Below are positions 1 to 64,000 of a stretch of DNA of 64,000 nt, piece by piece (within the stretch, counting starts at the first letter, position 1; each line of letters opens with the position of its first letter). Below the pieces are notes generated by a model. The model did no database searches. It was given only the letters and a program-made list of their open reading frames with translations, and was not told the origin of the DNA. The stretch spans positions 124,001 to 188,000 of the forward strand of contig NZ_JABBND010000011.1 of NCBI RefSeq assembly GCF_012933465.1, given 5' to 3'. The translations under genes and the position numbers were made by a program. The stretch comes from Actinomycetospora sp. TBRC 11914 (GTDB lineage Bacteria > Actinomycetota > Actinomycetes > Mycobacteriales > Pseudonocardiaceae).

Positions 1-679
1 GCGCCCCGGCCGCCCCGAGCACCGACCAGGCACGACGACACTGGGTGCGCAGCTCGGGGGCGCCACTCCCGACGAGGACCGTGGCGGCGGAGAGGTCCCC
101 GACCGACACGTCCGCGACGTCGACTCCCGACGCTCCGAGAGTGCTCCGCGCATGGCGTGTCACCCCCGCGGCGGCGAGGTCCAGCACGAGGACCGACCCG
201 TCCCGGGCACCGTCCACCACCGCCACGGACGCCGTCGCGCCCCCGACGACGTCGACCAGCTCGAGGGCTCCCTCCCGCGGGCCGCCCGATGCCACCGCCA
301 CCGCGGCACGGAGCTCGCCGCTCGCGAGCCCCGGCAGCCACCGGGCCCGCAGCTCGTCGGTGCCGTGCCGGGCCAGCCATCGGGCGGCCTCGGCGTGCTC
401 GGCGAGCACCAGTCCGTAGCCCGTCAGCCCGAGGCGCTCGCACTCCTGGGCCACGACGGCGTCGAACCGGGGGTCGTCGACGCCCGCGCCGCCGTGCTCC
501 TCGGGGACCGCGATACTGCCGATCCCTTGCGCAGCCGCCCGGGCGTAGGCACTGTCCGGGACCGCCCCGCGGGCGATCCACTCGTCCCAGCCCGGCGCGA
601 TCTCGCCCCCGAGGAACGCCGCGACGCTGTCCCGGAACGCCTCGTGGTCGGACTCGAAGGGCTCCGAGGGCTCCCCCAT
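1..679 (-). CDS. Acyl-CoA dehydrogenase, partial (C-terminus beyond left edge)
   Basis: Reading leftwards from ATG at 679, the frame stays open to the window edge, giving about 226 residues of an acyl-CoA dehydrogenase N-terminal and middle domain. The segment IAVPEEHGGAGVDD is the typical N-terminal signature of this family. The family oxidises acyl-CoA thioesters to 2-enoyl-CoA with FAD. The catalytic base region lies outside the window, so substrate class cannot be judged. Its ATG overlaps the TGA of the upstream enoyl-CoA hydratase by one base, so the two are translationally coupled as the last visible genes of the 5869-to-1 operon. Confidence 0.85.
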   Translation of the reverse strand, partial: MGEPSEPFESDHEAFRDSVAAFLGGEIAPGWDEWIARGAVPDSAYARAAAQGIGSIAVPEEHGGAGVDDPRFDAVVAQECERLGLTGYGLVLAEHAEAARWLARHGTDELRARWLPGLASGELRAAVAVASGGPREGALELVDVVGGATASVAVVDGARDGSVLVLDLAAAGVTRHARSTLGASGVDVADVSVGDLSAATVLVGSGAPELRTQCRRAWSVLGAAGA

Positions 680-1458
680 CAGCCGTCCACCCAGACCGGG
701 TCGCGCTTCTCCACGAACGCCCGGGCACCCTCGGCCGCGTCCCGGGAGGCGCGCACGGGGTCGGTGACCGCCTGCTGGCGTGCGAAGGCCTCCGCCACGG
801 GCCAGTCGATCGACTCGTCCAGGATCTGCTTGGCGCCCCGGACGGCCATCGGGGCGTTGCTCGCGATACGGCCCGCGAGCTCGACGGCGGCCTCCAGGGC
901 GCGGCCGGTCCTCGCCACCTCGGTCACCAGCCCGAGGCGCTCCGCCTCGTACGCCCCCACCGGCTCGCCGGTGAGCACCAGGTGCTTGGCCACGCTGCGG
1001 GGTACGCGTTGCGGGAGCCGCAGCACCCCCCCGGCGGCGGCGATCAGGCCCCGCTTGACCTCCGGCAGCCCGAACCACGCGTCCTCGGCCGCCACGATGA
1101 GGTCGCACGCCAGGGCGATCTCGAAGCCACCGCCGAGCGCCTTGCCCTCGACCGCGGCCACGACCGGTGTCCGGGGAGGCTTCTCGACGATCCCGAAGCC
1201 GCCGCGGGCCTCCGAGATCGGGCGCTCCTTCGTGGCGCTGAACGCCTTGAGGTCCATGCCCGCGCAGAAGAACCCGCCGGCGCCGGTGAGGACCGCGGCC
1301 CGGATGTCGCTGCGGCCGTCGATCTCGTCCCAGGCCGCCGAGATCGCTTCCGCGGTGGGACGGTCGACGGCGTTGCGGACCTTCGGCCGGTTGATCGTGA
1401 CGACCGCGACCGGACCGTCGACCTCGAGGTGGACGCGGGCGTCGGTCGCCGCGGTCAC
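679..1458 (-). CDS. Enoyl-CoA hydratase/isomerase (crotonase family)
   Basis: The 259-residue protein has the crotonase oxyanion-hole region (SGAGGFFCAGMDL-like) and both acidic positions expected for hydration: GGGFEIALACD and GLPEVKRG. It should hydrate a 2-enoyl-CoA made by the adjoining acyl-CoA dehydrogenase. Its start overlaps the stop of the SDR gene by four bases (1455-1458) and its stop overlaps the next start, so it lies inside a tightly coupled beta-oxidation operon. It resembles the crotonase at 49123-49941, with the same RRG/KRG...AAAGG segment, suggesting paralogues. Chain-length or ring specificity is unknown. Confidence 0.9.
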   Translation of the reverse strand: MTAATDARVHLEVDGPVAVVTINRPKVRNAVDRPTAEAISAAWDEIDGRSDIRAAVLTGAGGFFCAGMDLKAFSATKERPISEARGGFGIVEKPPRTPVVAAVEGKALGGGFEIALACDLIVAAEDAWFGLPEVKRGLIAAAGGVLRLPQRVPRSVAKHLVLTGEPVGAYEAERLGLVTEVARTGRALEAAVELAGRIASNAPMAVRGAKQILDESIDWPVAEAFARQQAVTDPVRASRDAAEGARAFVEKRDPVWVDG

Positions 1459-2219
1459 CGCGGGGCCATCCGGATGGCGCCGTCGAGCCGGATGGTCTCG
1501 CCGTTCAGCATGCCGTTGTCGATGATCGAGACGGCGAGCTTCCCGTACTCGTCGGGCTCCCCGAGCCGGCTGGGGTGCGGCACCGTCTTGGCCAGCGAGC
1601 CCCGGACCTCCTCGGACAGCCGCCCGAGCAGCGGCGTGTCGAACGTGCCCGGCGCGATCGTGTTGACCCGGATGGCCTTGCTGGCGAGATCCCGGGCCGC
1701 CACGATCGTCATCCCGACGATCCCGGCCTTGGCCGACGCGTAGGGAATCTGCCCGATCTGGCCCTCGAAGGCCGCGACCGACGCGGTCAGGGTGATGACC
1801 CCGCGGTCGCCGTCGAGCGGTTCGTTGGTCGCCATCCGGGCCGCGGCGAGACGCAGCACGTTGAACGTCCCGAACAGGTTGACCCCGACGACCTCCTCGT
1901 AGGTCTCCTGAGACCCGGGCGAGCCGTCCCTGGCCACCAGGCGGACCGCCCCGCCACGGCCGGCACAGTGCACGACGGCCCGGACCGGCCCTCGCTCGGC
2001 GGCGAGATCCAGTGCCGCGGTGATCTCCTCCTCGCTGCGGACGTCGGCCGCGGCGAACTGCGCGGAGTCACCGAGCTCCTTCGCGACCGCCTCGCCGTCC
2101 GACGACGGGAGGTCGACCAGCGTGACGTGGGCGCCACGCTCGAGGAGCCGCTTGGCCGTCGCGAGGCCGAGGCCCGACGCCCCGCCGGTCACGAGGGCGG
2201 AGATACCGGAGATGTCCAT
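1455..2219 (-). CDS. SDR, likely 3-hydroxyacyl-CoA dehydrogenase
   Basis: A 254-residue short-chain dehydrogenase with the cofactor motif TGGASGLG near the N-terminus, the Ser of LTASVAA and YASAK as the catalytic Ser/Tyr/Lys set. The overall look ([13 protein letters not shown] start, [10 protein letters not shown]) resembles type II 3-hydroxyacyl-CoA dehydrogenases of branched or steroid-like acyl-CoA degradation. It sits between thiolase and enoyl-CoA hydratase, which supports the 3-hydroxyacyl-CoA to 3-ketoacyl-CoA step. The ATG at 2219 was chosen because conserved SDR sequence begins directly after it; the longer open frame upstream has no family similarity. Confidence 0.88.
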
Positions 2220-2263
2220 GATGGAGTGGGGAGTCCTCTCTGGGGGGTGGAGGAGCGGGCGGG

Positions 2264-3451
2264 CTAGAGCCGCTCGAGGATGGTCGCGTTCGCCATCCCG
2301 CCCGCCTCGCACATGGTCTGCAGCCCGTAGCGACCGCCGGTCTCCTCGAGCCCGTGCAGCATCGTCGTCATGAGGCGGGCACCGGAGGCACCGAGCGGGT
2401 GACCGAGGGCGATCGCCCCGCCCCGCGGGTTGAGCTTGGCGGGGTCGGCCCCGAAGTGGCCGGCCCACGCCAGGGGCACCGGCGCGAACGCCTCGTTCAC
2501 CTCGTAGTGGTCGAGGTCGTTCACGGACAGCCCGCTGCGCTTGAACACCTTCTCCGTGGCCGGGATCGGCCCGGTGAGCATGGTGATGGGGTCGTCCGAC
2601 GCCACCGCGAACGCGTGGAACCGGGCCCGGGGCCGAAGCCCGAGCTCGTTCGCCCGCTCCTCGCTCATGATGAGGATCGCGGCCGCACCGTCGGTGAGCT
2701 GAGATGAGTTCCCGGGCGTGACGTGCCAGCCCACCTCCGGGAACCGTGCCTCCATCTCCTCGGTGCGGAAGGCCGGCTTGAGACCGGCCAGCGACTCGGC
2801 GGTCGTCTGCGGACGGATCGTCTCGTCGGCGTCGACCACGGTGCCGTCGGGGGTGGTGACGGCCACGATCTCGCCGCTGAGGTCGGCCGCCGCCGCACGC
2901 TGGTGCGACTGCGCCGAGAACGCGTCGAGGGCGTCGCGATCGAACCCGAACTTGGCCGCGATCAGCTCGGCAGAGATGCCCTGGGGGACGAGGCCCGGAG
3001 CGTAACGATCGTTCACCGAGGGCCCGTACGGGTCCTGCCCGAGCCTTGAGGTGAACATGGGGATACGACTCATCGACTCGACCCCGGAGGCGACCACGAC
3101 GTCGTAGGCGCCGGCGATGACGCCCTGGGCCGCGAAGTCGGCCGCCTGCTGGCTCGAGCCGCAGGCCCGGTGCACGGCCGTCGAGGGCACGCTCTCGGGC
3201 AGTCCTGCCGCGAGCCATCCCCAGCGTCCGACGGGGCCGGACTGCTCCCCGACCTGGCTGACGCATCCGGTGATGACGTCGTCGACGATCGCGGGGTCGA
3301 TGTCGTTCCGCTCGAACAGGCGGGAGAAGACCTGCCCCAGCAGCTCGACGGGATGGATGCCGGACAGCGACCCGCCGGGCTTCCCGTCCTTCGGCGCCTT
3401 CCCCTTGCCCATTGGGGAGCGGACGGCATCGACGATCACGGCGTTGCGCAT
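2264..3451 (-). CDS. Acetyl-CoA acyltransferase (thiolase)
   Basis: The 395-residue protein is a full-length thiolase. The nucleophilic Cys is at about residue 97 in HRACGSSQQA. The C-terminal half carries the ALGHPLGASGAR histidine motif and the CEAGGMAN cysteine motif. It should cleave 3-ketoacyl-CoA thiolytically, closing the beta-oxidation cycle encoded by this operon. The start ATG at 3451 precedes the standard RNAVIVDAVRSP opening. It follows the NTF2-like gene by only 8 bp. Confidence 0.92.
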   Translation of the reverse strand: MRNAVIVDAVRSPMGKGKAPKDGKPGGSLSGIHPVELLGQVFSRLFERNDIDPAIVDDVITGCVSQVGEQSGPVGRWGWLAAGLPESVPSTAVHRACGSSQQAADFAAQGVIAGAYDVVVASGVESMSRIPMFTSRLGQDPYGPSVNDRYAPGLVPQGISAELIAAKFGFDRDALDAFSAQSHQRAAAADLSGEIVAVTTPDGTVVDADETIRPQTTAESLAGLKPAFRTEEMEARFPEVGWHVTPGNSSQLTDGAAAILIMSEERANELGLRPRARFHAFAVASDDPITMLTGPIPATEKVFKRSGLSVNDLDHYEVNEAFAPVPLAWAGHFGADPAKLNPRGGAIALGHPLGASGARLMTTMLHGLEETGGRYGLQTMCEAGGMANATILERL

Positions 3452-3459
3452 GGTTCTCC

Positions 3460-3912
3460 TCAGGCTCGGGAGGCCGCGACCTGCTCGGCGCAGGCGTGGG
3501 TGTCCCAGTAGAAGGCCCGCAGCTCGGTGACCTTGCCGTCGGCGAAGGTCCACATCTCCAGTGCCTCGTGCGGGATGGACTCCGACGCGCCGGGCGCGGT
3601 CCAGGTGAACTGCACGCGCGCCACGACCTTGTCCCCGTCGTCGATCATGTCGATCAGGGCGACCTCCCCCGGGCCACCGGCTCCGGGAGCGGTGGCCATC
3701 CCGGCGAACATCTTCCCCAGGCGCTTCGCCCCCTCGTGGGTGCCGCCGTAGGGGAGCGCGTCCGGGAACACCAGGCGCGCGTCGGGGTCGAAGTGGTCGT
3801 TCACGAGGGTGACGAGGGTGTCGGCCTCGCCCTTGCCGATGGCTTCGTAGAACTGCTGGACGATCCCCGACCCGCCACTGCGGGCGTTGTTGGCCGTCGT
3901 CGACTCGGGCAC
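3460..3912 (-). CDS. NTF2-like/SnoaL-type protein
   Basis: A 150-residue protein with the cone-shaped NTF2/SnoaL fold pattern: an N-terminal helix (IVQQFYEAIGKGEADTLVTLVNDHF), GGTHEGAKRLGKMF, and a strand-rich C-terminal half ending WTFADGKVTELRAFYWDT. The superfamily includes ketosteroid isomerases, polyketide cyclases and limonene-epoxide-hydrolase-like enzymes, so the reaction cannot be fixed from sequence alone. A GTG start at 3912 follows a GAAGGGGG ribosome-binding site; no suitable ATG exists. It is 20 bp after the ferredoxin gene and 8 bp before thiolase. Confidence 0.8.
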   Translation of the reverse strand: MPESTTANNARSGGSGIVQQFYEAIGKGEADTLVTLVNDHFDPDARLVFPDALPYGGTHEGAKRLGKMFAGMATAPGAGGPGEVALIDMIDDGDKVVARVQFTWTAPGASESIPHEALEMWTFADGKVTELRAFYWDTHACAEQVAASRA

Positions 3913-3932
3913 GCGGCCCCCTTCCTCGTTGG

Positions 3933-4127
3933 TCAGTCCTCGACGGTGATGGCCGCGACCGGGCAGAGGCGGGCCGCCATCACCACGTTCTCGCGCTGGT
4001 CCTCCGGCGGGCTGTCGTCGAGGAGGACCGCCACGTCGGAGTCGTCGTCGAGATCGAACACCTCCGGCGCGGCGAGGACGCACTCCCCGTGGGCCTCGCA
4101 CAGCGATTCGTCCAATGTCACCTTCAC
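3933..4127 (-). CDS. Small [3Fe-4S] ferredoxin, P450 partner
   Basis: A 64-residue acidic ferredoxin with Cys at 10, 16 and 55 in the pattern C-EAH-GEC...CP. The second cluster cysteine of a 4Fe type is replaced by His, as in actinobacterial P450-linked 3Fe-4S ferredoxins. It lies 26 bp downstream of the P450 gene, so it most likely delivers electrons to that enzyme. A reductase is not in this operon; the flavoproteins at 23608 and 50817 are candidates. Confidence 0.92.
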   Translation of the reverse strand: MKVTLDESLCEAHGECVLAAPEVFDLDDDSDVAVLLDDSPPEDQRENVVMAARLCPVAAITVED

Positions 4128-4153
4128 GGTGGTTCCTCCCTGTCGCGGGCTGG

Positions 4154-5404
4154 TCAGGCCGGCTTGACCGTGACCGGCAACGAATAGACCCCCCGGGAGT
4201 ACGCGTCGCGCACGTAGTCGATGTCGCCCGCCGGCTCGATGCTGCGGGTGCGCTGCATCAGCTCCTCGAGCAGGATCTTGATCTCCAGCGCGGCGACGTG
4301 CTTCCCCAGGCAGGTGTGTGGACCGCGCCCGAAGCTGACGTGCATGTTCGGGCTGCGGGAGAGGTCGAACGCGCGCGGGTTCTCGATGGCGCGCTCGTCG
4401 AAGTTCCCGGAGGCGAAGAGCATCGCCACGCGGTCACCCTCACGGATCGTCTTCCCGTGCATCTCGACGTCGCGGGTCGCCGTCCGCACCAGGTGGGTGA
4501 AGGGCGAGGCGATCCGCACGAATTCCTGGGCGACCGTGTCGGGCACGTCGGTGGCCCGCTCGCGCAGCCACGCCAGCTGCTCGGGGTTCCGCATCAGCTC
4601 GTGCATGCCGTGGCTGAGCGCGGTTCTGGTGCTCTCCGCGGCACCGCTGGCCAGCAGCGCGACGTTCCCCATCATCTCTTCCTCGGAGAGCGTCTCGTCG
4701 GCGGAGGCCTTGACGATCTGGGACATCACGTCCTCGCCCGGCTCGACCTTCCGCTTCTCCGCCAGCTCGGTCGCATAGACCATGAGCTCGCCGATCGCGA
4801 TCATGACGTCGTCGAAGGACGGAGTGATCCTGGTGTCGAACGGGGCGGCGAACTGGTCGACCCAGTGGAAGAACTTGGCTCGATCCTCCGGCGGCACGCC
4901 GAGCACGTCGCCGAGCGCCTCCATCGGCATCGCGTGGGCGATCTCGTCGACGAAGTTGAAGGTGCCCTTCTCGATCGCCCGGTCCACCACCATGATGGCG
5001 TAGTCGCGGAACTTCTGCTCCAGGCGCCTGACCACCTTCGGCGTGAACCCACGGCTGATCACCCCGCGGTTGCGCTTGTGGTCCTGCCCCGACATGGAGA
5101 GCATGGCCGGACTCCCGCCCATCGTGGGGTCGACGGGGGTCACCTTCCAGAAGTTCACGTACCCGCGGTCGGTCGCGAACGTCTCCGTGTCGCGGTCGAT
5201 GGTCCAGATGTCCTCGTTGCGACTGACGATCCAGAGCGCGTCGATCAGCGCCGGGTCGTCGAACTCCTGCCAGGAGCACGGCTCGTTGTCGCGGTACCAC
5301 TGGTACGTGTCCAGCGGCAGCCCGTAGGTGTCCGGGTTGCCGTTCGCATAGGTCTCCACATCGAGCAGTCCGAGCTCGGGACGGGTTCCGGCATCGATGG
5401 TCAT
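4154..5404 (-). CDS. Cytochrome P450
   Basis: The 416-residue P450 has the haem loop FGRGPHTCLGKHVA with the proximal Cys at about residue 365, an EFVRIASP K-helix region and a full C-terminal part. The I-helix reads LASGAAESTRT, so the usual A-G-x-[DE]-T acid/alcohol pair is Glu-Ser and the first Ala-Gly is Ser-Gly. The substrate is unknown; beta-oxidation, SCP2 and NTF2-like neighbours suggest hydroxylation of a lipid, terpenoid or steroid-like side chain before CoA activation. It starts 48 bp after the SCP2-like gene and is followed by its ferredoxin. Confidence 0.93.
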   Translation of the reverse strand: MTIDAGTRPELGLLDVETYANGNPDTYGLPLDTYQWYRDNEPCSWQEFDDPALIDALWIVSRNEDIWTIDRDTETFATDRGYVNFWKVTPVDPTMGGSPAMLSMSGQDHKRNRGVISRGFTPKVVRRLEQKFRDYAIMVVDRAIEKGTFNFVDEIAHAMPMEALGDVLGVPPEDRAKFFHWVDQFAAPFDTRITPSFDDVMIAIGELMVYATELAEKRKVEPGEDVMSQIVKASADETLSEEEMMGNVALLASGAAESTRTALSHGMHELMRNPEQLAWLRERATDVPDTVAQEFVRIASPFTHLVRTATRDVEMHGKTIREGDRVAMLFASGNFDERAIENPRAFDLSRSPNMHVSFGRGPHTCLGKHVAALEIKILLEELMQRTRSIEPAGDIDYVRDAYSRGVYSLPVTVKPA

Positions 5405-5452
5405 CGCGTTCTCCCTGGTTCCGGGCGGTGGTGGGGCGGCTCGGGACGGAGG

Positions 5453-5869
5453 TCAGGGCAGGAGATCTTCACGACCCGTGTCGGACAGGTGCTGCCGGTA
5501 CTTGGCGAAGGCGGGTGACAGCGCGGGCAGCAGGCCCATCAGCTTGGTCACCGGCCCCGCGACCACGACCTTCTTGCGGGCGAGCGCGACCGGGAGGTTG
5601 AGCTTGCCGAGCCAGAACTTGTGCCCGTCGTCGGCCGACATCGTGAGGTCGACGTCCGCCGCCCGCGAGGTCGCCTCCTCCCCGACGTGCAGGACAGGCG
5701 GGTCCACGGTGCAGTCCAGGAGGAAGTTCGCCTCGGGCTCGGTGTAGTTCACCTTGAAGGAGGTGTTCGCCTTGGCGAACTTGGGCCCCAGCTCCGGGTC
5801 GGTGATGATCCCCTTGAGGTAGGGCTCCATGACCGCGTACTGCTCTTCGGTCGAGCTGAAGACCGTCAC
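5453..5869 (-). CDS. SCP2-like sterol/lipid-binding protein
   Basis: A 138-residue SCP2-type protein: an N-terminal helical part (YLKGIITDPELGPKFAKANTSFKVNYTEPEA), a central strand region ending DLTMSADDGHKFWLGKLN, then a C-terminal segment that includes VVVAGPVTKLMGLLPALSP. The family binds sterols or acyl-CoAs. The start was set at GTG 5869 because AAGGAG lies 8 bp upstream; the longer frame to 5998 runs through the promoter region. It is first in the leftward P450/beta-oxidation operon and sits under a 25-bp palindromic element at 5923-5947. Confidence 0.82.
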   Translation of the reverse strand: MTVFSSTEEQYAVMEPYLKGIITDPELGPKFAKANTSFKVNYTEPEANFLLDCTVDPPVLHVGEEATSRAADVDLTMSADDGHKFWLGKLNLPVALARKKVVVAGPVTKLMGLLPALSPAFAKYRQHLSDTGREDLLP

Positions 5870-5922
5870 GCGCCGACTCCTTCGTCCGGGCCTCGGCGCC
5901 GCCGGCCGAGGTTCGAGCCAAC

Positions 5923-5947
5923 TTCTGAACCTAGCTGTCTCAATATA
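5923..5947. promoter_or_regulatory. 25-bp palindromic element, class 1, site A
   Basis: TTCTGAACC, four bases, then TGTCTCAATATA. The same 25-bp layout recurs at 15195, 18946, 23519, 33729 and 36817. It lies between the divergent SCP2-like and carotenoid-oxygenase genes, 54 bp from the first start. The TTGAG/CTCAA character of the halves suggests a dimeric repressor; the regulator is unknown. Confidence 0.65.
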
Positions 5948-6032
5948 CGAACGACCCGACGACGCGTCAACGATCCGGTGGAGCCGGAGGGTGTGCACGA
6001 CCGTCCGCGCCGCCGGCGCTCCTGGCGGGCCT

Positions 6033-6050
6033 CAGGAACGATCGTTTACA
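6033..6050. promoter_or_regulatory. AACGATCGTT palindrome, class 2 operator
   Basis: A perfect AACGATCGTT dyad at 6037-6046, about 60 bp upstream of the carotenoid oxygenase ATG. This promoter carries both the class 1 and the class 2 elements, as does the one in front of 36758. Confidence 0.6.
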
Positions 6051-6106
6051 TTGCGAGTGGGACCCGAGACGGCCCCGTCCATCGCCACGACCCCGAGGAG
6101 TCGACC

Positions 6107-7603
6107 ATGGGGTATCCGCTGCCGCGGGACACCGCGTTGTCCGGTCCGTTCCAGCCGATGCGGTTCGAGGCCACGGTCGAGGAGTGCATCGTCAGCGAGG
6201 GTGAGATCCCCCGCGAGCTCTGCGGTGGCTTCTACCGGACCGGCCCGACCTGGAAGCGCCCGACCAGGCAGGGGCCCAACCCGTTGCTCTCCATGGACGG
6301 GATGATCCAGGGGCTGGTGCTCGACAACGGCCGCGCCGACTTCCGCAACCGCTGGGTCCGTACCCCGAAGTACCAGCTCGAGGCCCGCCACGGCGGCACC
6401 GGGCTCTTCGAGTGGACCGACGGCGGCTTCGGGGACTGGCGCGACTTCGCCTACGGCGACGTCACCCGCGACAAGCTCACCACCGGCGTCCCGCAGGGCA
6501 CCGCCAACATCAACATCTTCCCCTTCGGCGACCAGATGGTCGTCTCCAGCGAGATCGGTGGCCCGCCGATCGGGATCGACCCGATCACCCTGGAGACCAC
6601 CGGCGTCGTGCCGTGGTCGACCAAGCTCTCGCCGGGCATCCACGAACCGGCGTCCTTCGGCGACTGCGCCTTCACCGCCCACCCCAAGTGGGACCACGAC
6701 ACCGGCACCCTCTACGGCTGGACCTACCGCGACACCGCCCCCTACGTGACCCTGCACAAGGTCGAGACCGACGGCTCGGTCGACTCCCGCGAACTCTGGG
6801 ACGCCCCCTACAACACCGTCGCCCACGACATCTGGCTGACCCCCCAGTGGATGGTCATGCCCTTCCAGCCCTTCCTCATCGACAAGGGCCGCCCGCTCAA
6901 GGGCCACGGCGTGTGGGAGTGGAACGAGGACCTGCCGATCGTCCTCGCGCTCATCCCCCGCGACGACATCCACGGCGACATCCGCTGGATCACCACCGAC
7001 CTGCCCGCGCAGTACGTCATGCACACGATGTCGGCCAACGTGACCGACGGGAAGCTCACCCTCGACGCGCCGATCTTCAACCGGCCGCCGTTCCCGTTCG
7101 ACCAGGACTTCACCGCCGGCGACGACGTCGCCCTGTTCTTCTCCATCGCCAAGAGCGAGCTCGGCCGCTGGACGATCGACCTCGAGACCGGCAAGGCCAC
7201 CAGCGAACAGCTCTCCGACCGCCCCTCCGAGCTGCCCAAGGTCGACGAACGCTTCTACGGCAAGGGCTACCGCTGGGGCTACCAGGTCGGCGGGGTCATC
7301 AAGCGCAAGGGCATGTCGATGAACAGCCTCGTCGTCACCGACATGCACACCCTGGCCGACCAGGAATACGTCATCCGCACCGACCAACCCGCCGCCGTCC
7401 TCGAATCCACCTTCGCCCCCCGCAGCCCCGACTCCCCCGAAGGCGACGGCTACATCATCGTCCCGGTGTCCTGGTGGGCCGACAAAACCAGCGAATACCA
7501 AATCTTCGACACCTACGACATCACCGCCGGCCCCGTCGCCCGCATCGAACTCCCCTTCCGCATGGGCTGGACCCCCCACGGCCACTGGAAGGACTTCCGC
7601 TGA
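6107..7603 (+). CDS. Carotenoid oxygenase (lignostilbene/apocarotenoid dioxygenase family), copy 1
   Basis: A 498-residue seven-bladed-propeller type non-haem iron dioxygenase. Candidate iron-binding histidines are in TAHPKWDHD, VAHDIWL, YVMHTMSAN and the C-terminal GWTPHGHW. Family members cleave C=C bonds of carotenoids, apocarotenoids or stilbenes with O2. The ATG at 6107 has GAGGAG six bases upstream. From 6138 to the stop, the DNA matches the gene at 12832-14328 apart from one block of substitutions around 6262-6291. It diverges from the SCP2/P450 operon and is monocistronic or leads the 7752-15125 genes. Confidence 0.93.
   Translation: MGYPLPRDTALSGPFQPMRFEATVEECIVSEGEIPRELCGGFYRTGPTWKRPTRQGPNPLLSMDGMIQGLVLDNGRADFRNRWVRTPKYQLEARHGGTGLFEWTDGGFGDWRDFAYGDVTRDKLTTGVPQGTANINIFPFGDQMVVSSEIGGPPIGIDPITLETTGVVPWSTKLSPGIHEPASFGDCAFTAHPKWDHDTGTLYGWTYRDTAPYVTLHKVETDGSVDSRELWDAPYNTVAHDIWLTPQWMVMPFQPFLIDKGRPLKGHGVWEWNEDLPIVLALIPRDDIHGDIRWITTDLPAQYVMHTMSANVTDGKLTLDAPIFNRPPFPFDQDFTAGDDVALFFSIAKSELGRWTIDLETGKATSEQLSDRPSELPKVDERFYGKGYRWGYQVGGVIKRKGMSMNSLVVTDMHTLADQEYVIRTDQPAAVLESTFAPRSPDSPEGDGYIIVPVSWWADKTSEYQIFDTYDITAGPVARIELPFRMGWTPHGHWKDFR
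6138..7603 (+). repeat. Direct repeat, copy 1 (carotenoid oxygenase body)
   Basis: Matches 12863-14328 at a constant offset of 6,725 bp. Bases 6292-7603 (about 1.3 kb) appear identical, including synonymous positions, as judged by identical translations in several frames on both strands. A divergent patch lies at about 6262-6291. Identity stops exactly after the TGA. No inverted ends or target duplications were seen, so this is not an insertion sequence. Confidence 0.92.
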
Positions 7604-7672
7604 GCCACCACCCCCCGGCGTGACCGACCCGATCCGCCCGTCGTCTGGACATCGGCGGCACCGGCCATCACG

Positions 7673-7707
7673 ATGACACTCGCTGCGGGTTTGAGAGTCA
7701 CTGTCAT
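7673..7707. promoter_or_regulatory. Weak inverted repeat upstream of luciferase-like gene
   Basis: ATGACA at 7673-7678 and TGTCAT at 7702-7707 face each other, and TTTGAGAGTCACTGTCA within it resembles half of the class 1 element. This is the only dyad in the 148-bp gap between the carotenoid oxygenase and the next gene. A regulatory role is speculative. Confidence 0.25.
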
Positions 7708-7751
7708 TTCGGTCCCGTCAGCCGCATCCCCGGCAGCACACAGGAGTGAGC

Positions 7752-8825
7752 ATGCGTCTCGGAGTGACCATCCCCAGCCGGACCGGCCCGATGGCCAACG
7801 TCGCCACCATGGCGGCACGCGCCGACGCCGCCGGCTTCGACGCCACGTGGGTGTACGAGGTCTACCGCAGCCCGTTCACGATGCTCGGGACCATCGCCCT
7901 GCAGACCGAGCAGGCCGCGCTCGGCACCGGGCTCGCAGCGGCCCTCCCCCGGAGCCCGTTCGAGACCGCCAACGCCGCCGCCGACATCGACGAGATGTCC
8001 GGCGGCCGGATGATCCTCGGCATCGGCACCGGGGTCCCCGAGTTCCTCCGCCGCTTCCACTCCACCGACACGAGCCACCCGCTCGGGCGGATGTCGGAGT
8101 ACATCGAGGTGCTCCGGCGCTCGTTCGACTACCTCAACACCGGCGACGCCGAGAAGTTCGAGGGCAAGCACTACACCTTCGACCCGCTGCGGATGAACCC
8201 GTGGGGGGTGCGCGAGCTCCCCCGCCCGCAGATCCCGATCTACCTCGCCGCGATGGGCCCGAAGCTCCTCGAGCTCTGCGGTCGCAAGGCGGACGGGTGG
8301 CTCGGCTACTTCGCGACGCCGGAGTTCATGACGGAATCGGTGACGCCGAAGATCGCCGCGGGCGCGGAGAAGGCGGGCCGCGACCGATCCGACGTGGAGG
8401 TGACGGTCTTCAACATCTGCTGCGTGCACCCCGATCGTGACGTCGCCATGGCCCGGGCCCGCCGCCAGGTCGGCTTCTACGTGGTCCACCCGGTGAGCGA
8501 CCCCGTGGTCGCGCTCCACGGGCTGACCGCGCAGGTAGACGAGCTGCGCTCCCGGATGCGCACCGAGGGGCTCGCCGCCTTCGAGCACACCGCCGACGAG
8601 CTCGTCGAGACCCTCAGCATCACCGGCACCCCCGAGGAGGTCCGCCAGAAGGCCGACCGCTTCCGCGGCGTCGTCGACCACCTCGCGCTGCACACCCCGT
8701 ACGTCCCGCCGTTCACCCCCGAGGAGAGCGAGGACGCCTTCGACCAGATCGTCGCGGCCTTCGGCAACCCCACCGGCGCCGCCCGGTCCACTGCGGCGGC
8801 CGCCGTGACCGTGGGGGCACGGTGA
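7752..8825 (+). CDS. LLM-class (luciferase-like, probably F420-dependent) oxidoreductase
   Basis: The 357-residue TIM-barrel protein opens MRLGVTIPSRTG and contains the family landmarks AADIDEMSGGRMILGIGTG and PQIPIYLAAMGPKLLELCGRKADGW. These are typical of luciferase-like monooxygenases and F420-dependent reductases of actinobacteria. Whether the cofactor is FMN or F420 cannot be decided by eye. ATG 7752 was preferred to the GTG at 7746 because AGGAG at 7742-7746 would overlap the GTG but sits five bases before the ATG. Its TGA overlaps the next GTG, beginning a coupled series to 12785. Confidence 0.9.
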   Translation: MRLGVTIPSRTGPMANVATMAARADAAGFDATWVYEVYRSPFTMLGTIALQTEQAALGTGLAAALPRSPFETANAAADIDEMSGGRMILGIGTGVPEFLRRFHSTDTSHPLGRMSEYIEVLRRSFDYLNTGDAEKFEGKHYTFDPLRMNPWGVRELPRPQIPIYLAAMGPKLLELCGRKADGWLGYFATPEFMTESVTPKIAAGAEKAGRDRSDVEVTVFNICCVHPDRDVAMARARRQVGFYVVHPVSDPVVALHGLTAQVDELRSRMRTEGLAAFEHTADELVETLSITGTPEEVRQKADRFRGVVDHLALHTPYVPPFTPEESEDAFDQIVAAFGNPTGAARSTAAAAVTVGAR

Positions 8826-10144
8826 CGGGCGCGGGAGCCCGGGGCCGCACGGTCGTCGTCGTCGGAGGAGGCCTGTCCGGCCTGGCCTCGGCACACCGGC
8901 TGGCGGAGGCGGGCTACGAGGTGGTCGTCCTCGAACGGGCCGGCGGCGTCGGCGGGCTCGCCCGGACCGAGCAGAAGGGGCACTACCTCGTCGACATCGG
9001 GGCAGACCTGATCAACGGCTCGTTCACCCACTACCTGGGTCTCGCCCGGGAGGTCGGGCTCGAGGAGTGCATCGTGTCCGCGAGCCCGGCGGCCGACATC
9101 CTGCGGGGCGGCCGGGCGATCACGGTCGACCGCACGCGGCCGCTGTCCCTCGCCCGCAGCCCGATCCTCTCCGCCCGGGGCAAGGCCTCGGCCGCCGCCG
9201 GCCTGGCCCGGCTCTACCCGACGATGCGGAAGATCGACCCCTACGCGCTCACCGGCACGGCCGACGACTACGGCACCGCCCGGGAGTTCTGCGACCGCTA
9301 CTTCGACGACGAGGTGACCGAGTGGGTCATCGACCCCATCGTGCGGGCGTTCGCCGGCACCGGGATCGACGGCACGAGCGGCCTGCTCGTCCTCTCCGCC
9401 CTCGCCGTCGGGACGAAGCCGGCGTTCGGCATCACCGGCGGCATGTCGGCGCTCCCGAACGCGCTCGCCAGGACCGTGGACGTCCGGTGCGGGATCGAGG
9501 TGACCAGCATCGACGACACCGACGAGGGCGTGCACGTGACCTACCGGGGTCCCTCCGGACCGGGCGAGATCGACGCCGACCTGTGTGTGCTCGCGGTCTC
9601 CTACCACGACGCGAGGTCGATGTGGCCGGTCCTCGAGGACACGGCCGGGGAGTTCGGCCGGAAGCTGCGCGACGTCCCGCTGATGAGCATCTCGCTGGGC
9701 TACGACGTCCCGTCGCCGACCAGGTCGTACGCGGTCCTCGTCCCCACCCGGGAGTCGTCCGACGCCCTGCTGGTGATGATGCAGCAGAACAAGGCCCCGG
9801 ACCGGGCGCCGGCGGGGCACACCCTCGTCTCGCTCTTCACCGAGGCCAGAGCCACGACCCGGTTGATGAACCGGTCCGACGACGAGCTGATGGACTGGGC
9901 GGCCGAGTTCGTCGAGTCCTACTACCCGGGCCTGCGGGGGCGGCGGGACATGAGTTCGGTGCACCGCTGGCCGCGCACGGGCTACCTCCCCTTCCCCGGC
10001 TACTGGCAGGGGATCAAGGAAGTGCGCGCCGGCCTCCCCGCGGGCCACGTGCACACGACGAGCGCCCTCTTCGGATCCGGTGGCGTCGAGCGCGCCGTCC
10101 TCGGGGGCGAGCGCACCGCGCGGCGCATCGCGAAGGCCGCGTGA
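8822..10144 (+). CDS. FAD-dependent oxidoreductase (amine oxidase/phytoene desaturase superfamily)
   Basis: A 440-residue flavoprotein with the dinucleotide-binding start VVVVGGGLSGLASAHRLAEAGYEVVVLER followed by GGVGG. It belongs to the group containing protoporphyrinogen oxidase, amine oxidase and desaturases. It shares the unusual NKAPDRAP segment and overall layout with the protein at 41527-42885, so the two are probably paralogues. The GTG start overlaps the previous TGA (GTGA) and the stop overlaps the next ATG. Substrate unknown; neighbours suggest an isoprenoid or CoA-linked intermediate. Confidence 0.87.
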   Translation: MTGAGARGRTVVVVGGGLSGLASAHRLAEAGYEVVVLERAGGVGGLARTEQKGHYLVDIGADLINGSFTHYLGLAREVGLEECIVSASPAADILRGGRAITVDRTRPLSLARSPILSARGKASAAAGLARLYPTMRKIDPYALTGTADDYGTAREFCDRYFDDEVTEWVIDPIVRAFAGTGIDGTSGLLVLSALAVGTKPAFGITGGMSALPNALARTVDVRCGIEVTSIDDTDEGVHVTYRGPSGPGEIDADLCVLAVSYHDARSMWPVLEDTAGEFGRKLRDVPLMSISLGYDVPSPTRSYAVLVPTRESSDALLVMMQQNKAPDRAPAGHTLVSLFTEARATTRLMNRSDDELMDWAAEFVESYYPGLRGRRDMSSVHRWPRTGYLPFPGYWQGIKEVRAGLPAGHVHTTSALFGSGGVERAVLGGERTARRIAKAA

Positions 10145-10967
10145 TGGGGACCGACGGGACGGGCACCGACGTCGTCCGGGAGCAGCGCGGCGCGGTCGGC
10201 ATCGTCCGGATCAACCGACCCGACCGCATGAACGCGGTGACCCCCCCGATGGGCGATCTCCTCGCCGACGCGTTCCGCGCGCTGGAGGCCGACCCGTCGG
10301 TCCGCGCCGTCGTCCTGACCGGGGAGGGACGTGCCTTCTGCTCCGGGGCCGACGTCAAGAGCGGCATCGAGGCGCCCGAGCGAGTGCTGCGCGACACCTG
10401 GAACCCGCTCATCGAGACGATGGTGTCGTTGCGGATCCCGATCATCGCCGCCCTGAACGGCGTCGCGGCCGGCGCCGGTGCCTCCCTCGCGCTGGCGAGC
10501 GACCTGCGGGTGGCCTCGCCGTCCGCGCGGCTGCAGTTGTCGTTCGTCAAGGTCGGGCTGCTCCCCGACACCGGGGCGACGTGGTTGCTGCCCCGACTGG
10601 TCGGGCTCGGACGGGCGAACGAGCTCGCCATGCTCGGCCGGGACCTCGGAGCCTCGGAGGCCCTGGCCTGGGGCCTGGTGAACCGGATCGGCGACGAACA
10701 CGGAGCCCTCGATGCGGCGATCGAGCTCGCCGAGGAGCTCGCGGCCGTCTCGTCGAGCACTGACGCGATCAAGCACGCGCACCAGCGTGCCCTCGAGTGC
10801 ACACTGACCGACCAGCTCGCCCACGAGGCCACCGAGCAGGGCCGCCTGCAGCGCCTGCCCGACTTCGACGAGGCCATGTCCGCCTTCGCGGACAAGCGGC
10901 CACCCGCCTTCCCTCCCCGCAGCGTCCCGGTGCCCGCGGGGTTCCCGACCCGAGACGAGGCCCCCCG

Positions 10968-10971
<4 letters not shown>
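10144..10971 (+). CDS. Crotonase-family protein, PaaG-like isomerase type
   Basis: The 275-residue crotonase has the oxyanion-hole region GRAFCSGADVKSG, but the two hydratase glutamates are absent: the first position reads GAGASLALASD. In their place it has VKVGLLPDTGATWLLPRLVG, the Asp-containing motif of PaaG-type enoyl-CoA/epoxyphenylacetyl-CoA isomerases. An isomerase or ring-opening reaction is therefore more likely than hydration. Start and stop overlap both neighbours, so it is coupled to the FAD protein and to the CoA ligase. Confidence 0.88.
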
Positions 10972-12785
<1,814 letters not shown>

Positions 12786-12831
12786 GGACGACGCCGTCCT
12801 TCCTGCCGTCCCTGTGCACGAGGAGTCGATG

Positions 12832-14328
12832 ATGGGGTTCCCCCTTCCCACGGGAGCTGCGCTGTCCGGTCCGTTCCAGCCGATGCGGTTCGAGGCCACG
12901 GTCGAGGAGTGCATCGTCAGCGAGGGTGAGATCCCCCGCGAGCTCTGCGGTGGCTTCTACCGGACCGGCCCGACCTGGAAGCGCCCCACCAAGCAGGGCA
13001 CGACGGCCGTCCCGAGCATGGACGGGATGATCCAGGGGCTGGTGCTCGACAACGGCCGCGCCGACTTCCGCAACCGCTGGGTCCGTACCCCGAAGTACCA
13101 GCTCGAGGCCCGCCACGGCGGCACCGGGCTCTTCGAGTGGACCGACGGCGGCTTCGGGGACTGGCGCGACTTCGCCTACGGCGACGTCACCCGCGACAAG
13201 CTCACCACCGGCGTCCCGCAGGGCACCGCCAACATCAACATCTTCCCCTTCGGCGACCAGATGGTCGTCTCCAGCGAGATCGGTGGCCCGCCGATCGGGA
13301 TCGACCCGATCACCCTGGAGACCACCGGCGTCGTGCCGTGGTCGACCAAGCTCTCGCCGGGCATCCACGAACCGGCGTCCTTCGGCGACTGCGCCTTCAC
13401 CGCCCACCCCAAGTGGGACCACGACACCGGCACCCTCTACGGCTGGACCTACCGCGACACCGCCCCCTACGTGACCCTGCACAAGGTCGAGACCGACGGC
13501 TCGGTCGACTCCCGCGAACTCTGGGACGCCCCCTACAACACCGTCGCCCACGACATCTGGCTGACCCCCCAGTGGATGGTCATGCCCTTCCAGCCCTTCC
13601 TCATCGACAAGGGCCGCCCGCTCAAGGGCCACGGCGTGTGGGAGTGGAACGAGGACCTGCCGATCGTCCTCGCGCTCATCCCCCGCGACGACATCCACGG
13701 CGACATCCGCTGGATCACCACCGACCTGCCCGCGCAGTACGTCATGCACACGATGTCGGCCAACGTGACCGACGGGAAGCTCACCCTCGACGCGCCGATC
13801 TTCAACCGGCCGCCGTTCCCGTTCGACCAGGACTTCACCGCCGGCGACGACGTCGCCCTGTTCTTCTCCATCGCCAAGAGCGAGCTCGGCCGCTGGACGA
13901 TCGACCTCGAGACCGGCAAGGCCACCAGCGAACAGCTCTCCGACCGCCCCTCCGAGCTGCCCAAGGTCGACGAACGCTTCTACGGCAAGGGCTACCGCTG
14001 GGGCTACCAGGTCGGCGGGGTCATCAAGCGCAAGGGCATGTCGATGAACAGCCTCGTCGTCACCGACATGCACACCCTGGCCGACCAGGAATACGTCATC
14101 CGCACCGACCAACCCGCCGCCGTCCTCGAATCCACCTTCGCCCCCCGCAGCCCCGACTCCCCCGAAGGCGACGGCTACATCATCGTCCCGGTGTCCTGGT
14201 GGGCCGACAAAACCAGCGAATACCAAATCTTCGACACCTACGACATCACCGCCGGCCCCGTCGCCCGCATCGAACTCCCCTTCCGCATGGGCTGGACCCC
14301 CCACGGCCACTGGAAGGACTTCCGCTGA
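12832..14328 (+). CDS. Carotenoid oxygenase family, copy 2
   Basis: A 498-residue near-duplicate of the gene at 6107-7603. The protein differs only in the first ten or so residues and in a short patch (KQGTTAVPS against RQGPNPLLS) and is otherwise identical. The candidate iron histidines are the same. The start is the second of two adjacent ATGs (12832), six bases after GAGGAG, matching copy 1. It lies 46 bp after the CoA ligase. Its stop region contains the probable ribosome-binding site and CTG start of the next crotonase. Confidence 0.93.
   Translation: MGFPLPTGAALSGPFQPMRFEATVEECIVSEGEIPRELCGGFYRTGPTWKRPTKQGTTAVPSMDGMIQGLVLDNGRADFRNRWVRTPKYQLEARHGGTGLFEWTDGGFGDWRDFAYGDVTRDKLTTGVPQGTANINIFPFGDQMVVSSEIGGPPIGIDPITLETTGVVPWSTKLSPGIHEPASFGDCAFTAHPKWDHDTGTLYGWTYRDTAPYVTLHKVETDGSVDSRELWDAPYNTVAHDIWLTPQWMVMPFQPFLIDKGRPLKGHGVWEWNEDLPIVLALIPRDDIHGDIRWITTDLPAQYVMHTMSANVTDGKLTLDAPIFNRPPFPFDQDFTAGDDVALFFSIAKSELGRWTIDLETGKATSEQLSDRPSELPKVDERFYGKGYRWGYQVGGVIKRKGMSMNSLVVTDMHTLADQEYVIRTDQPAAVLESTFAPRSPDSPEGDGYIIVPVSWWADKTSEYQIFDTYDITAGPVARIELPFRMGWTPHGHWKDFR
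12863..14328 (+). repeat. Direct repeat, copy 2 (carotenoid oxygenase body)
   Basis: Partner of 6138-7603. The divergent patch lies at about 12987-13016. Recombination between the copies would delete or duplicate the 6.7 kb holding the luciferase-like, FAD, crotonase and ligase genes. Confidence 0.92.
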
Positions 14329-15125
14329 ACACCGACGGCGCCCACGCCCTGGCGCTCTCCCGCCCCTCGCCGGGCGTCGCCGAGATCGCCCTGACCCGAC
14401 CCGAGCTGCTCAACCGGTTCGACGCCGAGTTGCACGCGGCGATCATCCCGGTGCTGCGGGACCTGGCGGGCGATCCCGAGGTCCGGGCCGTCGTGCTCTC
14501 GTCCACGGGCCGGGCGTTCTCGGCCGGGGGCGACTTCGCGTTAATGACGGAGGCCCACGGCGACCCCGCGGTCCGGCGGGCCCTGGTCGACGACGCCCGG
14601 CACCTGGTCGACGCCTTCCTCGACCTGCCGCAGCCGGTGGTAGCCGGCGTCCAGGGACCCGCGGTCGGCCTCGGAGCCACGGTGGCGCTCCTCTGTGACG
14701 CCGTCGTCGCCGCACGGAGCGCCAGTCTGTCCGACACGCACGTGACCGTCGGGCTCGTCGCCGGGGACGGCGGGTGCCTGGTGTGGCCGGCAGCCGCCGG
14801 GATGCTGCGGGCACGGCGGCACCTGCTCACCGGCGATCCGCTCGACGCCGAGACGGCCCTGACGCTGGGCCTGGTCACCGACCTGGTGGACACCGCCGAC
14901 GAGGCGGCGCCCGCCGCGCGCGGTCTCGCGGCGCGGATCGCCGCGCTGTCACCCCTGGCCGTCCAGGGGACGAAGCGCGTCCTCAACCGCGTCACCGCGC
15001 AGCGTGCCGGCGAGGTCCTCGACCTGTCGCTGGCCCACGAGGAGCGGACCCTCGCCTCGGACGACCTGCTCGAGGGCATCAGCGCGTTCCGCGAGAAGCG
15101 GCCTCCCACCTTCCACGGGCGTTGA
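14325..15125 (+). CDS. Crotonase-family protein with probable CTG start
   Basis: Crotonase similarity begins just after the end of carotenoid oxygenase copy 2 (HALALSRPSPGVAEIALTRPELLNRFD) and continues to the usual C-terminus FREKRPPTFHGR. No ATG or GTG lies at a suitable place; CTG at 14325, with GGAAGGA six bases upstream, gives 266 residues and overlaps the previous TGA. The oxyanion part reads GRAFSAGGDF, but the acidic residues differ from hydratases (GLGATVALLCD; VTVGLVAGDGG), so the reaction is uncertain. The start may have been altered by the recombination event that made the upstream repeat. Confidence 0.8.
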   Translation: MNTDGAHALALSRPSPGVAEIALTRPELLNRFDAELHAAIIPVLRDLAGDPEVRAVVLSSTGRAFSAGGDFALMTEAHGDPAVRRALVDDARHLVDAFLDLPQPVVAGVQGPAVGLGATVALLCDAVVAARSASLSDTHVTVGLVAGDGGCLVWPAAAGMLRARRHLLTGDPLDAETALTLGLVTDLVDTADEAAPAARGLAARIAALSPLAVQGTKRVLNRVTAQRAGEVLDLSLAHEERTLASDDLLEGISAFREKRPPTFHGR

Positions 15126-15194
15126 CCACCCCGCGCGTCGACCGGCTCGGCCAGGGAGCACACCCACCCGCCGGTCCGGCCACAGCTGTCGCCG

Positions 15195-15219
15195 TATATT
15201 GACATTGGCTATCCCAAAA
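15195..15219. promoter_or_regulatory. 25-bp element, class 1, site F (weakest)
   Basis: On the minus strand TTTTGGGAT, four bases, AATGTCAATATA. It fits the class 1 layout with more mismatches than the other sites. It lies in the 168-bp gap before the acyl-CoA dehydrogenase at 15294, the only clear AT-rich island there. Confidence 0.45.
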
Positions 15220-15293
15220 TTCTACTGTCGGGGAGCACGCCGGGCGTGAGATCGGCCGGTCGTCGTTCGCCACCCTCGTCGGACGGAGTCGCC

Positions 15294-16493
15294 GTGAGTG
15301 TTGTCGGTCCTGATCAGCTGGCGGCGGGGTTCTCGCTGACTCCCGACCAGCTCGATCTCCAGCAGCGAGCCCTGGCCGTGGGACGGGAGCTGCGCGAGGA
15401 CGGCGCCGAATGGGACCGCGTGGACCTCGCTCCCTACCGCCAGGTCTGCGAGCGCATGCGCGAGGCCGGCCTGCTGGGCATCACGATGCCCACCGAGTAC
15501 GGCGGGCGCGGCGAGACCGCGCTGGACTACGTCGTCGCGGTCTCGTCGCTCATCCGCACGGCCCAGACCTGGATCGCGCCCGAGCCGTTGTTCTGCACCA
15601 CCGGCCCCGGGGTGTCGATGATCCTGCTCGGTGACGAGCCGGTCCGGCGCAAGTACCTTCCCGAGATCGTCGCCGGTCACCTCGGATGCGCGATCGCGCT
15701 CACGGAGCCGAACCACGGGTCCGACCTGACCTACCTCGAGACGACGGCGCACCGCGACGGCGACCACTACGTGATCAACGGCTCCAAGTCCTACATCACC
15801 GGGTCCGGGGTCAACGAGCTCTACGCCACCTTCGTGCGCTTCGACGACATCCCCGGCGGCCGCGGTGTCGGCGCCCTCGTCGTCGAGGCCGACACCCCCG
15901 GCTTCACGACGACGAAGGGGCCCGAGTTCATCGGCGACCGGGGCATCCCGCACGGCGACCTGCACTTCGACGATGTGCGCGTCCCGGCGGAGAACCTCAT
16001 CGTGGGCGCCGGCCAGTTCGCCCGCCTGATGTCGGCGTTCAACATGGAACGGCTCCACAACGCCTCGCTGTGTCTCGGGCTCGCCGAGGCGGCCTACGAC
16101 GAGGCCGCGACGTTCGTCCAGAACCGCCAGAGCTTCGGTCGGGACATCATCGAGTTCCAGTCGGTCTACCACTCGCTCGCCGAGATGTGGGTCAAGATCG
16201 AGGCGCAGCGCCTGCTCGCCTACCGGGCCGGTGCCTCTGCCGAGGGCGGCCGGTTCCCGCAAGCGCACGACGTCACCGTGGCCAAGCTGCACGGCAGCAA
16301 GATCATGACCGAGGTGACCATGGCGAGCCTCGAGCTCCACGGCGGCTACGGCGTCACCACCGACTACCCGATCCAGCGCATCCACCGGGACGCGATCACC
16401 AGCGTCGTCGCCGGAGGCGCTCCCGCGGTCCTCAAGAACAGCATCGCCGCGATGCTCTTCCCCGACCGCCGGTTCCCGCAGACGAAGGGGTGA
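15294..16493 (+). CDS. Acyl-CoA dehydrogenase
   Basis: The 399-residue enzyme shows the family sequence throughout: MPTEYGGRGE, CAIALTEPNHGSDL, NGSKSYITGS, a C-terminal helical domain with QNRQSFGRDIIEFQSV, and LHGGYGVTTDYPIQRIHRDA. A GTG at 15246 would lengthen it, but GTG 15294 has GGACGGAG five bases upstream and begins near where homologous sequence should start. It forms a pair with the dehydrogenase 6 bp downstream; such pairs in steroid catabolism form heteromeric enzymes, which is a possibility here, not shown. Confidence 0.9.
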   Translation: MSVVGPDQLAAGFSLTPDQLDLQQRALAVGRELREDGAEWDRVDLAPYRQVCERMREAGLLGITMPTEYGGRGETALDYVVAVSSLIRTAQTWIAPEPLFCTTGPGVSMILLGDEPVRRKYLPEIVAGHLGCAIALTEPNHGSDLTYLETTAHRDGDHYVINGSKSYITGSGVNELYATFVRFDDIPGGRGVGALVVEADTPGFTTTKGPEFIGDRGIPHGDLHFDDVRVPAENLIVGAGQFARLMSAFNMERLHNASLCLGLAEAAYDEAATFVQNRQSFGRDIIEFQSVYHSLAEMWVKIEAQRLLAYRAGASAEGGRFPQAHDVTVAKLHGSKIMTEVTMASLELHGGYGVTTDYPIQRIHRDAITSVVAGGAPAVLKNSIAAMLFPDRRFPQTKG

Positions 16494-16499
16494 GACTCC

Positions 16500-17660
16500 G
16501 TGGCAGCGACCGAGGAGCAGGAGGACTTCCGCAAGGCCGTCCGTGCCTTCTGCGGTGACCGCGTCGGCACGGCGGAACAGCGCGCCGACCTGACCCGGGG
16601 CGGCATCGAGCCGCACAACCCGGACGTCTACGCCGAGATGGCGGACGCCGGCTGGGTCGGCGTCGGCATCCCCGAGGAGTACGGCGGCAGCGGCGGCACG
16701 CTCGTCGACAAGATGGTCCTCTTCGAGGAGGTCAACCGGGGCATGGCGCCCGTGTCGGCTCTCGGGCCCTCGCACATCATCGCCGGTATCTACGGGAAGT
16801 TCGGCACCGAGGAACAGAAGAAGACGGTGCTCGGGGCGATCTCCTCGGGCCGGGTCGTCTCAATCAGCATCTCGGAGCCCGAGGCCGGCTCGGACGTCGC
16901 CAACGTGTCGTGCCGCGCCGAGCACGTCGACGGCGGTTTCCGGATCAACGGGCAGAAGACCTGGTGCACGGCCGCCCACCACGCCGACCGCATCCTCGTG
17001 GTCACCCGCACCGGCGAGCGCGGCCGGGGGCACCGGGGTCTGACCCTGATCGAGGTCCCCGCCGACGCCGAGGGGCTCGAGATTCGGGGTATCCCCACGC
17101 TCGCCGGGCGCGAGGTCAACGACCTCTACTTCACCGACGTCGTCGTCGGTGAGGAGAACGTCGTGGGCACCGTGGACGACGCGTGGGCACAGATCATGGC
17201 CGGCCTGGACGAGGAACGCCTCCTCTGCGCGGCCCAGGGTCTCGGGATCGCGCAGCGCGCCTTCGAGGACACGCTCGCCTACGTCACCGAGCGGAAGCAG
17301 TTCGGGCGGCCGATCGGGTCGTTCCAGGCGCTGCGTCACCGGCTCGCCGACGTCGCGACGGAGATCGAGGCCTCCCGGTTCATGACCTACGAGGTGGCCG
17401 AGCGCCTCACGGCCGGGGATCTCTCGACCACCGAGCGCAGCCGGCTCGCGTCGATGGCCAAGGTCAAGACGAGCGAGGTCGCGCGGCACGCGGCGCTCGA
17501 GGGGATGCAGATGATGGGCGGCTACGGCTACTCGACCGAGTTCGACATGGAGCGCCACCTGCGCGCCGCGCTCATCCTGCCGATCTTCGCCGGCACCAAC
17601 GAGATCCAGCGCGACATCATCGCCCGCGCGTACGGGCTCAAGGAGCCGAAGCCGGCCTGA
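16500..17660 (+). CDS. Acyl-CoA dehydrogenase
   Basis: A 386-residue acyl-CoA dehydrogenase (IPEEYGGSGG, SISISEPEAGSD, NGQKTWCTAA, QFGRPIGSFQALRH, QMMGGYGYSTEFDMERH, FAGTNEIQRDIIARAYGL). It is clearly closest within this window to the protein at 18986-20134, sharing long stretches, so the two are paralogues. GTG start at 16500, six bases after the previous stop. The convergent dehydrogenase at 17722 is separated from it by a strong hairpin. Confidence 0.92.
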   Translation: MAATEEQEDFRKAVRAFCGDRVGTAEQRADLTRGGIEPHNPDVYAEMADAGWVGVGIPEEYGGSGGTLVDKMVLFEEVNRGMAPVSALGPSHIIAGIYGKFGTEEQKKTVLGAISSGRVVSISISEPEAGSDVANVSCRAEHVDGGFRINGQKTWCTAAHHADRILVVTRTGERGRGHRGLTLIEVPADAEGLEIRGIPTLAGREVNDLYFTDVVVGEENVVGTVDDAWAQIMAGLDEERLLCAAQGLGIAQRAFEDTLAYVTERKQFGRPIGSFQALRHRLADVATEIEASRFMTYEVAERLTAGDLSTTERSRLASMAKVKTSEVARHAALEGMQMMGGYGYSTEFDMERHLRAALILPIFAGTNEIQRDIIARAYGLKEPKPA

Positions 17661-17678
17661 CACCGCCACGCCCGGGGC

Positions 17679-17711
17679 AGCCCCCGTCGCCGCCGGGCGG
17701 CGACGGGGGCT
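17679..17711. terminator. Strong bidirectional hairpin between convergent genes
   Basis: A perfect 14-bp stem (AGCCCCCGTCGCCG and its complement) with a five-base loop fills most of the 61-bp gap between two convergent acyl-CoA dehydrogenase genes. No T tract follows, so termination by stem strength in both directions is inferred. Confidence 0.75.
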
Positions 17712-17721
17712 CCCCGCCGGG

Positions 17722-18888
17722 TCAGCGGCGCTGGTCGAAGCGTCGCTTGAGGTACTCCGAGGCGATCCGGGTGCGCTGCATGCTCGGCGTGCCGCCCGCG
17801 ATCGCCCAGCCGTGAGCGTCGCGGTGCATCCGCTCGACCTCGTACTCGTCGGAGTACCCGTAACCGCCGTGCAGCTGCATGGCCATGTCCGTGACGCGCT
17901 TGGCCATCTCGTTGGCGTAGCACTTGGCCGTGGAGGCCTCGAGCGGGTCGGGCGCCCCGTCACCGGCGTTCTCCGCGGCCCGCCGGATCAGCAGGCGCGC
18001 CGCCTCGACCTGCACGACCATGTCGGCGAGGTTGGCCTGCACGGTCTGGAACTCGATGATGTCCTTGCCGAACTGCTTGCGCTCCTGCACGTAGGCCGCG
18101 GTGCGGTCGAGCGCCGCCTGCCCGAGCGCGAGGGACATCGTGCTGTTCCCGAGCCGCTCGATGGAGAAGGCGGTGAAGAGCTTGTTGAAGCCGCCCTCGG
18201 GGACGACGAGGTTCTCGACCGGCACCCGGACGTCGTCGAAGAACATGTCGGCCGACCCGACGCCGCGGTGGCCCATCAGGCGCTCCTGCGGGCCGAAGGT
18301 GAACCCCGGGGTGCCCTTGTCGACGAGGACCGCACCCATCCCCTTGCCGCCGGGAGCGGAGCCGAGCCTGACGTACACGAGGTACTGCTCGGCGTGGCCG
18401 GCGCCCGAGCTCCAGCGCTTCGAGCCGTTGATCACGATCTCGTCGCCCTCGATCCGGCCGGTGGTCGAGACGTCGGTGGCCGCCGACCCGGCGTCGGGCT
18501 CGGAGATCGCGATGGCGATCGTGACCTCGCCCCGGGCGACCGGGGGCAGGAACTGCTTGCGCTGGGCATCGGTGCCGAACAGGTGCACGACGCGGGCGGG
18601 TCCGGTCGAGGCCTCGAACACCGAGAACGCCGCGAGCGGATTGGCCTTCGCCAGCTCCTCGATGACGATGAGGGCGTCGTAGAGCGGACGCCCCCCACCG
18701 CCGTACTCCTCGGGCAGCGGGAGGGCCAGGAGACCGAGGTCGGCCAGCCGCTTGCGCTCCAGCTCGGGGAAGGGCGTGCGGTCGCGATCCCACTCGAGGG
18801 CCTTCGGGGCGTAGACCTCCCGGGCCACCTGGGCGGCGAGATCGCGCAGGTCCCGCTGCTCCTCGGTCAGTTCGAACACCGTCGTCAT
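17722..18888 (-). CDS. Acyl-CoA dehydrogenase
   Basis: A 388-residue acyl-CoA dehydrogenase with LPLPEEYGGGG, IAIAISEPDAGSAATD, NGSKRWSSGAG, QERKQFGKDIIEFQTVQ and LHGGYGYSDEYEVERMHRDAHGW. The ending AIAGGTPSMQRTRIASEYLKRRF is complete. ATG 18888 is given, but GAGGAG touches it directly; GTG 18879 (protein VFELTEEQ...) lies nine bases after that ribosome-binding site and may be the true start. It diverges from the dehydrogenase at 18986 across an element of class 1. Confidence 0.9.
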   Translation of the reverse strand: MTTVFELTEEQRDLRDLAAQVAREVYAPKALEWDRDRTPFPELERKRLADLGLLALPLPEEYGGGGRPLYDALIVIEELAKANPLAAFSVFEASTGPARVVHLFGTDAQRKQFLPPVARGEVTIAIAISEPDAGSAATDVSTTGRIEGDEIVINGSKRWSSGAGHAEQYLVYVRLGSAPGGKGMGAVLVDKGTPGFTFGPQERLMGHRGVGSADMFFDDVRVPVENLVVPEGGFNKLFTAFSIERLGNSTMSLALGQAALDRTAAYVQERKQFGKDIIEFQTVQANLADMVVQVEAARLLIRRAAENAGDGAPDPLEASTAKCYANEMAKRVTDMAMQLHGGYGYSDEYEVERMHRDAHGWAIAGGTPSMQRTRIASEYLKRRFDQRR

Positions 18889-18945
18889 CTCCTCGGATCG
18901 GGCCTGTCCGCACCCGCGTTGACGCGTACGGATCCGGAGTCGATA

Positions 18946-18970
18946 CTTATTGAGACAGCATATCTCACAA
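18946..18970. promoter_or_regulatory. 25-bp element, class 1, site B
   Basis: On the minus strand TTGTGAGAT, four bases, TGTCTCAATAAG. It occupies the centre of the 97-bp gap between divergent acyl-CoA dehydrogenases and could control both. Confidence 0.65.
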
Positions 18971-18985
18971 ATGGAGGTGCGGGAC

Positions 18986-20134
18986 GTGGAACTCACCACC
19001 GAGCGGCGCGAGCTCATCGCCGCACTCCGGGACTTCTGCCGCCGTGAGGTCGGCACGCGCGAGCAGCGCCTCGCCCTCACCGACGGCGGACGGGAGTCCC
19101 ACAGCCCGGAGCTCTACGCGAAGCTCGCCGAGGCCGGCTACGTCGGGATCGCCATCCCGGAGGAGTACGGCGGCGCCGGAGGCGACGTCGTCGACCAGTG
19201 CCTCTTCTTCGAGGAGCTCTTCGCCGGACTCGCCCCGGTCCACGGGGCGGGGACCAGCCACACCGTCGCCGGGGTCTACAAGAGGTTCGGGTCCGAGGAC
19301 CAGAAGAAGGACGTCCTCTCCGCGATCTCGGGTGGCTCGGTCATGTCGATCAGCATCTCCGAGCCGCAGGCCGGCTCCGACGCCGCGAACATCTCGTGCA
19401 GAGCGGAGCGGACCGGGACCGGCTGGCGCGTCAACGGCCAGAAGACCTGGTGCTCGGACGCCCAGTTCGCCGAGCGCATCCTCCTCGTCGCCCGCACCGA
19501 GCGCGTCGAGGGCAAGCCGCATGCCGGACTGACGATGTTCGACGTGCCCGCCGACGTGGCCGGCCTCGCCATCCACCCGATCGAGACGATGGGCGGTCGG
19601 GAGGTGAACGACCTCTTCTTCACCGACGTCGAGCTCGACGAGGGCGCGGTGGTCGGCGAGCCCGGCCGGGCCTGGGGTCAGGTCATGGCGGGTCTCAACG
19701 GCGAGCGCATCGTCGCCGCCGCCCAAGGCCTGGGGATGGCCCGCCGCACCTTCGACGACCTGCTCGCCTACGTGACCGAGCGCGAGCAGTTCGGCACGGC
19801 AATCGGGCGCTTCCAGGCCGTCCGGCACCGGATCGCCGACCTCGCGATCGAGATCGAGTCCGCACGCGCCCTCACCTACGACGTCGTCACGCGCATCGTC
19901 GCCGGCTCGACGGACCCCCAGGTCCTGGTCCGCCTGACCTCGATGGCGAAGGTGAAGGTCACCGAGACCGCCAAGCGAACCGCCCTGGAGGCCGTCCAGC
20001 TCATGGGTGGCTACGGCTACGCCACCGAGTACGGGATGGAGCACCAGCTCCGGCTGGCCATCTCGCCCACGATCTACGCCGGCACGAACGAGATCCAGCG
20101 GGAGATCATCTCGTCGACCTACGGGCTGCGCTGA
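18986..20134 (+). CDS. Acyl-CoA dehydrogenase
   Basis: A 382-residue paralogue of the protein at 16500-17660 (IPEEYGGAGG, SISISEPQAGSD, NGQKTWCSDA, QFGTAIGRFQAVRH, QLMGGYGYATEYGMEHQ, YAGTNEIQREIISSTYGLR). Start chosen at GTG 18986, eight bases after GGAGG; the ATG at 18971 and the longer frame from 18950 would run into the class 1 element. The product is a standard FAD acyl-CoA dehydrogenase; substrate unknown. It is convergent with the aldehyde dehydrogenase, 18 bp away, with a short GACGGCG/CGCCGTC dyad between. Confidence 0.9.
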   Translation: MELTTERRELIAALRDFCRREVGTREQRLALTDGGRESHSPELYAKLAEAGYVGIAIPEEYGGAGGDVVDQCLFFEELFAGLAPVHGAGTSHTVAGVYKRFGSEDQKKDVLSAISGGSVMSISISEPQAGSDAANISCRAERTGTGWRVNGQKTWCSDAQFAERILLVARTERVEGKPHAGLTMFDVPADVAGLAIHPIETMGGREVNDLFFTDVELDEGAVVGEPGRAWGQVMAGLNGERIVAAAQGLGMARRTFDDLLAYVTEREQFGTAIGRFQAVRHRIADLAIEIESARALTYDVVTRIVAGSTDPQVLVRLTSMAKVKVTETAKRTALEAVQLMGGYGYATEYGMEHQLRLAISPTIYAGTNEIQREIISSTYGLR

Positions 20135-20152
20135 GGCCGGACGGCGCCGCCG

Positions 20153-21691
20153 TCAGCCCCGCAGGCGGCGGCGCCAGTCGCGAGCGGCCAGCAGATTGAC
20201 CATCTTCCCCATCAGCCCGCCGACGCGGGCGGTGTACGGGTACCAGAGCAGCTCCGAGCTCGGCTCGACCCGCTCGGTGACGTAGGCCTGGTCGCGGCAG
20301 AACTTGAGGAAGCCCTTCGCCCCGCCGAAGCGCGACCCGACGCCGGACTCCTGCCAGCCCGAGTGCGGCAGCGGGAACTGGAAGACGTTGATCATGCAGT
20401 TGTTGACGTTCACCGCGCCCACGCGGAGCCGGTCGGCCAGCGCGTCCGCGCGGTCTGCGTCCTTGGTCCAGATGCTCGCGGAGAGCCCGTAGACCGTGTC
20501 GTTCGCGAGACGGACCGCCTCGTCCGCGTCCGCCACCCTGATGATCGGGAGCACCGGGCCGAAGGTCTCCTCCTGCACACATGCCATGGACTGGTCCACG
20601 TCGACGAGCACCGTCGGCTCGTACAGGAAGCCCTCCCCCGCCGCCCGGCCCCCGGTGGTCGCCCGCGCGCCGCCGGCCAGGGCCTCGTCGACGTGCCGCG
20701 AGACCAGGTCCAGCTGGCTCTGCGTGGCGAGGGCGCCGATGTCGGTGCGGAACGATCCGGGCTCGTCCATGCCCTGCCGCATGGCGGCGACCTTCTCGGT
20801 CACGACCTCCACGAAGCGGTCGTACACGGGCGCCTCGACGTAGACCCGCTCGATGGCGGTGCACGACTGGCCGGCGTTGAACAGGCCACCCCACACCGCG
20901 CCGTTCGCCGCCCGCTCCAGGTCCGCGTCGGCGAGCACGATCATCGGGTCCTTGCCGCCGAGCTCGAGGCTGCACGGGATGAGCCGCTCGCCCGCGCGGG
21001 CCCCGATCCGCCGTCCTGTCGCCGTGGAGCCCGTGAACTGCACCATGTCCACGACGTCGACCACCGCCGCTCCCGCCGCCCCGCCCCCGGTGGCGACGTC
21101 GAGCACCGGCGGCGCCCCGATCTCGGACCACCCCTTGACCGCCTCCACCCAGGCGAGCGGAGTGACCTCCGAGGGCTTCGAGAGCACGGCGCAGCCCGCC
21201 ACGAGGGCGAACGGGGTGTCGAACATCGGCATCGCGAGCGGGTAGTTCCACGGCGAGATCACGCCGACGAGCGGATACGGGTGGTGCCGGACCCGCAGCT
21301 TCTTGGCGACGTTCGGCAGACCGACCGCGCGCGGGTGGTCGTCGCCGAGCGCCGCCGGCCCGTTCGCCGCCGCGTACCTCAGGGTCTGGGTGACGGCCAG
21401 GGGCTCGATCGAGGCGTCGCCCCAGGACTTCCCACCCTCGAGCTGGACGATCTCCTGGAGGTGCCGCTTGTTGTCCAGTACCCAGTCGTTCCAGCGGAGG
21501 AGCCACTCCGCGCGCTTCCGGGGACCGAGCGCCTGCCACTCGGGCTGGGCGGCCCGCAGCCGGGACGCCATGGCGGCGACCTCGGCCTCACCCATGTCCG
21601 GGACCGATCCCACCGTCCGGCCGTCGGCCGGACAACGGATCTCGATCTCGGCGGACCGTCCGGTCGTGGGCGTGTCGGACGACGTGGTCAT
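20153..21691 (-). CDS. Aldehyde dehydrogenase family protein
   Basis: The 512-residue protein is a complete NAD(P)-dependent aldehyde dehydrogenase: ISPWNYPLAMP (cofactor and oxyanion Asn), FTGSTATGRRIG, the general base Glu in LELGGKDP, the catalytic Cys in NAGQSCTAIERV, and EETFGPVLPIIRV. The C-terminal extension WYPYTARVGGLMGKMVNLLAARDWRRRLRG is that of succinate-semialdehyde/broad-range types in actinobacteria. It is third in a leftward set (hydrolase, SDR, aldehyde dehydrogenase), fitting alcohol to aldehyde to acid oxidation. Confidence 0.92.
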   Translation of the reverse strand: MTTSSDTPTTGRSAEIEIRCPADGRTVGSVPDMGEAEVAAMASRLRAAQPEWQALGPRKRAEWLLRWNDWVLDNKRHLQEIVQLEGGKSWGDASIEPLAVTQTLRYAAANGPAALGDDHPRAVGLPNVAKKLRVRHHPYPLVGVISPWNYPLAMPMFDTPFALVAGCAVLSKPSEVTPLAWVEAVKGWSEIGAPPVLDVATGGGAAGAAVVDVVDMVQFTGSTATGRRIGARAGERLIPCSLELGGKDPMIVLADADLERAANGAVWGGLFNAGQSCTAIERVYVEAPVYDRFVEVVTEKVAAMRQGMDEPGSFRTDIGALATQSQLDLVSRHVDEALAGGARATTGGRAAGEGFLYEPTVLVDVDQSMACVQEETFGPVLPIIRVADADEAVRLANDTVYGLSASIWTKDADRADALADRLRVGAVNVNNCMINVFQFPLPHSGWQESGVGSRFGGAKGFLKFCRDQAYVTERVEPSSELLWYPYTARVGGLMGKMVNLLAARDWRRRLRG

Positions 21692-21725
21692 GGCGGCTCG
21701 GCCTCCCGGTGCTCGCGCTCGGTGC

Positions 21726-22556
21726 TCAGCGGTAGTTGGTGAACCCGCCGTCGAAGATGATCCGCTGCCCGGTGATGTACCGGCCCGACTCACCCACGAG
21801 GTGCATCACCTGGTCGGTGACGTACGACGGGTCGAGCAGTCCGTTCGGCACCGGCAGCGGGTTCTGCAGGTTCTCGGCCATGTCCGGGTGCTCGGTGACG
21901 TAGCGGCCGAACGCCTCGTTCGCGATCATCGGCGAGTTGACGCCCGTCGGATGGAGGGTGTTCACCCGGATGTTCTGCGGCGCCAGCGTGTTCGCCAGCG
22001 TCCGCATGACGCCGACCACCCCGTGCTTGGCCGCCGAGTAGCCGGTGACCCCGGGGTTGCCCTCGGAGATGCCCCCGACGACACCGTTCGTGGAACTGGT
22101 GATGAGGATGACGCCGCCCTCACCGTGGGCCTGGAGGTGCGGGATGGCGGGGAAGATCGTGTTGGCGGTGCCGATGAGCATGACCTCGACCGCGGTCGCG
22201 AAGGCGCTCTGGCGGTTCCGCTGCTCGCCGGTGATCGGCATGATGCCCGCGTTGGCGAGGACGATGTCGAGGCGGCCGAACTCGGCCACCCCGTCGTCGA
22301 GGACCTTCTTCACCGCGGCCGCGTCCCGGACGTCGGCCTTGACCGCGTGGATCCGCTGGCCGGTCTTCTCGACCTGGCGCACCGTCTCATCGAGGTCCTC
22401 CTGGGTCGCCAGCGGGTACTCGACGTCCGGGTCGTTCTCACAGACGTCGAAGCCGATGATGTCGGCGCCCTCCTCGGCCAGCCGCACCGCGTGCGAACGA
22501 CCCTGCCCCCGGGCCACACCCGAGATGAAGGCAACCTTCCCGTCCACTGCACCCAT
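21726..22556 (-). CDS. Mycofactocin-type SDR oxidoreductase
   Basis: A 276-residue SDR with the distinctive N-terminal signature VAFISGVARGQGRSHAVRLA followed by EEGADIIGFD, known from the carveol-dehydrogenase-like subfamily that keeps its nicotinamide bound and hands electrons to mycofactocin. Catalytic residues are the Ser of TSSTNG and YSAAK. It also has the family insertion after the first Rossmann strand (CENDPDVEYPLATQEDLDETVRQVE). No mycofactocin biosynthesis genes lie in this window. It probably oxidises an alcohol for the aldehyde dehydrogenase 34 bp downstream. Confidence 0.9.
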   Translation of the reverse strand: MGAVDGKVAFISGVARGQGRSHAVRLAEEGADIIGFDVCENDPDVEYPLATQEDLDETVRQVEKTGQRIHAVKADVRDAAAVKKVLDDGVAEFGRLDIVLANAGIMPITGEQRNRQSAFATAVEVMLIGTANTIFPAIPHLQAHGEGGVILITSSTNGVVGGISEGNPGVTGYSAAKHGVVGVMRTLANTLAPQNIRVNTLHPTGVNSPMIANEAFGRYVTEHPDMAENLQNPLPVPNGLLDPSYVTDQVMHLVGESGRYITGQRIIFDGGFTNYR

Positions 22557-22655
22557 GGGTCCCGTCCTCGTGGAATCGACGTGTGGTTCTCCCGCACGCA
22601 CACCCGCGCCGCCCTGCACCGGCCGGCGTCTCCGCGCGCGAGGATGTGACGCAGA

Positions 22656-23486
22656 CTATTCTGGAACGGCCCGTTCCACAATAGGGGGGTGGTCGGCGAG
22701 GAACGCCGTGAGCGCCGCGTCGAACTCCGCGGGCGCCTCGAGCATCGGGAAGTGACCGCAGCCGTCCAGCTCGACGAGCCGGGCGCTCGCGAGCCGCCCG
22801 GCGAGCCATCGCGCGCCCTTGAGGGACATGACGGGGTCGGCGGTCCCGGCGATCTGCAGGACGGGGATCCCGACTCCCGCGATCGAGGCGAGCTGATCAG
22901 TCGTCAGCAGGGTGCGGTAGCAACCGACCGCCGCCCACGACGGCATCCGTAGGGACACCCCGAAGAGCCAGTCGACCGTGGCCGTCCCCGGCTCACGGCC
23001 GAAACAGGCCAGACCGCGCCGCCGCGCGCCGGCCCGGTCGGCCTCCTCGTCGGCGATCACCGCGTCGAGCGTGGGCTCGGGCGGGGGGCCGAACGGGAAG
23101 TCGTCGCTGCGTGATGCCCGGACGCCGTTCGACGAGACCAGCACGAGCGCGTGGACCAGGTCCGGGCGACGCGCGGCGAGCCCGAACGCCACGAGGCCCC
23201 CCAGCGAGTGGCCGACGACGGTCGCGGCGCCCACCACGAGATGGTCGAGGACGGCGGCGAGGTCGTCGACCAGGCCGTCGAGCTCGTATCCCTCCAGCGG
23301 TGCGTCCGAGTCGCCGTGACCCCGCTGGACGACGCACACGGTGCGGTGCCCTCCGGAGAGCGCTCGCACCTGGCGGTCCCAGAGCGACTGGTCGAGCCCG
23401 AAACCGGACACGAACACCACCGGCGGCCCGCTCCCGAGATCCTGGACGGCGAGAGCCACGTCCTCGCCGACCTGCACCCTGCGCAC
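22656..23486 (-). CDS. Alpha/beta-hydrolase
   Basis: A 276-residue alpha/beta-hydrolase with the nucleophile in VVGHSLGGLVAFG, the acid in IAGTADPVM and the His in GCGHFPMLEAP. Family members include esterases, lactonases and C-C hydrolases; the context fits hydrolysis of an ester or lactone. GTG 23486 was chosen because GGGAGGGG lies eight bases upstream; GTGs at 23495 and 23477 are alternatives. The last codons run through a perfect 17-bp palindrome (22662-22678). Confidence 0.82.
   Translation of the reverse strand: MRRVQVGEDVALAVQDLGSGPPVVFVSGFGLDQSLWDRQVRALSGGHRTVCVVQRGHGDSDAPLEGYELDGLVDDLAAVLDHLVVGAATVVGHSLGGLVAFGLAARRPDLVHALVLVSSNGVRASRSDDFPFGPPPEPTLDAVIADEEADRAGARRRGLACFGREPGTATVDWLFGVSLRMPSWAAVGCYRTLLTTDQLASIAGVGIPVLQIAGTADPVMSLKGARWLAGRLASARLVELDGCGHFPMLEAPAEFDAALTAFLADHPPIVERAVPE
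22662..22678. promoter_or_regulatory. Palindrome TGGAACGG-C-CCGTTCCA
   Basis: A perfect dyad with 8-bp arms overlapping the 3' end of the hydrolase gene and lying about 106 bp upstream of the mycofactocin-type SDR. It resembles the class 2 element but with three bases between AACG and CGTT, so it may be an operator for an internal SDR/aldehyde dehydrogenase promoter, possibly of a different TetR protein. Confidence 0.45.
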
Positions 23487-23518
23487 GCTCCGCACCCCTC
23501 CCGGGCCTGACGATGGCT

Positions 23519-23543
23519 TTTTGAACCAGGCTGTCGCAATATA
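23519..23543. promoter_or_regulatory. 25-bp element, class 1, site C
   Basis: TTTTGAACC, four bases, TGTCGCAATATA, one mismatch from the core. It lies between the divergent hydrolase (start 23486) and ferredoxin-reductase-like gene (start 23608). Confidence 0.65.
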
Positions 23544-23607
23544 TGGTGATCGGCGATCGCGGGCAACGAGTCCAGGTCTCGCCACGACCAACTCGCGGAG
23601 GTTCGAC

Positions 23608-24792
23608 ATGGCAGCAGCGACGCGCATCGTGGTGGTCGGGGCCGGACTGGCCGGGCTGCGGACGGTCGAGGCGGTACTCGACCGGGACGAGGGGCACGAC
23701 GTCACGCTGATCGGCGACGAGCCGCACGCGCCCTACAACCGCCCTCCCGTGTCCAAGCAGCTCCTCACCGGCGCGATGGAACCGGACGAGTGCGCCTTCC
23801 CCGCCGCGGCCCTCGACTCCGTCAGGACCCTCTTCGGGCGCGCGGCGACCGGCCTCGACCGGGGCGGACGCCAGGTCGGCCTCGATGACGGCACCTCCGT
23901 CGGGTACGACCGGCTCGTCGTCGCGACCGGGCGCCGGGCGAGGACGTGGCCGGACCCGCCGGCGCTCTCCGGCTTCCACCTGCTGCGCACCCTCGACGAC
24001 GCCGTCGGGCTGCGGGCGCACCTGGCGCGCCGGCCGCGGGTGGTCGTCGTCGGTGCCGGGTTCATCGGGTGCGAAGCGGCCGCCGCCCTCCGGTCAGGAG
24101 GGCTCGAGGTCGACCTCGTCGAGATGGGCCCGCAGCCGATGCCGGCGCTCGGCGCCGAGATCGGGGCCCGGACGGCGAGGGTCCACGCCGACCACGGCGT
24201 CCGCCTGCACCTGGGCCGGACGGTCGCGGCGTTCGAGGGACACGACGGCGCGGTGAGCTCGGTCCGTCTCGACGACGGCACCACCATCCCGGCGGACGCG
24301 GTACTGCTCTCGCTCGGTTCGATGCCGAACACGGAGTGGCTGTCGTCCTCGGGTCTGACCCTGCACCGCGGCGCGGTCCTCACCGACGTCCACGGCATCA
24401 GCGTGGACGACCCCGCGGTCGCGGCGGCGGGCGACTGTGCCGCCTGGCCGCACCCGGCGCTCGACGACGCCGTCTCCGTCGAGCACTGGAACAATGCCGC
24501 CGAGATGGCCCGGGCCGTCGTCGGGAACCTCCTCGCGGAGGTCGACGAGCGGGCGGCGTTCGCCCCCGTCCCCACGTTCTGGTCCGACCAGTACGACTTG
24601 AAGATCAAGTCGGCCGGGTTCCTCGCCTCCGCGGACCGTATCGAGATCGTCGACGAGGGACCGGGGCCGGCGCTGGTCGCCGAGGCCCGCCGCGGGGACG
24701 AGCTCGTCGGGGTCGTCACGGTCAACCAGAACAAGCGCTTCCTGCAGTACCGCCGCCAGCTCGCCTCGCGACCGGTCGGGGCGAGCGCCTGA
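23608..24792 (+). CDS. Ferredoxin/rubredoxin reductase-like flavoprotein
   Basis: A 394-residue pyridine-nucleotide-disulphide-type flavoprotein: FAD motif IVVVGAGLAGLRTVEAV at the N-terminus, PYNRPPVSKQLL, a second GxGxxG (VVVVGAGFIGCEAAAAL) for NAD(P)H, and VAAAGDCAAWPHP. The C-terminal FWSDQYDLKIKSAG matches the reductase domain of oxygenase ferredoxin reductases. It may reduce the ferredoxin of the P450 at 4154. ATG 23608 follows GGAGG with a six-base gap. Divergent from the hydrolase across a class 1 site. Confidence 0.9.
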   Translation: MAAATRIVVVGAGLAGLRTVEAVLDRDEGHDVTLIGDEPHAPYNRPPVSKQLLTGAMEPDECAFPAAALDSVRTLFGRAATGLDRGGRQVGLDDGTSVGYDRLVVATGRRARTWPDPPALSGFHLLRTLDDAVGLRAHLARRPRVVVVGAGFIGCEAAAALRSGGLEVDLVEMGPQPMPALGAEIGARTARVHADHGVRLHLGRTVAAFEGHDGAVSSVRLDDGTTIPADAVLLSLGSMPNTEWLSSSGLTLHRGAVLTDVHGISVDDPAVAAAGDCAAWPHPALDDAVSVEHWNNAAEMARAVVGNLLAEVDERAAFAPVPTFWSDQYDLKIKSAGFLASADRIEIVDEGPGPALVAEARRGDELVGVVTVNQNKRFLQYRRQLASRPVGASA

Positions 24793-24838
24793 GATGCCCG
24801 CGTAGCGCCTCGAGGTCCACGGTCACGCGGGCGAGCAC

Positions 24839-24848
24839 AACGGTCGTT
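24839..24848. promoter_or_regulatory. AACGGTCGTT, class 2-like site
   Basis: AACG-GT-CGTT, flanked by C and CA, about 130 bp upstream of the TetR gene at 24980. The centre is not symmetric, but both arms match the class 2 element; autoregulation is possible. Confidence 0.45.
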
Positions 24849-24979
24849 CACCACGCGACCCGGCTCGTCCCGGCACGCGGACGAGGCGATCGTGATCACC
24901 GGAAGCGGAAGGTGCAGCCCGAGGTCGCCTACCCTGGACCGAGGTACTTCGAGACGACCACCCGAGAGGAGGAGGTCCC

Positions 24980-25633
24980 GTGGCCGATCCACGGATGAAC
25001 GGCTCGACGGCCCACGCCGTCGATGCGGCCGAGTCACCGCGACCCCGCGGCCGGCCACGGCTCGACATCGACCGTGACGCGGTCGCCGACGCGGTGGCCG
25101 AACTCTTCGCGGAGGGTGGGTACGAGGCGGTGTCGATCGCCGACACCGCCGCGAAGCTGTCGGTGTCACGGTCGACGCTCTACCGCACGGTCCCGACCAA
25201 GGACGACCTCCTCGGCATCCTCTTCGAGCGCGGGACCCGACAGCTCACCGAGGACGCCCAGGCGGTCATCGCCGCCCATCCCGACGCGCCCGGCGACCAG
25301 ATGCGGGAGCTGCTCCGGATCCAGATCCGAGCGGCGGTCTCCATGCGGAACTACCTCCCGGTGTTCTTCGGCGAGGGGAACATCCCGCCCGACGTCTACG
25401 GGCGGTGGCAGGTCTGGGCGCGGGAGTACGAGATCCTCTGGCGCGACGTCGTCGCGCGCGCCATGGAGGCCGGGGCCGTGGAGAAGGACGACCCGGTGGT
25501 CACGGCCCGACTCCTGCTCGGCATGTGCATCTGGGTCTCGCGGTGGTACCGCGCCCGCGGTACGCAGACCGCCGACGACATCGCCGACGCCGCCATCGGG
25601 ATGCTGCGCCTCGGGGTCGTCCCCGACGCCTAG
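24980..25633 (+). CDS. TetR/AcrR-family regulator
   Basis: A 217-residue TetR protein. A basic N-terminal tail (PRPRGRPRLDIDRD) precedes the DNA-binding helix-turn-helix, ending LSVSRSTLYRTVPTKDDLLGILF; the rest is an alpha-helical ligand domain. GTG start with GGAGG upstream. It separates the beta-oxidation region from the membrane-protein region, so it is one candidate for the class 1 or class 2 elements. Its TAG overlaps the TAG of the convergent gene (25630-25633). Confidence 0.88.
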   Translation: MADPRMNGSTAHAVDAAESPRPRGRPRLDIDRDAVADAVAELFAEGGYEAVSIADTAAKLSVSRSTLYRTVPTKDDLLGILFERGTRQLTEDAQAVIAAHPDAPGDQMRELLRIQIRAAVSMRNYLPVFFGEGNIPPDVYGRWQVWAREYEILWRDVVARAMEAGAVEKDDPVVTARLLLGMCIWVSRWYRARGTQTADDIADAAIGMLRLGVVPDA

Positions 25634-26409
25634 CCGGGCGCCGGGCAGTCCGAGGCGACGCGCTCCGCTAGACCGATCGCGCGCAGCGTGGTGACGCTCA
25701 TGGCGACCAGCCACGTGAAGAAGACCCCGACCGGCAGGTAGAAGGCGATCACGCCGTTCCACGAGAAGGGGCCGGAGGTGAAGAGACTGATCATGCCGGC
25801 CGGGGCGAAGAGGAACGCGGACCAGAGACTCAGGAACCCCACCCAACGCGGGTAGACGGGCTCGTCGCTGTCGTCCTGCTGCAGGATCGGGACTGCGATC
25901 GCGATCATCCAGATCGTGAAGGGGACCCAGGGGTAGAGGAAGAGGAACCACCCCAGGTCGTGGTCGGACGAAGTGATCTCCGGCGACACCGTGCCCGCGC
26001 GGAACGCGGCCGCGGCCCAGAACACGGCCGTGAGCACGACGACGACCACCGCGACCGCGATCGAGCTGAGCTGGACGTAGGTCGCCGTCGGTATGCGGTC
26101 GCGCTCGATGCGCCGGCACTGGACCGCGATCGAGACCCCGAACGGCAGGATCATCCCCATGCTGACCTGCAGCAGGAAGCAACCCATGAGGATCATCGGA
26201 CGGTGCTGCTCGTACATGGCCGTGATCTGCACCGGGCTCGTCGAGGGCGAGGGCGGGGGGAGCCATCCGATGAGGCCGACGTAACCGACCGCGAACACGA
26301 CCATCAGGAGCGGCCCGCACCAGGCGCAGAGCCGCTCGACGGTGAGCTGCCGCAGGACGGTCGAGCCGGTCACCGTCCCCCGCCCCAGCCGCGGGGCGGT
26401 GGCGGTCAC
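25630..26409 (-). CDS. Polytopic membrane protein, PPPSP family, member 1
   Basis: A 259-residue protein with about six hydrophobic segments. It shares with the proteins at 28220 and 38249 an opening LCAWCGP-type segment, the motif W/RFxPPPSP after the first helix, a helix followed by VQCRRIERDR, the long W-FLFL loop region, PRWVGFLSLW and GPFSWNGVIAFYLP. I recognise no named family and give no function. The GTG start overlaps the TGA of the 258-residue membrane protein gene upstream, indicating coupling. Recurrence beside norE/norF-like genes suggests a role in the same membrane system. Confidence 0.78.
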   Translation of the reverse strand: MTATAPRLGRGTVTGSTVLRQLTVERLCAWCGPLLMVVFAVGYVGLIGWLPPPSPSTSPVQITAMYEQHRPMILMGCFLLQVSMGMILPFGVSIAVQCRRIERDRIPTATYVQLSSIAVAVVVVVLTAVFWAAAAFRAGTVSPEITSSDHDLGWFLFLYPWVPFTIWMIAIAVPILQQDDSDEPVYPRWVGFLSLWSAFLFAPAGMISLFTSGPFSWNGVIAFYLPVGVFFTWLVAMSVTTLRAIGLAERVASDCPAPG

Positions 26410-27182
26410 GGAGCGCCGCCCGCCGGGGCCATCACACGTCCGGGGTCGGACGTCGACGCGGTGGCGGTCGGAGCGGGGGCGATCCCCCAGACCGACACCC
26501 CGGAGCGCAGTCGGGCCACGAGGATCGTCATCGCCACGCCCGCCACGGTGCAGACGACACCGAGCAGGATCCACTGCACGGAGCGGAAGGCGTCGGTGAG
26601 CCAGACGCTCGTCCCGACGAAGTAGCACGCCGACATCGCCGTGAACCCGGACCACATCACCACGTCCTGGCCGGCCACGGATCGCCGACGCAGCAGCAGC
26701 GACACCGCGCACACCGGGTAGGAGGCGATGGTGAGCCCGAAGCCGAGGAGGTAGAGGTCGTCGTCGAAGATGAACTTGACGTTCTCCCAGATGACGGCGG
26801 ACACGAGCGCGGTGCCGATCATGGCGACGGTGAACGCCCGCCGGCTCCACGTGGGAAGCAACTCGGCCCTGGCGAGGACGATGTCCTGGACCACGAACGC
26901 GATCTCGAAGGCCACCGTCGCGAGGAACGCCACCCAGAAGAGCTCCATGAACCAGCTGTCGTACTGCACGAACCACTTCTCGAAGCGGTACACCAGCGAC
27001 GAGTCGTGCGCGAGCCAGTAGAAGGTGCAGAAGAGCGGGATCGAGTACACGCGCTCACGACGTGCACGCCGGAAGGCCGCGATGAACCACACGTAGTTGG
27101 CGATCATCGCGAGACCGCAGGTGATGAGCAGCGGCCAGCGGTGGGCGTCGATGGTGGCCAGCAACTCCGCGGGGTCGTACAC
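26406..27182 (-). CDS. Seven-helix membrane protein, family shared with 48334
   Basis: A 258-residue protein with about seven hydrophobic helices. It is a homologue of the protein at 48334-49065: both have FYWLAHD/LWFAHD in helix 2, LFWV-L-TV-FE-F--Q in helix 3 and QWI-L near the last helix. The conserved His-Asp and Glu within membrane segments are unusual. GTG 27182 was chosen because GAGGAGG lies six bases upstream and the longer frame runs into the promoter. Function unknown; diverges from the norE-like gene at 27350. Confidence 0.75.
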   Translation of the reverse strand: MYDPAELLATIDAHRWPLLITCGLAMIANYVWFIAAFRRARRERVYSIPLFCTFYWLAHDSSLVYRFEKWFVQYDSWFMELFWVAFLATVAFEIAFVVQDIVLARAELLPTWSRRAFTVAMIGTALVSAVIWENVKFIFDDDLYLLGFGLTIASYPVCAVSLLLRRRSVAGQDVVMWSGFTAMSACYFVGTSVWLTDAFRSVQWILLGVVCTVAGVAMTILVARLRSGVSVWGIAPAPTATASTSDPGRVMAPAGGAP

Positions 27183-27284
27183 GTGGCGCCTCCTCGGCGA
27201 GGCCGGGCGAGAGCTCTGGGACGAAGCGTCCCGAAACTTATCGTCCGGGTCACGCCACCACAAGGCACCGACGCCCTCGCCGTG

Positions 27285-27294
27285 AACGATCGTT
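27285..27294. promoter_or_regulatory. AACGATCGTT, class 2 operator
   Basis: A perfect dyad, preceded by GTG and followed by TGC, in the 167-bp gap between the divergent 258-residue membrane protein gene and the norE-like gene (56 bp before the latter). Confidence 0.65.
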
Positions 27295-27349
27295 TGCTCA
27301 GGAGGCTCGGGGGGTGGTACAAGAAACCCACCGGCGATGAGGAGCTCCC

Positions 27350-27940
27350 GTGACCGCAGCCCCCGAACGCGCGAGGCCGACGGAGCCGGTGTCCCGGTTC
27401 CCGGGCGAGGCCGGGCTGTGGGTCTTCGTGCTGGGCGACATGTGTGCGTTCACGGTCTTCTTCACGACCTTCCTGGTCGAGCGTCGCGACCGGCACGCAG
27501 CGTTCTCCGCGGCGCACACCGCGCTGGACCCCGGTCTCGGGCTCGCGAACACTCTCCTGCTCCTGACCGGCTCGCTGTTCGTGGCGGCCGGTCTCGGCGC
27601 CCACCGACGGGGAGGCTCCGGTGCCCCGTCGGCCTTCGGGCTGGCGGCTCTGTGCGGGGCGGCCTTCGTCGTCGACAAGGTCGTCGAGTACACCGACCTG
27701 ATCACGAGCGGCCACACGCCCTACTCGGAGACGTTCTTCGCGACCTTCTTCGTGTTCACCGGCATCCACCTCCTGCACGTGCTCATCGCGCTGGTGGTGC
27801 TGGCGGTGATGGCCCGCGCGGCCGGGCGGACCCCGGCGCGGCCGACCGACGCCCGGATGATCGCCAGCGGGGCCGTGTACTGGCACATGGTCGATCTGCT
27901 CTGGCTCGTGCTGTTCTGCCTCTACTACCTGATGGGATGA
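27350..27940 (+). CDS. NorE/cytochrome c oxidase subunit III-like protein, copy 1
   Basis: A 196-residue heme-copper oxidase subunit III-type protein with about five helices, the length of NorE rather than of full CoxC. Landmarks are FPGEAGLWVFVLGDMCAF, the helix with DKVVEYTDL, FFVFTGIHLLHV and the ending YWHMVDLLWLVLFCLYYLMG. In Paracoccus-type nor operons NorE accompanies nitric oxide reductase, but no catalytic subunit lies here. GTG start; its TGA overlaps the ATG of the norF-like gene. Confidence 0.88.
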   Translation: MTAAPERARPTEPVSRFPGEAGLWVFVLGDMCAFTVFFTTFLVERRDRHAAFSAAHTALDPGLGLANTLLLLTGSLFVAAGLGAHRRGGSGAPSAFGLAALCGAAFVVDKVVEYTDLITSGHTPYSETFFATFFVFTGIHLLHVLIALVVLAVMARAAGRTPARPTDARMIASGAVYWHMVDLLWLVLFCLYYLMG

Positions 27941-28212
27941 CGCCGGTGCACATCCGTGTCCCGCGGGACGTCCTCGCGGTCTGGGCGATCCTCGTCGTCA
28001 TCACCCTCGTGGCCTTCGGGATCGGGGGCGAGGCGGTGACCGGGCGGGGCCTCGCGTCCGTCGTCCTCGCGCTCACCTTCGCCAAGGTCGGGCTCGTCGG
28101 CGCCTCCTTCATGGAGGTCCACCGGTCCGCGGCGATCCTGCGCGGTCTCTTCCTCGGCTGGCTCGTGGTGACCGCCGGGCTGCTGATCGTGCTGGTCCAC
28201 CTCGGTTTCTAG
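27937..28212 (+). CDS. NorF/cytochrome oxidase subunit IV-like protein, copy 1
   Basis: A 91-residue three-helix protein with the subunit IV/NorF pattern: a first helix VWAILVVITLVAFGIGG, a second with ALTFAKVGLVGASFMEVHRS, and a third WLVVTAGLLIVLVHLGF. ATG 27937 overlaps the preceding TGA (ATGA), so it is coupled to the norE-like gene. Homologues occur at 35864 and 37347, each next to a norE-like gene. Ends 7 bp from the convergent PPPSP gene. Confidence 0.85.
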   Translation: MTPVHIRVPRDVLAVWAILVVITLVAFGIGGEAVTGRGLASVVLALTFAKVGLVGASFMEVHRSAAILRGLFLGWLVVTAGLLIVLVHLGF

Positions 28213-28219
28213 GCGGGAC

Positions 28220-28975
28220 TCACGCCATCGCACCGAACGCGGACGACGCATCCTCCCCCGCCCCGACCTCGACGTCCGCGTCCGCGTCCGCGTCCGCGTC
28301 CGGGACAGCGACAGCCCTCAGCAGGGCCCAGGTCACGAGACACATCCAGACCGTGAACGCCACCGCCGGGATCCACAGTCCGATGGCGCCGTTCCAGGTC
28401 ACCGGTCCCGCCTTGAACAGTGGGATCACGGTGCCGGGCAGGAACACGAGTTGCGCCCACAGGTTGAACCACCCGAACCAGCGCGGGAACAGCCTCTCCG
28501 AGCGGTCGCCGAGGACCACCAGGCTCAACGCCAGCCCCTGCACCGTCACGATCGGTACCGGGCTGAGGAACATGAACCAGCCCATGTCGTTGAACCGCTG
28601 GGTGAAGACGACGTCCTCGAGCGGGCGGTACGCGGCCGTCTGCCAGAAGATCGCCGCGAGCACGAACAGGAGCACGAACAGGGTGCCCAGACCGAACTGC
28701 ACGTAGGTCAACGGCGACTGCCGTCCCTCGATCCGCTTCATCTGCACGGCGATGACGGCGACCCAGGGTAGGTAGAGCACCCCGCCGATGAGCAGCAGCA
28801 CCATGCCCCAACGAATTCCGACAGCGTTGCCGGCGAAGAACGTCGCGATCTCCGGCGCGCTCTCCTGAGGTGACGGCGGCGGGATGAACCGGGCGAAGAA
28901 CAGCAGCCCGATGATCCAGAGGAACGCGCACACCGGGCCCGACCAGGCGCAGGCGCGGAGGTAGGAACGCTTCAT
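28220..28975 (-). CDS. Polytopic membrane protein, PPPSP family, member 2
   Basis: A 251-residue protein with about six membrane helices, homologous to members at 25630 and 38249: ARFIPPPSP, VQMKRIEGRQSPL, IFWQTAAYR, DMGWFMFLS, RLFPRWFGWFNLW, FKAGPVTWNGAIGLWIP. It is closest to the 38249 protein, sharing RRIEG, FWQTA-YR and the phenylalanine/tryptophan pattern. The C-terminal tail is acidic, with a short Asp-Ala run encoded by four TCCGCG units. Function unknown. A class 2 site lies 130 bp upstream of its start. Confidence 0.8.
   Translation of the reverse strand: MKRSYLRACAWSGPVCAFLWIIGLLFFARFIPPPSPQESAPEIATFFAGNAVGIRWGMVLLLIGGVLYLPWVAVIAVQMKRIEGRQSPLTYVQFGLGTLFVLLFVLAAIFWQTAAYRPLEDVVFTQRFNDMGWFMFLSPVPIVTVQGLALSLVVLGDRSERLFPRWFGWFNLWAQLVFLPGTVIPLFKAGPVTWNGAIGLWIPAVAFTVWMCLVTWALLRAVAVPDADADADADVEVGAGEDASSAFGAMA
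28275..28298. repeat. Four tandem TCCGCG hexamers inside CDS
   Basis: Encodes the Asp-Ala repeat of the acidic tail of the PPPSP member 2. In-frame and short, so likely to vary in length between strains. Confidence 0.8.
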
Positions 28976-29101
28976 CGTCGTTGACCCTCCTGAGCGGAGC
29001 TCGTCGGTCGCCGTCGCCGGCCTCGCGGCGCTATATCGGGTTCCCCGACGCCGGGCGGGGGCGGACTCGCCGTGGACGGACCCGTCACGGGTGTCGATCG
29101 A

Positions 29102-29122
29102 GCGGAATGATCGTTCACTTCC
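29102..29122 (-). promoter_or_regulatory. Class 2 site with shared promoter extension
   Basis: GAATGATCGTTC (one mismatch from the dyad) followed by CACTTCCTAGCAGG. The run GTTCACTnCCTAGCAGG is also found at 33010-33026, again upstream of a minus-strand membrane gene, so the two promoters share more than the operator. The rest of the 276-bp gap 28976-29251 shows no gene. Confidence 0.6.
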
Positions 29123-29251
29123 TAGCAGGACGTCCGCTCGACGGGAAGGGCCGGCGGCCTCGCGTCGGAGCCGGTCCCCGACCGGGGCGACACGGGACGG
29201 GGCGGGAACCTCCGTGGCGTCGCGGGCACCGGACGGTGGCGGGCCCGGTGG

Positions 29252-30055
29252 TCAGCCGCCGACACCGTAGGTGTCGATGAGCTCGAGGAGCCCCTCCCGG
29301 ACCTCCGGGTCGTCGGTGAGCGGGGTCGCGACGGCGGCGATCACGGCGTCCCGGAACGCCAGGCCCTCCCCCATGAGAGCTGCCGCGGCGATGAGCGTGC
29401 GGGTGGAGGCGACCTCGCGCAGGCCGGCGTCCCGTGCCCGACGCACTGCGGTGCCGAAGCGGACGAGCTCGTCGGCCGCGGGATCGCCGACCCGCGCCTC
29501 CCGCGCCACGATCGTGCGCTCCGCGTCGAGCGGCGGAAAGCCCAGCTCGATACCGACCATCCGCTGTCGCGTCGAGGTCTTGAGGTCCTTGAGCACGCTC
29601 TGGTAGCCGGGGTTGTAGGAGACCACCAACTGGAACCCGTCCGCCGCGGTGAGCGTCTGCCCGCCGAGGCGCTCGAGGGTCAGCTCGCGACGGTGGTCGG
29701 CGAGCGAGTGGACCACGACGATCGCGTCCTGCCGAGCCTCGACGACCTCGTCGAGATAGCAGATCCCACCCTCGCGCACCCCCCGGGTCAGTGGGCCGTC
29801 GACCCATTCGGTGTCGCCGCCGGTCAGGACGAAGCGTCCGACGAGGTCGGCGGCGGTCATGTCCTCGTGGCAGGACACCGTGTAGAGCGGTACCCCGAAC
29901 CGGTGGGCCATCGACTCCACCAGCCGGGTCTTCCCGCAGCCGGTCGGGCCCTTGAGCATGACCGGTAGCCCGCGTCGCCAGGCGGCCTCGAACACCTCGA
30001 CCTCCGTGGAGATCCCGAGGTAGTAGGGCCCGGACCCCGTCGTCCCCGTGCTCAT
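29252..30055 (-). CDS. NorQ/CbbQ-type MoxR AAA+ ATPase, copy 1
   Basis: A 267-residue AAA+ ATPase with Walker A GPTGCGKT (residues 36-43), Walker B ICYLDEV, the sensor region VVSYNPGYQSVLKDLKTSTRQR, and the C-terminal REVASTRTLIAAAAL. It matches NorQ/CbbQ, which with a VWA partner remodels metalloenzymes during metal insertion or reactivation. The partner NorD-like gene is directly upstream in the operon (29 bp). ATG 30055 follows GGAGG. The paralogue at 44949 is very similar. No nitric oxide reductase or Rubisco gene is nearby. Confidence 0.92.
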   Translation of the reverse strand: MSTGTTGSGPYYLGISTEVEVFEAAWRRGLPVMLKGPTGCGKTRLVESMAHRFGVPLYTVSCHEDMTAADLVGRFVLTGGDTEWVDGPLTRGVREGGICYLDEVVEARQDAIVVVHSLADHRRELTLERLGGQTLTAADGFQLVVSYNPGYQSVLKDLKTSTRQRMVGIELGFPPLDAERTIVAREARVGDPAADELVRFGTAVRRARDAGLREVASTRTLIAAAALMGEGLAFRDAVIAAVATPLTDDPEVREGLLELIDTYGVGG

Positions 30056-30084
30056 GCAGCCTCCGTTCCGTGCGACGACCGGCG

Positions 30085-31842
30085 TCATGGCCCTGCTCCG
30101 GCGCGGGCGCGGACCGACCGCCGGCCCCCGGCAGCGGCGTTGCGCAGGGCCGCGGTGACCATGGGCCGCAGGTGCGCCACCAGTTCCGGGTAGCGCCCTA
30201 GCGGCCGGTGCTGGTGCTCGCCCCACACGCGCGCGAGCGCCTCCGGCTCGCCCGAGCCGCGCACGCTGATCCCCACGCACCCGATGCCCCCGAGCGCAGC
30301 CTCGTCGAGGGCCATCCGACTGTCCTCCTGGGCATGGACGCCGGTGTACTCGTCGTCGTGGGGCAGGCCGTCCCCGACGACGACGAGCAGGAGGTTGCTC
30401 GTCCCTCCCCGTGTCGCGAGGACGTGGGTACCGTGACGTACCGCGGCGCCGAGGCGGGTGTGGCCCGAGGGCGAGAGCGCGGACATCCGACGTCGGGCGG
30501 CGGCGTCCCAGCGGTCGTCGAAGGCCTTGACCCGCAGCATCCGGACCTGGCGGCGCCCGCGAGAGGAGAAGCCGTAGGTCGCGACGCGGTCACCGACCTG
30601 CTCGAGACCCGCCGAGAGCCGGGCGGCCACCTCGACCTGCTCGGCGAACACGTCCCCTTCGCCCACCGACCCGGTGGCGTCGAGCAGGACGAGGACCGCG
30701 AGGTCGCGTCCGGTGCGCCGGACGCCCGAACAGACGTCCGGGTCCCCGGCATCGCCCGCCGCGACGGCGATCCGGTGGTCGACGAGCGCGGTGAGGTCGA
30801 GCGAGTCGCCGTCCGCGCACCGCCGCCGGCGCTCATGGTGCAGGCTCAACCGGGCGAGCTCGCGGCGCAGGGCCGGGTCCGGCTCGGAGGCGGGCGGCCG
30901 GTCCTCGGGGCCGCCGGAGGGCGAGGGCGGGTCGAACTCGGTGACGGTGCACCAGTCCGGGCGGTAGCGGCCGCGGGCGCGGTCCCACTCGGGGTAGACG
31001 GTGCCGGTCGGCCGCCGCGGCGCCAGCAGGGAAGCGAGGGCGGGCGGTGTGCGGAGGCGCCCGGCGGCGTGCCCGATACGCCGCTGGCGACGGTTCCCGA
31101 CCGGCAGATCCTCGACGGCGGCGCCGGGGTTCTCGTCCGACGACGGGGCGGCGCCCATGCCCAGCAGCTTCTGCAGCGCCGCGGTGAACGGGTTCTTCAT
31201 CCCCCGCACCTGCAGCTTCTGCATGATCGCGCCGGTCTCGGCGTCCTCGGCCTCCTCGTCGTCGAGCTCGTCGACCGCCTGCTCACCGGCGGTGCCGCCG
31301 TGGTCGCGGTCCGAGGGCGCGACCCCGCCGGTCTCCCCCGCGTCCTCGGCATCGCTGCGCGCGAGCGCCCGCGCGCGGATACGCCCGTACCACTCCGGGA
31401 CGCCGGGCAGCGCCTCGTCGGACCGCGCCCGCTCCAGGGAATCGGACACCGAGACCGGCACCGACAGGTCGCCGACTGTCGCGGCGAGGTCGCTGAGCAC
31501 GGACCTCGGCAACAGGTCCGCCAGCACGCTGGCGGCCCGGGCTGCCTCGAGGACGAGGAAACGGTCGGACATCCCGGGCCGGCACCGGGTCAGGGCACGC
31601 ATCGGTCGGGAGTCGAGGCTCCCCACCGCGACCAGCGCCGCCTGGAGCACCACCGTCCGTCGGGCGGTCGGGAGCTGTGCGGTGGGCAGCACGACCGTCT
31701 CGCGATCGTTCCACGCCCGGGCGACGTCGTCCGCCCTGACGTGCATGCGGCGCCCCGCGATCGCGCCCGCCAGCAGGGTGAGGCGCCGCAGGCGGAGATC
31801 GGGTCGGTCGTTCGCTCCCGGCCCCTCGGGACCCTCAGCCAC
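30085..31842 (-). CDS. NorD/CbbO-like VWA protein, copy 1
   Basis: A 585-residue cytosolic protein with an alpha-helical N-terminal part (LRRLTLLAGAIAGRRMHV...), an acidic middle (ELDDEEAEDAETGA), the conserved YPEWDRARGRYRPDWCTVTEFDP segment and a C-terminal von Willebrand A domain. The MIDAS motif is DATGS, a Thr in place of the first Ser, followed by GDGLPHDDEY. It partners the NorQ-like ATPase. GTG 31842 is the probable start by comparison with the paralogue at 45775; it overlaps the AveC-like gene by 8 bp, and its ribosome-binding site is weak. Confidence 0.88.
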   Translation of the reverse strand: MAEGPEGPGANDRPDLRLRRLTLLAGAIAGRRMHVRADDVARAWNDRETVVLPTAQLPTARRTVVLQAALVAVGSLDSRPMRALTRCRPGMSDRFLVLEAARAASVLADLLPRSVLSDLAATVGDLSVPVSVSDSLERARSDEALPGVPEWYGRIRARALARSDAEDAGETGGVAPSDRDHGGTAGEQAVDELDDEEAEDAETGAIMQKLQVRGMKNPFTAALQKLLGMGAAPSSDENPGAAVEDLPVGNRRQRRIGHAAGRLRTPPALASLLAPRRPTGTVYPEWDRARGRYRPDWCTVTEFDPPSPSGGPEDRPPASEPDPALRRELARLSLHHERRRRCADGDSLDLTALVDHRIAVAAGDAGDPDVCSGVRRTGRDLAVLVLLDATGSVGEGDVFAEQVEVAARLSAGLEQVGDRVATYGFSSRGRRQVRMLRVKAFDDRWDAAARRRMSALSPSGHTRLGAAVRHGTHVLATRGGTSNLLLVVVGDGLPHDDEYTGVHAQEDSRMALDEAALGGIGCVGISVRGSGEPEALARVWGEHQHRPLGRYPELVAHLRPMVTAALRNAAAGGRRSVRARAGAGP

Positions 31843-32965
31843 CCGGGGAGAAGGGGACGTTCGCCGGGACCTGGTTCCCGTTCGCGTCGACACCCCCGCC
31901 GGGCTGGGCGTAGGACGAGTTGCCGCGCGAGAGCGGCACCGTCGGGCCGGGGCACGCGCGGTCGGTCCCGGTGCCGCAGAGCCCGTTCATGAAGTACGAG
32001 CGCTTCTGCGTGTCCTCGTTCCACGTGTCGGAGTGGATGCCGACGAAGAAGTTGGGCACGTTGTAGGTCAGCAGGAAAGCGACCTGGACCGCCGCGATCG
32101 CGGCGAAGCAGCGCACGATCACCTTGCGGCCCTCGCCGCCCTCGAGGTCCTCCGACCCGCGCTCCATCAGGGTCTGGCCCTTGTCGTCGGTGTAGTACCT
32201 CAGCGCCGCGACCGCGGTGAACGTCGCGCCGATCGACAGGGCCTCGTGCAGGGGGAACGCGAAGTAGCTGTCCGGGAAGGTCTGCAGGTAGCCACCGGCG
32301 TAGTGGAAGATCCCCATCGGCAGCCAGAGGATCCCCTCCAGCACGAAGTCGAACAGCATCATGAAGACGTACAGCGCGCCGATCATGCCGAGCTTGCCGA
32401 GACGCGGGAACCGTGCCTGCACCTTCCGCATGAACCAGGAGCCCAGGAACATGACGATCACGAAGATGTAGGAGTAGGCGCCGGGCGTGAACAGGATGGG
32501 CTCGACGAGCATGTGCCCCGGGGCGCCGTAGGACAGCCATCCGGGGATGCTGTTCACCCACGACCCGAAGTTGATCATCCAGGAGTTGTAGTCGAACCAG
32601 TGGCCACCGTAGGACGAGATCGGGTCCTGCCACCACATCGTCAGGAACGCGACGACGAGGATGCCGTCGACGCCCACCCGACGATCCCGCATCCAGGGTC
32701 GGATCACGAACCAGGCCAGGAGCCCCAACGCGATCGGGATACTGACGACCTGCCAGCCGACGAGGATGACCCTCATCAGCATCGGCGGCTCGGTCGGCCC
32801 CGGGTCCACGCGCACGAAGTACGGACCGGACACCCAGCGGATCAGCACCCAGACCTCGAACGCGATGATCACCGCGCCCACCACGGCCCAGACGTTGACC
32901 GGCCGGGTACGGCGCGGCTCCACGTCCTCGATCGAGGGCAGTGACCGTTCCTGGCTGGTCGTCAT
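31835..32965 (-). CDS. AveC-like (spirocyclase AveC family) membrane protein, copy 1
   Basis: A 376-residue protein with about seven to eight membrane segments. It resembles the AveC-type family of actinobacteria and is homologous to 42900-43991; shared motifs are WQDP/FQEP, NFGSW(V/L)NxIPGW, D-x3-E in a helix, FPLxE-LS, DD-G-x3-ERG and YN(V/I)P. The membrane-embedded acids could be catalytic or metal ligands, an inference only. The assignment to AveC is from memory of the family pattern, so the function is open. First gene of the AveC-NorD-NorQ operon, with a class 2 palindrome 37 bp upstream. Confidence 0.7.
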   Translation of the reverse strand: MTTSQERSLPSIEDVEPRRTRPVNVWAVVGAVIIAFEVWVLIRWVSGPYFVRVDPGPTEPPMLMRVILVGWQVVSIPIALGLLAWFVIRPWMRDRRVGVDGILVVAFLTMWWQDPISSYGGHWFDYNSWMINFGSWVNSIPGWLSYGAPGHMLVEPILFTPGAYSYIFVIVMFLGSWFMRKVQARFPRLGKLGMIGALYVFMMLFDFVLEGILWLPMGIFHYAGGYLQTFPDSYFAFPLHEALSIGATFTAVAALRYYTDDKGQTLMERGSEDLEGGEGRKVIVRCFAAIAAVQVAFLLTYNVPNFFVGIHSDTWNEDTQKRSYFMNGLCGTGTDRACPGPTVPLSRGNSSYAQPGGGVDANGNQVPANVPFSPGG

Positions 32966-33001
32966 GGATGACGCCCCCTTCGACCGTCGGCATCAGTACG
33001 G

Positions 33002-33026
33002 AGTGAACGTTCACTGCCTAGCAGGC
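33002..33026. promoter_or_regulatory. Perfect palindrome AGTGAACGTTCACT and extension
   Basis: AGTGAACGTTCACT at 33002-33015 is a perfect 14-bp dyad (class 2 arms without spacer), followed by GCCTAGCAGG as at 29113-29122. It lies between the divergent AveC-like gene and the TetR gene at 33128, the classic place for an autoregulated TetR operator. Confidence 0.65.
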
Positions 33027-33127
33027 GCGTGGAGCGACCGGAAGACGCCGCGAACGTCCCCTCGTCGATGCACCGATCCCGTTCGTGGGTCGGACGCCTC
33101 GCCGGGGCAGCGCGTTAACATCGCGGT

Positions 33128-33685
33128 ATGGGTCGAGACGCTGCCATCCTGGACGCGGCGGAACGCCTGTTCGACGCGCACGGCTACTCGGGCATCGGGG
33201 TCGACGCGATCGGCCTGGAGGCCGGGGTCAGCGGTTCGGCGATCTACCGGCACTTCTCCGGCAAGGAGGAGATCCTCTCGGCGTTGTTCGACCGCGCCAT
33301 CGATGACCTCCTGCTGCGGATCGGGTCCCCGCGCACCGACCCCGACGAGGAGCTCGAGCACCTGATCGACGTCCACCTCACGTTCGCCCTCGAACACCCC
33401 CGCCTCGCGGTGATCTGGTCCCGCGAGGAACGGTCGCTCTCCGACGTGTTCCGGCGCACGTACCAGCGCCGGCAACGCCTCTACCTCGAACGATGGGACT
33501 CGGCCCTCGCCGCGTGCTACCCGGAGTGGAAGCGGGAGGAGCTGGTCACGGTGCGGGAGGGTCTGCACTGGTTGTTGATGTCGTCGGCGGTCACACCGGT
33601 CCGCCGGTCGGCCCCCTCCGCGCCGACGATCCTGCGCGGCATGGCGCTCGCGGCGCTCACCGCCCTGACGACCGACAGCGGCTGA
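33128..33685 (+). CDS. TetR/AcrR-family regulator
   Basis: A 185-residue TetR protein with a standard DNA-binding domain (ILDAAERLFDAHGYSGIGVDAIGLEAGVSGSAIYRHFSGKEEILSALF is the region, residues about 6-54) and a helical effector domain of the type ending LHWLLMSSAVTPVRR. It faces the AveC-NorD-NorQ operon across 162 bp containing the 33002 palindrome, making it the best candidate for the class 2 regulator. Confidence 0.9.
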   Translation: MGRDAAILDAAERLFDAHGYSGIGVDAIGLEAGVSGSAIYRHFSGKEEILSALFDRAIDDLLLRIGSPRTDPDEELEHLIDVHLTFALEHPRLAVIWSREERSLSDVFRRTYQRRQRLYLERWDSALAACYPEWKREELVTVREGLHWLLMSSAVTPVRRSAPSAPTILRGMALAALTALTTDSG

Positions 33686-33728
33686 ACGAGCGTCCCGGAC
33701 GCGTTGACGCCCCACCCACCTCGACCTA

Positions 33729-33753
33729 GTATTTGAGACGGCTGGGCTCAAAA
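33729..33753. promoter_or_regulatory. 25-bp element, class 1, site D
   Basis: On the minus strand TTTTGAGCC, four bases, CGTCTCAAATAC. TTTGAG and CTCAAA form an inverted repeat nine bases apart, showing the dyad most clearly of all six sites. It lies 48 bp before the Baeyer-Villiger monooxygenase gene. Confidence 0.65.
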
Positions 33754-33800
33754 AGCGTCTGGGGCTCCGGCCTCCGCGTGGTCGAAAGGACGTCTCACTC

Positions 33801-35741
33801 ATGCCGCAGTCCGACAGCATCGGTTCCGCCGACGGCGAGGTCGACGACGCCACCCTGCGCAGCGCCATGGAGGACGCCAACCTCCCGAGCCTGCAGGCGA
33901 CGCTCGTGCACCTGACGGGCGACCGGAGCTGGATCGAGGGCGAGTACCGCCCGCGGCCGGGGCCGCCCCTCGACGACAACGACTCCTCGGGCCTGCCACC
34001 CGAGCGCCAGACCGAGATCCGCGACGCCGCGCTCGACGCGGTCCGACGGTACCGGGCAGGAGCGCTCGTTCCGTCGGCGCTCACGCCCGACCAGGTCGCC
34101 GAGATCCTCGAGATCACGCTGGGCGAGGAGGTCCCCCCGGAGTACGGGCCTCTTCTCGCCGAGGAACTCGGTGTCCGGAGCAGGGACGTCGAGCTCCCCC
34201 CCGCGCCGGCGGCGGAAGACTTCTCGGTCCTCGTGATCGGCTCCGGTCTGTCCGGTCTCTGTGCCGCGATCAAGCTCCAGCAGGCCGGCATCGCCTATCA
34301 GGTGATCGAGAAGAACCCCACCGTCGGCGGCACCTGGCACGAGAACGTCTACCCGGGTTGTGGTGTGGACACCCCGAGCCACCTCTACAGCTTCTCCTTC
34401 GACATGAACGTCGGTTGGGACCGCTACTTCGCCAAGCGGGGGCAGGTCTCGGAGTATCTCGAGCGCCTCGCCGACGACCATGACGTCCGCAAGCACATCC
34501 GGTTCTCCACCGAGGTCGAACGGGCGGACTGGGACGACGAGGCCTCGCGATGGGTCGTGGGTGTCGTCGAGGGCGGGCGCCGGGAGACGATCACCGCGAA
34601 CGCGGTCATCAGCGCCGTCGGTCAGGTCAACCGGCCGTCGTTCCCGCCGATCGACGGCGTCGAGGCCACGGGCGAGACCGTGTTCGCCGGACCGGCCATG
34701 CACACTGCCGCGTGGGACCCCTCCGTCGAGCTGGCGGGCAAACGTGTGGCGGTGATCGGCACCGGCGCGAGCTCGATGCAGCTCGTCCCCCGGATCGTCG
34801 ATGAGGCCGAACAGGTCGTGGTCTTCCAGCGCTCGAAGCAGTGGGCCCTGCCGCACCCCAAGTACACGTCCGAGGTCCCCGCCGGCGTCAAGCTCCTCAT
34901 GGCCGAGGTGCCGTTCTACGCCCACTGGTACCGGCTGCGGCCGTTCTGGAACTTCGGGGACCGCCTGCACCCCTCCTTGCAGATCGATCCGGAGTGGGAG
35001 CATCCCGAGCGGTCGGTCAACGCCGCGAACGACAAGCACCGCAAGTTCCTGACCAAGTACATCTCGTCCGAGCTCGGCGACCGCCAGGACCTCCTCGACG
35101 CCTGCCTGCCCGACTACCCGCCGTACGGGAAGCGCCCGCTGATCGACAACGGGTGGTACCGCACGATGACCCGCGACGACGTCGAACTCGTCACCGAGAG
35201 CGTGGCCCGCCTCGAGGCGGACCGGGTGGTGACGGCCTCCGGGGCCGAGTACCCGGTCGACGTCGTCGTCTTCGCCACCGGCTTCCGGATCCTGCAGTTC
35301 CTGGCGCCGATGGAGATCCACGGCCGCTCCGGCCGCACACTGCGCGAGACCTGGGGCACCGACGACGCCCGCGCCTACCTCGGCGTGACCGTTCCCGACT
35401 TCCCCAACCTGTTCATGCTCAACGGTCCGAACACGTTCGCCGGGCACGGCGGGAGCGCCATCATCGCCACCGAGTTCCAGACCCGGTACGCGATGCAGCT
35501 CATCGGCCGCCTGATGCAGCCGGACACGGCCGCGGTGGAGGTGCGCGAGGACGTCTTCTGGGACTACAACCGCGAGCTCGACGCCGCGCTCGACCGGACG
35601 ATCTGGTCACACCGCGGCATGACGAACTACTTCCGCAACGACGCGGGGCGCATCGTCGTGTCGAGCCCGTGGAAGTACGTCGACTACTGGCAGCGGACCC
35701 TGGCGGCCGATCCGGACGAGTACCGGGTCGACGCGACCTGA
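33801..35741 (+). CDS. Baeyer-Villiger flavin monooxygenase (HAPMO-like)
   Basis: A 646-residue FAD/NADPH monooxygenase. An N-terminal extension of about 140 residues precedes VLVIGSGLSGLCAA (FAD motif, 147-152), then GGTWHENVYPGCGVDTPSH, the Baeyer-Villiger fingerprint FAGPAMHTAAWDP, a second GxGxxS (VIGTGASSMQ) and VFATGF. The extension and sequence are like 4-hydroxyacetophenone monooxygenase. It should insert oxygen beside a ketone to make an ester or lactone, a natural substrate for the hydrolases here. Start ATG 33801. Confidence 0.92.
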   Translation: MPQSDSIGSADGEVDDATLRSAMEDANLPSLQATLVHLTGDRSWIEGEYRPRPGPPLDDNDSSGLPPERQTEIRDAALDAVRRYRAGALVPSALTPDQVAEILEITLGEEVPPEYGPLLAEELGVRSRDVELPPAPAAEDFSVLVIGSGLSGLCAAIKLQQAGIAYQVIEKNPTVGGTWHENVYPGCGVDTPSHLYSFSFDMNVGWDRYFAKRGQVSEYLERLADDHDVRKHIRFSTEVERADWDDEASRWVVGVVEGGRRETITANAVISAVGQVNRPSFPPIDGVEATGETVFAGPAMHTAAWDPSVELAGKRVAVIGTGASSMQLVPRIVDEAEQVVVFQRSKQWALPHPKYTSEVPAGVKLLMAEVPFYAHWYRLRPFWNFGDRLHPSLQIDPEWEHPERSVNAANDKHRKFLTKYISSELGDRQDLLDACLPDYPPYGKRPLIDNGWYRTMTRDDVELVTESVARLEADRVVTASGAEYPVDVVVFATGFRILQFLAPMEIHGRSGRTLRETWGTDDARAYLGVTVPDFPNLFMLNGPNTFAGHGGSAIIATEFQTRYAMQLIGRLMQPDTAAVEVREDVFWDYNRELDAALDRTIWSHRGMTNYFRNDAGRIVVSSPWKYVDYWQRTLAADPDEYRVDAT

Positions 35742-35863
35742 GCCCGGGAGCGGGGTGTATCCCCGACGACGACCCGAGGGACGTCGATCCGATCGTCGCC
35801 GGCTCCGACGACACCCTCGGCACTCCCGTGGCCGGCGGTGGACGATCACTCCGCGACGGGCCC

Positions 35864-36136
35864 TCAGCTGCCCACGAGGAAGAGCACGACGACCATGGCG
35901 GCCACGACCAGGCACCAGGCCTCGAAGAGCCCGCGCAACACCCGCGGCGCCGTCCTGAGCTCCATGAACTCCAGCCCGACGTAGCGGGCCTTGACCAGGG
36001 CGATCACGAGGACGATCACCGCGCCCGCCTGACCGAGGGCCGCGTGGTCGTGTCCGACGAGGACCGACACGATCGTCGCGATGACGAGGCCGGCCCACAC
36101 CAGGGCGAGGCGGTCCTTGAGGAGTGCCGCAGTCAT
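35864..36136 (-). CDS. NorF/cytochrome oxidase subunit IV-like protein, copy 2
   Basis: A 90-residue three-helix protein. The central segment ALVKARYVGLEFMELRTAPRVLRGLFEAWC is nearly the same as in the protein at 37347 and similar to 27937. It lies one base after the norE-like gene's stop on the minus strand. The 122-bp gap to the convergent Baeyer-Villiger gene holds no further gene. Confidence 0.85.
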   Translation of the reverse strand: MTAALLKDRLALVWAGLVIATIVSVLVGHDHAALGQAGAVIVLVIALVKARYVGLEFMELRTAPRVLRGLFEAWCLVVAAMVVVLFLVGS

Positions 36137-36137
36137 G

Positions 36138-36758
36138 TCAGGCCACCAGGTAGAAGAGGGCGAACAGAACGATCCAGAGCAGGTCCACCATGTGCCAGAA
36201 GCTCGCCGCGTTCTCGACGGTGCGCCCGAGATCGGGGCTCGGAACGGGACGTCGCACGGCTGACCGGGCGATCGCGAGACCGCCGAGTCCGATGAGGACG
36301 TGGGTCAGGTGGATGCCGGTCAGGACGAAGTAGTACAGGAAGAAGTCGTTGCTCGACGGCGCGTGACCTTCGCCGATGACGATGCTGTACTCGGTGACCT
36401 TGAGCGCGAGGAACACGACACCGCCCGCGGCGGCGGCGACCAGCAGACGGCCGGCGAACGCCCGACGACCCGCACGGACCCTGCGGACCGCCAGGGCGAC
36501 GAGCAGCGAGCTCGTCAGGAGAACGATCGTGTCGACGAGTCCGAGGGGGACCTCGAGCTGCGTCCTGGAGGCCGCGAACACCTGGGGTTGCCCGATGCGC
36601 ACGACGAGGAAGACGCCGAAGAACGCGGCGAACACGGCCATGTCGGAGAGGACCAGGATCCAGATGCCAGCCTCACCCGGGACCCGGCCGCGGGACCGTG
36701 GGCGTCGCCCGCGGTCGGTGTCGGACTCCGTGACGGTCGCGGTTGACGTGTCGACCAC
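36138..36758 (-). CDS. NorE/cytochrome c oxidase subunit III-like protein, copy 2
   Basis: A 206-residue protein: VPGEAGIWILVLSDMAVFAAFF, a helix with LKVTEYSIV, FFLYYFVLTGIHLTHVLIGLGGLA and FWHMVDLLWIVLFALFYLVA. About five helices; NorE length. Its promoter region carries both a class 2 site (36792) and a class 1 site (36817), so two regulators may meet here. Confidence 0.88.
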   Translation of the reverse strand: MVDTSTATVTESDTDRGRRPRSRGRVPGEAGIWILVLSDMAVFAAFFGVFLVVRIGQPQVFAASRTQLEVPLGLVDTIVLLTSSLLVALAVRRVRAGRRAFAGRLLVAAAAGGVVFLALKVTEYSIVIGEGHAPSSNDFFLYYFVLTGIHLTHVLIGLGGLAIARSAVRRPVPSPDLGRTVENAASFWHMVDLLWIVLFALFYLVA

Positions 36759-36791
36759 GGATGCGCCCCCTCGTCGCCGGCGACGCTGCCC

Positions 36792-36805
36792 GGAACGGAC
36801 GTTCC
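36792..36805. promoter_or_regulatory. GGAACG-GA-CGTTCC, class 2 operator
   Basis: Six-base perfect arms around GA, 34 bp upstream of the norE-like start at 36758. Confidence 0.6.
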
Positions 36806-36816
36806 TGCGTCATCAA

Positions 36817-36841
36817 TTATGAGCCTTGGTGTCTCAATATA
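36817..36841. promoter_or_regulatory. 25-bp element, class 1, site E
   Basis: TTATGAGCC, four bases, TGTCTCAATATA: an exact core match. It lies 12 bp upstream of the class 2 site in the same promoter. Confidence 0.65.
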
Positions 36842-36879
36842 TGGTCGGGCGTTCCCCACGGTCAACGGCGCCCGGCGTG

Positions 36880-37347
36880 TCAGGACGTGATCGTCAGGGA
36901 GATCTCGAGGTACTCCGCGACGCGGCGGGCGTCCTCGACGGAGTCGATGCCGGCCACGATCTCCTCGGCGGAAGGCCAGGTCCGCGGTCGATCGGCGTGC
37001 TCGTCGACGGGGACCCCGAGCGTGACCCAGCGGGCGTAGACGGTGTCCGCGAGCGCCACGTACAGGGCAGCGGCACTGACGGGGAGGGCGAAGTGCGGGT
37101 GCAGCGCCTCGTACGTGGCCGCACCACGGACGGCCGTCTCCCGGATCTGACGGCTCGTCGCGGCGATGAGGAGGTGGTTCTCGAGCCGATACCCGAGCTG
37201 TCGCAGTCGACTTCGTCCCTGCGACACCTGCAGGGTGTCGAGTCGGACCCCCGCGGGAGGCGGGCCGGCCCCTTCCAGCAGGTCCGCGACACCGACCCGC
37301 CCCGGACCACCCGGCGTCGCCGGCTCCCCCGACGGCCGCCACCTCAT
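36880..37347 (-). CDS. Uncharacterised soluble protein
   Basis: A 155-residue protein with no membrane helix that I can see and no family I recognise. The N-terminal third is Gly/Pro-rich; the rest looks helical (RLRQLGYRLENHLLIAATSRQIRETAVRGAATYEAL ... AEEIVAGIDSVEDARRVAEYLEISLTI region). Its ATG shares one base with the stop of the norF-like gene at 37347, so it is the third gene of a norE-norF-orphan unit and may act with them. Confidence 0.65.
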   Translation of the reverse strand: MRWRPSGEPATPGGPGRVGVADLLEGAGPPPAGVRLDTLQVSQGRSRLRQLGYRLENHLLIAATSRQIRETAVRGAATYEALHPHFALPVSAAALYVALADTVYARWVTLGVPVDEHADRPRTWPSAEEIVAGIDSVEDARRVAEYLEISLTITS

Positions 37348-37628
37348 CAGAGCATCACCAGCGACATGACGACCAGCAGGGCGCAGACGCCCACGCACCA
37401 GCTCTCGAAGGCGGTCCGCAGGGGGCGCGGCGCGTCGCGGAGCTCCATGAAGTAGAGCCCCACGAAACGCAGTTTCACGAACGCCACGACGAGCACGACC
37501 GCGCCGGCGATCCGCACGCTGGCGATGCCGTGGTCGCCGCCGACCCACCATGACAGCAGGGTGAACGCGACGAGTGCGATCCAGACGTAGGAGACCGGCC
37601 CGCGGACGAGGGCGACCGCTCGGGTCAT
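37347..37628 (-). CDS. NorF/cytochrome oxidase subunit IV-like protein, copy 3
   Basis: A 93-residue three-helix protein (YVWIALVAFTLLSWWVGG; VVLVVAFVKLRFVGLYFMELRDAPRPLR; SWCVGVCALLVVMSLVML). It begins 6 bp after the norE-like stop and is coupled to the 155-residue orphan downstream. Confidence 0.86.
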   Translation of the reverse strand: MTRAVALVRGPVSYVWIALVAFTLLSWWVGGDHGIASVRIAGAVVLVVAFVKLRFVGLYFMELRDAPRPLRTAFESWCVGVCALLVVMSLVML

Positions 37629-37634
37629 GTCAGC

Positions 37635-38252
37635 TCACCTCACCAGGTAGATCAGGGGGAACAGCACGATCCAGAGGAAATCGACCATGTGCCAGAAGCA
37701 GGCTCCGCCCTCGAGGTAGGCGAACCGCTGCGCGCTGAGCGCCGGCTTGCGCGCCTGGAGGAAGCACCAACCGAGGACGCCCATGCCGATCAGGAGGTGG
37801 AAGAAGTGCATCCCGGTCAGTGCGTAGTAGTACACCCAGAACTCGTTCGTCTGGACGACCTGACCGGCGGCGATGTGTCCGCCCCACTCGATCACCTTGC
37901 TGATCGCGAAACCGAGGCCGCACGCGAGGCCTCCCGCGAACGCGATCGGGCCCAGTGGTCTGAGTCCCGCCCGGACCGCCCGGACGCCGATGACCACGAA
38001 GAGGGAACTGGCCAGCAGCAGGAGGGTGTCGACCGCCCCGAAACCGACCGCCAGCTGCTGCTGGCCGACCGAATAGAGGTCGGGGTGTTGGCTGTGGGAG
38101 TACAGCCAGATCACGAACAGGAAGGTGAAGGCGACCGTCTCCCCGCCGATGAACACCCAGATCCCGGCTTCGCCCGGTATCCGGGGCCGTGCCGGGTCCG
38201 GCATCGCGGGCCGTGCGGACTCGACCCCCCGTGACGTCTCGACCGTGCTCAT
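37635..38252 (-). CDS. NorE/cytochrome c oxidase subunit III-like protein, copy 3
   Basis: A 205-residue protein: IPGEAGIWVFIGGETVAFTFLFVIWLY, SKVIEWGGHIA, YYALTGMHFFHLLIGMGVLGW and CFWHMVDFLWIVLFPLIYLVR. Compared with copies 1 and 2 the first helix has ETVAF in place of DM-AF. Start overlaps the stop of the PPPSP member 3 by four bases, which ties the two families into one transcript. Confidence 0.88.
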   Translation of the reverse strand: MSTVETSRGVESARPAMPDPARPRIPGEAGIWVFIGGETVAFTFLFVIWLYSHSQHPDLYSVGQQQLAVGFGAVDTLLLLASSLFVVIGVRAVRAGLRPLGPIAFAGGLACGLGFAISKVIEWGGHIAAGQVVQTNEFWVYYYALTGMHFFHLLIGMGVLGWCFLQARKPALSAQRFAYLEGGACFWHMVDFLWIVLFPLIYLVR

Positions 38253-39064
38253 GACTGCGCCAGCGGCGTCAGCACCGCGTCCTCCGGCTCGTCGTGCTGC
38301 AGCGTCTCCCCGGTGTGGCCGAGGTCCAGCGCGGTCACCTCACGCTCCTCGTGCGAGATCGCCCGCAACAGCAGGACGATCGTCACGATGAACCAGCAGA
38401 GATAGATGGTGAGGGGGAGGTACCACGCCATCAGACCGTTCCAGGCGAATGCCCCGATCTTGAAGAACGGTATCCATCCGGCGGGGAACCACATGATCGA
38501 TATCCAGATGTTCAGGTATCCGTACCACCGCGGGAAAATGGTCTCCTCGCGGTGGTCCCGGAGCACGCAGACACCGAGGCAGGCCACCTGCACGCACGCC
38601 GAACTGATGATTCCCAGGAACATCAGCCACGACATGTCGTTGAGCATCTGGACCAGCTTCGGGTCCCACTCGTCCAGCCGGTAGAGCGCCGTCTGCCAGA
38701 TCGCGAAGGGCAGGAGGAACTCGACGCACAACAGCCCGCCCGAAACGAGCGACGCGTTGGCCAGCACCGACCGAGGCCCCTCGATGCGGCGCATCTGGGT
38801 GGCGATCACCGAGCTGAACGGCACGAGGAGGGAACAGGAGAACAGGCTGATGACGAGGCCGAGCCGGATCGCGTTGGTGTCCTCGCCGAACTTCGCGACG
38901 AGTTGCTGGGCCGACATCGCCGGGCTCGGCGGTGGGACGAACCGACAGAGGAACACGAACGCGAGCAGCCAGGTGAAGATCATCACGGGTCCGGCCCAGA
39001 CGCACAGCCGTTGCGCACGGGTGTTCAACCGGTTCTTCACGGTCGCATCGACCGGGTTCGTCAC
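38249..39064 (-). CDS. Polytopic membrane protein, PPPSP family, member 3
   Basis: A 271-residue protein with about six helices: LCVWAGP, CRFVPPPSP, TQMRRIEGPRS, AIWQTALYRLDEW, MSWLMFLG, IFPRWYGYLNIW, FKIGAFAWNGLMAWYLP. Homologous to 25630 and 28220, nearest to the latter. GTG start overlaps the stop of the FAD oxidoreductase (GTGA), and its stop overlaps the norE-like start. Function unknown. Confidence 0.8.
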   Translation of the reverse strand: MTNPVDATVKNRLNTRAQRLCVWAGPVMIFTWLLAFVFLCRFVPPPSPAMSAQQLVAKFGEDTNAIRLGLVISLFSCSLLVPFSSVIATQMRRIEGPRSVLANASLVSGGLLCVEFLLPFAIWQTALYRLDEWDPKLVQMLNDMSWLMFLGIISSACVQVACLGVCVLRDHREETIFPRWYGYLNIWISIMWFPAGWIPFFKIGAFAWNGLMAWYLPLTIYLCWFIVTIVLLLRAISHEEREVTALDLGHTGETLQHDEPEDAVLTPLAQS

Positions 39065-40638
39065 CGCGCCACCTCGTGCTTCATCGCCTCGCGGGCCGCA
39101 TTGCGGCCGCACCATCCGTTGACCGTCCCGCCCGGGTGGGAGCCGGCGCCGGCGAGGTAGAGCCCCTCGACCGGCGTCGTGTACCGCCCCAACCCTCGCG
39201 CCGGCCGATTGGCGCCCAGGCGCATCGGGGTCATGTCGACGTGGAAGTAGCACCCACGAGGAGTCCCGAAGTAGTCCTCGAAGTCCTGGGGGCTGTGGAC
39301 GACCCGGCCGATCTCGGCGTCGAGGCCGTCGAGGAACCGTTCCGCCGACTTCACGATGGACTGCGTGTAGGTGTCCTTCTGGCTCTCCCACCCCCCGGGC
39401 AGGTCGACCGGCACGTTCGAGTGCAGGTAGAGGACGTCCTGCCCCTCCGGCGCGATGGTCGGGTCCGCCGCGGACAGGACGGCCATGTAGACCGGCGGCG
39501 GCTCGACCGGTTCGCCACGCTTGAGGGCCTTGAGCTGGGCCATGTGGTCCTCGAGCGTGCCGGTCATGAACGTGGTCTTCCGGATGTCCACGTCGTCGTG
39601 CCGCCGTGCCTCCGCCTTGGGGTAGGTGACCGGTCCGCCCACCGCGACGTCGATCTTGAACGCCGCGGTGTTCACCGAGTTGGCAGGGATCATGTCGACG
39701 AGGTTGCGCGTGTTGCGGTCCAGGACGCCGGGTTCCAGGAGGCGCCCCAGCGCGATCTGCGGCGCGCAGTTGGCGAGGACACCCTCACGCGCCCGGATCC
39801 GCGTCCCGTCCTCCAGCTCCACCCCGGTGGCCCGCGCGCCCTCGACGGTGATGCGCCGGACGCGGGAGTTCAGTCGGATCTCCCCGCCGTGGCTCGCGAT
39901 CTTCGAGGCGAAGGCCCGCATCAGTCCGGACATGCCGCCCCGCGGACGGAGGACACCGCGCTTGCGGTGGACCGCGTGGTAGGCCATCAGGTAGACCCCG
40001 GTGCCCTCGGCGTCGGCCGGGCCGATCATCGAGGTCCAGTAGCCCCACAGCCCGCGCACGGCGTCGGACTCGAACGTCTCGGAGATCATCTCGAAGACGT
40101 TCAGGGTGAGCATCTTCGTCAGCAGGGCCCGGGTCTTCCGGTCCGGGGCCATCTTCATCAGGATCTTCGCCCAGTCCAGCCTGCTCGTCGCCGAGGGATG
40201 CTGCGGCACGAGCCGGTCGACGACGTCCATGATCAGGTCGAGGACCGGACGGATGTCCTCGTAGGTCCGGGCGTCGCGCGGGGAGAAGCGGCGGATCTCC
40301 TCGAGGGCCCGGTCGAAGCGGTGGAAGAGCAGGAGGGTCTCGCCGTCCTCGTCCATCCAGCCGTAGGGCGCTTCGAGCGGGACGGGGTCGTACCCGTGGG
40401 AGCGCAGGCCCAACTCCTCCGTCAGCGGGGTCTGCGCCATGAGCATGTCGTCCATGGCCCCGACCGACAGCAGGTGCCCGGGGGCCTCGGGCACCCAGGG
40501 CAGGCTGGCGGACAGCCCTCCGACGTGCGGGAGCTGGTCGACCAGCAGGACCGAACGACCCTGTTCTCCGAGGGTGCACCCGGCGGACAGGCCGTTGTGG
40601 CCGGCGCCGACGATGACGTAGTCCCAGGACTCGCTCAC
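39061..40638 (-). CDS. FAD-dependent desaturase-like oxidoreductase (CrtI/retinol-saturase-like)
   Basis: A 525-residue flavoprotein: DYVIVGAGHNGLSAGCTLGEQG for FAD, the extended RGGMSGLMRAFASKIASHGGEIRLNSRVRRI segment and a C-terminal GLYLAGAGSHPGGTVNGWCGRNAA, all typical of phytoene-desaturase-like and pyridine-nucleotide oxidoreductases. Likely introduces or removes double bonds in a lipid or isoprenoid. GTG 40638 follows AGGAGGG; a longer frame upstream overlaps the 275-residue membrane gene. Coupled to the PPPSP member 3. Confidence 0.88.
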   Translation of the reverse strand: MSESWDYVIVGAGHNGLSAGCTLGEQGRSVLLVDQLPHVGGLSASLPWVPEAPGHLLSVGAMDDMLMAQTPLTEELGLRSHGYDPVPLEAPYGWMDEDGETLLLFHRFDRALEEIRRFSPRDARTYEDIRPVLDLIMDVVDRLVPQHPSATSRLDWAKILMKMAPDRKTRALLTKMLTLNVFEMISETFESDAVRGLWGYWTSMIGPADAEGTGVYLMAYHAVHRKRGVLRPRGGMSGLMRAFASKIASHGGEIRLNSRVRRITVEGARATGVELEDGTRIRAREGVLANCAPQIALGRLLEPGVLDRNTRNLVDMIPANSVNTAAFKIDVAVGGPVTYPKAEARRHDDVDIRKTTFMTGTLEDHMAQLKALKRGEPVEPPPVYMAVLSAADPTIAPEGQDVLYLHSNVPVDLPGGWESQKDTYTQSIVKSAERFLDGLDAEIGRVVHSPQDFEDYFGTPRGCYFHVDMTPMRLGANRPARGLGRYTTPVEGLYLAGAGSHPGGTVNGWCGRNAAREAMKHEVAR

Positions 40639-40669
40639 GGCGTCCCTCCTCTCGTGGTGACGTTGCCGC

Positions 40670-41497
40670 TCAGACGCCCTGGACCTCGCGCGCCGGCGTC
40701 GGCGACACGGGCTCCTCCACGGCGGGGTCATCGGTCGGCCGAGCACCGCGGAGACCGATGCGGAACAGCAGGTCGATGAGGTACAGGCCGACGACGATGC
40801 TGACGGCACCTCCGATCCAGCGGACCGGGGTCGGGACGTCGGCGTTCTGCGTGCCGAAGTACGGCATGGCCGCGACCCAGGAGGCCATGTAGGCCGCCCA
40901 GGGCACCATAAGCAGCAGCAGCATGCGGGGGCCGGAGAAGAACGACCACCCGCGGACGATGACCACGCTCGCCAGCAGCGAACCGAGGCTGTTGATCACC
41001 AGCCAGTTCAGCGGGAACCCGCCGACCTCGAACGGCTGATCGCCGTAGTAGGTGTACAGGTGCGACGCCAGCGTGGGCATCTCGATGAGGACGTCGACGA
41101 CCATCACCCCGAGCAGGCTGAGCCACATGGTGCGCCGCGTGACCCCGGCACGGAGCAGGAGGACGTCGACGAAGGTCAGCGCGCCGAAGAACAACGCATA
41201 GGCCAGGCACACCCACAGCGGGATGGGCCGGTCGAACATCGTGTAGACCGTCCACCCGTCCACCGGGAAGAAGCAGAACCCCAGGATGTCGACCGGCGAT
41301 TCGTTGAGGCAGCACACGAAGCCGCCGGCGATCACCAGGACGCCGACGGGGCTACCGGTGCGCCGCCAGTACACGAGGGCCCCCACGAGGGAGACCACGA
41401 CGAGCGCGCCGACGATGATCGTCATCACCAGCTGCACGGTCGGCGGGGTGGTCATGTCCCACGGCGGGGTGGGCAGGGTCGGGGTGAAGGTCGACAT
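40670..41497 (-). CDS. Polytopic membrane protein, possibly distant AveC relative
   Basis: A 275-residue protein with about seven helices. Motifs are LNESPVDILG, DRPIPLW, a helix with VVDVLIEMP, and GGFPLNWLVINSLGSL. The order acid-Pro, D-x3-E, then FPL mirrors the two AveC-like proteins (QDP/QEP; DFVLE/DVIVE; FPLxE), so a shared origin is plausible but unproved. ATG 41497 has AGGAG five bases upstream. It lies between two FAD oxidoreductases in the AveC-to-norF transcript. Confidence 0.72.
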   Translation of the reverse strand: MSTFTPTLPTPPWDMTTPPTVQLVMTIIVGALVVVSLVGALVYWRRTGSPVGVLVIAGGFVCCLNESPVDILGFCFFPVDGWTVYTMFDRPIPLWVCLAYALFFGALTFVDVLLLRAGVTRRTMWLSLLGVMVVDVLIEMPTLASHLYTYYGDQPFEVGGFPLNWLVINSLGSLLASVVIVRGWSFFSGPRMLLLLMVPWAAYMASWVAAMPYFGTQNADVPTPVRWIGGAVSIVVGLYLIDLLFRIGLRGARPTDDPAVEEPVSPTPAREVQGV

Positions 41498-41526
41498 CTC
41501 GGCTCCTCGGCGAGCGGATCGGCGGG

Positions 41527-42885
41527 CTAGGCGGGCCGGGTCCGGGACGTGAGACGACGACTCTGCGCGGCATCGCTGAGCCGCTTGGCCGCGCCCAGAC
41601 CGCTCACCAGGCCGCCGTTGAGGCCGGGGATGCGGTCGCTGTCGCTCGCGAACTGCACCCGGGCGAAGCGGTCGAGCCGCTTGTTGTAGTCGGAGATGCG
41701 ACCGAACTTGCCCCGGTCGATCGTCGGGACCGAGCGCTGCCAGCGGACGACGACGCTCTCCTCGAGCGTCGAGGGCACCTTCGGGTGGTACCGCGACGCG
41801 CGGTCGACGGCGTAGTCGAGCACGTCGTCGTCGGAGAGGTGCTCGCTGCGCTCGAGGTACTCGTGGGAGAGGAGCACCGTGAGCAGGCCCTTGTGGTCGG
41901 GAGCGCGGTTGGGCGCCTTGTTGTGGTCGGCGATGACCGCGATGACGTCCGGGTCCTCGACCGGGGGGACGAGGTAGTAGGTCGCGGGGTCCTTCGGGCG
42001 CTCCGACAGGCCCAGGCAGATGCTGCCGAGCTTGCGGTAGCTCACCGACTGGTAGAACTCGCGGGTGTTGGTGTCCATCTGCGGGTAGATGTCCATCGCG
42101 GGCTCGACCGGGGTGGCGATCACGCAGGTGTCGAAGTGCTCGGTCTGCTGCTGACCGCCCGCGGTGAAGGTGACCTCGACGTCGGACCCGTTGTCCGTGA
42201 CGTTGGTGACCTCGTGCTCCAGGCGGGTCTTCACGTAGGTCGCGAGGTGGTTCGGAAGGCCGACGACTCCCGAGGTCAGGTTGTAGATGTTCTGCACCAG
42301 CATGTTCCGGACGCTCCACACCATGAGCGACACGGAGGTGTCGGCGTCGTCGGCGACCCAGGTCCCGCTGACCAGGGGCCTGCCGACGTACTGCAGCAGC
42401 TCCTCGTTCAGTTCGCGGCGGCACCACTCGCGCACCGTCTCGTTGTCGATGTCCTGGAGATCGTCGTAGCTGTCGTAACCCAGGCTCTTGCGGTGCTTGA
42501 CCACCTGCAGCCCGATCTTGATGGCGAGGAGCTTGGCCTTCGGCGAGAGGTAGGGCGTCGTCAGGACCGTCCGCAGGGGCCTCGTGTAGTCGAAGTAGTA
42601 CGGCTTCCCGTTCCGGATCGCCGCACCCGTCGCGGTCCACTCCGCGAGCTCGTGCTCGAGCCCGACCTCCTTGACCAGCTCGATGGCCTCGCGATAGGTC
42701 CCGAGGTAGGCCGAGGTCCCGAGGTCCATCAGGAAGTCGCCCTTCCAGATGCTCCAGATACGGCCCCCGACGCGGTCGTTGACCTCGAACAGCGTGGTCT
42801 CGAACCCTTCCTGCTGGAGCCGGTAGGCCGCGCTCGTGCCGGCGATGCCTGCGCCGATGACGGCTGCGGTGCGTGTCTGCGACAT
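41527..42885 (-). CDS. FAD-dependent oxidoreductase (amine oxidase superfamily)
   Basis: A 452-residue flavoprotein: AAVIGAGIAGTSAAYRLQQEGF, NDRVGGRIWS, and a C-terminal end LNGGLVSGLGAAKRLSDAA. It is a paralogue of the protein at 8822 (shared DxNKAPxRAP segment and overall order). Substrate unknown; placed between an AveC-like and another membrane protein gene, so it may act on a membrane-bound lipid. ATG 42885. Confidence 0.88.
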   Translation of the reverse strand: MSQTRTAAVIGAGIAGTSAAYRLQQEGFETTLFEVNDRVGGRIWSIWKGDFLMDLGTSAYLGTYREAIELVKEVGLEHELAEWTATGAAIRNGKPYYFDYTRPLRTVLTTPYLSPKAKLLAIKIGLQVVKHRKSLGYDSYDDLQDIDNETVREWCRRELNEELLQYVGRPLVSGTWVADDADTSVSLMVWSVRNMLVQNIYNLTSGVVGLPNHLATYVKTRLEHEVTNVTDNGSDVEVTFTAGGQQQTEHFDTCVIATPVEPAMDIYPQMDTNTREFYQSVSYRKLGSICLGLSERPKDPATYYLVPPVEDPDVIAVIADHNKAPNRAPDHKGLLTVLLSHEYLERSEHLSDDDVLDYAVDRASRYHPKVPSTLEESVVVRWQRSVPTIDRGKFGRISDYNKRLDRFARVQFASDSDRIPGLNGGLVSGLGAAKRLSDAAQSRRLTSRTRPA

Positions 42886-42899
42886 GACGACGACCTCCT

Positions 42900-43991
42900 C
42901 TAGTGCGGGCTGACGATGCGATTGGTGGGCGAGGACTCCCGGGCGATGGGGAGCCTCGGGTCCGGGCAGTCGTACGCGGTCTTGGGACCGCAGACCCCGC
43001 CGTTGCGGTAGTCCCGGTCGATGAGCGGCTGGGGCATCGGCCCGGAGTGCAGGGAGTAGAACCCGTACGGGATGTTGAAGGCCAGCAGGATGCACAGCTG
43101 GCAGGCGCCGGCGATCGCCGCGAAGCGGGCGAGGGTGCGGACACCCTCACTCTTGATCTTCAGCTTGTCGATCCCCCGCTCCGGCCAGGACCGCCCCTGG
43201 TCGTCACGGAAGAAGTGCAGGCAGGACAACAGGATGAAGGTGCCCGGCCAGCTCAGCGGCTCGTAGAGCGGGAACTGGTGGTCGGTGCCCGCGAAGAGAG
43301 TCAGCTCCGGAATGGTCGCCGAATAGCTGATCAGCCCGGTCCGCGTCATGATCAGTTCGACGATGACGTCGCCGACGATCATCACGAGATACGTCTGGGC
43401 GATGAGCCGGAACCGGCTCCGGGTCGGGTCCTTGCGCCGCTGGTATCCCATGTACCGCGAGCCCAGGTAGCCCGACATCGCGCACATCCACAGGTAGGCC
43501 GTGAAGTACACCATCGGCACCGGGATGAGCTGCGCGTTCGGCGAGCTCCACCCCGGGATGAAGTTCAGCCAGCTACCGAAGTTGACGAACGTCGTCGCGT
43601 ACTGGAACTGGTAGGTGACCCAGTTGATCCACGGTTCTTGGAAGAACATCAGCCAGCCGCCGAGGAAGAAGAGTCCGTCGAAGGACATCTTCCCCGTGCG
43701 AATCTTCGGCCGGGCGACGAAGTGCCACAGGATCCACCCGGTCACGCCGATGCCGAAGACGACCTCGACACAGCGGACGGTGATGACGTACCAGGCCGGC
43801 TCTTCCCCCCGACCGAGGGTGTTCGGGGTGAAATTGCCACTGACGACCCATGCCGTCCAGCAGTAGGCGATGAGCGCGAGCCAGGCGACACCGTGGAGGA
43901 TCCACAGCCTCGCCCGCGTCTTCTCGGCCTCCTCGGGCGAGGGACCCGAGCCCACCTCCGGCAGTGACCCGAGTCTCTCCGTCGTGCCCAT
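42900..43991 (-). CDS. AveC-like (spirocyclase AveC family) membrane protein, copy 2
   Basis: A 363-residue protein with about seven to eight helices, homologous to 31835-32965: FQEPWINW, NFGSWLNFIPGW, GDVIVELI, FPLYEPLS, DDQGRSWPERG, FNIPYGFYSLHSGP, C-terminal CPDPRLPIAR. The two copies differ in sequence outside these motifs, so they are old paralogues or arrived separately. Starts a leftward transcript that continues through two flavoproteins and membrane genes. Confidence 0.7.
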   Translation of the reverse strand: MGTTERLGSLPEVGSGPSPEEAEKTRARLWILHGVAWLALIAYCWTAWVVSGNFTPNTLGRGEEPAWYVITVRCVEVVFGIGVTGWILWHFVARPKIRTGKMSFDGLFFLGGWLMFFQEPWINWVTYQFQYATTFVNFGSWLNFIPGWSSPNAQLIPVPMVYFTAYLWMCAMSGYLGSRYMGYQRRKDPTRSRFRLIAQTYLVMIVGDVIVELIMTRTGLISYSATIPELTLFAGTDHQFPLYEPLSWPGTFILLSCLHFFRDDQGRSWPERGIDKLKIKSEGVRTLARFAAIAGACQLCILLAFNIPYGFYSLHSGPMPQPLIDRDYRNGGVCGPKTAYDCPDPRLPIARESSPTNRIVSPH

Positions 43992-44248
43992 GTCCCGGGA
44001 ACGTACAGCATCGATCTGTTCACAGACAGATAGTTCACGAACCTCACGTCCGTCGAGTACTCGAGCAACCGGCGTCGCCCACGGCGGGCGTCGTTCGGCA
44101 TCGTCGCAGCTCAGGACGGGGTTCCGAGCTCACGACCGTGCCGACCGGGGCGGGGCCACCACGAGCACTACTCGATCGGTCCAGCGTGCCGTCACCGCCC
44201 GGCGATGCGAACGGTCGTTCCGAAACTGATCCGACCTGGCCGGTGAGG
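43992..44248. promoter_or_regulatory. Promoter region of AveC-like copy 2 with class 2 site and GTTCAC repeats
   Basis: The 257-bp gap has no gene. AACGGTCGTT at 44210-44219 is a class 2-like site. GTTCAC occurs twice at 44018 and 44033, 15 bp apart, close to the start at 43991; this hexamer is the right half of the 33002 palindrome. Confidence 0.5.
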
Positions 44249-44905
44249 TCAGCCGCCGCCGGTGGCCGGCGAGGTCCCCGTGGAGGCGCTGTAGTCCTTG
44301 ATCGCGCGGTCGCGCCACGCGCGCAACGCCCCCGCGAAGTCGTACTTCTCCCGGTAGAGGACCGACCGGAAGCACAGACCGATGGCGTAGGAGACGAACT
44401 GCTCCGCTTCCCGGTCCGCGTCCATGTCCTCACGGACCGACCCGTCGTACTGGCCGGCGCGCAGATGGTCCCGCAGTTCGGACTGGTAGACCTCGATGAG
44501 TTCCTCGAACCAGGGAGCGAAGCCGCGCAGCGCGACCGGTGTCTCGAACGTGAGGGCGATCATCGCGCGGATGAGCTCCGGCTCTGCCTCGACCGAGGTG
44601 GTGAGATCGTCGAGGACCCCGAGGACCCGGTCGAGCCCCCGGCCTCGTCGCTCCCGCCGCGCTGCCGGGAGCAGGCGCCGCCCGAACTCGGCCTCGAAGA
44701 GCGACCGGAGCAGTTCCTCCTTCGTGCCGTAGCGGTCACGGACCATGTTCCGACTGAAGCCCGCCCGCGAGCCGATCTCGGCCGCCGTGGTCTGGTGGTA
44801 GCCCTTCTCGCCGAAGAGCTGGATCGCCGCGGTGATCAGCGCGAGCGTCGACTCCTCGACACGCTCGTGGTTCGGCTTCGACGGCCGGCTCCCGGGCGCT
44901 GCCAC
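44249..44905 (-). CDS. TetR/AcrR-family regulator
   Basis: A 218-residue TetR protein (LITAAIQLFGEKGYHQTTAAEIGSRAGFSR, then NMVRDRYGTKEELLRSLFEAEFG). The recognition-helix end reads NMVRDRYGTK where most TetR proteins have LYxHFxxK, suggesting a different DNA sequence preference. Helical ligand domain complete to the C-terminus. It lies 43 bp downstream of the NorQ-like gene on the same strand, so it is probably co-transcribed with norD-norQ copy 2. Confidence 0.87.
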   Translation of the reverse strand: MAAPGSRPSKPNHERVEESTLALITAAIQLFGEKGYHQTTAAEIGSRAGFSRNMVRDRYGTKEELLRSLFEAEFGRRLLPAARRERRGRGLDRVLGVLDDLTTSVEAEPELIRAMIALTFETPVALRGFAPWFEELIEVYQSELRDHLRAGQYDGSVREDMDADREAEQFVSYAIGLCFRSVLYREKYDFAGALRAWRDRAIKDYSASTGTSPATGGG

Positions 44906-44948
44906 GGCCCGATGGTACGCGGGCCGGTCCCGGCTCCGGGCATCACGA

Positions 44949-45764
44949 TCATCGGCGGGCAGCCACGTCCGTGCCGTCGTAGGTACGGATCATCCGCAGC
45001 AGCCCGTCGCGGATGACGGCGTCGTCGGTCAGCGGTCCGGCGATCGCTGAGAGAGCGGCCTCCTCGAAGCCCAGACCGGCCCGGACCAGGGTGGCCGCGG
45101 CCACCAGCGTCCGGGTCGAGGCGACCTCGCGCAGCCCGCCCTCCGCGATCCCCCGGATCGCTCCGGCGAGGCGCACCAGGTCGTCCGCGACGTCGTCACC
45201 GACCCCGGCCTCCTCACGGACGATCGCCCGCTCGATCTCCGGTGCCGGGAAGCCCAGCTCGATGGAGACGAGGCGCTGCCGCGTCGAGGGCTTGAGGTCC
45301 TTGAGCACGCTCTGGTATCCGGGGTTGAAGGAGACGACGAGGCCGAAGCCCTCGGCGGCGCGCAGCGTCGTGCCGCCGAGCCGTTCGATGCTCAGCTCAC
45401 GCCGGTGGTCGGCCAGCGAGTGGATCGCGACCACCGCGTCCTGCCGGGCCTCGACGACCTCGTCGAGATAACAGATCCCGCCCTCCCGCACGGCCCTGGT
45501 CAGCGGGCCGTCCACCCAGACCGTGTCGCCGCCCTGGAGAACGTAGCGCCCGAGGAGATCGCTGGCAGTCATGTCCTCGTGACACGACACGGTGAACACC
45601 GCGACCCCGAGTCGGTGGGCCATGTGCTCGACGAGGCGGGTCTTGCCGCTGCCCGTGGGTCCCTTCAGCATCACCGGGAGACGGGACTCGTGGGCCGCGC
45701 GGAAGATCTCCACCTCTCGGCCGACGGGCTGGTAGTACGGGACGCCGCCCGCCGGGGTGACCAT
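44949..45764 (-). CDS. NorQ/CbbQ-type MoxR AAA+ ATPase, copy 2
   Basis: A 271-residue AAA+ ATPase: Walker A GPTGSGKT (residues 35-42), TVSCHEDMTASDLLGRYVLQGGDTVWVDGPLTRAV, Walker B ICYLDEV, VVSFNPGYQSVLKDLKPSTRQR, REVASTRTLVAAATL. Very similar to copy 1 at 29252. ATG 45764 lies 10 bp after the stop of the NorD-like gene. Confidence 0.92.
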   Translation of the reverse strand: MVTPAGGVPYYQPVGREVEIFRAAHESRLPVMLKGPTGSGKTRLVEHMAHRLGVAVFTVSCHEDMTASDLLGRYVLQGGDTVWVDGPLTRAVREGGICYLDEVVEARQDAVVAIHSLADHRRELSIERLGGTTLRAAEGFGLVVSFNPGYQSVLKDLKPSTRQRLVSIELGFPAPEIERAIVREEAGVGDDVADDLVRLAGAIRGIAEGGLREVASTRTLVAAATLVRAGLGFEEAALSAIAGPLTDDAVIRDGLLRMIRTYDGTDVAARR

Positions 45765-45774
45765 GCCGGCGAGC

Positions 45775-47505
45775 CTACGGACGAGAGGGACCTCCCGTCC
45801 CGTGACGGCTCGCGGCGGCCTCTCGCAGCGCCTGCCGGAACATCGCGGTGACGTGTCCCACGAGCTGATCCGGCCGCTCCAGCTCCCGGTGCGCCACATG
45901 TCCCCACACGTGGTCGATGACGTCGGGGCGCGTCGAGCTGCGCACGCTGACACAGGCGCAGCCCACGCCGACGGCGACCGCTTCCCGGAAAGCCCGCCGA
46001 CAATCGTCCCGGGCGTAGCGGTCCTCGTACCCGTCGTCGTAGGGCAGCCCGTCGCCGACCACGACGAGCAGCGTGTTCACGGTTCCGGCGGCAGTGGCGA
46101 GCAGCCGGGAACCGTGCCGGACGCCGGCGCCGAGGCGCGTGAACCCACCGGGCTCCAGCCGCGCCAACCGGCGTCGGGCGGCACGGTCGAACGGCGCATG
46201 GAAGTCCTTCACCCGGAGGAACTGGCTGGCCCCTCGGCCCCACGAGCGGAAGCCGTAGCAGGCCGCGCGGTCTCCCACCTCGGTGAAAGCGGACGTCAGC
46301 CGGGCGGCGACCTCGCGCTGCGCCTCGAACACCGACGGGCCACCGCCGTGGTCGGACTCTCCCGTGGAGCCGCTGGCGTCGAGGAGGACCAGCACCCCGA
46401 GGTCATGGCCGGTCGGCCGCCGCGTCTCGTACACCCGGTTCTCCGTCGAGGTCCCGGTCCGTCGGTCGATCGCGAGGTCGATCAGGGCGGTCACGTCCAG
46501 GGTGTCGCCGTCGGGAAGTCGACGGTGGCGCTCCGGTACGACGCCCAGGCGTGCGATCTCCCGCAGGAGGCGCTCGTCGCGGGGGTACTCGAGGGCCGTG
46601 TCGTGCTCGACGGGCGCCGGGTCGTGCTCCGTGACCGTGCACCAGTCGCGACGGTACCGACCGACGTCGCCGTCCCATTCGGGATACCGGTGCGTGCTCG
46701 GCGGGCTCGACTCGGTCGTCGCACCCACCGGCCGGCCTCCGCTCCTGCCGAGCTCGCGGGCCCGGCGTGGGGCCCGTCGCCCGACCGGCAGCTCCTCCCC
46801 ACCGCGGGCAGCAGTGTCGTCACGCCCCGTCGAGGTGCCGAGGAGCGACCGCAGGAGACGGGACAGCGCCGTGTCACCTCCCTCTCCGCCGAGGCCGGCG
46901 AAGACGCTGCTCTCCTCCCCGTCCTCGTCGGATGCGTCGACGTCCTCCGCCGGCCGTCCGTCGTCCCGGACGTCGCCCGGCGAGGTCTCCCACGTGCCCC
47001 GGGCGTGGGCCAGGAGGGTGCCCGGCCGGATCGTGCCGAGCCATTCCGGTGCCCGCGCGACCGCTCGCCGGTGTTTCCGTGCCCGGTCGACCGATTCCCG
47101 TGGACTCCCGGTCGTCGGGCCGTCGTGGAGGGCCCGGAGGCGTTGCGTGAGACGACGCGGCAGCCGGTCTCCGAGGACTTCCGCGGCCCTGGCGGCCTCG
47201 AGCGTGAGGTACCGGGCGCGGAGGTCGGGGCGGGTGCCGAGGCGGACGACGATGCCCGGGGTGAGGCTCCCCAGGCGGAGCAGGCAGGCCTGGACGACGA
47301 CGGGGTCGACCGCCGCCTCCGGGTCGTGCTCCGGCACGACGATGCGCAGCCCGTCGGTGTACGCGAGGTCGACGGGGCCTCCGGACACCACGACACGCCG
47401 ACCGGCCAGTGCGGCGGCGAGGAGGGTCAGGTTCCCGTACGCGTTCGTGGAGGACCGTTCCCCTGGCTCCGGCTCCGTCAGGGCGGGCGCCGGCACCACG
47501 CTCAC
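45775..47505 (-). CDS. NorD/CbbO-like VWA protein, copy 2
   Basis: A 576-residue protein like that at 30085: N-terminal NLTLLAAALAGRRVVV, middle DEDGEESS, YPEWDGDVGRYRRDWCTVTEHDP, and a VWA domain with a regular MIDAS motif LLDASGSTGES and GDGLPYDDGYEDRY. The intact DxSxS contrasts with DATGS of copy 1. GTG 47505 overlaps the TGA of the crotonase upstream (GTGA); further upstream the frame is only a shadow of that gene. Confidence 0.88.
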   Translation of the reverse strand: MSVVPAPALTEPEPGERSSTNAYGNLTLLAAALAGRRVVVSGGPVDLAYTDGLRIVVPEHDPEAAVDPVVVQACLLRLGSLTPGIVVRLGTRPDLRARYLTLEAARAAEVLGDRLPRRLTQRLRALHDGPTTGSPRESVDRARKHRRAVARAPEWLGTIRPGTLLAHARGTWETSPGDVRDDGRPAEDVDASDEDGEESSVFAGLGGEGGDTALSRLLRSLLGTSTGRDDTAARGGEELPVGRRAPRRARELGRSGGRPVGATTESSPPSTHRYPEWDGDVGRYRRDWCTVTEHDPAPVEHDTALEYPRDERLLREIARLGVVPERHRRLPDGDTLDVTALIDLAIDRRTGTSTENRVYETRRPTGHDLGVLVLLDASGSTGESDHGGGPSVFEAQREVAARLTSAFTEVGDRAACYGFRSWGRGASQFLRVKDFHAPFDRAARRRLARLEPGGFTRLGAGVRHGSRLLATAAGTVNTLLVVVGDGLPYDDGYEDRYARDDCRRAFREAVAVGVGCACVSVRSSTRPDVIDHVWGHVAHRELERPDQLVGHVTAMFRQALREAAASRHGTGGPSRP

Positions 47506-48290
47506 CGCCCCCGGAACCGCGCGGGCCGCTTCTCCTTGAACGCGGCGACCCCCTCGGCGTAGTCGGCGCTGTCGGCCGCCTCCACCTGGGCCGCGATCTC
47601 GACCTCCATCTGCTCGTCGAGGGACGCGGAGCGCGAGGAGCGGAGCTGGCGCTTCACCAGCGCCTGCGCCAGCGGCCCCTGCGCCAGACGGCTCGTGAAC
47701 TCGGCGACACCGGTCGCCAGCTCCGCCGCCGGGACGACGCGGTTGACCAGGCCGAGCCGGAGCGCGTCGGTCGACGACACATCCCCGCCCAGCATCATCA
47801 GCTCCGTCGCGGCCGCGTGCCCCACGAGTCGCGGGAGCAGCCATGAACCACCGGCGTCCGGCACGAGGCCGATGCGCACGAACAGGAACGCGAACCGCGC
47901 CTCCTCGGCCATCACGCGGAAGTCGCAGGCGAGGGTCAACGAGGCCGCAGCTCCCGCGGCGACGCCGTTCACCGCGGCGACGATCGGCTTGTCGAGCTCG
48001 AGCATCGCGCGCACGAGCGGGTTGTAGTGGTCGCGGAGGAGCTCTTCCGTCGTCATCACCCGCGGGCCCTGTCCGACGGCCTGCCCCGAGCTGAACGCCT
48101 TCCCTCGCCCCGTCAGCACGACGCAGCGCACCGAGTCGTCCTGCCCGGCCCGCTCGATCTGGGAGTGCAGGCCGTCGACGACGTCCGCCGTGAGACTGTT
48201 GCGGCTGTCCGGGCGGTTGATCTCGAGCGTCAGGACTCCGTCCTCGAGGCCGACGACCAACTCGTCGACGTCGGTTCCCGCAATGCTCAT
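47502..48290 (-). CDS. Crotonase-family protein, PaaG-like type
   Basis: A 262-residue crotonase. GKAFSSGQAV at the oxyanion hole; the first hydratase Glu is missing (GAAASLTLACD), and FVRIGLVPDAGGSWLLPRLVG carries the Asp of PaaG-like isomerases, as in 10144-10971. It is coupled to the norD-like gene by a GTGA overlap, an odd pairing of a CoA enzyme with a metalloenzyme chaperone which suggests the NorQ/NorD pair serves the same lipid pathway. Confidence 0.88.
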   Translation of the reverse strand: MSIAGTDVDELVVGLEDGVLTLEINRPDSRNSLTADVVDGLHSQIERAGQDDSVRCVVLTGRGKAFSSGQAVGQGPRVMTTEELLRDHYNPLVRAMLELDKPIVAAVNGVAAGAAASLTLACDFRVMAEEARFAFLFVRIGLVPDAGGSWLLPRLVGHAAATELMMLGGDVSSTDALRLGLVNRVVPAAELATGVAEFTSRLAQGPLAQALVKRQLRSSRSASLDEQMEVEIAAQVEAADSADYAEGVAAFKEKRPARFRGR

Positions 48291-48333
48291 GCCACCCCTT
48301 CTCGTGGGCCTTCCCGGTCGGATGCCGGAGTCG

Positions 48334-49065
48334 TCAGACGATCGAGGCGACGGAAGGCTGGACCGCGGCCGACGTCTCCCGCGACCGTGGCAGGCGCGAC
48401 ACGAACCACGCCATCCCGAGTCCCCCGAGGACGCCCGCGCCGCACAACGCGATCCATCGTGGCCCCTGGAAGGCTCCTCCGAACACCGAGATCGATACCG
48501 CGCCGTAGGTGAGGATCATCCCGGTGAAGGCGATCCACTGGACCACGGACTGCCCGCTCCGGTCACCGCGCCGGACCGCCATCGCGAAGCCGGAGCCAAG
48601 GGCCCACACGGCGGTGAGCATGAACGTCATGAGGTAGAGCGGGTCAGCGAGCGTTTCCTTCGCGACGGCCCAGAGGACCAGACCCAGAACGATCGCGCCC
48701 ACGACGTAGAGATTCCACGATCCGCGACTCATGGCCAGGCCGGCCTCGCGCCGTCCGTGGCGGAAGGACTGGTAGAGGAAGACGACCTCGAACGAGAACG
48801 TGACGAGCAGCCCGACCCAGAAGAGCTTCGGGAACCAGTGGTCGAGGCCGAGGAACCATGTCGGGAAGTCCGCCAGGTAGTTCAGGTCGTGCGCGAACCA
48901 CAGGGTCGAGGCCAGCAGGTAGAAGGACTGGCAACGGTCACGCCGACCGCACCGTGCCCCTTCGAAGAAGAAGGTGTAGTTGCAGAGCAGGGCGACCGTC
49001 CCGAGCGCCACGACGACGACGGGATGGGCCGAGATCCGCGGCAGGATTTCCCCGACCGTGTACAT
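48334..49065 (-). CDS. Seven-helix membrane protein, family shared with 26406
   Basis: A 243-residue protein with about seven helices; LWFAHDLNYLADF, LFWVGLLVTFSFEVVFLYQSF, VVQWIAFTGMILTYGAVS. Homologous along its length to the 258-residue protein at 26406-27182. Start ATG 49065 with a perfect class 2 palindrome 36 bp upstream. Function unknown; position at the head of the crotonase-norD-norQ-tetR transcript mirrors the first module. Confidence 0.76.
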   Translation of the reverse strand: MYTVGEILPRISAHPVVVVALGTVALLCNYTFFFEGARCGRRDRCQSFYLLASTLWFAHDLNYLADFPTWFLGLDHWFPKLFWVGLLVTFSFEVVFLYQSFRHGRREAGLAMSRGSWNLYVVGAIVLGLVLWAVAKETLADPLYLMTFMLTAVWALGSGFAMAVRRGDRSGQSVVQWIAFTGMILTYGAVSISVFGGAFQGPRWIALCGAGVLGGLGMAWFVSRLPRSRETSAAVQPSVASIV

Positions 49066-49100
49066 GGCTGCCCATCGTGGCGACTCGGAGCCCCGCGGTC

Positions 49101-49110
49101 AACGATCGTT
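49101..49110. promoter_or_regulatory. AACGATCGTT, class 2 operator
   Basis: A perfect dyad in the context TCAACGATCGTTCA, in the 57-bp gap upstream of the 243-residue membrane protein gene. Confidence 0.65.
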
Positions 49111-49122
49111 CACCGGAGCAGG

Positions 49123-49941
49123 TCAGCTGCCCGTCCACCGCGGAGCACGCTTCTCGGCGAAGGCCGTCGGCCCCTCGCGTGAGTCGTTGCTGGCGAAGAT
49201 CACCTTGGCGGCCTCGCGGTTGATCCGCCAGACCTCCGACTCCCAGTCGGAGCCGGCCGCGTAGGTGCCGTGTACGACCCGCTTGCTCTGCTGGACCGAC
49301 AGCGGCGCATTCTCGGCGATGACCCCGGCGAGCTCGAGGGCGACCTCGAGGGCCGTCCCCGCGGGGGCGACGCGGTTCACCAGTCCGAGCTCGTAGGCCC
49401 GCGCCGCACCCATCGGCGCTCCGGTCAGGATCGTCTCGAGGGCGACCTTCATCGGGATCTGGCGCTGCAGGCGGATCACCCCGCCGGCGGCCGCGAAGAT
49501 GCCGCGCCTGACCTCGGGAAGCCCCAGCGAGGCGGTCTCGTCGATGACGGCGAGGTCGCACGCCAGCGCGATCTCGGTGCCGCCGCCCATGGCGTAGCCG
49601 TTGACCGCGGCCACCGTGGGCTTGTCGATCCAGTGCTGGACGATCCCGCCGAAGCCCCACTCGCGGTGGTCGCGGTCCTCGATGGACCGTCCGCGCGCCA
49701 GCTCCTTGAGGTCGGCACCGGCGCAGAACGCGCGGCCCGCGCCGGTGATGACGACCGCCCGCACCTCGGGGTCGGCCTGCGCCGCCTCGAGCGCGGCCCC
49801 CGCGGCGGCCGCGAGCTCGGCGTTGACCGCGTTGAGGGCGTCGGGGCGGTTGAGGGTCACGATCCCGACGTGGTCCCGGCGCTCGAACAGGGCCGCTGCC
49901 TCGCCGGTGTCCGCCTCGGTCAACGGGTCCTCCCTCGTCAT
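49123..49941 (-). CDS. Enoyl-CoA hydratase
   Basis: A 272-residue crotonase with the oxyanion region GRAFCAGADLKEL and both catalytic glutamates (GGGTEIALACD and GLPEVRRG), so hydration of a 2-enoyl-CoA is likely. It resembles the enzyme at 679-1458. ATG 49941; diverges from the SDR at 50006 over a 64-bp gap containing AACC-GTTA-GGTT (49952-49963). Confidence 0.9.
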   Translation of the reverse strand: MTREDPLTEADTGEAAALFERRDHVGIVTLNRPDALNAVNAELAAAAGAALEAAQADPEVRAVVITGAGRAFCAGADLKELARGRSIEDRDHREWGFGGIVQHWIDKPTVAAVNGYAMGGGTEIALACDLAVIDETASLGLPEVRRGIFAAAGGVIRLQRQIPMKVALETILTGAPMGAARAYELGLVNRVAPAGTALEVALELAGVIAENAPLSVQQSKRVVHGTYAAGSDWESEVWRINREAAKVIFASNDSREGPTAFAEKRAPRWTGS

Positions 49942-49947
49942 GCGTGC

Positions 49948-49963
49948 CTATAACCGTTAGGTT
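49948..49963. promoter_or_regulatory. CTATAACC box and AACC/GGTT dyad
   Basis: CTATAACC at 49948-49955 is also found at 52629-52636 upstream of the FdxA-like gene. AACC-GTTA-GGTT is a small dyad in the gap between divergent crotonase and SDR genes. Confidence 0.35.
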
Positions 49964-50005
49964 TTGGGCAACGTAACACGCCGACGACCCGGGAGGCACT
50001 GTCCC

Positions 50006-50767
50006 GTGAGCCCCGACCCCCTCTTCGACCTCACCGACCGCGTCGTCGTGGTCACCGGCGCCTCCAGCGGCATCGGCGCCAGCGCCGCGCGCTGCTTCGC
50101 CGACCGCGGCGCCCGCGTCGTGCTCGCGGCCCGCCGCAAGGAGCGCCTCGACGAGCTCGCCGCCGAGCTGCCCGGCTCGGTTCCCGTCGCGTGCGACGTC
50201 GGCTACCCGGCCGAGTGCGCGAACCTCGTCGACCACACCCTCGCGACCTGCGGCCGGATCGACGTGCTGGTCAACAACGCCGGCACCCAGAACGTGACCC
50301 CGGCCGAGCACGAGACCCCGGAGGACTTCTCCTCGGTCCTCGACGTCAACCTGGGCTCGGTGTTCGCCCTCAGCACCGCGGCAGCCCGTCCGATGCTCGC
50401 GGCCGGCCAGGGCTCGATCATCACGATCGCGTCGATCTTCGGGCTCGTGGGCGCCGGCCAGATCCCCCAGGCCTCCTACGCGGCGAGCAAGGGGGCCGTG
50501 GTGAACCTGACCCGCGAGCTCGGCGCCCAGTGGGCCCGCCGCGGGGTGCGCGTCAACGCGATCGCCCCCGCCTTCTTCGCGACCGAGATGACCACCGGGC
50601 TGTTCGCGGACGAGGCCGCCGAGCGCTGGATGCGCCGCAAGACGCCGATGGGTCGGGCCGGTGAGCTCGACGAGCTGCACGGCGCCCTCGTCTACCTCGC
50701 CAGCGGGGCGTCCAGCTACGTCACCGGCACCACCCTGCCGGTCGACGGGGGCTGGACGGCCGTCTGA
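50006..50767 (+). CDS. SDR oxidoreductase (FabG-like)
   Basis: A 253-residue SDR: VVVVTGASSGIGASAARCFADRG, LVNNAGTQN, Ser of IASIFG, YAASKGAVVNLTRELGAQWARRGVRVNAIAPAFF, and the C-terminal YVTGTTLPVDGGW. Classic NAD(P)-dependent 3-oxoacyl/3-hydroxyacyl reductase type. GTG 50006 has GGGAGG nine bases upstream; an upstream start at 49964 would run through the promoter. Confidence 0.9.
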   Translation: MSPDPLFDLTDRVVVVTGASSGIGASAARCFADRGARVVLAARRKERLDELAAELPGSVPVACDVGYPAECANLVDHTLATCGRIDVLVNNAGTQNVTPAEHETPEDFSSVLDVNLGSVFALSTAAARPMLAAGQGSIITIASIFGLVGAGQIPQASYAASKGAVVNLTRELGAQWARRGVRVNAIAPAFFATEMTTGLFADEAAERWMRRKTPMGRAGELDELHGALVYLASGASSYVTGTTLPVDGGWTAV

Positions 50768-50772
50768 TCGCG

Positions 50773-50788
50773 CAATATCTTAATATTG
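50773..50788. promoter_or_regulatory. CAATAT-CTTA-ATATTG palindrome
   Basis: A perfect dyad with 6-bp arms in the 49-bp gap before the FprA-like gene, followed by TAGGTAAAACC. It is a strong AT-rich island in GC-rich DNA and could be an operator or overlap the promoter. Confidence 0.5.
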
Positions 50789-50816
50789 TAGGTAAAACCG
50801 AACCGAGGAGTGCCCG

Positions 50817-52196
50817 ATGTCGAGCACCCGTCCGCACCACGTCGCCGTCGTCGGCTCGGGGCCTTCCGGCTTCTATGCCGCGGCCGCCCTGCTCGATGCC
50901 GACCTCGACGTCCGCGTGGACGTGCTCGACCGGCTCGCGACCCCGTGGGGCCTGGTGCGCGGTGGCGTGGCCCCCGACCACCCGAAGATCAAGTCCGTGA
51001 GCGCCCAGTACGCGAAGACGGCCGCGCGGGACGGCTTCCGCTTCTTCGGCCACGTCGAGGTCGGCGCCTGCGACGGGGAGGCCCACGAGCCCGGGTGCGG
51101 CCGGGTCGACCGCGCGGAGCTGCTCGAGCGCTACGACGCGGTGATCTACGCCGTGGGGTCGCAGACCGAGCGCCGGCTCGACATCCCCGGCGAGGACCTG
51201 CCCGGCAGCATCGCCTCGGTGGACTTCGTCGGGTGGTACAACGGCCACCCCGACCACGCCGGGCTCGAGCCCGCGCTGGACAGCGAGCGGGCCGTCGTCG
51301 TCGGGGCCGGGAACGTCGCGCTCGACGTCGCCCGGATGCTGGTCCTGCCCGTCGACGATCTCCGCGCCACCGACACCGCCGACCACGCCCTCGAGGCGCT
51401 CGCGCGCTCGTCGGTCCGGAAGGCCCTGGTCTGCGGACGTCGCGGCGCGGCGCAGGCCGCGTTCACCACCACCGAGCTGCGCGAGCTCGACAAGATCACC
51501 GGGCTCGCCGTGCGGGCGGACCCGGAGCAGGTCCCCGAGGGGATGGCCGACGACGAGTCCCTGGCCAAGGGCACCCGCCGCAACCTCGAGGCGCTGCGCC
51601 GGTGGGCCACCACGGAGCCCGATCCGCAGGCCGACCGGGAGATCGCCTTCCGATTTCTGCGCTCACCCGTCGAGATCCGTGGCGAGGACCGGGTCGAGGA
51701 GATCGTCCTCGCGGTCAACCGGCTCGAGACCGGCGACGACGGCCGGGTCCGGGCGGTCGACACCGGGGAGCGCGAGACCGTCCCGACCGGACTCGTCGTC
51801 CGCGCGGTGGGCTACCGGGGGCTGCCCCTGTCCGGGCTCCCGTTCGACGAGGCCACCGGCACCGTGCCGCACGCCGAAGGGTGCGTGGAGGGCTGTGCCC
51901 GCGAGTACGTCGCCGGGTGGATCAAGCGCGGACCCAGCGGCATCATCGGCACGAACAAGAAGGACGCCCACGAGACCGTCCGCCACGTCCTCGCCGATCT
52001 CGCCGAGCAGGAGCCGAGCGACCGGCCCTCGCTCGAGGACACCGAGAAGTGGCTGCGCGAGCGGTGCCCGGAACTGGTCGACCAGGCCGGCTGGGAGTCC
52101 ATCGACGCCCACGAGTGCGGCCGCGGGGACACGGACGGCCGACCCCGGGTGAAGGTTATCGAGCGCGAGGAGTTCGTCCGCCTCGCGAGCGCCTGA
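50817..52196 (+). CDS. fprA: NADPH-ferredoxin reductase, FprA type
   Basis: A 459-residue flavoprotein close to mycobacterial FprA/adrenodoxin reductase: VAVVGSGPSGFYAAAALL, TPWGLVRGGVAPDHPKIKSV, RFFGHVEVG, YAVGSQTERRLDIPGEDLPGSI, VVVGAGNVALDVARML, CGRRGAAQAAFTT, REIAFRFLRSPVEI, and WIKRGPSGIIGTNKKDA. It should pass electrons from NADPH to ferredoxins, here most obviously the convergent FdxA-like protein. ATG 50817 after GAGGAG. Followed by a strong hairpin. Confidence 0.93.
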   Translation: MSSTRPHHVAVVGSGPSGFYAAAALLDADLDVRVDVLDRLATPWGLVRGGVAPDHPKIKSVSAQYAKTAARDGFRFFGHVEVGACDGEAHEPGCGRVDRAELLERYDAVIYAVGSQTERRLDIPGEDLPGSIASVDFVGWYNGHPDHAGLEPALDSERAVVVGAGNVALDVARMLVLPVDDLRATDTADHALEALARSSVRKALVCGRRGAAQAAFTTTELRELDKITGLAVRADPEQVPEGMADDESLAKGTRRNLEALRRWATTEPDPQADREIAFRFLRSPVEIRGEDRVEEIVLAVNRLETGDDGRVRAVDTGERETVPTGLVVRAVGYRGLPLSGLPFDEATGTVPHAEGCVEGCAREYVAGWIKRGPSGIIGTNKKDAHETVRHVLADLAEQEPSDRPSLEDTEKWLRERCPELVDQAGWESIDAHECGRGDTDGRPRVKVIEREEFVRLASA

Positions 52197-52204
52197 GATC
52201 GGTG

Positions 52205-52230
52205 CGGCGGGTCCCTGTCGGGACCCGCCG
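52205..52230. terminator. Hairpin after fprA
   Basis: An 11-bp perfect stem (CGGCGGGTCCC) with a four-base loop begins nine bases after the fprA stop. It lies between convergent genes, so it can serve both; no T tract. Confidence 0.75.
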
Positions 52231-52245
52231 GTCGCGATCGGTCAG

Positions 52246-52290
52246 TCGGTCGTCGATCTTTCGGTCGTCGATCTTTCGGTCGTCGGTGTT
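52246..52290. repeat. Three tandem 15-bp units next to ferredoxin stop
   Basis: TCGGTCGTCGATCTT occurs twice exactly and a third time with GGTGTT at its end, reaching the ferredoxin stop codon. Noncoding with respect to both genes; origin by slippage is likely. Confidence 0.8.
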
Positions 52291-52613
52291 CAGTCGTCGG
52301 TCTTCGCGGCGAGGTCGCGGACGAGTTCGACGTCGGGCCGCGGCGTATCGGCGTTCGAGGCCCCGCCGGGCGACCCGAGATCGCTGAAGAAGTCCGCGTT
52401 GGCGCTGACGAAGGCCGACCACTGCTCGGGGACGTCCTCTTCGTAGAAGATCGCCTCCTGCGGGCACACCGGCTCGCAGGCACCGCAGTCGACGCACTCG
52501 TCGGGTTGGATGTACATCATCCGCTCGCCCTCGTAGAGACAGTCGACCGGACATTCCTCGATGCACGACTTGTCGAGGACGTCGACGCACGGTTCGGTCA
52601 CCACATAGGTCAT
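52290..52613 (-). CDS. fdxA: FdxA-type 7Fe ferredoxin
   Basis: A 107-residue bacterial ferredoxin: Cys 9, 17, 21 and 25 (ECPVDC), then Cys 40, 43, 46 and 50 (CVDCGACEPVCP), the arrangement of [3Fe-4S][4Fe-4S] ferredoxins of the FdxA/FdxC type. WSAFVSANADFFSDLG matches the conserved C-terminal part. Likely redox partner of the FprA-like reductase facing it, and perhaps of the P450s. A CGTCTATA dyad lies upstream. Confidence 0.92.
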   Translation of the reverse strand: MTYVVTEPCVDVLDKSCIEECPVDCLYEGERMMYIQPDECVDCGACEPVCPQEAIFYEEDVPEQWSAFVSANADFFSDLGSPGGASNADTPRPDVELVRDLAAKTDD

Positions 52614-52625
52614 GACTGCCTCCTC

Positions 52626-52651
52626 CGTCTATAACCTAAAGACTATAGACG
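52626..52651. promoter_or_regulatory. CGTCTATA-N10-TATAGACG inverted repeat
   Basis: Perfect 8-bp arms separated by ten bases, 13 bp upstream of the FdxA-like start. The left arm runs into the CTATAACC box shared with 49948. Position and symmetry suggest an operator over the promoter. Confidence 0.55.
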
Positions 52652-52696
52652 TCGGCTGCGGAGGAGACCATCCACCGGCCGCGCGCGGGGACCCCG

Positions 52697-53161
52697 TCAC
52701 CCGGCCTCGGCGAGCTCCTTGAGGCGACGCAGGGTGTCCTGCATGTTCCGGCGGTTGTAGCGCCCGCGCCACGGACCGGCGAGGAGCCAGTACACCCGCA
52801 GGAACGGCGTCGGGTACAGCGCGAAGGACTCGGTCACCCGTGTGCCGTTCCCGCTGGGCTCGAACCGGTAGTGCCAATGGTTGATCCGACGCTTCCCGAG
52901 GACGACGTCGAAGCCGAACTCCCGGCCCTCCACGCAGTCGGTGACCCGACACTCCGTCCAGTAGACCGGGCCGTTCCGGTCGGTTCCGCCCCGGCGGACA
53001 TGCCCCCGGAACCGATTGCCCACGGCGGGTCCGGTGGCACCGTCGAGCCACTCGGCCTCGAACGTCTCAGGACTCAGCCGTCCCGTGTTGCGCACATCCG
53101 CGACCAGATCCCACACCGTGGCGGGCGACGCCGCCACGTATTCGCTGACCTCGTCGCGCAC
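52697..53161 (-). CDS. SRPBCC/START-like polyketide-cyclase-type protein
   Basis: A 154-residue protein with the SRPBCC pattern: V-EYVAASPATVWDLVADVRNTGRLSPETFEAEWLDG at the N-terminus, G-xFRG near the middle, GREFGFDVVLGKRRINHWHYRFEPSGNGTRVTESF, and a long C-terminal helix (NMQDTLRRLKELAEAG). The family binds hydrophobic ligands; no enzyme activity can be inferred. GTG 53161 follows GGGAG by five bases. Confidence 0.78.
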   Translation of the reverse strand: MRDEVSEYVAASPATVWDLVADVRNTGRLSPETFEAEWLDGATGPAVGNRFRGHVRRGGTDRNGPVYWTECRVTDCVEGREFGFDVVLGKRRINHWHYRFEPSGNGTRVTESFALYPTPFLRVYWLLAGPWRGRYNRRNMQDTLRRLKELAEAG

Positions 53162-53283
53162 GTGTTCTCCCTCGCCCTTCTGCCTCTCGGTCGGAGGAAC
53201 AACGAGTGGACCCCCGGGAGGGCAACCCCCGAATGCTCGATGACACACCGGGGGCGACCCTGGCAGCGGACGAGGCACGACGC

Positions 53284-53763
53284 TCAGTGGCCGACCCGAC
53301 TTTCGGAGCCGAGTTCGCGGCCGATCTCGTCCTGGGCCGGGGGCTCGAAGCATCTCCCGTGCCGGCAGGCCCACGCCGACGCGCCACCGAAGGACGCCCC
53401 ACCCACCAGAGCCACCACCCCGATGCGACACACCAGGTCGATGACCGTCAGCAGGCCGAGAGCGGCGAGCACCAGGGTGACGCCTGCGACGAGGAGGACC
53501 ACGCCGGTGGCTGCGAGACGCGCCGCGGACGGCTCCTCGGGGGCTCCGTCCGGGTCGGACGCGATGACCAACCGCGCGGTCAGGACGATGCCGCGGGCGG
53601 CCGCCGCGGCGACCACGGCTCCGGCCACGATGAGAAGGAAGGCCAGCACCCCGCACCCCCGCTGTCGTTCGGATCGAGAGTCGTGTCGCCTCGCCGACGA
53701 GCGGTGGCGGCGTCCGCGAGTTCCCTTTCTGGGATTCCAGTACCCAAAACTATCGAGGGTCAT
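53284..53763 (-). CDS. Small membrane protein, start uncertain
   Basis: A 159-residue frame with two clear hydrophobic segments (VLAFLLIVAGAVVAAAAARGIV and AATGVVLLVAGVTLVLAALGLLTVIDLV regions) and a third weaker one near the C-terminus, then a charged tail. No family recognised. The N-terminal 50 residues are rich in Arg and may be untranslated; an internal GTG just before VLAFLL is an alternative start. No good ribosome-binding site was seen for ATG 53763. Confidence 0.5.
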   Translation of the reverse strand: MTLDSFGYWNPRKGTRGRRHRSSARRHDSRSERQRGCGVLAFLLIVAGAVVAAAAARGIVLTARLVIASDPDGAPEEPSAARLAATGVVLLVAGVTLVLAALGLLTVIDLVCRIGVVALVGGASFGGASAWACRHGRCFEPPAQDEIGRELGSESRVGH

Positions 53764-53946
53764 TCGTCGCTTCAGTCGGACGGAGTACGATCGCTCACCC
53801 GCCACCGGAGACAACGCGCGAACTCAGCCCCGACCCGAGACCGACCGGGCGTGAAGGGCCTGTTCGAGGGGCTCGGTGACCACGAGGCGGCGCCCACAAC
53901 CGCTTCGAGGACCCCCGAACCGCGCCTCACGCGCGCCGGCCTGCGT

Positions 53947-53958
53947 GAACGATCGTTC
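53947..53958. promoter_or_regulatory. GAACGATCGTTC, class 2 operator
   Basis: A perfect 12-bp palindrome about 100 bp before the start of the Ala-Gln-Pro repeat protein. The remaining 295-bp gap 53764-54058 shows no gene. Confidence 0.65.
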
Positions 53959-54058
53959 CGACACGCGTACCCGCTCGGACTCTGAGTCGTTGCTGGTGCT
54001 GCATCCCCAACGCGTGCGCGGGCCCCCGTCCGCGCGCTCCCCCAGTGGAGGTCCGACG

Positions 54059-54670
54059 GTGTCCCTCTCAGCACGCTCCCGTGCCCTGACGATCGGCGTC
54101 CTCGCCGCCGCTGCCGCATCTCCGGCCACCGCGTTGGCCGCACCGGCGCCCGCCGCGCCGGCCGCCGCTCAGCCTGCCGCCGCCCAGCCCGCTGCCGCTC
54201 AGCCTGCCGCCGCTCAGCCCGCTGCCGCTCAGCCTGCTGCCGCTCAGCCTGCCGCCGCTCAGCCTGCCGCCGCCCAGCCTGCCGCCGCCCAGCCCACATA
54301 TGCCCAGCCCACGTATGCCCAGCCGGCCGCCGCGCAGCCCACCTACGCGCAGCCGGCCACCGCGCAGCCCACCTATGCGCAGCCGGCCTACGCCCAGCCG
54401 GCCACCGCGCAGCCGGCTCAGACCGCCCCGGAGCAGGGCCTCATCGCCCGAATGCTCGGCGCCACCCCGTCGTCGGCGTCGCCCTCGACGACCACCCCGG
54501 CACCCACGGCGACCTCGAAGGCCGACTCGAAGGCCTCGGACGTCAAGAAGTCGGGCGAGAAGAAGGCCGACTCGGCCAAGGCCGACGCCCAGAAGGACGG
54601 CCACGCCCTCAAGGACGACGCCAAGGGCGCGCAGGGCACGAGCGGCGTCCTCAGCGGCTTCCACGTCTAG
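54059..54670 (+). CDS. Secreted Ala-Gln-Pro/Tyr-rich repeat protein
   Basis: A 203-residue protein. A signal peptide (basic SARSR, hydrophobic LTIGVLAAAAASPATALA, cleavage after ALA) precedes 17 five-residue repeats, nine AAAQP then mixed TYAQP/ATAQP/AYAQP, and a charged C-terminal tail (K/D/S-rich, VKKSGEKKADSAKADAQK). No family recognised; an extracellular or wall-spanning low-complexity protein is inferred. GTG 54059 has GGAGG seven bases upstream. A class 2 operator lies upstream and a hairpin follows. Confidence 0.8.
   Translation: MSLSARSRALTIGVLAAAAASPATALAAPAPAAPAAAQPAAAQPAAAQPAAAQPAAAQPAAAQPAAAQPAAAQPAAAQPTYAQPTYAQPAAAQPTYAQPATAQPTYAQPAYAQPATAQPAQTAPEQGLIARMLGATPSSASPSTTTPAPTATSKADSKASDVKKSGEKKADSAKADAQKDGHALKDDAKGAQGTSGVLSGFHV
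54161..54415 (+). repeat. 17 tandem 15-bp coding repeats
   Basis: Units of 15 bp encode xxAQP pentapeptides. The first nine (AAAQP) are nearly identical at DNA level, alternating GCT/GCC and CCT/CCC; the later units vary more. Likely polymorphic in length. Confidence 0.92.
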
Positions 54671-54678
54671 CTCCGTGA

Positions 54679-54710
54679 CGACGCCGGTCCTCCCCAGAGG
54701 GCCGGCGTCG
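54679..54710. terminator. Hairpin after repeat protein
   Basis: A stem of about 14 bp (CGACGCCGGTCCTC, one G-T pair) with a CCCA loop begins nine bases after the stop codon. No T tract. Confidence 0.7.
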
Positions 54711-55107
54711 ACATCGCGCGCTCGAGGGTCCGTGGCCCTCGACCGGCCGGGCGCGGTCGGCCTAGCGTCGTCCGCAGCCCCCCGCCTGCCGAGAATTCCT
54801 GGCTGCGCCGACCACCTCACGCTGCGGCTCGGCGACCTGTTCGCGCCCTCGAGCCCCTCCCTCGCGTCATCCTGAACTACGGCCTGCCCGCGGTGGTCCG
54901 GGTGATCATCGGGCTCGTGGTCTCCCGCCTCCTGAGCGCGCTCGTTCGTCAAGCCCGGTCGTCGCCCGTCCGCCTTCCCCCGCACGTCGCCCTGCCGCAG
55001 CCACCGGGACGCGCACGCTTCGACGTCGGGCCTCGACCGCGTGGGACGCCTGCCTGCGGCGGGAAGACGCGGCCCGCCCCGGCACTGGCTCGGTCCGGGT
55101 TCGTCGA
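54711..55107. other. Gene-poor stretch
   Basis: No convincing gene. Short frames exist, for instance 54893-55186 plus (first 17 codons all end in G or C and read VVRVIIGLVVSRLLSALV), which could be a decayed membrane-protein remnant, but the rest loses coding bias. No RNA gene or mobile element signature was seen. Confidence 0.5.
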
Positions 55108-55224
55108 TCAGTCGGTCACCGAGTCCACGAGCCACCACTCGAGCGCCGTGGCGACGTCGAGCCCGGTCGCGGACAGCGCCGGGTAGAGCGTGCGGTGCCG
55201 CCCGATGCGCCGCGGCACCGACAC
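55108..55224 (-). CDS. Possible 38-residue small protein
   Basis: GTG 55224 opens a short frame, RRIGRHRTLYPALSATGLDVATALEWWLVDSVTD at its C-terminal part, preceded by GGGGGAAC. Codon third positions are nearly all G or C, and the peptide looks protein-like, but the length and lack of homology I can recall make it doubtful. It could be the end of a degraded gene. Confidence 0.25.
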   Translation of the reverse strand: MSVPRRIGRHRTLYPALSATGLDVATALEWWLVDSVTD

Positions 55225-55317
55225 CGTTCCCCCGCCGCGGCCAGGCACTCGTTCCCTCCTGCCTGGGGTCCTCGGAATGAGGTCGGCCCTTCGAGAGAGC
55301 GGCTGTCGACGCGTCGG

Positions 55318-55800
55318 TCAGGCCCCGACGACGGCCTCGCGGGCGTGCGCGGCGCGAGACACGCGGACGAGGACCGCGAACCGGTCGGCCAGGACCCGCC
55401 GCGGCGCTGGGCCGTCCCGGTGGCCGTCGAGGAACGAGGAGCCGACCAGCCCGAAGACCGCTCCGCCGACGGCGAAGAGCACCATCGACCACAGGAGGGC
55501 CACGGAGGGGAACACCGGCGTGAACATCGCGAACAACAGCCCCACCAGCAGCCCGGACCACAGGCCGCCCAGCGCGCCCAGGCCGGCGGCACGCGGCTTC
55601 GTCGATCGCCGCGTCTCCGCGCGCTCGACCGTGGTCAGGTCCGTGCCGACGATGCGGAGGTCCTCGGCGGGGACCCCGGCGCTCGACAGCCGGGCGACGA
55701 CGTCCCTGGCCTCCTGGAGGCTCCCGTAGGTGCCGAGCTCCTCGAAGCTCTCCGTCGCGCCAGGGGTCGGTTCGGTCTCGTGGTCGGTCATCGTGGTCAT
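55318..55800 (-). CDS. General-stress-type membrane protein (YflT-like)
   Basis: A 160-residue protein. An N-terminal soluble domain (ELGTYGSLQEARDVVARLSSAGVPAEDLRIVGTDL) is followed by two glycine-rich membrane helices (GLGALGGLWSGLLVGLLFAMFT and LWSMVLFAVGGAVFGLVGSSFL). This arrangement is that of the general stress protein family with a YflT-like N-terminal domain. ATG 55800 or 55791. Physiological role unknown. Confidence 0.78.
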   Translation of the reverse strand: MTTMTDHETEPTPGATESFEELGTYGSLQEARDVVARLSSAGVPAEDLRIVGTDLTTVERAETRRSTKPRAAGLGALGGLWSGLLVGLLFAMFTPVFPSVALLWSMVLFAVGGAVFGLVGSSFLDGHRDGPAPRRVLADRFAVLVRVSRAAHAREAVVGA

Positions 55801-55908
55801 GGCGTTCTCTCCTCGAACAACGGGTTGGTCCCGTTCTCGAGGGTGCTGTCACGCCGTGTGCCGTCGCTGTGACGGGGCTGGGGATGCGCCCCGGAGGACC
55901 GTGCTCGA

Positions 55909-57147
55909 TCAGGCGTCGAGCTCCAGGCGCACCGGGAGCCGGCGGAAGGTGGCGACGAAGGTGGTCTTCGCCCGGACGACCTCGCCGTCGATCTCCAGCG
56001 AGCGGATGCGCGGGATCAGGCGCTCGAAGAAGGTGCGGAGCTCGAGCCGGGCGAGGTAGGCGCCGAGACAGAAGTGCGGGCCCGCGCCGTAGGCGAGGTG
56101 GTTCGCGGCGTCGCGACGGGTCACGTCGAACTCGTAGGGGGAGGCGAAGACCTCCTCGTCCCGGTTCGCCGAGGGGTAGGACAGCAGCAGCCAGTCCCCC
56201 GCCGCGATCCGCCGGCCGCCCAGCTCGACGTCCCGGGCCGCGGTGCGCATGAAGTGCTTGGTGGGCGTGACCCACCGGGCGATCTCCTCGATCGCGGCCG
56301 GGATCAGCGCGGGGTCGGCCTGCAGCCGCGCGAGCTGGTCGGGGTGGGACGCGAGTGCCTCGATCCCGCCCGCGAGCACGGTGCTGACCGTGTCGTGGCC
56401 GGCCGTGGCGAGCAGGACGTAGTAGGGCACGAGCTCGGGCGGCTCGAGGAGGCGGCCGTCGACGGTCGCGTTGGCGAGCGCGGAGCCGAGGTCGTCCGTC
56501 GGCTCGGCCCGCCGCCGCATGGCGAGGCCCATGAAGTACTCGCCGAACTCCTGCACGACGACGGCGATGGTGGCGTCGTTGTCGGCCCGGGCGACGTCGG
56601 TGTCCTTCGACCCGAAGAGCTCCTGGGAGAGGCGGTGGATGCGGGCGTCGTCCTCGGGTCCGATGCCCATGGCCGCGAGGATCACGCGCAGCGGGATCCC
56701 CGCCGCGACCTCGCTCGCGAACTCGATCGTCTCGCCGTTGCGGGCCGCGACGTCCGCGAGGACGCGGTCGACCGCCTGCTCGATGGCGGGCGCCTGCGCC
56801 CGCACCGCCCCGGTCCGGAACCACCGGGCGACGAGCTTGCGGTACTCGCGGTGCTCGGCCCCGTCCATGCCGACGAGGTTCCGCACGGGCGGGCCGCCGC
56901 CGTCCCGGTCCTTGCCGTCGACGAGGATCGGGTACGGCGCGTTGCGGAAGGTCGCGCCGTCGCGCTCCACCGCCGAGACGTCCCGGTGACGCAGCACCGC
57001 CCAGAAGGGCACGAACCCGGGGTCGTCGACGCGGACCACGCCCTCCTCGCGCCGCAACCGGGCGGCCTCCCGGTGCCAGCTCTCCTCGTCCGCGTAGGCC
57101 GACGGGTCGGTGAAGATGCTGAGCCGCTCGGTGGTGGTCGCACTCAT
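55909..57147 (-). CDS. Cytochrome P450
   Basis: A 412-residue P450: I-helix LLATAGHDTVSTVLAG with the regular Gly-His-Asp-Thr, EEIARWVTP and haem loop YGAGPHFCLGAYLARLE with Cys at about residue 360. Bacterial class I type needing ferredoxin and reductase. ATG 57147 follows GGGAGGAG. Divergent from the second P450; two TAGCC-type operators lie between them. Substrate unknown. Confidence 0.93.
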   Translation of the reverse strand: MSATTTERLSIFTDPSAYADEESWHREAARLRREEGVVRVDDPGFVPFWAVLRHRDVSAVERDGATFRNAPYPILVDGKDRDGGGPPVRNLVGMDGAEHREYRKLVARWFRTGAVRAQAPAIEQAVDRVLADVAARNGETIEFASEVAAGIPLRVILAAMGIGPEDDARIHRLSQELFGSKDTDVARADNDATIAVVVQEFGEYFMGLAMRRRAEPTDDLGSALANATVDGRLLEPPELVPYYVLLATAGHDTVSTVLAGGIEALASHPDQLARLQADPALIPAAIEEIARWVTPTKHFMRTAARDVELGGRRIAAGDWLLLSYPSANRDEEVFASPYEFDVTRRDAANHLAYGAGPHFCLGAYLARLELRTFFERLIPRIRSLEIDGEVVRAKTTFVATFRRLPVRLELDA

Positions 57148-57179
57148 CGGGTCTCCTCCCGCTGTGATGCGGGCAACTC

Positions 57180-57192
57180 TAGCCACTGGCTA
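57180..57192. promoter_or_regulatory. TAGCCA-C-TGGCTA operator, class 3
   Basis: Perfect 6-bp arms around one base, 33 bp upstream of the minus-strand P450. The same TAGCC-N3-GGCTA pattern recurs at 57260, 60559 and 63059 and nowhere else that I saw. Confidence 0.72.
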
Positions 57193-57258
57193 AAGACGAT
57201 GTCCACGGGCGCAGCGCTGCGGCTCGACCACTGGCCCGAGGGTCGACCCGCCGCTAAC

Positions 57259-57273
57259 CTAGCCATCGGCTAG
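57259..57273. promoter_or_regulatory. CTAGCC-ATC-GGCTAG operator, class 3
   Basis: Perfect 6-bp arms, 37 bp upstream of the plus-strand P450. Together with 57180 it gives each divergent P450 its own site. Confidence 0.72.
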
Positions 57274-57309
57274 GGCAGCCGCCGCCGTCGGAGGAGCCGG
57301 AGGAGACCC

Positions 57310-58476
57310 GTGACCGTTCCCGAGCAGACCGCCTTCGAGGGACCGAGCACGACGCTCGACCTCTGGTCCGACGAGGTCCTCGCCGACCCGTTCCCGGCCT
57401 ACGAGCTGATGCGACGGCTCGGGCCCGCCGTGTGGCTCGAGCAGCACGACATGGTGGCGCTGCCGCGCTACGCCGAGGTGAAGGCTGCTCTCTCGGACTG
57501 GCGGACATTCTCGTCCGGCTCGGGGGTGTGCGCCGACGCCGGGACCAACGCTGCGCTGCCACCGGGCCTGCTCTGGAGCGACCCGCCGGAGCACGACGAT
57601 TTCCGACGCCGGACGGCGCGACAGCTCGCGCCCCGTCGTGTCGAGACCGAGCGCGACGAGGTGGAACGGGCCGCGCGGGCCGTGGTCGATCCACTCCTGG
57701 ACCGCGGGCAGGCCGAGGTGGTGACCGAGCTCGCCCGGCCCTTCAGCAGCGCCGTGGTCGGCGACTTCGTCGGCATCGCCGAACCCGACCGCGAACACCT
57801 CGCCGAGCGGTCCGAACTGGCCTTCCAGGTGTTCGGCCCCGGCTGCCCGCGCCAGCGGGCCGGGCTCGCCGCCGTCCAGGAGGTCTTCGAGGCCACGATG
57901 GATCTCGCGGGCCGCCTGCAGCCCGGCGGCCGCGGGGCCGAGCTGGTCGCGCACGGCGAGCCCGAGAGCCTCGTCAGCTACGTCTGGCCCGGCATCGACA
58001 CCACCGTCAACGCCGTCAGCGCCGCCCTGCACCTCTTCGCCGACCACCCGGACCAGTGGGCGCTGCTGCGCGAGGACCCGGCGCTCGTCGCGTCCGCGGC
58101 GGCCGAGGTACTGCGGATCCGCGGACCGGTCCGCTACTTCACGCGGTTCACGACGACGGCGACCTCCATCGGCGATGTCCCGCTCTCCCGCGGCACCCGG
58201 GTGCTGATCATGTACGGCAGCGCGAACCACGACGAGCGGCAGTTCCCGGACCCGGAGCGCTTCGACATCACCCGACGGCCGAACGCCCACCTCGCGTTCG
58301 GTCACGGCCTGCACCGATGCGCCGGAGCGAGCCTGGCCTTGCGCGAGCTGCAGACCCTGCTCGAGGTGCTCGTGCCCCGCGTCGCCGGGCTGGAACTGCT
58401 CGACGCGCCGAGCTGGTGCGACAACCTGGCCAACCACGGCCTCGCCCGGCTCCCGATGCGGTTCGTGCCCGTGTGA
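57310..58476 (+). CDS. Cytochrome P450, CYP199-like
   Basis: A 388-residue P450: RYAEVKAALSDWRTFSS, I-helix VWPGIDTTVNAV, FTRFTTTATSIG, YGSANHDERQFPDPERFDITRRPNAHLAFG, haem loop FGHGLHRCAGASLALRE (Cys at about 337), ending LANHGLARLPMRFVPV. From memory this order and the GIDTTV I-helix match CYP199-type enzymes that O-demethylate para-substituted benzoates. That function is an inference supported by the dioxygenase and LigC-like neighbours. GTG 57310. Confidence 0.9.
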   Translation: MTVPEQTAFEGPSTTLDLWSDEVLADPFPAYELMRRLGPAVWLEQHDMVALPRYAEVKAALSDWRTFSSGSGVCADAGTNAALPPGLLWSDPPEHDDFRRRTARQLAPRRVETERDEVERAARAVVDPLLDRGQAEVVTELARPFSSAVVGDFVGIAEPDREHLAERSELAFQVFGPGCPRQRAGLAAVQEVFEATMDLAGRLQPGGRGAELVAHGEPESLVSYVWPGIDTTVNAVSAALHLFADHPDQWALLREDPALVASAAAEVLRIRGPVRYFTRFTTTATSIGDVPLSRGTRVLIMYGSANHDERQFPDPERFDITRRPNAHLAFGHGLHRCAGASLALRELQTLLEVLVPRVAGLELLDAPSWCDNLANHGLARLPMRFVPV

Positions 58477-58549
58477 CCTCCGTTCGTCGTGGCCCGGGCC
58501 ACCAGCCCACGACGCTGTGCGGCCCGTCCGGGATGGCTAACCTTGTCCG

Positions 58550-59737
58550 ATGACAGGGTCCCGGCCCCGTGGCAGCGAGGCGGTGTCCGAAGCCCTGGTG
58601 GACGCCGCCCGCTCCCTGCTGGCCGAGCGGTCTCCCCGCGCGATCTCCGGTCGCGAGCTCGCGGACCGGGCCGGGGTCAACTACGGCCAGATCCACCACC
58701 ACTTCGGCACCAAGGACCAGCTGTTCGCCGAGGCCCTGCGCCGCAACGCCGAGGAGTTCCTGGCCGAGGAGATGGCCGGCGGCACCCGGGAGCCGGTGCC
58801 CATCGTGGTCGACCGCGCCGACGGGCTCTGGCGCACGCTGGCGCACCTCGCGCTGGACCACGCCAACGAGCGGTCGCCGGAGGACGCCGTCATGCAGCGG
58901 TTCCTGCGGTTGCGGGCCGAGGCCCTCGGCCTGCGCCGGACGCACCTCGAGGTCCGCAGCCAGGTGGCCACCGTCGTGGCGCTCCAGTTCGGCTGGGGAC
59001 TCTTCGACCGGTCGATCACGTCGGGGCTGGGCGTGGCGGTCGACGCGGACGCGCTGGGCAAGGGCGTGGCCGAGCGCTCGACCCGGCTCGTGAACACCGA
59101 CCTCGCGGACCGGAACGCCGAGCTGATCCGCGAGCCGCGCCGACGCCCCGGGCCCCGCCCCGAACCCCATCCGTGCCCCGCTCCGCCCGCGGGCCGGGGC
59201 CCCGACGCGGTGCGGGCCCGGCTCGTGGACGCGGCCCGGCGCCTGCTCACCGAGAAGTCGCCCCGGGCGATCGCGGGCCGCGAGCTCGCCGCTCGGGCCG
59301 GCGTGAACTACGGGCAGATCCACCACTACTTCGGCAGCGTCGACGGTGTCTTCCGCGCCGCTCTGGCGGACAGCTGGGAGCAGTACGTCCACGACCACAT
59401 GACCGACGTCGATCCCGACCGGCCGGCGGCCATCGTCACCGACCCGGTCCCGGGCGTCTGGGAGACCGCCGCCCACCGGGCGCTGGATCCGGCCTGGCAC
59501 GACGATGCCCCGGTCGCCACCCTGGTCCGCCGTCGCCACCTGGTGGCCGAGCAGTGGCGGGCGGACCCGGAGGAGCCCGCCGTCGTCGAGGCGGCCGCCG
59601 CCTACGCGGGCCTGCAGTACGGCTGGGGCGTCTTCGAGCGCTTCGTCGTCGGCGGGCTGGGGATCCCGGACTCGCAGGTGGCGGCGGTCCGTCGCCGCGC
59701 CCGCGAGCTGTCCCGGCTCCTCACCCTGCGTCCGTGA
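58550..59737 (+). CDS. Fused tandem double TetR regulator
   Basis: A 395-residue protein made of two complete TetR units in one frame. The first has SPRAISGRELADRAGVNYGQIHHHFGTKDQLFAEAL (about residues 27-62); after an effector domain and a Pro-rich linker (RRRPGPRPEPHPCPAPP) comes a second DNA-binding domain, SPRAIAGRELAARAGVNYGQIHHYFGSVDGVFRAAL. The two recognition helices are nearly identical, so the fusion should act as a built-in dimer on the symmetric TAGCC-N3-GGCTA sites. A half-site ATGGCTAA lies at 58533, just upstream, hinting at autoregulation. Confidence 0.9.
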   Translation: MTGSRPRGSEAVSEALVDAARSLLAERSPRAISGRELADRAGVNYGQIHHHFGTKDQLFAEALRRNAEEFLAEEMAGGTREPVPIVVDRADGLWRTLAHLALDHANERSPEDAVMQRFLRLRAEALGLRRTHLEVRSQVATVVALQFGWGLFDRSITSGLGVAVDADALGKGVAERSTRLVNTDLADRNAELIREPRRRPGPRPEPHPCPAPPAGRGPDAVRARLVDAARRLLTEKSPRAIAGRELAARAGVNYGQIHHYFGSVDGVFRAALADSWEQYVHDHMTDVDPDRPAAIVTDPVPGVWETAAHRALDPAWHDDAPVATLVRRRHLVAEQWRADPEEPAVVEAAAAYAGLQYGWGVFERFVVGGLGIPDSQVAAVRRRARELSRLLTLRP

Positions 59738-59738
59738 T

Positions 59739-60518
59739 TCACGCCCGGTCTGCCGGGTGCGCGAAGCCGTGCCGCACCCCGAAACCGGGGGGCGGCCCGA
59801 CGACCTCCGGCGGCGGGTCGTCGAGGGCGAACTCGACGGCGTCCGTCGTGACGTCGACGGCGAGCGTCGCGGTCGCGACGAGGCCGTCGCGCACCCGCTC
59901 GGTCCGCGCCCAGGCGTCGGACGGGCCACCCGCGACGCCGATGACGAAGTCGTCGTCGTTGGTGGCCGCCCGCCGGTCGGCCCGCTGCCGGTAGGGCTCC
60001 TGTGTCGCCACCCAGGCGATCACCCGCTCCGGGAAGTACAGCTGGGTGGTGTGCACGGGCCGGTCGCCGGCCCGCAGCCGCAGGTGCAGGTGCGGGGTCC
60101 GCGGGCTGTACCACCCGGGGAAGATGCTGCGGAACCGGACGACGCCGTCGGCGTCGGTCAGCTGGGTGCCGCGCAGGAAGCGGTCGTCGGTGCGCGGGTC
60201 CTGGCGGGCACCGTTGGGCAGCAGCTCGTCGGGGTCGTTGTCGTAGCCGGAGTAGACACCGAGCGCGTCGCAGTGCCAGAGGTCGACCGCCACGTCGGGC
60301 ACGGGCCGGCCGTCGGCGCCGGAGACGACCCGGACGCCGAGGTCCAGGGGCACGCCGTCCTTCCCCTCGCGCACGTCGGAGCGCGTCAGCCGGTCCCCTT
60401 CGCCGCCGATGTAGTAGGGCCCCTCGATCTGCTCCACGCTGGGACCGGTCGGAGCCGCCGGGAAGCGGTCGAGCGGAATCCCGGGAGGTGCCGCCGACCG
60501 CCCGACCTCGGTTGCCAT
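59739..60518 (-). CDS. Intradiol ring-cleavage dioxygenase
   Basis: A 259-residue non-haem Fe(III) dioxygenase: EGPYYIGG at the N-terminus, VDLWHCDALGVYSGY with the first Tyr ligand, FRSIFPGWYSPRTPHLHLRL with the second Tyr and the His-x-His ligands, TTQLYFPE. Typical of catechol/hydroxyquinol/protocatechuate intradiol enzymes, though it is a divergent type and no N-terminal dimerisation domain is present. It should open a dihydroxylated aromatic ring. ATG 60518, 40 bp from a class 3 operator. Confidence 0.9.
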   Translation of the reverse strand: MATEVGRSAAPPGIPLDRFPAAPTGPSVEQIEGPYYIGGEGDRLTRSDVREGKDGVPLDLGVRVVSGADGRPVPDVAVDLWHCDALGVYSGYDNDPDELLPNGARQDPRTDDRFLRGTQLTDADGVVRFRSIFPGWYSPRTPHLHLRLRAGDRPVHTTQLYFPERVIAWVATQEPYRQRADRRAATNDDDFVIGVAGGPSDAWARTERVRDGLVATATLAVDVTTDAVEFALDDPPPEVVGPPPGFGVRHGFAHPADRA

Positions 60519-60557
60519 GGCTCGTTCCTCTCGCCCGCCGGTCCCGACCGGCTTACT

Positions 60558-60571
60558 CTAGCCGATGGCTA
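60558..60571. promoter_or_regulatory. TAGCC-GAT-GGCTA operator, class 3
   Basis: Core at 60559-60571, between the divergent dioxygenase and aldolase genes, 28 bp before the aldolase start. Confidence 0.72.
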
Positions 60572-60599
60572 AGAACCACGGCGGGAAGCGAGGCGCCGC

Positions 60600-61379
60600 A
60601 TGGACCGTCGCACCGGGTGCAGGGAGCGGCTCGCCGCCGGCGACCTGCTCGTCGGGACGTTCGTGAAGACCGCGGCGGTCGAGACGGTCGAGCTGCTCGA
60701 CCGGGCGGGTCTCGACGTCCTGTGCCTCGACGCCGAGCACGCCCCGCTCGGGCGCGCCGAGGTCGCTCTCCTCGCGGCCGCCGCCCACGGTCGGGACGTC
60801 GCGTGCCTGGTGCGGGTGTCGTCGGCCGGCGAGATCGGGGCGGCCCTGGACGCGGGGGCCACCGGGGTCGTCGTCCCCCAGGTCTCGTCGGCCGACGGGG
60901 CGGCCGACGTCGTCCGCCGGGCGCACTACGGCCCCGGGGGCCGTGGCTACTCGGGCTCGACGCGCGCCACCGGCTACGGCACCGGGACCATGGCCGAGCA
61001 CCTCGACGCCGCCCGGCGCCGCACCGTCGTGGTGGTCCAGGTCGAGGATCCCGACGGCGTGGCGCAGGTAAACGCCATCGTGCGGGTCGAGGGCGTCGAC
61101 GCCGTCCTGCTCGGGCTGGCCGACCTCACGGTGAGCCTGGGGGCCGACGACCGGCGGGCCCCGGAGGTCGTCGAGGCCGCCGAGCGGGTCCGCCGGGCGG
61201 TCGGCGCCTCCCCCGTGGCGCTGGCCGAGGTGGTGCCCGTCGAGGGACTGGAGGCCGCCCGGGCCCGCGGCGTCGGACTGGCCCTGGTGGGGTCCGACCA
61301 GCAACTGCTGCGCTCCGGCGCCGAGGCGATCGTCGGCGCGGCCGCCGCCGTCCGGGGCGGAGGTCAGTCGGCCACGTAG
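60600..61379 (+). CDS. HpcH/HpaI-family class II aldolase
   Basis: A 259-residue TIM-barrel aldolase: GTFVKTAAVETVELL, LDAEHAPLGRAEV, VVPQVSSADGA, and the metal ligands in VQVEDPDGV and GLADLTVSLG. The family splits 4-hydroxy-2-oxo acids to pyruvate and an aldehyde or oxaloacetate, the last step of many ring-cleavage pathways. ATG 60600. Its last 16 bases overlap the convergent cupin gene. Confidence 0.9.
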   Translation: MDRRTGCRERLAAGDLLVGTFVKTAAVETVELLDRAGLDVLCLDAEHAPLGRAEVALLAAAAHGRDVACLVRVSSAGEIGAALDAGATGVVVPQVSSADGAADVVRRAHYGPGGRGYSGSTRATGYGTGTMAEHLDAARRRTVVVVQVEDPDGVAQVNAIVRVEGVDAVLLGLADLTVSLGADDRRAPEVVEAAERVRRAVGASPVALAEVVPVEGLEAARARGVGLALVGSDQQLLRSGAEAIVGAAAAVRGGGQSAT

Positions 61380-62152
61380 TCGTCGGCGTTGGCGACCATG
61401 CCCCGGGCGATGAAGTCCGCCCGCGGCGGGCTGAACAGGTCGATCATCAGGTGCGGCCCGGCGCCGACGCCCTCGGTGGTGTGCTCGGTGCCCGCCGGGA
61501 TGACGAGCAGGCTCGGCGAACCGGCCTCGAGGTGCTCGTCCGGCCGCCACCGGTCGGCGTCGGGACCCCAGGGGACGCGCAGGTGGTGGAGGTAGTCGCC
61601 CTGCAGCGCGAGGGTTCCCTGCTCGAAGTCCCGGTGGGCGTGCGGGCTGAGCGTCGACCGGTCGCGCGGCCCGTCGTACTCCACCCAGTTGATGCTCAGG
61701 GTGCTGCTCTGCACCATCCGCAGGCGACCGCCCGCACCGGTCCTCGGGAGCTCGTCCACCGCGTGCACGACGATGCGGTTCTCGGGACGACGACGCCGGT
61801 GGGGCACGGGCACCACCAGCCGCGGGTCCCGGCCCTCCCCCGGAGGCCCGGCGACGGCGTCGGGGTCGCCGCGGAGCACGACGCAGGTCCCGGCCGCGGC
61901 CCGCTGCACGACGTGCCGGCCCGGCGGCAGGATGCAGATCGACCGCCGCGGGGCCTCGCAGGTCGACGCCGACCCGCTGACGGTGGCTCCGACGTCCGGG
62001 AGCAGGACCATCGTCTCGCCGTCGGACGCGACGGTCACCGGTCCGCGGCCGCCCTCGTGCAGCGCGACCGCGAAGTGCGCGCCCCGGGCCACGGCGCCGT
62101 CGGCGAGCGTGGCGAAGGAGCGGGCCGGTGCCGTCGTGATCGCGTCCGTCAT
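61364..62152 (-). CDS. Cupin-domain protein
   Basis: A 262-residue bicupin-like protein. The N-terminal half has weak cupin character (SICILPPGRHVVQ); the C-terminal half has the metal motif PHAHRDFEQGTLALQG (His-x-His-x3-Glu) and a later His in PAGTEHTTEGVG. It may be a dioxygenase, isomerase or binding protein; nothing fixes the substrate. ATG 62152 overlaps the hydrolase stop. Confidence 0.82.
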   Translation of the reverse strand: MTDAITTAPARSFATLADGAVARGAHFAVALHEGGRGPVTVASDGETMVLLPDVGATVSGSASTCEAPRRSICILPPGRHVVQRAAAGTCVVLRGDPDAVAGPPGEGRDPRLVVPVPHRRRRPENRIVVHAVDELPRTGAGGRLRMVQSSTLSINWVEYDGPRDRSTLSPHAHRDFEQGTLALQGDYLHHLRVPWGPDADRWRPDEHLEAGSPSLLVIPAGTEHTTEGVGAGPHLMIDLFSPPRADFIARGMVANADDYVAD

Positions 62153-63027
62153 GACTTCCCCAGGTGCTCGTCCAGGAACGCCAGGTGGATCCGGTTGAAG
62201 ATCTCCGGGCGCTCGAAGTAGGGCGCGTGGATGCTGTGCTCGATCAGCTCGAGACGGGCGCCCGGGATCAGCGACGTCAGTTCCCGGGCGAGGCCCAGGT
62301 CGGTCCGGTCGTCCTGCACGCCCTTCACCAGCAGCGTCGGGGCGTCGATCGAGCGGTACTCGTCGGCGGTGCACAGGCTGAGGTGGGCGGTCGCCTCCTC
62401 GTGCTGCACGGCGAGGTTCGGCGCCGCGGCGGCGATCCCGGGCTGGGAGTACACGGCGCGCCGGACGGCGACGAGGTCGTCCTCGACGGCGTCCGGGGCC
62501 ACGATCAGCCCGACGGCCGCCCGCGCCCCCTCCCAGGTGCTCTCGTCGTGGTCGGCGATGTGGTTCTTGAGGATGCGGGCCGACCGGACCGGGTCGAAGC
62601 GCAGGCCGGCGGGCGAGACCAGGGTGAGGGCGTCGAGCCGGTCGGGGTGGTCCACGGCGAAGCGCGCCGCCACCCGGGAGCCGAAGCTGGTGCCGAGCAC
62701 CGCGGCGCTCGTCAGCCCGACGGCGTCCATGAAGTCCGCGACCTGCCGGGCCACCATCGGAGCGTGGTAGGGCACGTCGGGCTTGTCGGAGAAGCCCATG
62801 CCGACCAGGTCGATCGCGTAGGTCCGGTAGCGCTCACCGTGCGCGGCGAGGTTGCGCACGAAGACGTCGGCGTGGCTCATGAAGCCGTGCAGGAAGATCA
62901 CGGCGGGGCCGTCGCGGGGGCCGGTCCGCAGGTAGCGGGTCCGGATCGGGCCCGCCTGGACGTAGTCCTGCTCGAACGGCACGCCCAGCAGCTCCGACCA
63001 CACGCTCCAGTGCGCCCGCTCGCCCAT
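62149..63027 (-). CDS. Alpha/beta-hydrolase, meta-cleavage-product-hydrolase-like
   Basis: A 292-residue hydrolase: IFLHGFMSHADVFVRNL (oxyanion HG), nucleophile in VLGTSFGSRVAARFA, LTLVSPAGLRFDP, Asp in VKGVQDDRTDLG, His in IEHSIHAPYFERPEIFN. It resembles C-C hydrolases of ring-cleavage pathways, but the Gly-Thr-Ser-Phe-Gly elbow is shared with other esterases. ATG 63027, with a class 3 operator 32 bp upstream; coupled to the cupin gene. Confidence 0.88.
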   Translation of the reverse strand: MGERAHWSVWSELLGVPFEQDYVQAGPIRTRYLRTGPRDGPAVIFLHGFMSHADVFVRNLAAHGERYRTYAIDLVGMGFSDKPDVPYHAPMVARQVADFMDAVGLTSAAVLGTSFGSRVAARFAVDHPDRLDALTLVSPAGLRFDPVRSARILKNHIADHDESTWEGARAAVGLIVAPDAVEDDLVAVRRAVYSQPGIAAAAPNLAVQHEEATAHLSLCTADEYRSIDAPTLLVKGVQDDRTDLGLARELTSLIPGARLELIEHSIHAPYFERPEIFNRIHLAFLDEHLGKS

Positions 63028-63058
63028 CGGCCCCGTCTCCTGCCCGTGGTGCCCGTCT

Positions 63059-63071
63059 TAGCCAACGGCTA
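63059..63071. promoter_or_regulatory. TAGCC-AAC-GGCTA operator, class 3
   Basis: In the 96-bp gap between the divergent hydrolase and LigC-like genes, completing a set in which every divergent gap of the cluster carries this dyad. Confidence 0.72.
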
Positions 63072-63123
63072 GAGTAGCGACGTCCCGGTCCCCCGGCCAG
63101 CACACCGACCCCCAGGAGCCGCT

Positions 63124-64000
63124 GTGAAGATCGCGCTGATCGGCGAGGGCGCCCAGGGCCACACCTACGCGGAGGCGGCCGCCGCCGTGGGGGACCTGGA
63201 GATCGTCAGCGTCGCCGGCGGCTCCGCGACCGACGTCACCGAGTTCGCGGAGCGCTACGGGATCGCCGACCACGGGCTCTCCGTCGAGGCCGCGATCGAG
63301 CACCCGGGTGTCGACACCGTGATCGTCGGGTCCCCCTCCGCGCTGCACGTCGAGCACGCGCTCGCCGCCGTCAAGCGCGGCAAGCACGTGCTGGTGGAGA
63401 TCCCCATGGCGCTCGACCTGGCCGGGGCCGAGGAGCTCGCCGACGCCGTCGACGCGGCCGGCGTCGTCGGCATGGTGGCCCACACCCGCCGCTACTCGCC
63501 GCTCTTCCGCGAGGTCCACCGCCGGGTCACCGCCGGGGAGCTCCACCTCCACCAGGCGATCTTCCACACGCTTTTCTTCCGCCGGCGCAACGTGAACCGG
63601 TTCGGCGTGCCCCGCACCTGGGTCGACGACCTGCTCTGGCACCAGGGCTGCCACACGCTGGACTTCTTCCACTGGCTCCACCCCGACCTGCGCACGGTGT
63701 GGGCCGCCGCGGGACCCGACCACTCCGAGCTGGCCACGACCATGGACATCGCGATGGTCCTGCAGGCCGGCGACGGGGCGCTGGTCACCGGCGGGCTGTC
63801 GTTCAACAACCACGGCCCGATCGACGTCGAGGTCCGCTTCATCGGCGAGGAGGAGACCCTCGTGCTCTCCCAGTCCTCGGGCGTGCTGCGCGACAGCGAG
63901 GGCACCGAGATCCTGCGCGACGACCGCTCGGCGTTCGCGAACCAGCTCACCGAGCTGCGCGATGCCGTCGACGAGGGCCGCGAGCCGCTCACCGGCGTGC
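63124..64000 (+). CDS. LigC-like Gfo/Idh/MocA dehydrogenase, partial
   Basis: GTG 63124 (AGGAG five bases upstream) opens a frame that is still open at the right edge, 292 residues. N-terminal Rossmann motif KIALIGEGAQGHTYAEAA; then SALHVEHALAAVKRGKHVLVEIPMAL, HTRRYSPLFREV, FFRRRNVNRFGVPRTWVDDLLWHQGCHTLDFF, and GGLSFNNHGP. From memory these match LigC, the 4-carboxy-2-hydroxymuconate-6-semialdehyde dehydrogenase of protocatechuate 4,5-cleavage, more closely than sugar dehydrogenases. Only the C-terminus is missing. Confidence 0.85.
   Translation, partial: MKIALIGEGAQGHTYAEAAAAVGDLEIVSVAGGSATDVTEFAERYGIADHGLSVEAAIEHPGVDTVIVGSPSALHVEHALAAVKRGKHVLVEIPMALDLAGAEELADAVDAAGVVGMVAHTRRYSPLFREVHRRVTAGELHLHQAIFHTLFFRRRNVNRFGVPRTWVDDLLWHQGCHTLDFFHWLHPDLRTVWAAAGPDHSELATTMDIAMVLQAGDGALVTGGLSFNNHGPIDVEVRFIGEEETLVLSQSSGVLRDSEGTEILRDDRSAFANQLTELRDAVDEGREPLTGV

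Follow-up and report, generated by a model that had tools for sequence, protein, structure and literature searches.

Our results suggest that helper proteins of the nor type have unrecognised partners: NorQ and NorD go with AveC-like proteins, and NorE and NorF go with a membrane protein of the PPPSP type. The window, a stretch of 64,000 nucleotides from the genome of Actinomycetospora sp. TBRC 11914, carries two NorQ, two NorD, three NorE-like (COX3) and three NorF-like (COX4) genes according to gene calls and Pfam. As a preliminary description of this DNA had claimed, their motifs are intact and they are mixed with AveC-like, PPPSP and other polytopic proteins and with FAD enzymes. The absence of an oxidase subunit I also held: a custom-built profile found no COX1-like frame in the window, and the search of the rest of the genome that had been proposed gave two COX1 matches, each of about 550 bits, on contigs C26 and C1, both outside the window's contig. 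The genes concerned are as follows.

25630..26409, minus strand: PPPSP membrane protein g23 (alignment)
26406..27182, minus strand: polytopic protein g24 of a type labelled T6 here (no Pfam match; related to g47; 4-bp overlap with g23)
27389..27940, plus strand: NorE-like COX3 protein g25 (PF00510)
27937..28212, plus strand: NorF-like COX4 protein g26 (PF03626)
28220..28975, minus strand: PPPSP membrane protein g27 (alignment)
29252..30055, minus strand: NorQ-like MoxR AAA+ ATPase g28 (AAA_5, CbbQ_C; NorQ tree)
30085..31842, minus strand: NorD-like VWA protein g29 (VWA_2 below cut-off; MIDAS DATGS; 8-bp overlap with AveC g30)
31835..32965, minus strand: AveC-like 7-TM protein g30, heading AveC-NorD-NorQ (PF17198, 177 bits; AlphaFold2 pLDDT 86.6)
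35864..36136, minus strand: NorF-like COX4 protein g33 (PF03626)
36138..36758, minus strand: NorE-like COX3 protein g34 (PF00510)
37347..37628, minus strand: NorF-like COX4 protein g36 (PF03626)
37635..38252, minus strand: NorE-like COX3 protein g37 (PF00510 with the shorter frame; NCBIfam subunit III models, below cut-off)
38249..39064, minus strand: PPPSP membrane protein g38 (334 homologues at E 0.001; model pLDDT 93.1; 4-bp overlaps with g39 and NorE g37)
39061..40638, minus strand: phytoene-desaturase/CrtO-like FAD enzyme g39 (NCBIfam CrtO, 224 bits, below the cut-off of 1000)
40670..41497, minus strand: polytopic protein g40, a distant AveC relative (hhalign with AveC, probability 93.9)
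41527..42885, minus strand: FAD amine-oxidase family enzyme g41 (PF01593; NCBIfam protoporphyrinogen oxidase, 102.5 against a cut-off of 97.85 bits)
42900..43991, minus strand: AveC-like protein g42, heading an AveC-FAD-g40-FAD-PPPSP-NorE-NorF run (PF17198, 159 bits; gaps)
44249..44905, minus strand: TetR-family regulator g43 (PF00440)
44949..45764, minus strand: NorQ-like MoxR AAA+ ATPase g44 (AAA_5, CbbQ_C; NorQ tree)
45775..47505, minus strand: NorD-like VWA protein g45 (VWA models just below cut-off; MIDAS DASGS)
47502..48290, minus strand: enoyl-CoA hydratase family protein g46 (PF00378)
48334..49065, minus strand: T6 polytopic protein g47, heading T6-ECH-NorD-NorQ-TetR (no Pfam match; 26 database rows at E 0.001, including itself)

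Both NorQ proteins match AAA_5 and CbbQ_C above the Pfam cut-offs, which places them in the NorQ/CbbQ subfamily of MoxR AAA+ ATPases, and their Walker A motifs read GPTGCGKT and GPTGSGKT. The two NorD-like proteins, each adjoining a NorQ, fall just under the cut-offs for the VWA models (21.2 and 25.3 bits against 27); besides the MIDAS they contain GDGLPxD. The NorE-like and NorF-like proteins are all above cut-off and lie in adjacent pairs. The AveC matches exceed their cut-off of 26.6 bits by far, and in the whole genome the only two CbbQ_C matches and the only two AveC matches above cut-off are those in the window, with one further AveC match, below cut-off, on contig C19.

NorQD is a model for the maturation of membrane metalloproteins by AAA+/VWA chaperones. 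The pairs found here resemble the NorQ-NorD of the Paracoccus denitrificans cNOR (PDB 9qhd/9qh4, whose chains were compared by sequence) in that a MoxR AAA+ ATPase, with a profile E of about 1e-118 to the NorQ chains, adjoins a MIDAS-bearing VWA protein and has a membrane protein as neighbour. They differ from it in having no norCB as judged by the COX1 profile, an AveC neighbour, a separate NorQ clade and an AveC devoid of conserved histidine. The AveC-like proteins share the Pfam AveC_like family with AveC of Streptomyces avermitilis, the enzyme of avermectin spiroketal formation and dehydration according to an excerpt of PMC13303154; those of the window have NorQD as partner, and no polyketide synthase was noticed there.

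The association of NorQD with AveC is strong. AveC lies within 5 kb of NorQ in 53 of the 55 best NorQ loci fetched and within 3 kb in 50, compared with 0 of the 25 lower-ranked loci, while COX1-like frames occur in 0/55 and 10/25, respectively; the division of the loci was placed post hoc, after locus L131, and the tree clade agrees with it. AveC is thus the commonest labelled neighbour of such NorQ/NorD, in line with the earlier claim that these proteins serve something other than NOR. All 68 AveC-adjacent NorQs fall within one clade of 74 (support 99/97) in a tree that flags long branches, including the NorQs of the window and that of Mycobacterium pinniadriaticum (L077). The clade extends to Solimonas, represented by the isolate Solimonas terrae, and to further gammaproteobacterial contigs; three loci of Pseudomonadales/Gammaproteobacteria come from MAGs. 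Evolutionary distances of NorQ and AveC are correlated (r 0.877 for 69 pairs; highest of 500 shuffles, 0.155). Against the pairing, a deltaproteobacterial AveC shares only 39% identity with its nearest in the set, compared with 85% for its NorQ; the deltaproteobacterial and verrucomicrobial loci are short pieces.

The co-occurrence check suggested in the preliminary description was made on 345 genomes of the class. Among the matches listed, AveC and CbbQ_C occur together in 27 genomes, AveC only in 5, CbbQ_C only in 2 (one of them, G082, by a retained fragment with a stop) and neither in 311. This sharing exceeds chance, with Fisher p-values that overstate independence; as the genomes are related, all counts are inflated. 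These counts concern kept rows, only some candidates per genome having been scored; four AveC rows below the Pfam cut-off, three CbbQ_C rows scoring about 22 bits, PPPSP rows that did not exceed 84 bits together with unlisted ones, and COX3 rows under 190 bits were left out. On the same basis, AveC is found no more than 10 kb from 37 of 59 NorQ matches, and no more than 3.5 kb from 36 of them. Of the 22 other NorQ matches nine were fetched: eight have M233 and one (L076) has neither. Conversely, 32 of 78 AveC matches have no NorQ within 10 kb, which, with the five AveC-only genomes, indicates that AveC is not always accompanied by NorQD.

AveC has a conserved acidic loop, [DN]-[D]-x-G-x4-E, which is predicted to lie between TM6 and TM7 on the cytosolic side. 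In the 86 AveCs with NorQ within 10 kb compared with the 15 others, D/N260 is present in 86 and 10, D261 in 74 and 6, G263 in 86 and 11, and E268 in 84 and 7, a contrast that may be phylogenetic, given that the 15 diverge overall (D114 in 10/15, E210 in 8/15). Both the NorB residues D220/E222 and the NorD MIDAS are required in cNOR, as stated in an excerpt of PMC9976466. By analogy, the MIDAS of NorD would bind the TM6-TM7 loop of AveC, and ATP hydrolysis by NorQ would remodel AveC into an active state, either by insertion of a cofactor or by a conformational change alone. NorQ and NorD would then be a pair of chaperones specific for 7-TM membrane proteins of the AveC-like family. Since no histidine column of the AveC alignment reaches 50% (the highest is at 47%), insertion of an Fe_B-like iron is doubtful, and so is, for AveC, the metal-dependent enzyme that had been put forward.

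NorE and NorF have a different neighbour, and the earlier claim that they accompany a polytopic family fits the data. Among the matches listed in the 345 genomes, 65 of 76 such NorE have a PPPSP gene within 1.5 kb. PPPSP matches of some kind occur in 64 genomes, 44 of them in the kept rows, and in 14 of 20 PPPSP loci fetched non-random from the match list, PPPSP, NorE and NorF lie side by side. Like the NorE and NorF of nor operons, those of the window are small membrane proteins of the COX3 and COX4_pro families encoded as an adjacent pair; unlike them, they are paired with PPPSP proteins and have no subunit I nearby. An excerpt of PMC13036017 gives the function of NorE/NorF as unknown. The 7-helix PPPSP protein, whose alignment has no conserved histidine beyond one column at 60%, may form a membrane complex with NorE- and NorF-like subunits, with no oxidase subunit I.

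The two sets of genes are physically separable. They adjoin only here among the 345 genomes, and also in M. pinniadriaticum. We consider it fairly probable that they are two modules, in which NorD docks on the AveC loop and NorQ activates AveC, within a cluster dedicated to a lipophilic compound. The surrounding large cluster includes P450, flavin monooxygenase, lignostilbene/carotenoid-type dioxygenase and beta-oxidation genes, and a lipophilic, perhaps isoprenoid, compound is most likely what it handles. A lipid or isoprenoid is a plausible substrate, although g41 exceeds the cut-off for protoporphyrinogen oxidase and haem would fit as well as an isoprenoid.

The preliminary description had instead proposed a single membrane enzyme that depends on a metal, is assembled by NorQD and has NorE/F-like proteins as subunits. 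Part of this model agrees with the data: AveC, the two FAD enzymes, g40, PPPSP, NorE and NorF form one compact run here, all these genes are intermingled both here and in M. pinniadriaticum, and among the matches listed such NorE is present in 31 of the 32 genomes with AveC and in 28 of the 29 with NorQ, which favours a shared pathway, though it is largely the same lineages that carry both. As a rule, however, the model is not supported: only 3 of the 76 NorE matches, all from this genome, have NorQ or AveC at a distance of up to 10 kb, and in 12 genomes NorE and PPPSP occur while both AveC and NorQ are missing from the matches listed. Together with the scarcity of conserved histidines in AveC and PPPSP, this makes a single enzyme rather improbable. 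Somewhat less unlikely is that NorQD acts on another member of the cluster, AveC being merely a frequent neighbour in shared catabolic clusters, as within 5 kb of NorQ a P450 is found in 35/55 loci, an SDR in 35/55 and a Peripla_BP_6-like gene in 31/55. None of these equals the frequency of AveC, and many loci of Mycobacterium, Nocardia and gammaproteobacteria have AveC-NorQ-NorD alone as a tight, often overlapping unit with variable flanks.

That the genes are leftover or displaced accessories of a cNOR, with norCB elsewhere or lost, is very hard to maintain: the families are indeed those of nor, and about 3% is missing from the assembly (97% complete, 63 contigs), but the genes are intact and duplicated, both COX1 genes lie on other contigs, and the 55 named loci of the NorQ clade to which the window pair belongs have no COX1. 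An equally slight chance is left to a RuBisCO activase of the CbbQ-CbbO type (PDB 6l1q, 5c3c), which shares the ATPase family and, as an excerpt of PMC9976466 states, a VWA partner. Among named proteins, CbbQ is a close relative, and a gene for the RuBisCO large subunit is present in the genome; yet RuBisCO lies on contig C1, near neither NorQ, and is followed by a 155-aa gene and its own P-loop neighbour, a 329-aa protein that is CbbX-like by eye, whereas this NorQ clade is linked to AveC.

Returning to the two modules, neither the AveC-NorQD nor the PPPSP-NorE/NorF association was found described in the open-access papers searched. Through the AveC-tied NorQ clade and the PPPSP-tied NorE/NorF lineage, each pair gains another natural context for functional tests that do not involve NO reduction. 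Where species of Mycobacterium and Nocardia carry genes of this kind, a capacity for NO reduction could wrongly be read from them. More tentatively, and with the balance slightly against it, MoxR-VWA pairs may have split into client-specific membrane-enzyme lineages, one clade activating AveC-like cyclase-type enzymes and another M233/M140 proteins, with NorE/NorF as general partners of a PPPSP membrane complex and not peculiar to NOR. If so, this chaperone family would have a client of a new kind, a membrane cyclase-type enzyme with an ATP-driven activase. Part of an antiparasitic drug is made by AveC, and an excerpt of PMC13303154 mentions difficulties in expressing it heterologously; where AveC relatives occur together with NorQD, lack of the chaperone would be a testable reason for such trouble.

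Some minor observations concern individual proteins. MvINS, the mycobacterial Insig homologue (PDB 4xu4), is no more than a lead for the fold of AveC: there is no Foldseek match at E 0.001, and the likeness is too weak to call relatedness. The automatic start of NorE g37, at 38156, was rejected in favour of the frame 37635-38252 (205 aa), which begins at the PPPSP stop. The three PPPSP proteins of the window have no Pfam match, nor do they match DUF4386 (PF14329) at E 0.01; UniRef labels some PPPSP relatives DUF4386, and one relative among the matches listed has PF14329.

Among the window genes, called by codon bias and then scanned with Pfam, the counts of the preliminary description were borne out: two NorQ, two NorD, three NorE-like (COX3) and three NorF-like (COX4_pro) genes lie between 25.6 and 49.1 kb, accompanied by two AveC-like, three PPPSP and two T6 genes and one other polytopic protein (g40). 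PPPSP and T6 are polytopic membrane protein families whose window members have no Pfam match. The window copies retain intact Walker A (NorQ) and MIDAS (NorD) motifs. The described absence of subunit I also held, with our own COX1 profile giving no match in the window; the two COX1 genes of the source genome are on other contigs. The genome's two CbbQ_C genes both lie in the window, as do its two AveC genes above cut-off, and it has no others. The genes form the following runs:

minus strand, AveC (g30)-NorD-NorQ, gaps of -8 and 29 bp
minus strand, AveC (g42)-FAD enzyme-g40-FAD enzyme-PPPSP-NorE-NorF, gaps of 14, 29, 31, -4, -4 and 6 bp
minus strand, T6-ECH-NorD-NorQ-TetR, gaps of 43, -4, 10 and 43 bp
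minus strand, T6-PPPSP, gap of -4 bp
26406-27182, T6 of the run with PPPSP
48334-49065, T6 of the run with NorD and NorQ

These compact mixed runs indicate that AveC-NorQ-NorD (module A) and PPPSP-NorE-NorF (module B) are physically wired together in the source genome. T6 is a small family (26 database rows, one of them the query) in which H59, D60, E93 and D141 are invariant.

As associations, AveC-NorQD and PPPSP-NorE-NorF are both strong. Among the rows kept for 345 genomes of the class, 27 genomes carry both AveC and CbbQ_C, 5 only AveC, 2 only CbbQ_C (one as a fragment) and 311 neither. AveC lies within 10 kb of 37/59 NorQ matches (36 within 3.5 kb), and NorQ within 10 kb of 46/78 AveC matches. 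Named genomes were also scanned with a NorQ alignment, and the best 80 of a larger number of loci were searched in six frames. AveC was found in 53 of the 55 first-ranked loci (L077-L131), within 3 kb of NorQ in 50 and within 5 kb in 53, and in 0/25 of the last; among the first 55 it was missing from L109 and from L099, where the contig stops about 1.3 kb upstream of NorQ. Subunit I was detected in 10/25 lower-ranked versus 0/55 top-ranked loci, and was absent from 40 other regions compared, two of them from the source genome. Within 5 kb of NorQ, the labelled genes next in frequency were CYP (35/55), SDR (35/55) and a Peripla_BP_6-like gene (31/55); the latter encodes 370 aa (e.g. L062:7840-8952), by eye without a signal peptide. 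A short AveC paralogue of 260-273 aa (L063:3713-4501, L048:12387-13208, L049:7387-8169, L044:9473-10288) lies some kb from the NorQD-linked AveC or occurs without one.

In a tree of 109 NorQs, all 68 with AveC within 3.5 kb fall into one clade of 74 (support 99/97). Of its remaining members, AveC lies within 5 kb of those of L082 and L092 and 6.5 kb from that of L037, and L076, L099 and L109 show no AveC in the locus DNA compared. The window NorQs share a subclade with Mycobacterium pinniadriaticum and others, yet are not sisters; several NorQs of this subclade have branches flagged as long. Distances among the NorQs correlate with those among the AveCs (r 0.877 over 69 pairs, against at most 0.155 in 500 shuffles), in part through shared ancestry. 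On three Pseudomonadales/Gammaproteobacteria contigs, both NorQ (77-84%) and AveC (78-81%) have their closest sequences on another of the three or in mycobacteria, and in a deltaproteobacterial locus AveC is just 39% identical to its nearest relative and NorQ 85%. A second clade (100/99) holds ten NorQs adjoining M233 (L047, L051, L052, L067-L071, L092, L119), with M140 in all but L051. M233 is a membrane protein in which several His and Asp are conserved; it neighbours a second NorB-less NorQD lineage.

Among the class matches listed for a NorE profile, a high group of 76 (194.7-274.2 bits) stands apart from the rest (≤120.8). PPPSP lies within 1.5 kb in 65 of these, on the same strand in 64, and the 44 genomes with a NorE of the high group are, in the rows kept, identical to the 44 with a PPPSP match; weaker PPPSP matches occur in 20 further genomes. 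PPPSP, NorE and NorF are side by side in 14/20 PPPSP loci compared. The preliminary description had set both membrane families alongside norQD; this stands for AveC, but NorE of the high group has NorQ or AveC within 10 kb in only 3/76 matches, all from the source genome, and 12 of the 44 genomes have neither AveC nor NorQ in the rows kept. Such NorE is nevertheless present in 31/32 AveC and 28/29 NorQ genomes, which counts against full independence of the modules and could stem either from a joint pathway or from common lineages. In M. pinniadriaticum (L077), AveC-NorD-NorQ, two more AveC, five PPPSP, T6 and NorE/F lie within 20 kb. The source genome has a fourth PPPSP-NorE-NorF set outside the window, on the same contig (C3, about 46-48 kb; L174:6320-8130).

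In Paracoccus denitrificans, active cNOR requires the NorD MIDAS as well as D220/E222 of NorB, which lie at the cytoplasmic end of TM VII (PMC9976466), and a 2026 paper puts forward a twisting of the NorD linker by NorQ (PMC13036017). The AveC structure model (74 rows; pLDDT 86.6, pTM 0.85) has seven long helices, and residues 258-277 would face the cytosol, judging from alternation and basic residues per loop. By analogy, this loop would be the docking place of NorD. AveCs with NorQ within 10 kb keep D/N260 (86/86), D261 (74/86), G263 (86/86) and E268 (84/86), compared with 10, 6, 11 and 7 of the 15 without; preferential retention near NorQ is suggested, with the caveat that these 15 are also more divergent at D114 (kept in 10) and E210 (kept in 8). 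The active site may comprise D114, N118, E155, D206 and E210. The preliminary description envisaged a metal-dependent enzyme; since every histidine column of the AveC alignment is below 50%, a His-ligated iron like Fe_B seems unlikely, and metal-free remodelling of AveC deserves serious consideration. Several targets of MoxR/VWA pairs are already known (PMC9976466). Searches of an open-access library turned up no account in which AveC partners NorQD or PPPSP is associated with NorE-NorF, and the portion of PMC5819568 available names AveC proteins solely as taxonomic markers.

The pathway substrate is probably lipophilic, perhaps an isoprenoid. Near the modules are P450s, many beta-oxidation-type genes, an FMO (best NCBIfam match PtlE) and a CrtO-like FAD enzyme, the latter two below cut-off. 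The FAD enzyme g41 scores above the NCBIfam protoporphyrinogen oxidase cut-off, so its chemistry may instead concern haem. Two lignostilbene/carotenoid-type dioxygenase genes (the top NCBIfam model, lignostilbene dioxygenase, scores below its cut-off) are near-identical:

6107-7603 and 12814-14328, 498 and 504 aa, 488 identical residues, DNA 98.9% over 1404 bases

In one other class genome (G045; L160, L161), the dioxygenase (71%) and FADa (60 and 51%) occur with four T6, six PPPSP and NorE/F; this genome is missing from both the AveC and the CbbQ_C match lists of the 345. Elsewhere in the source genome, a gene run at 80-100 kb of contig C3 (L182) resembles a YrbE/MCE lipid importer by gene sizes only, and contig C1, at about 880 kb (L178:6830-9708), encodes a RuBisCO large subunit, after which come a 155-aa gene and a P-loop protein that, by eye, resembles CbbX.
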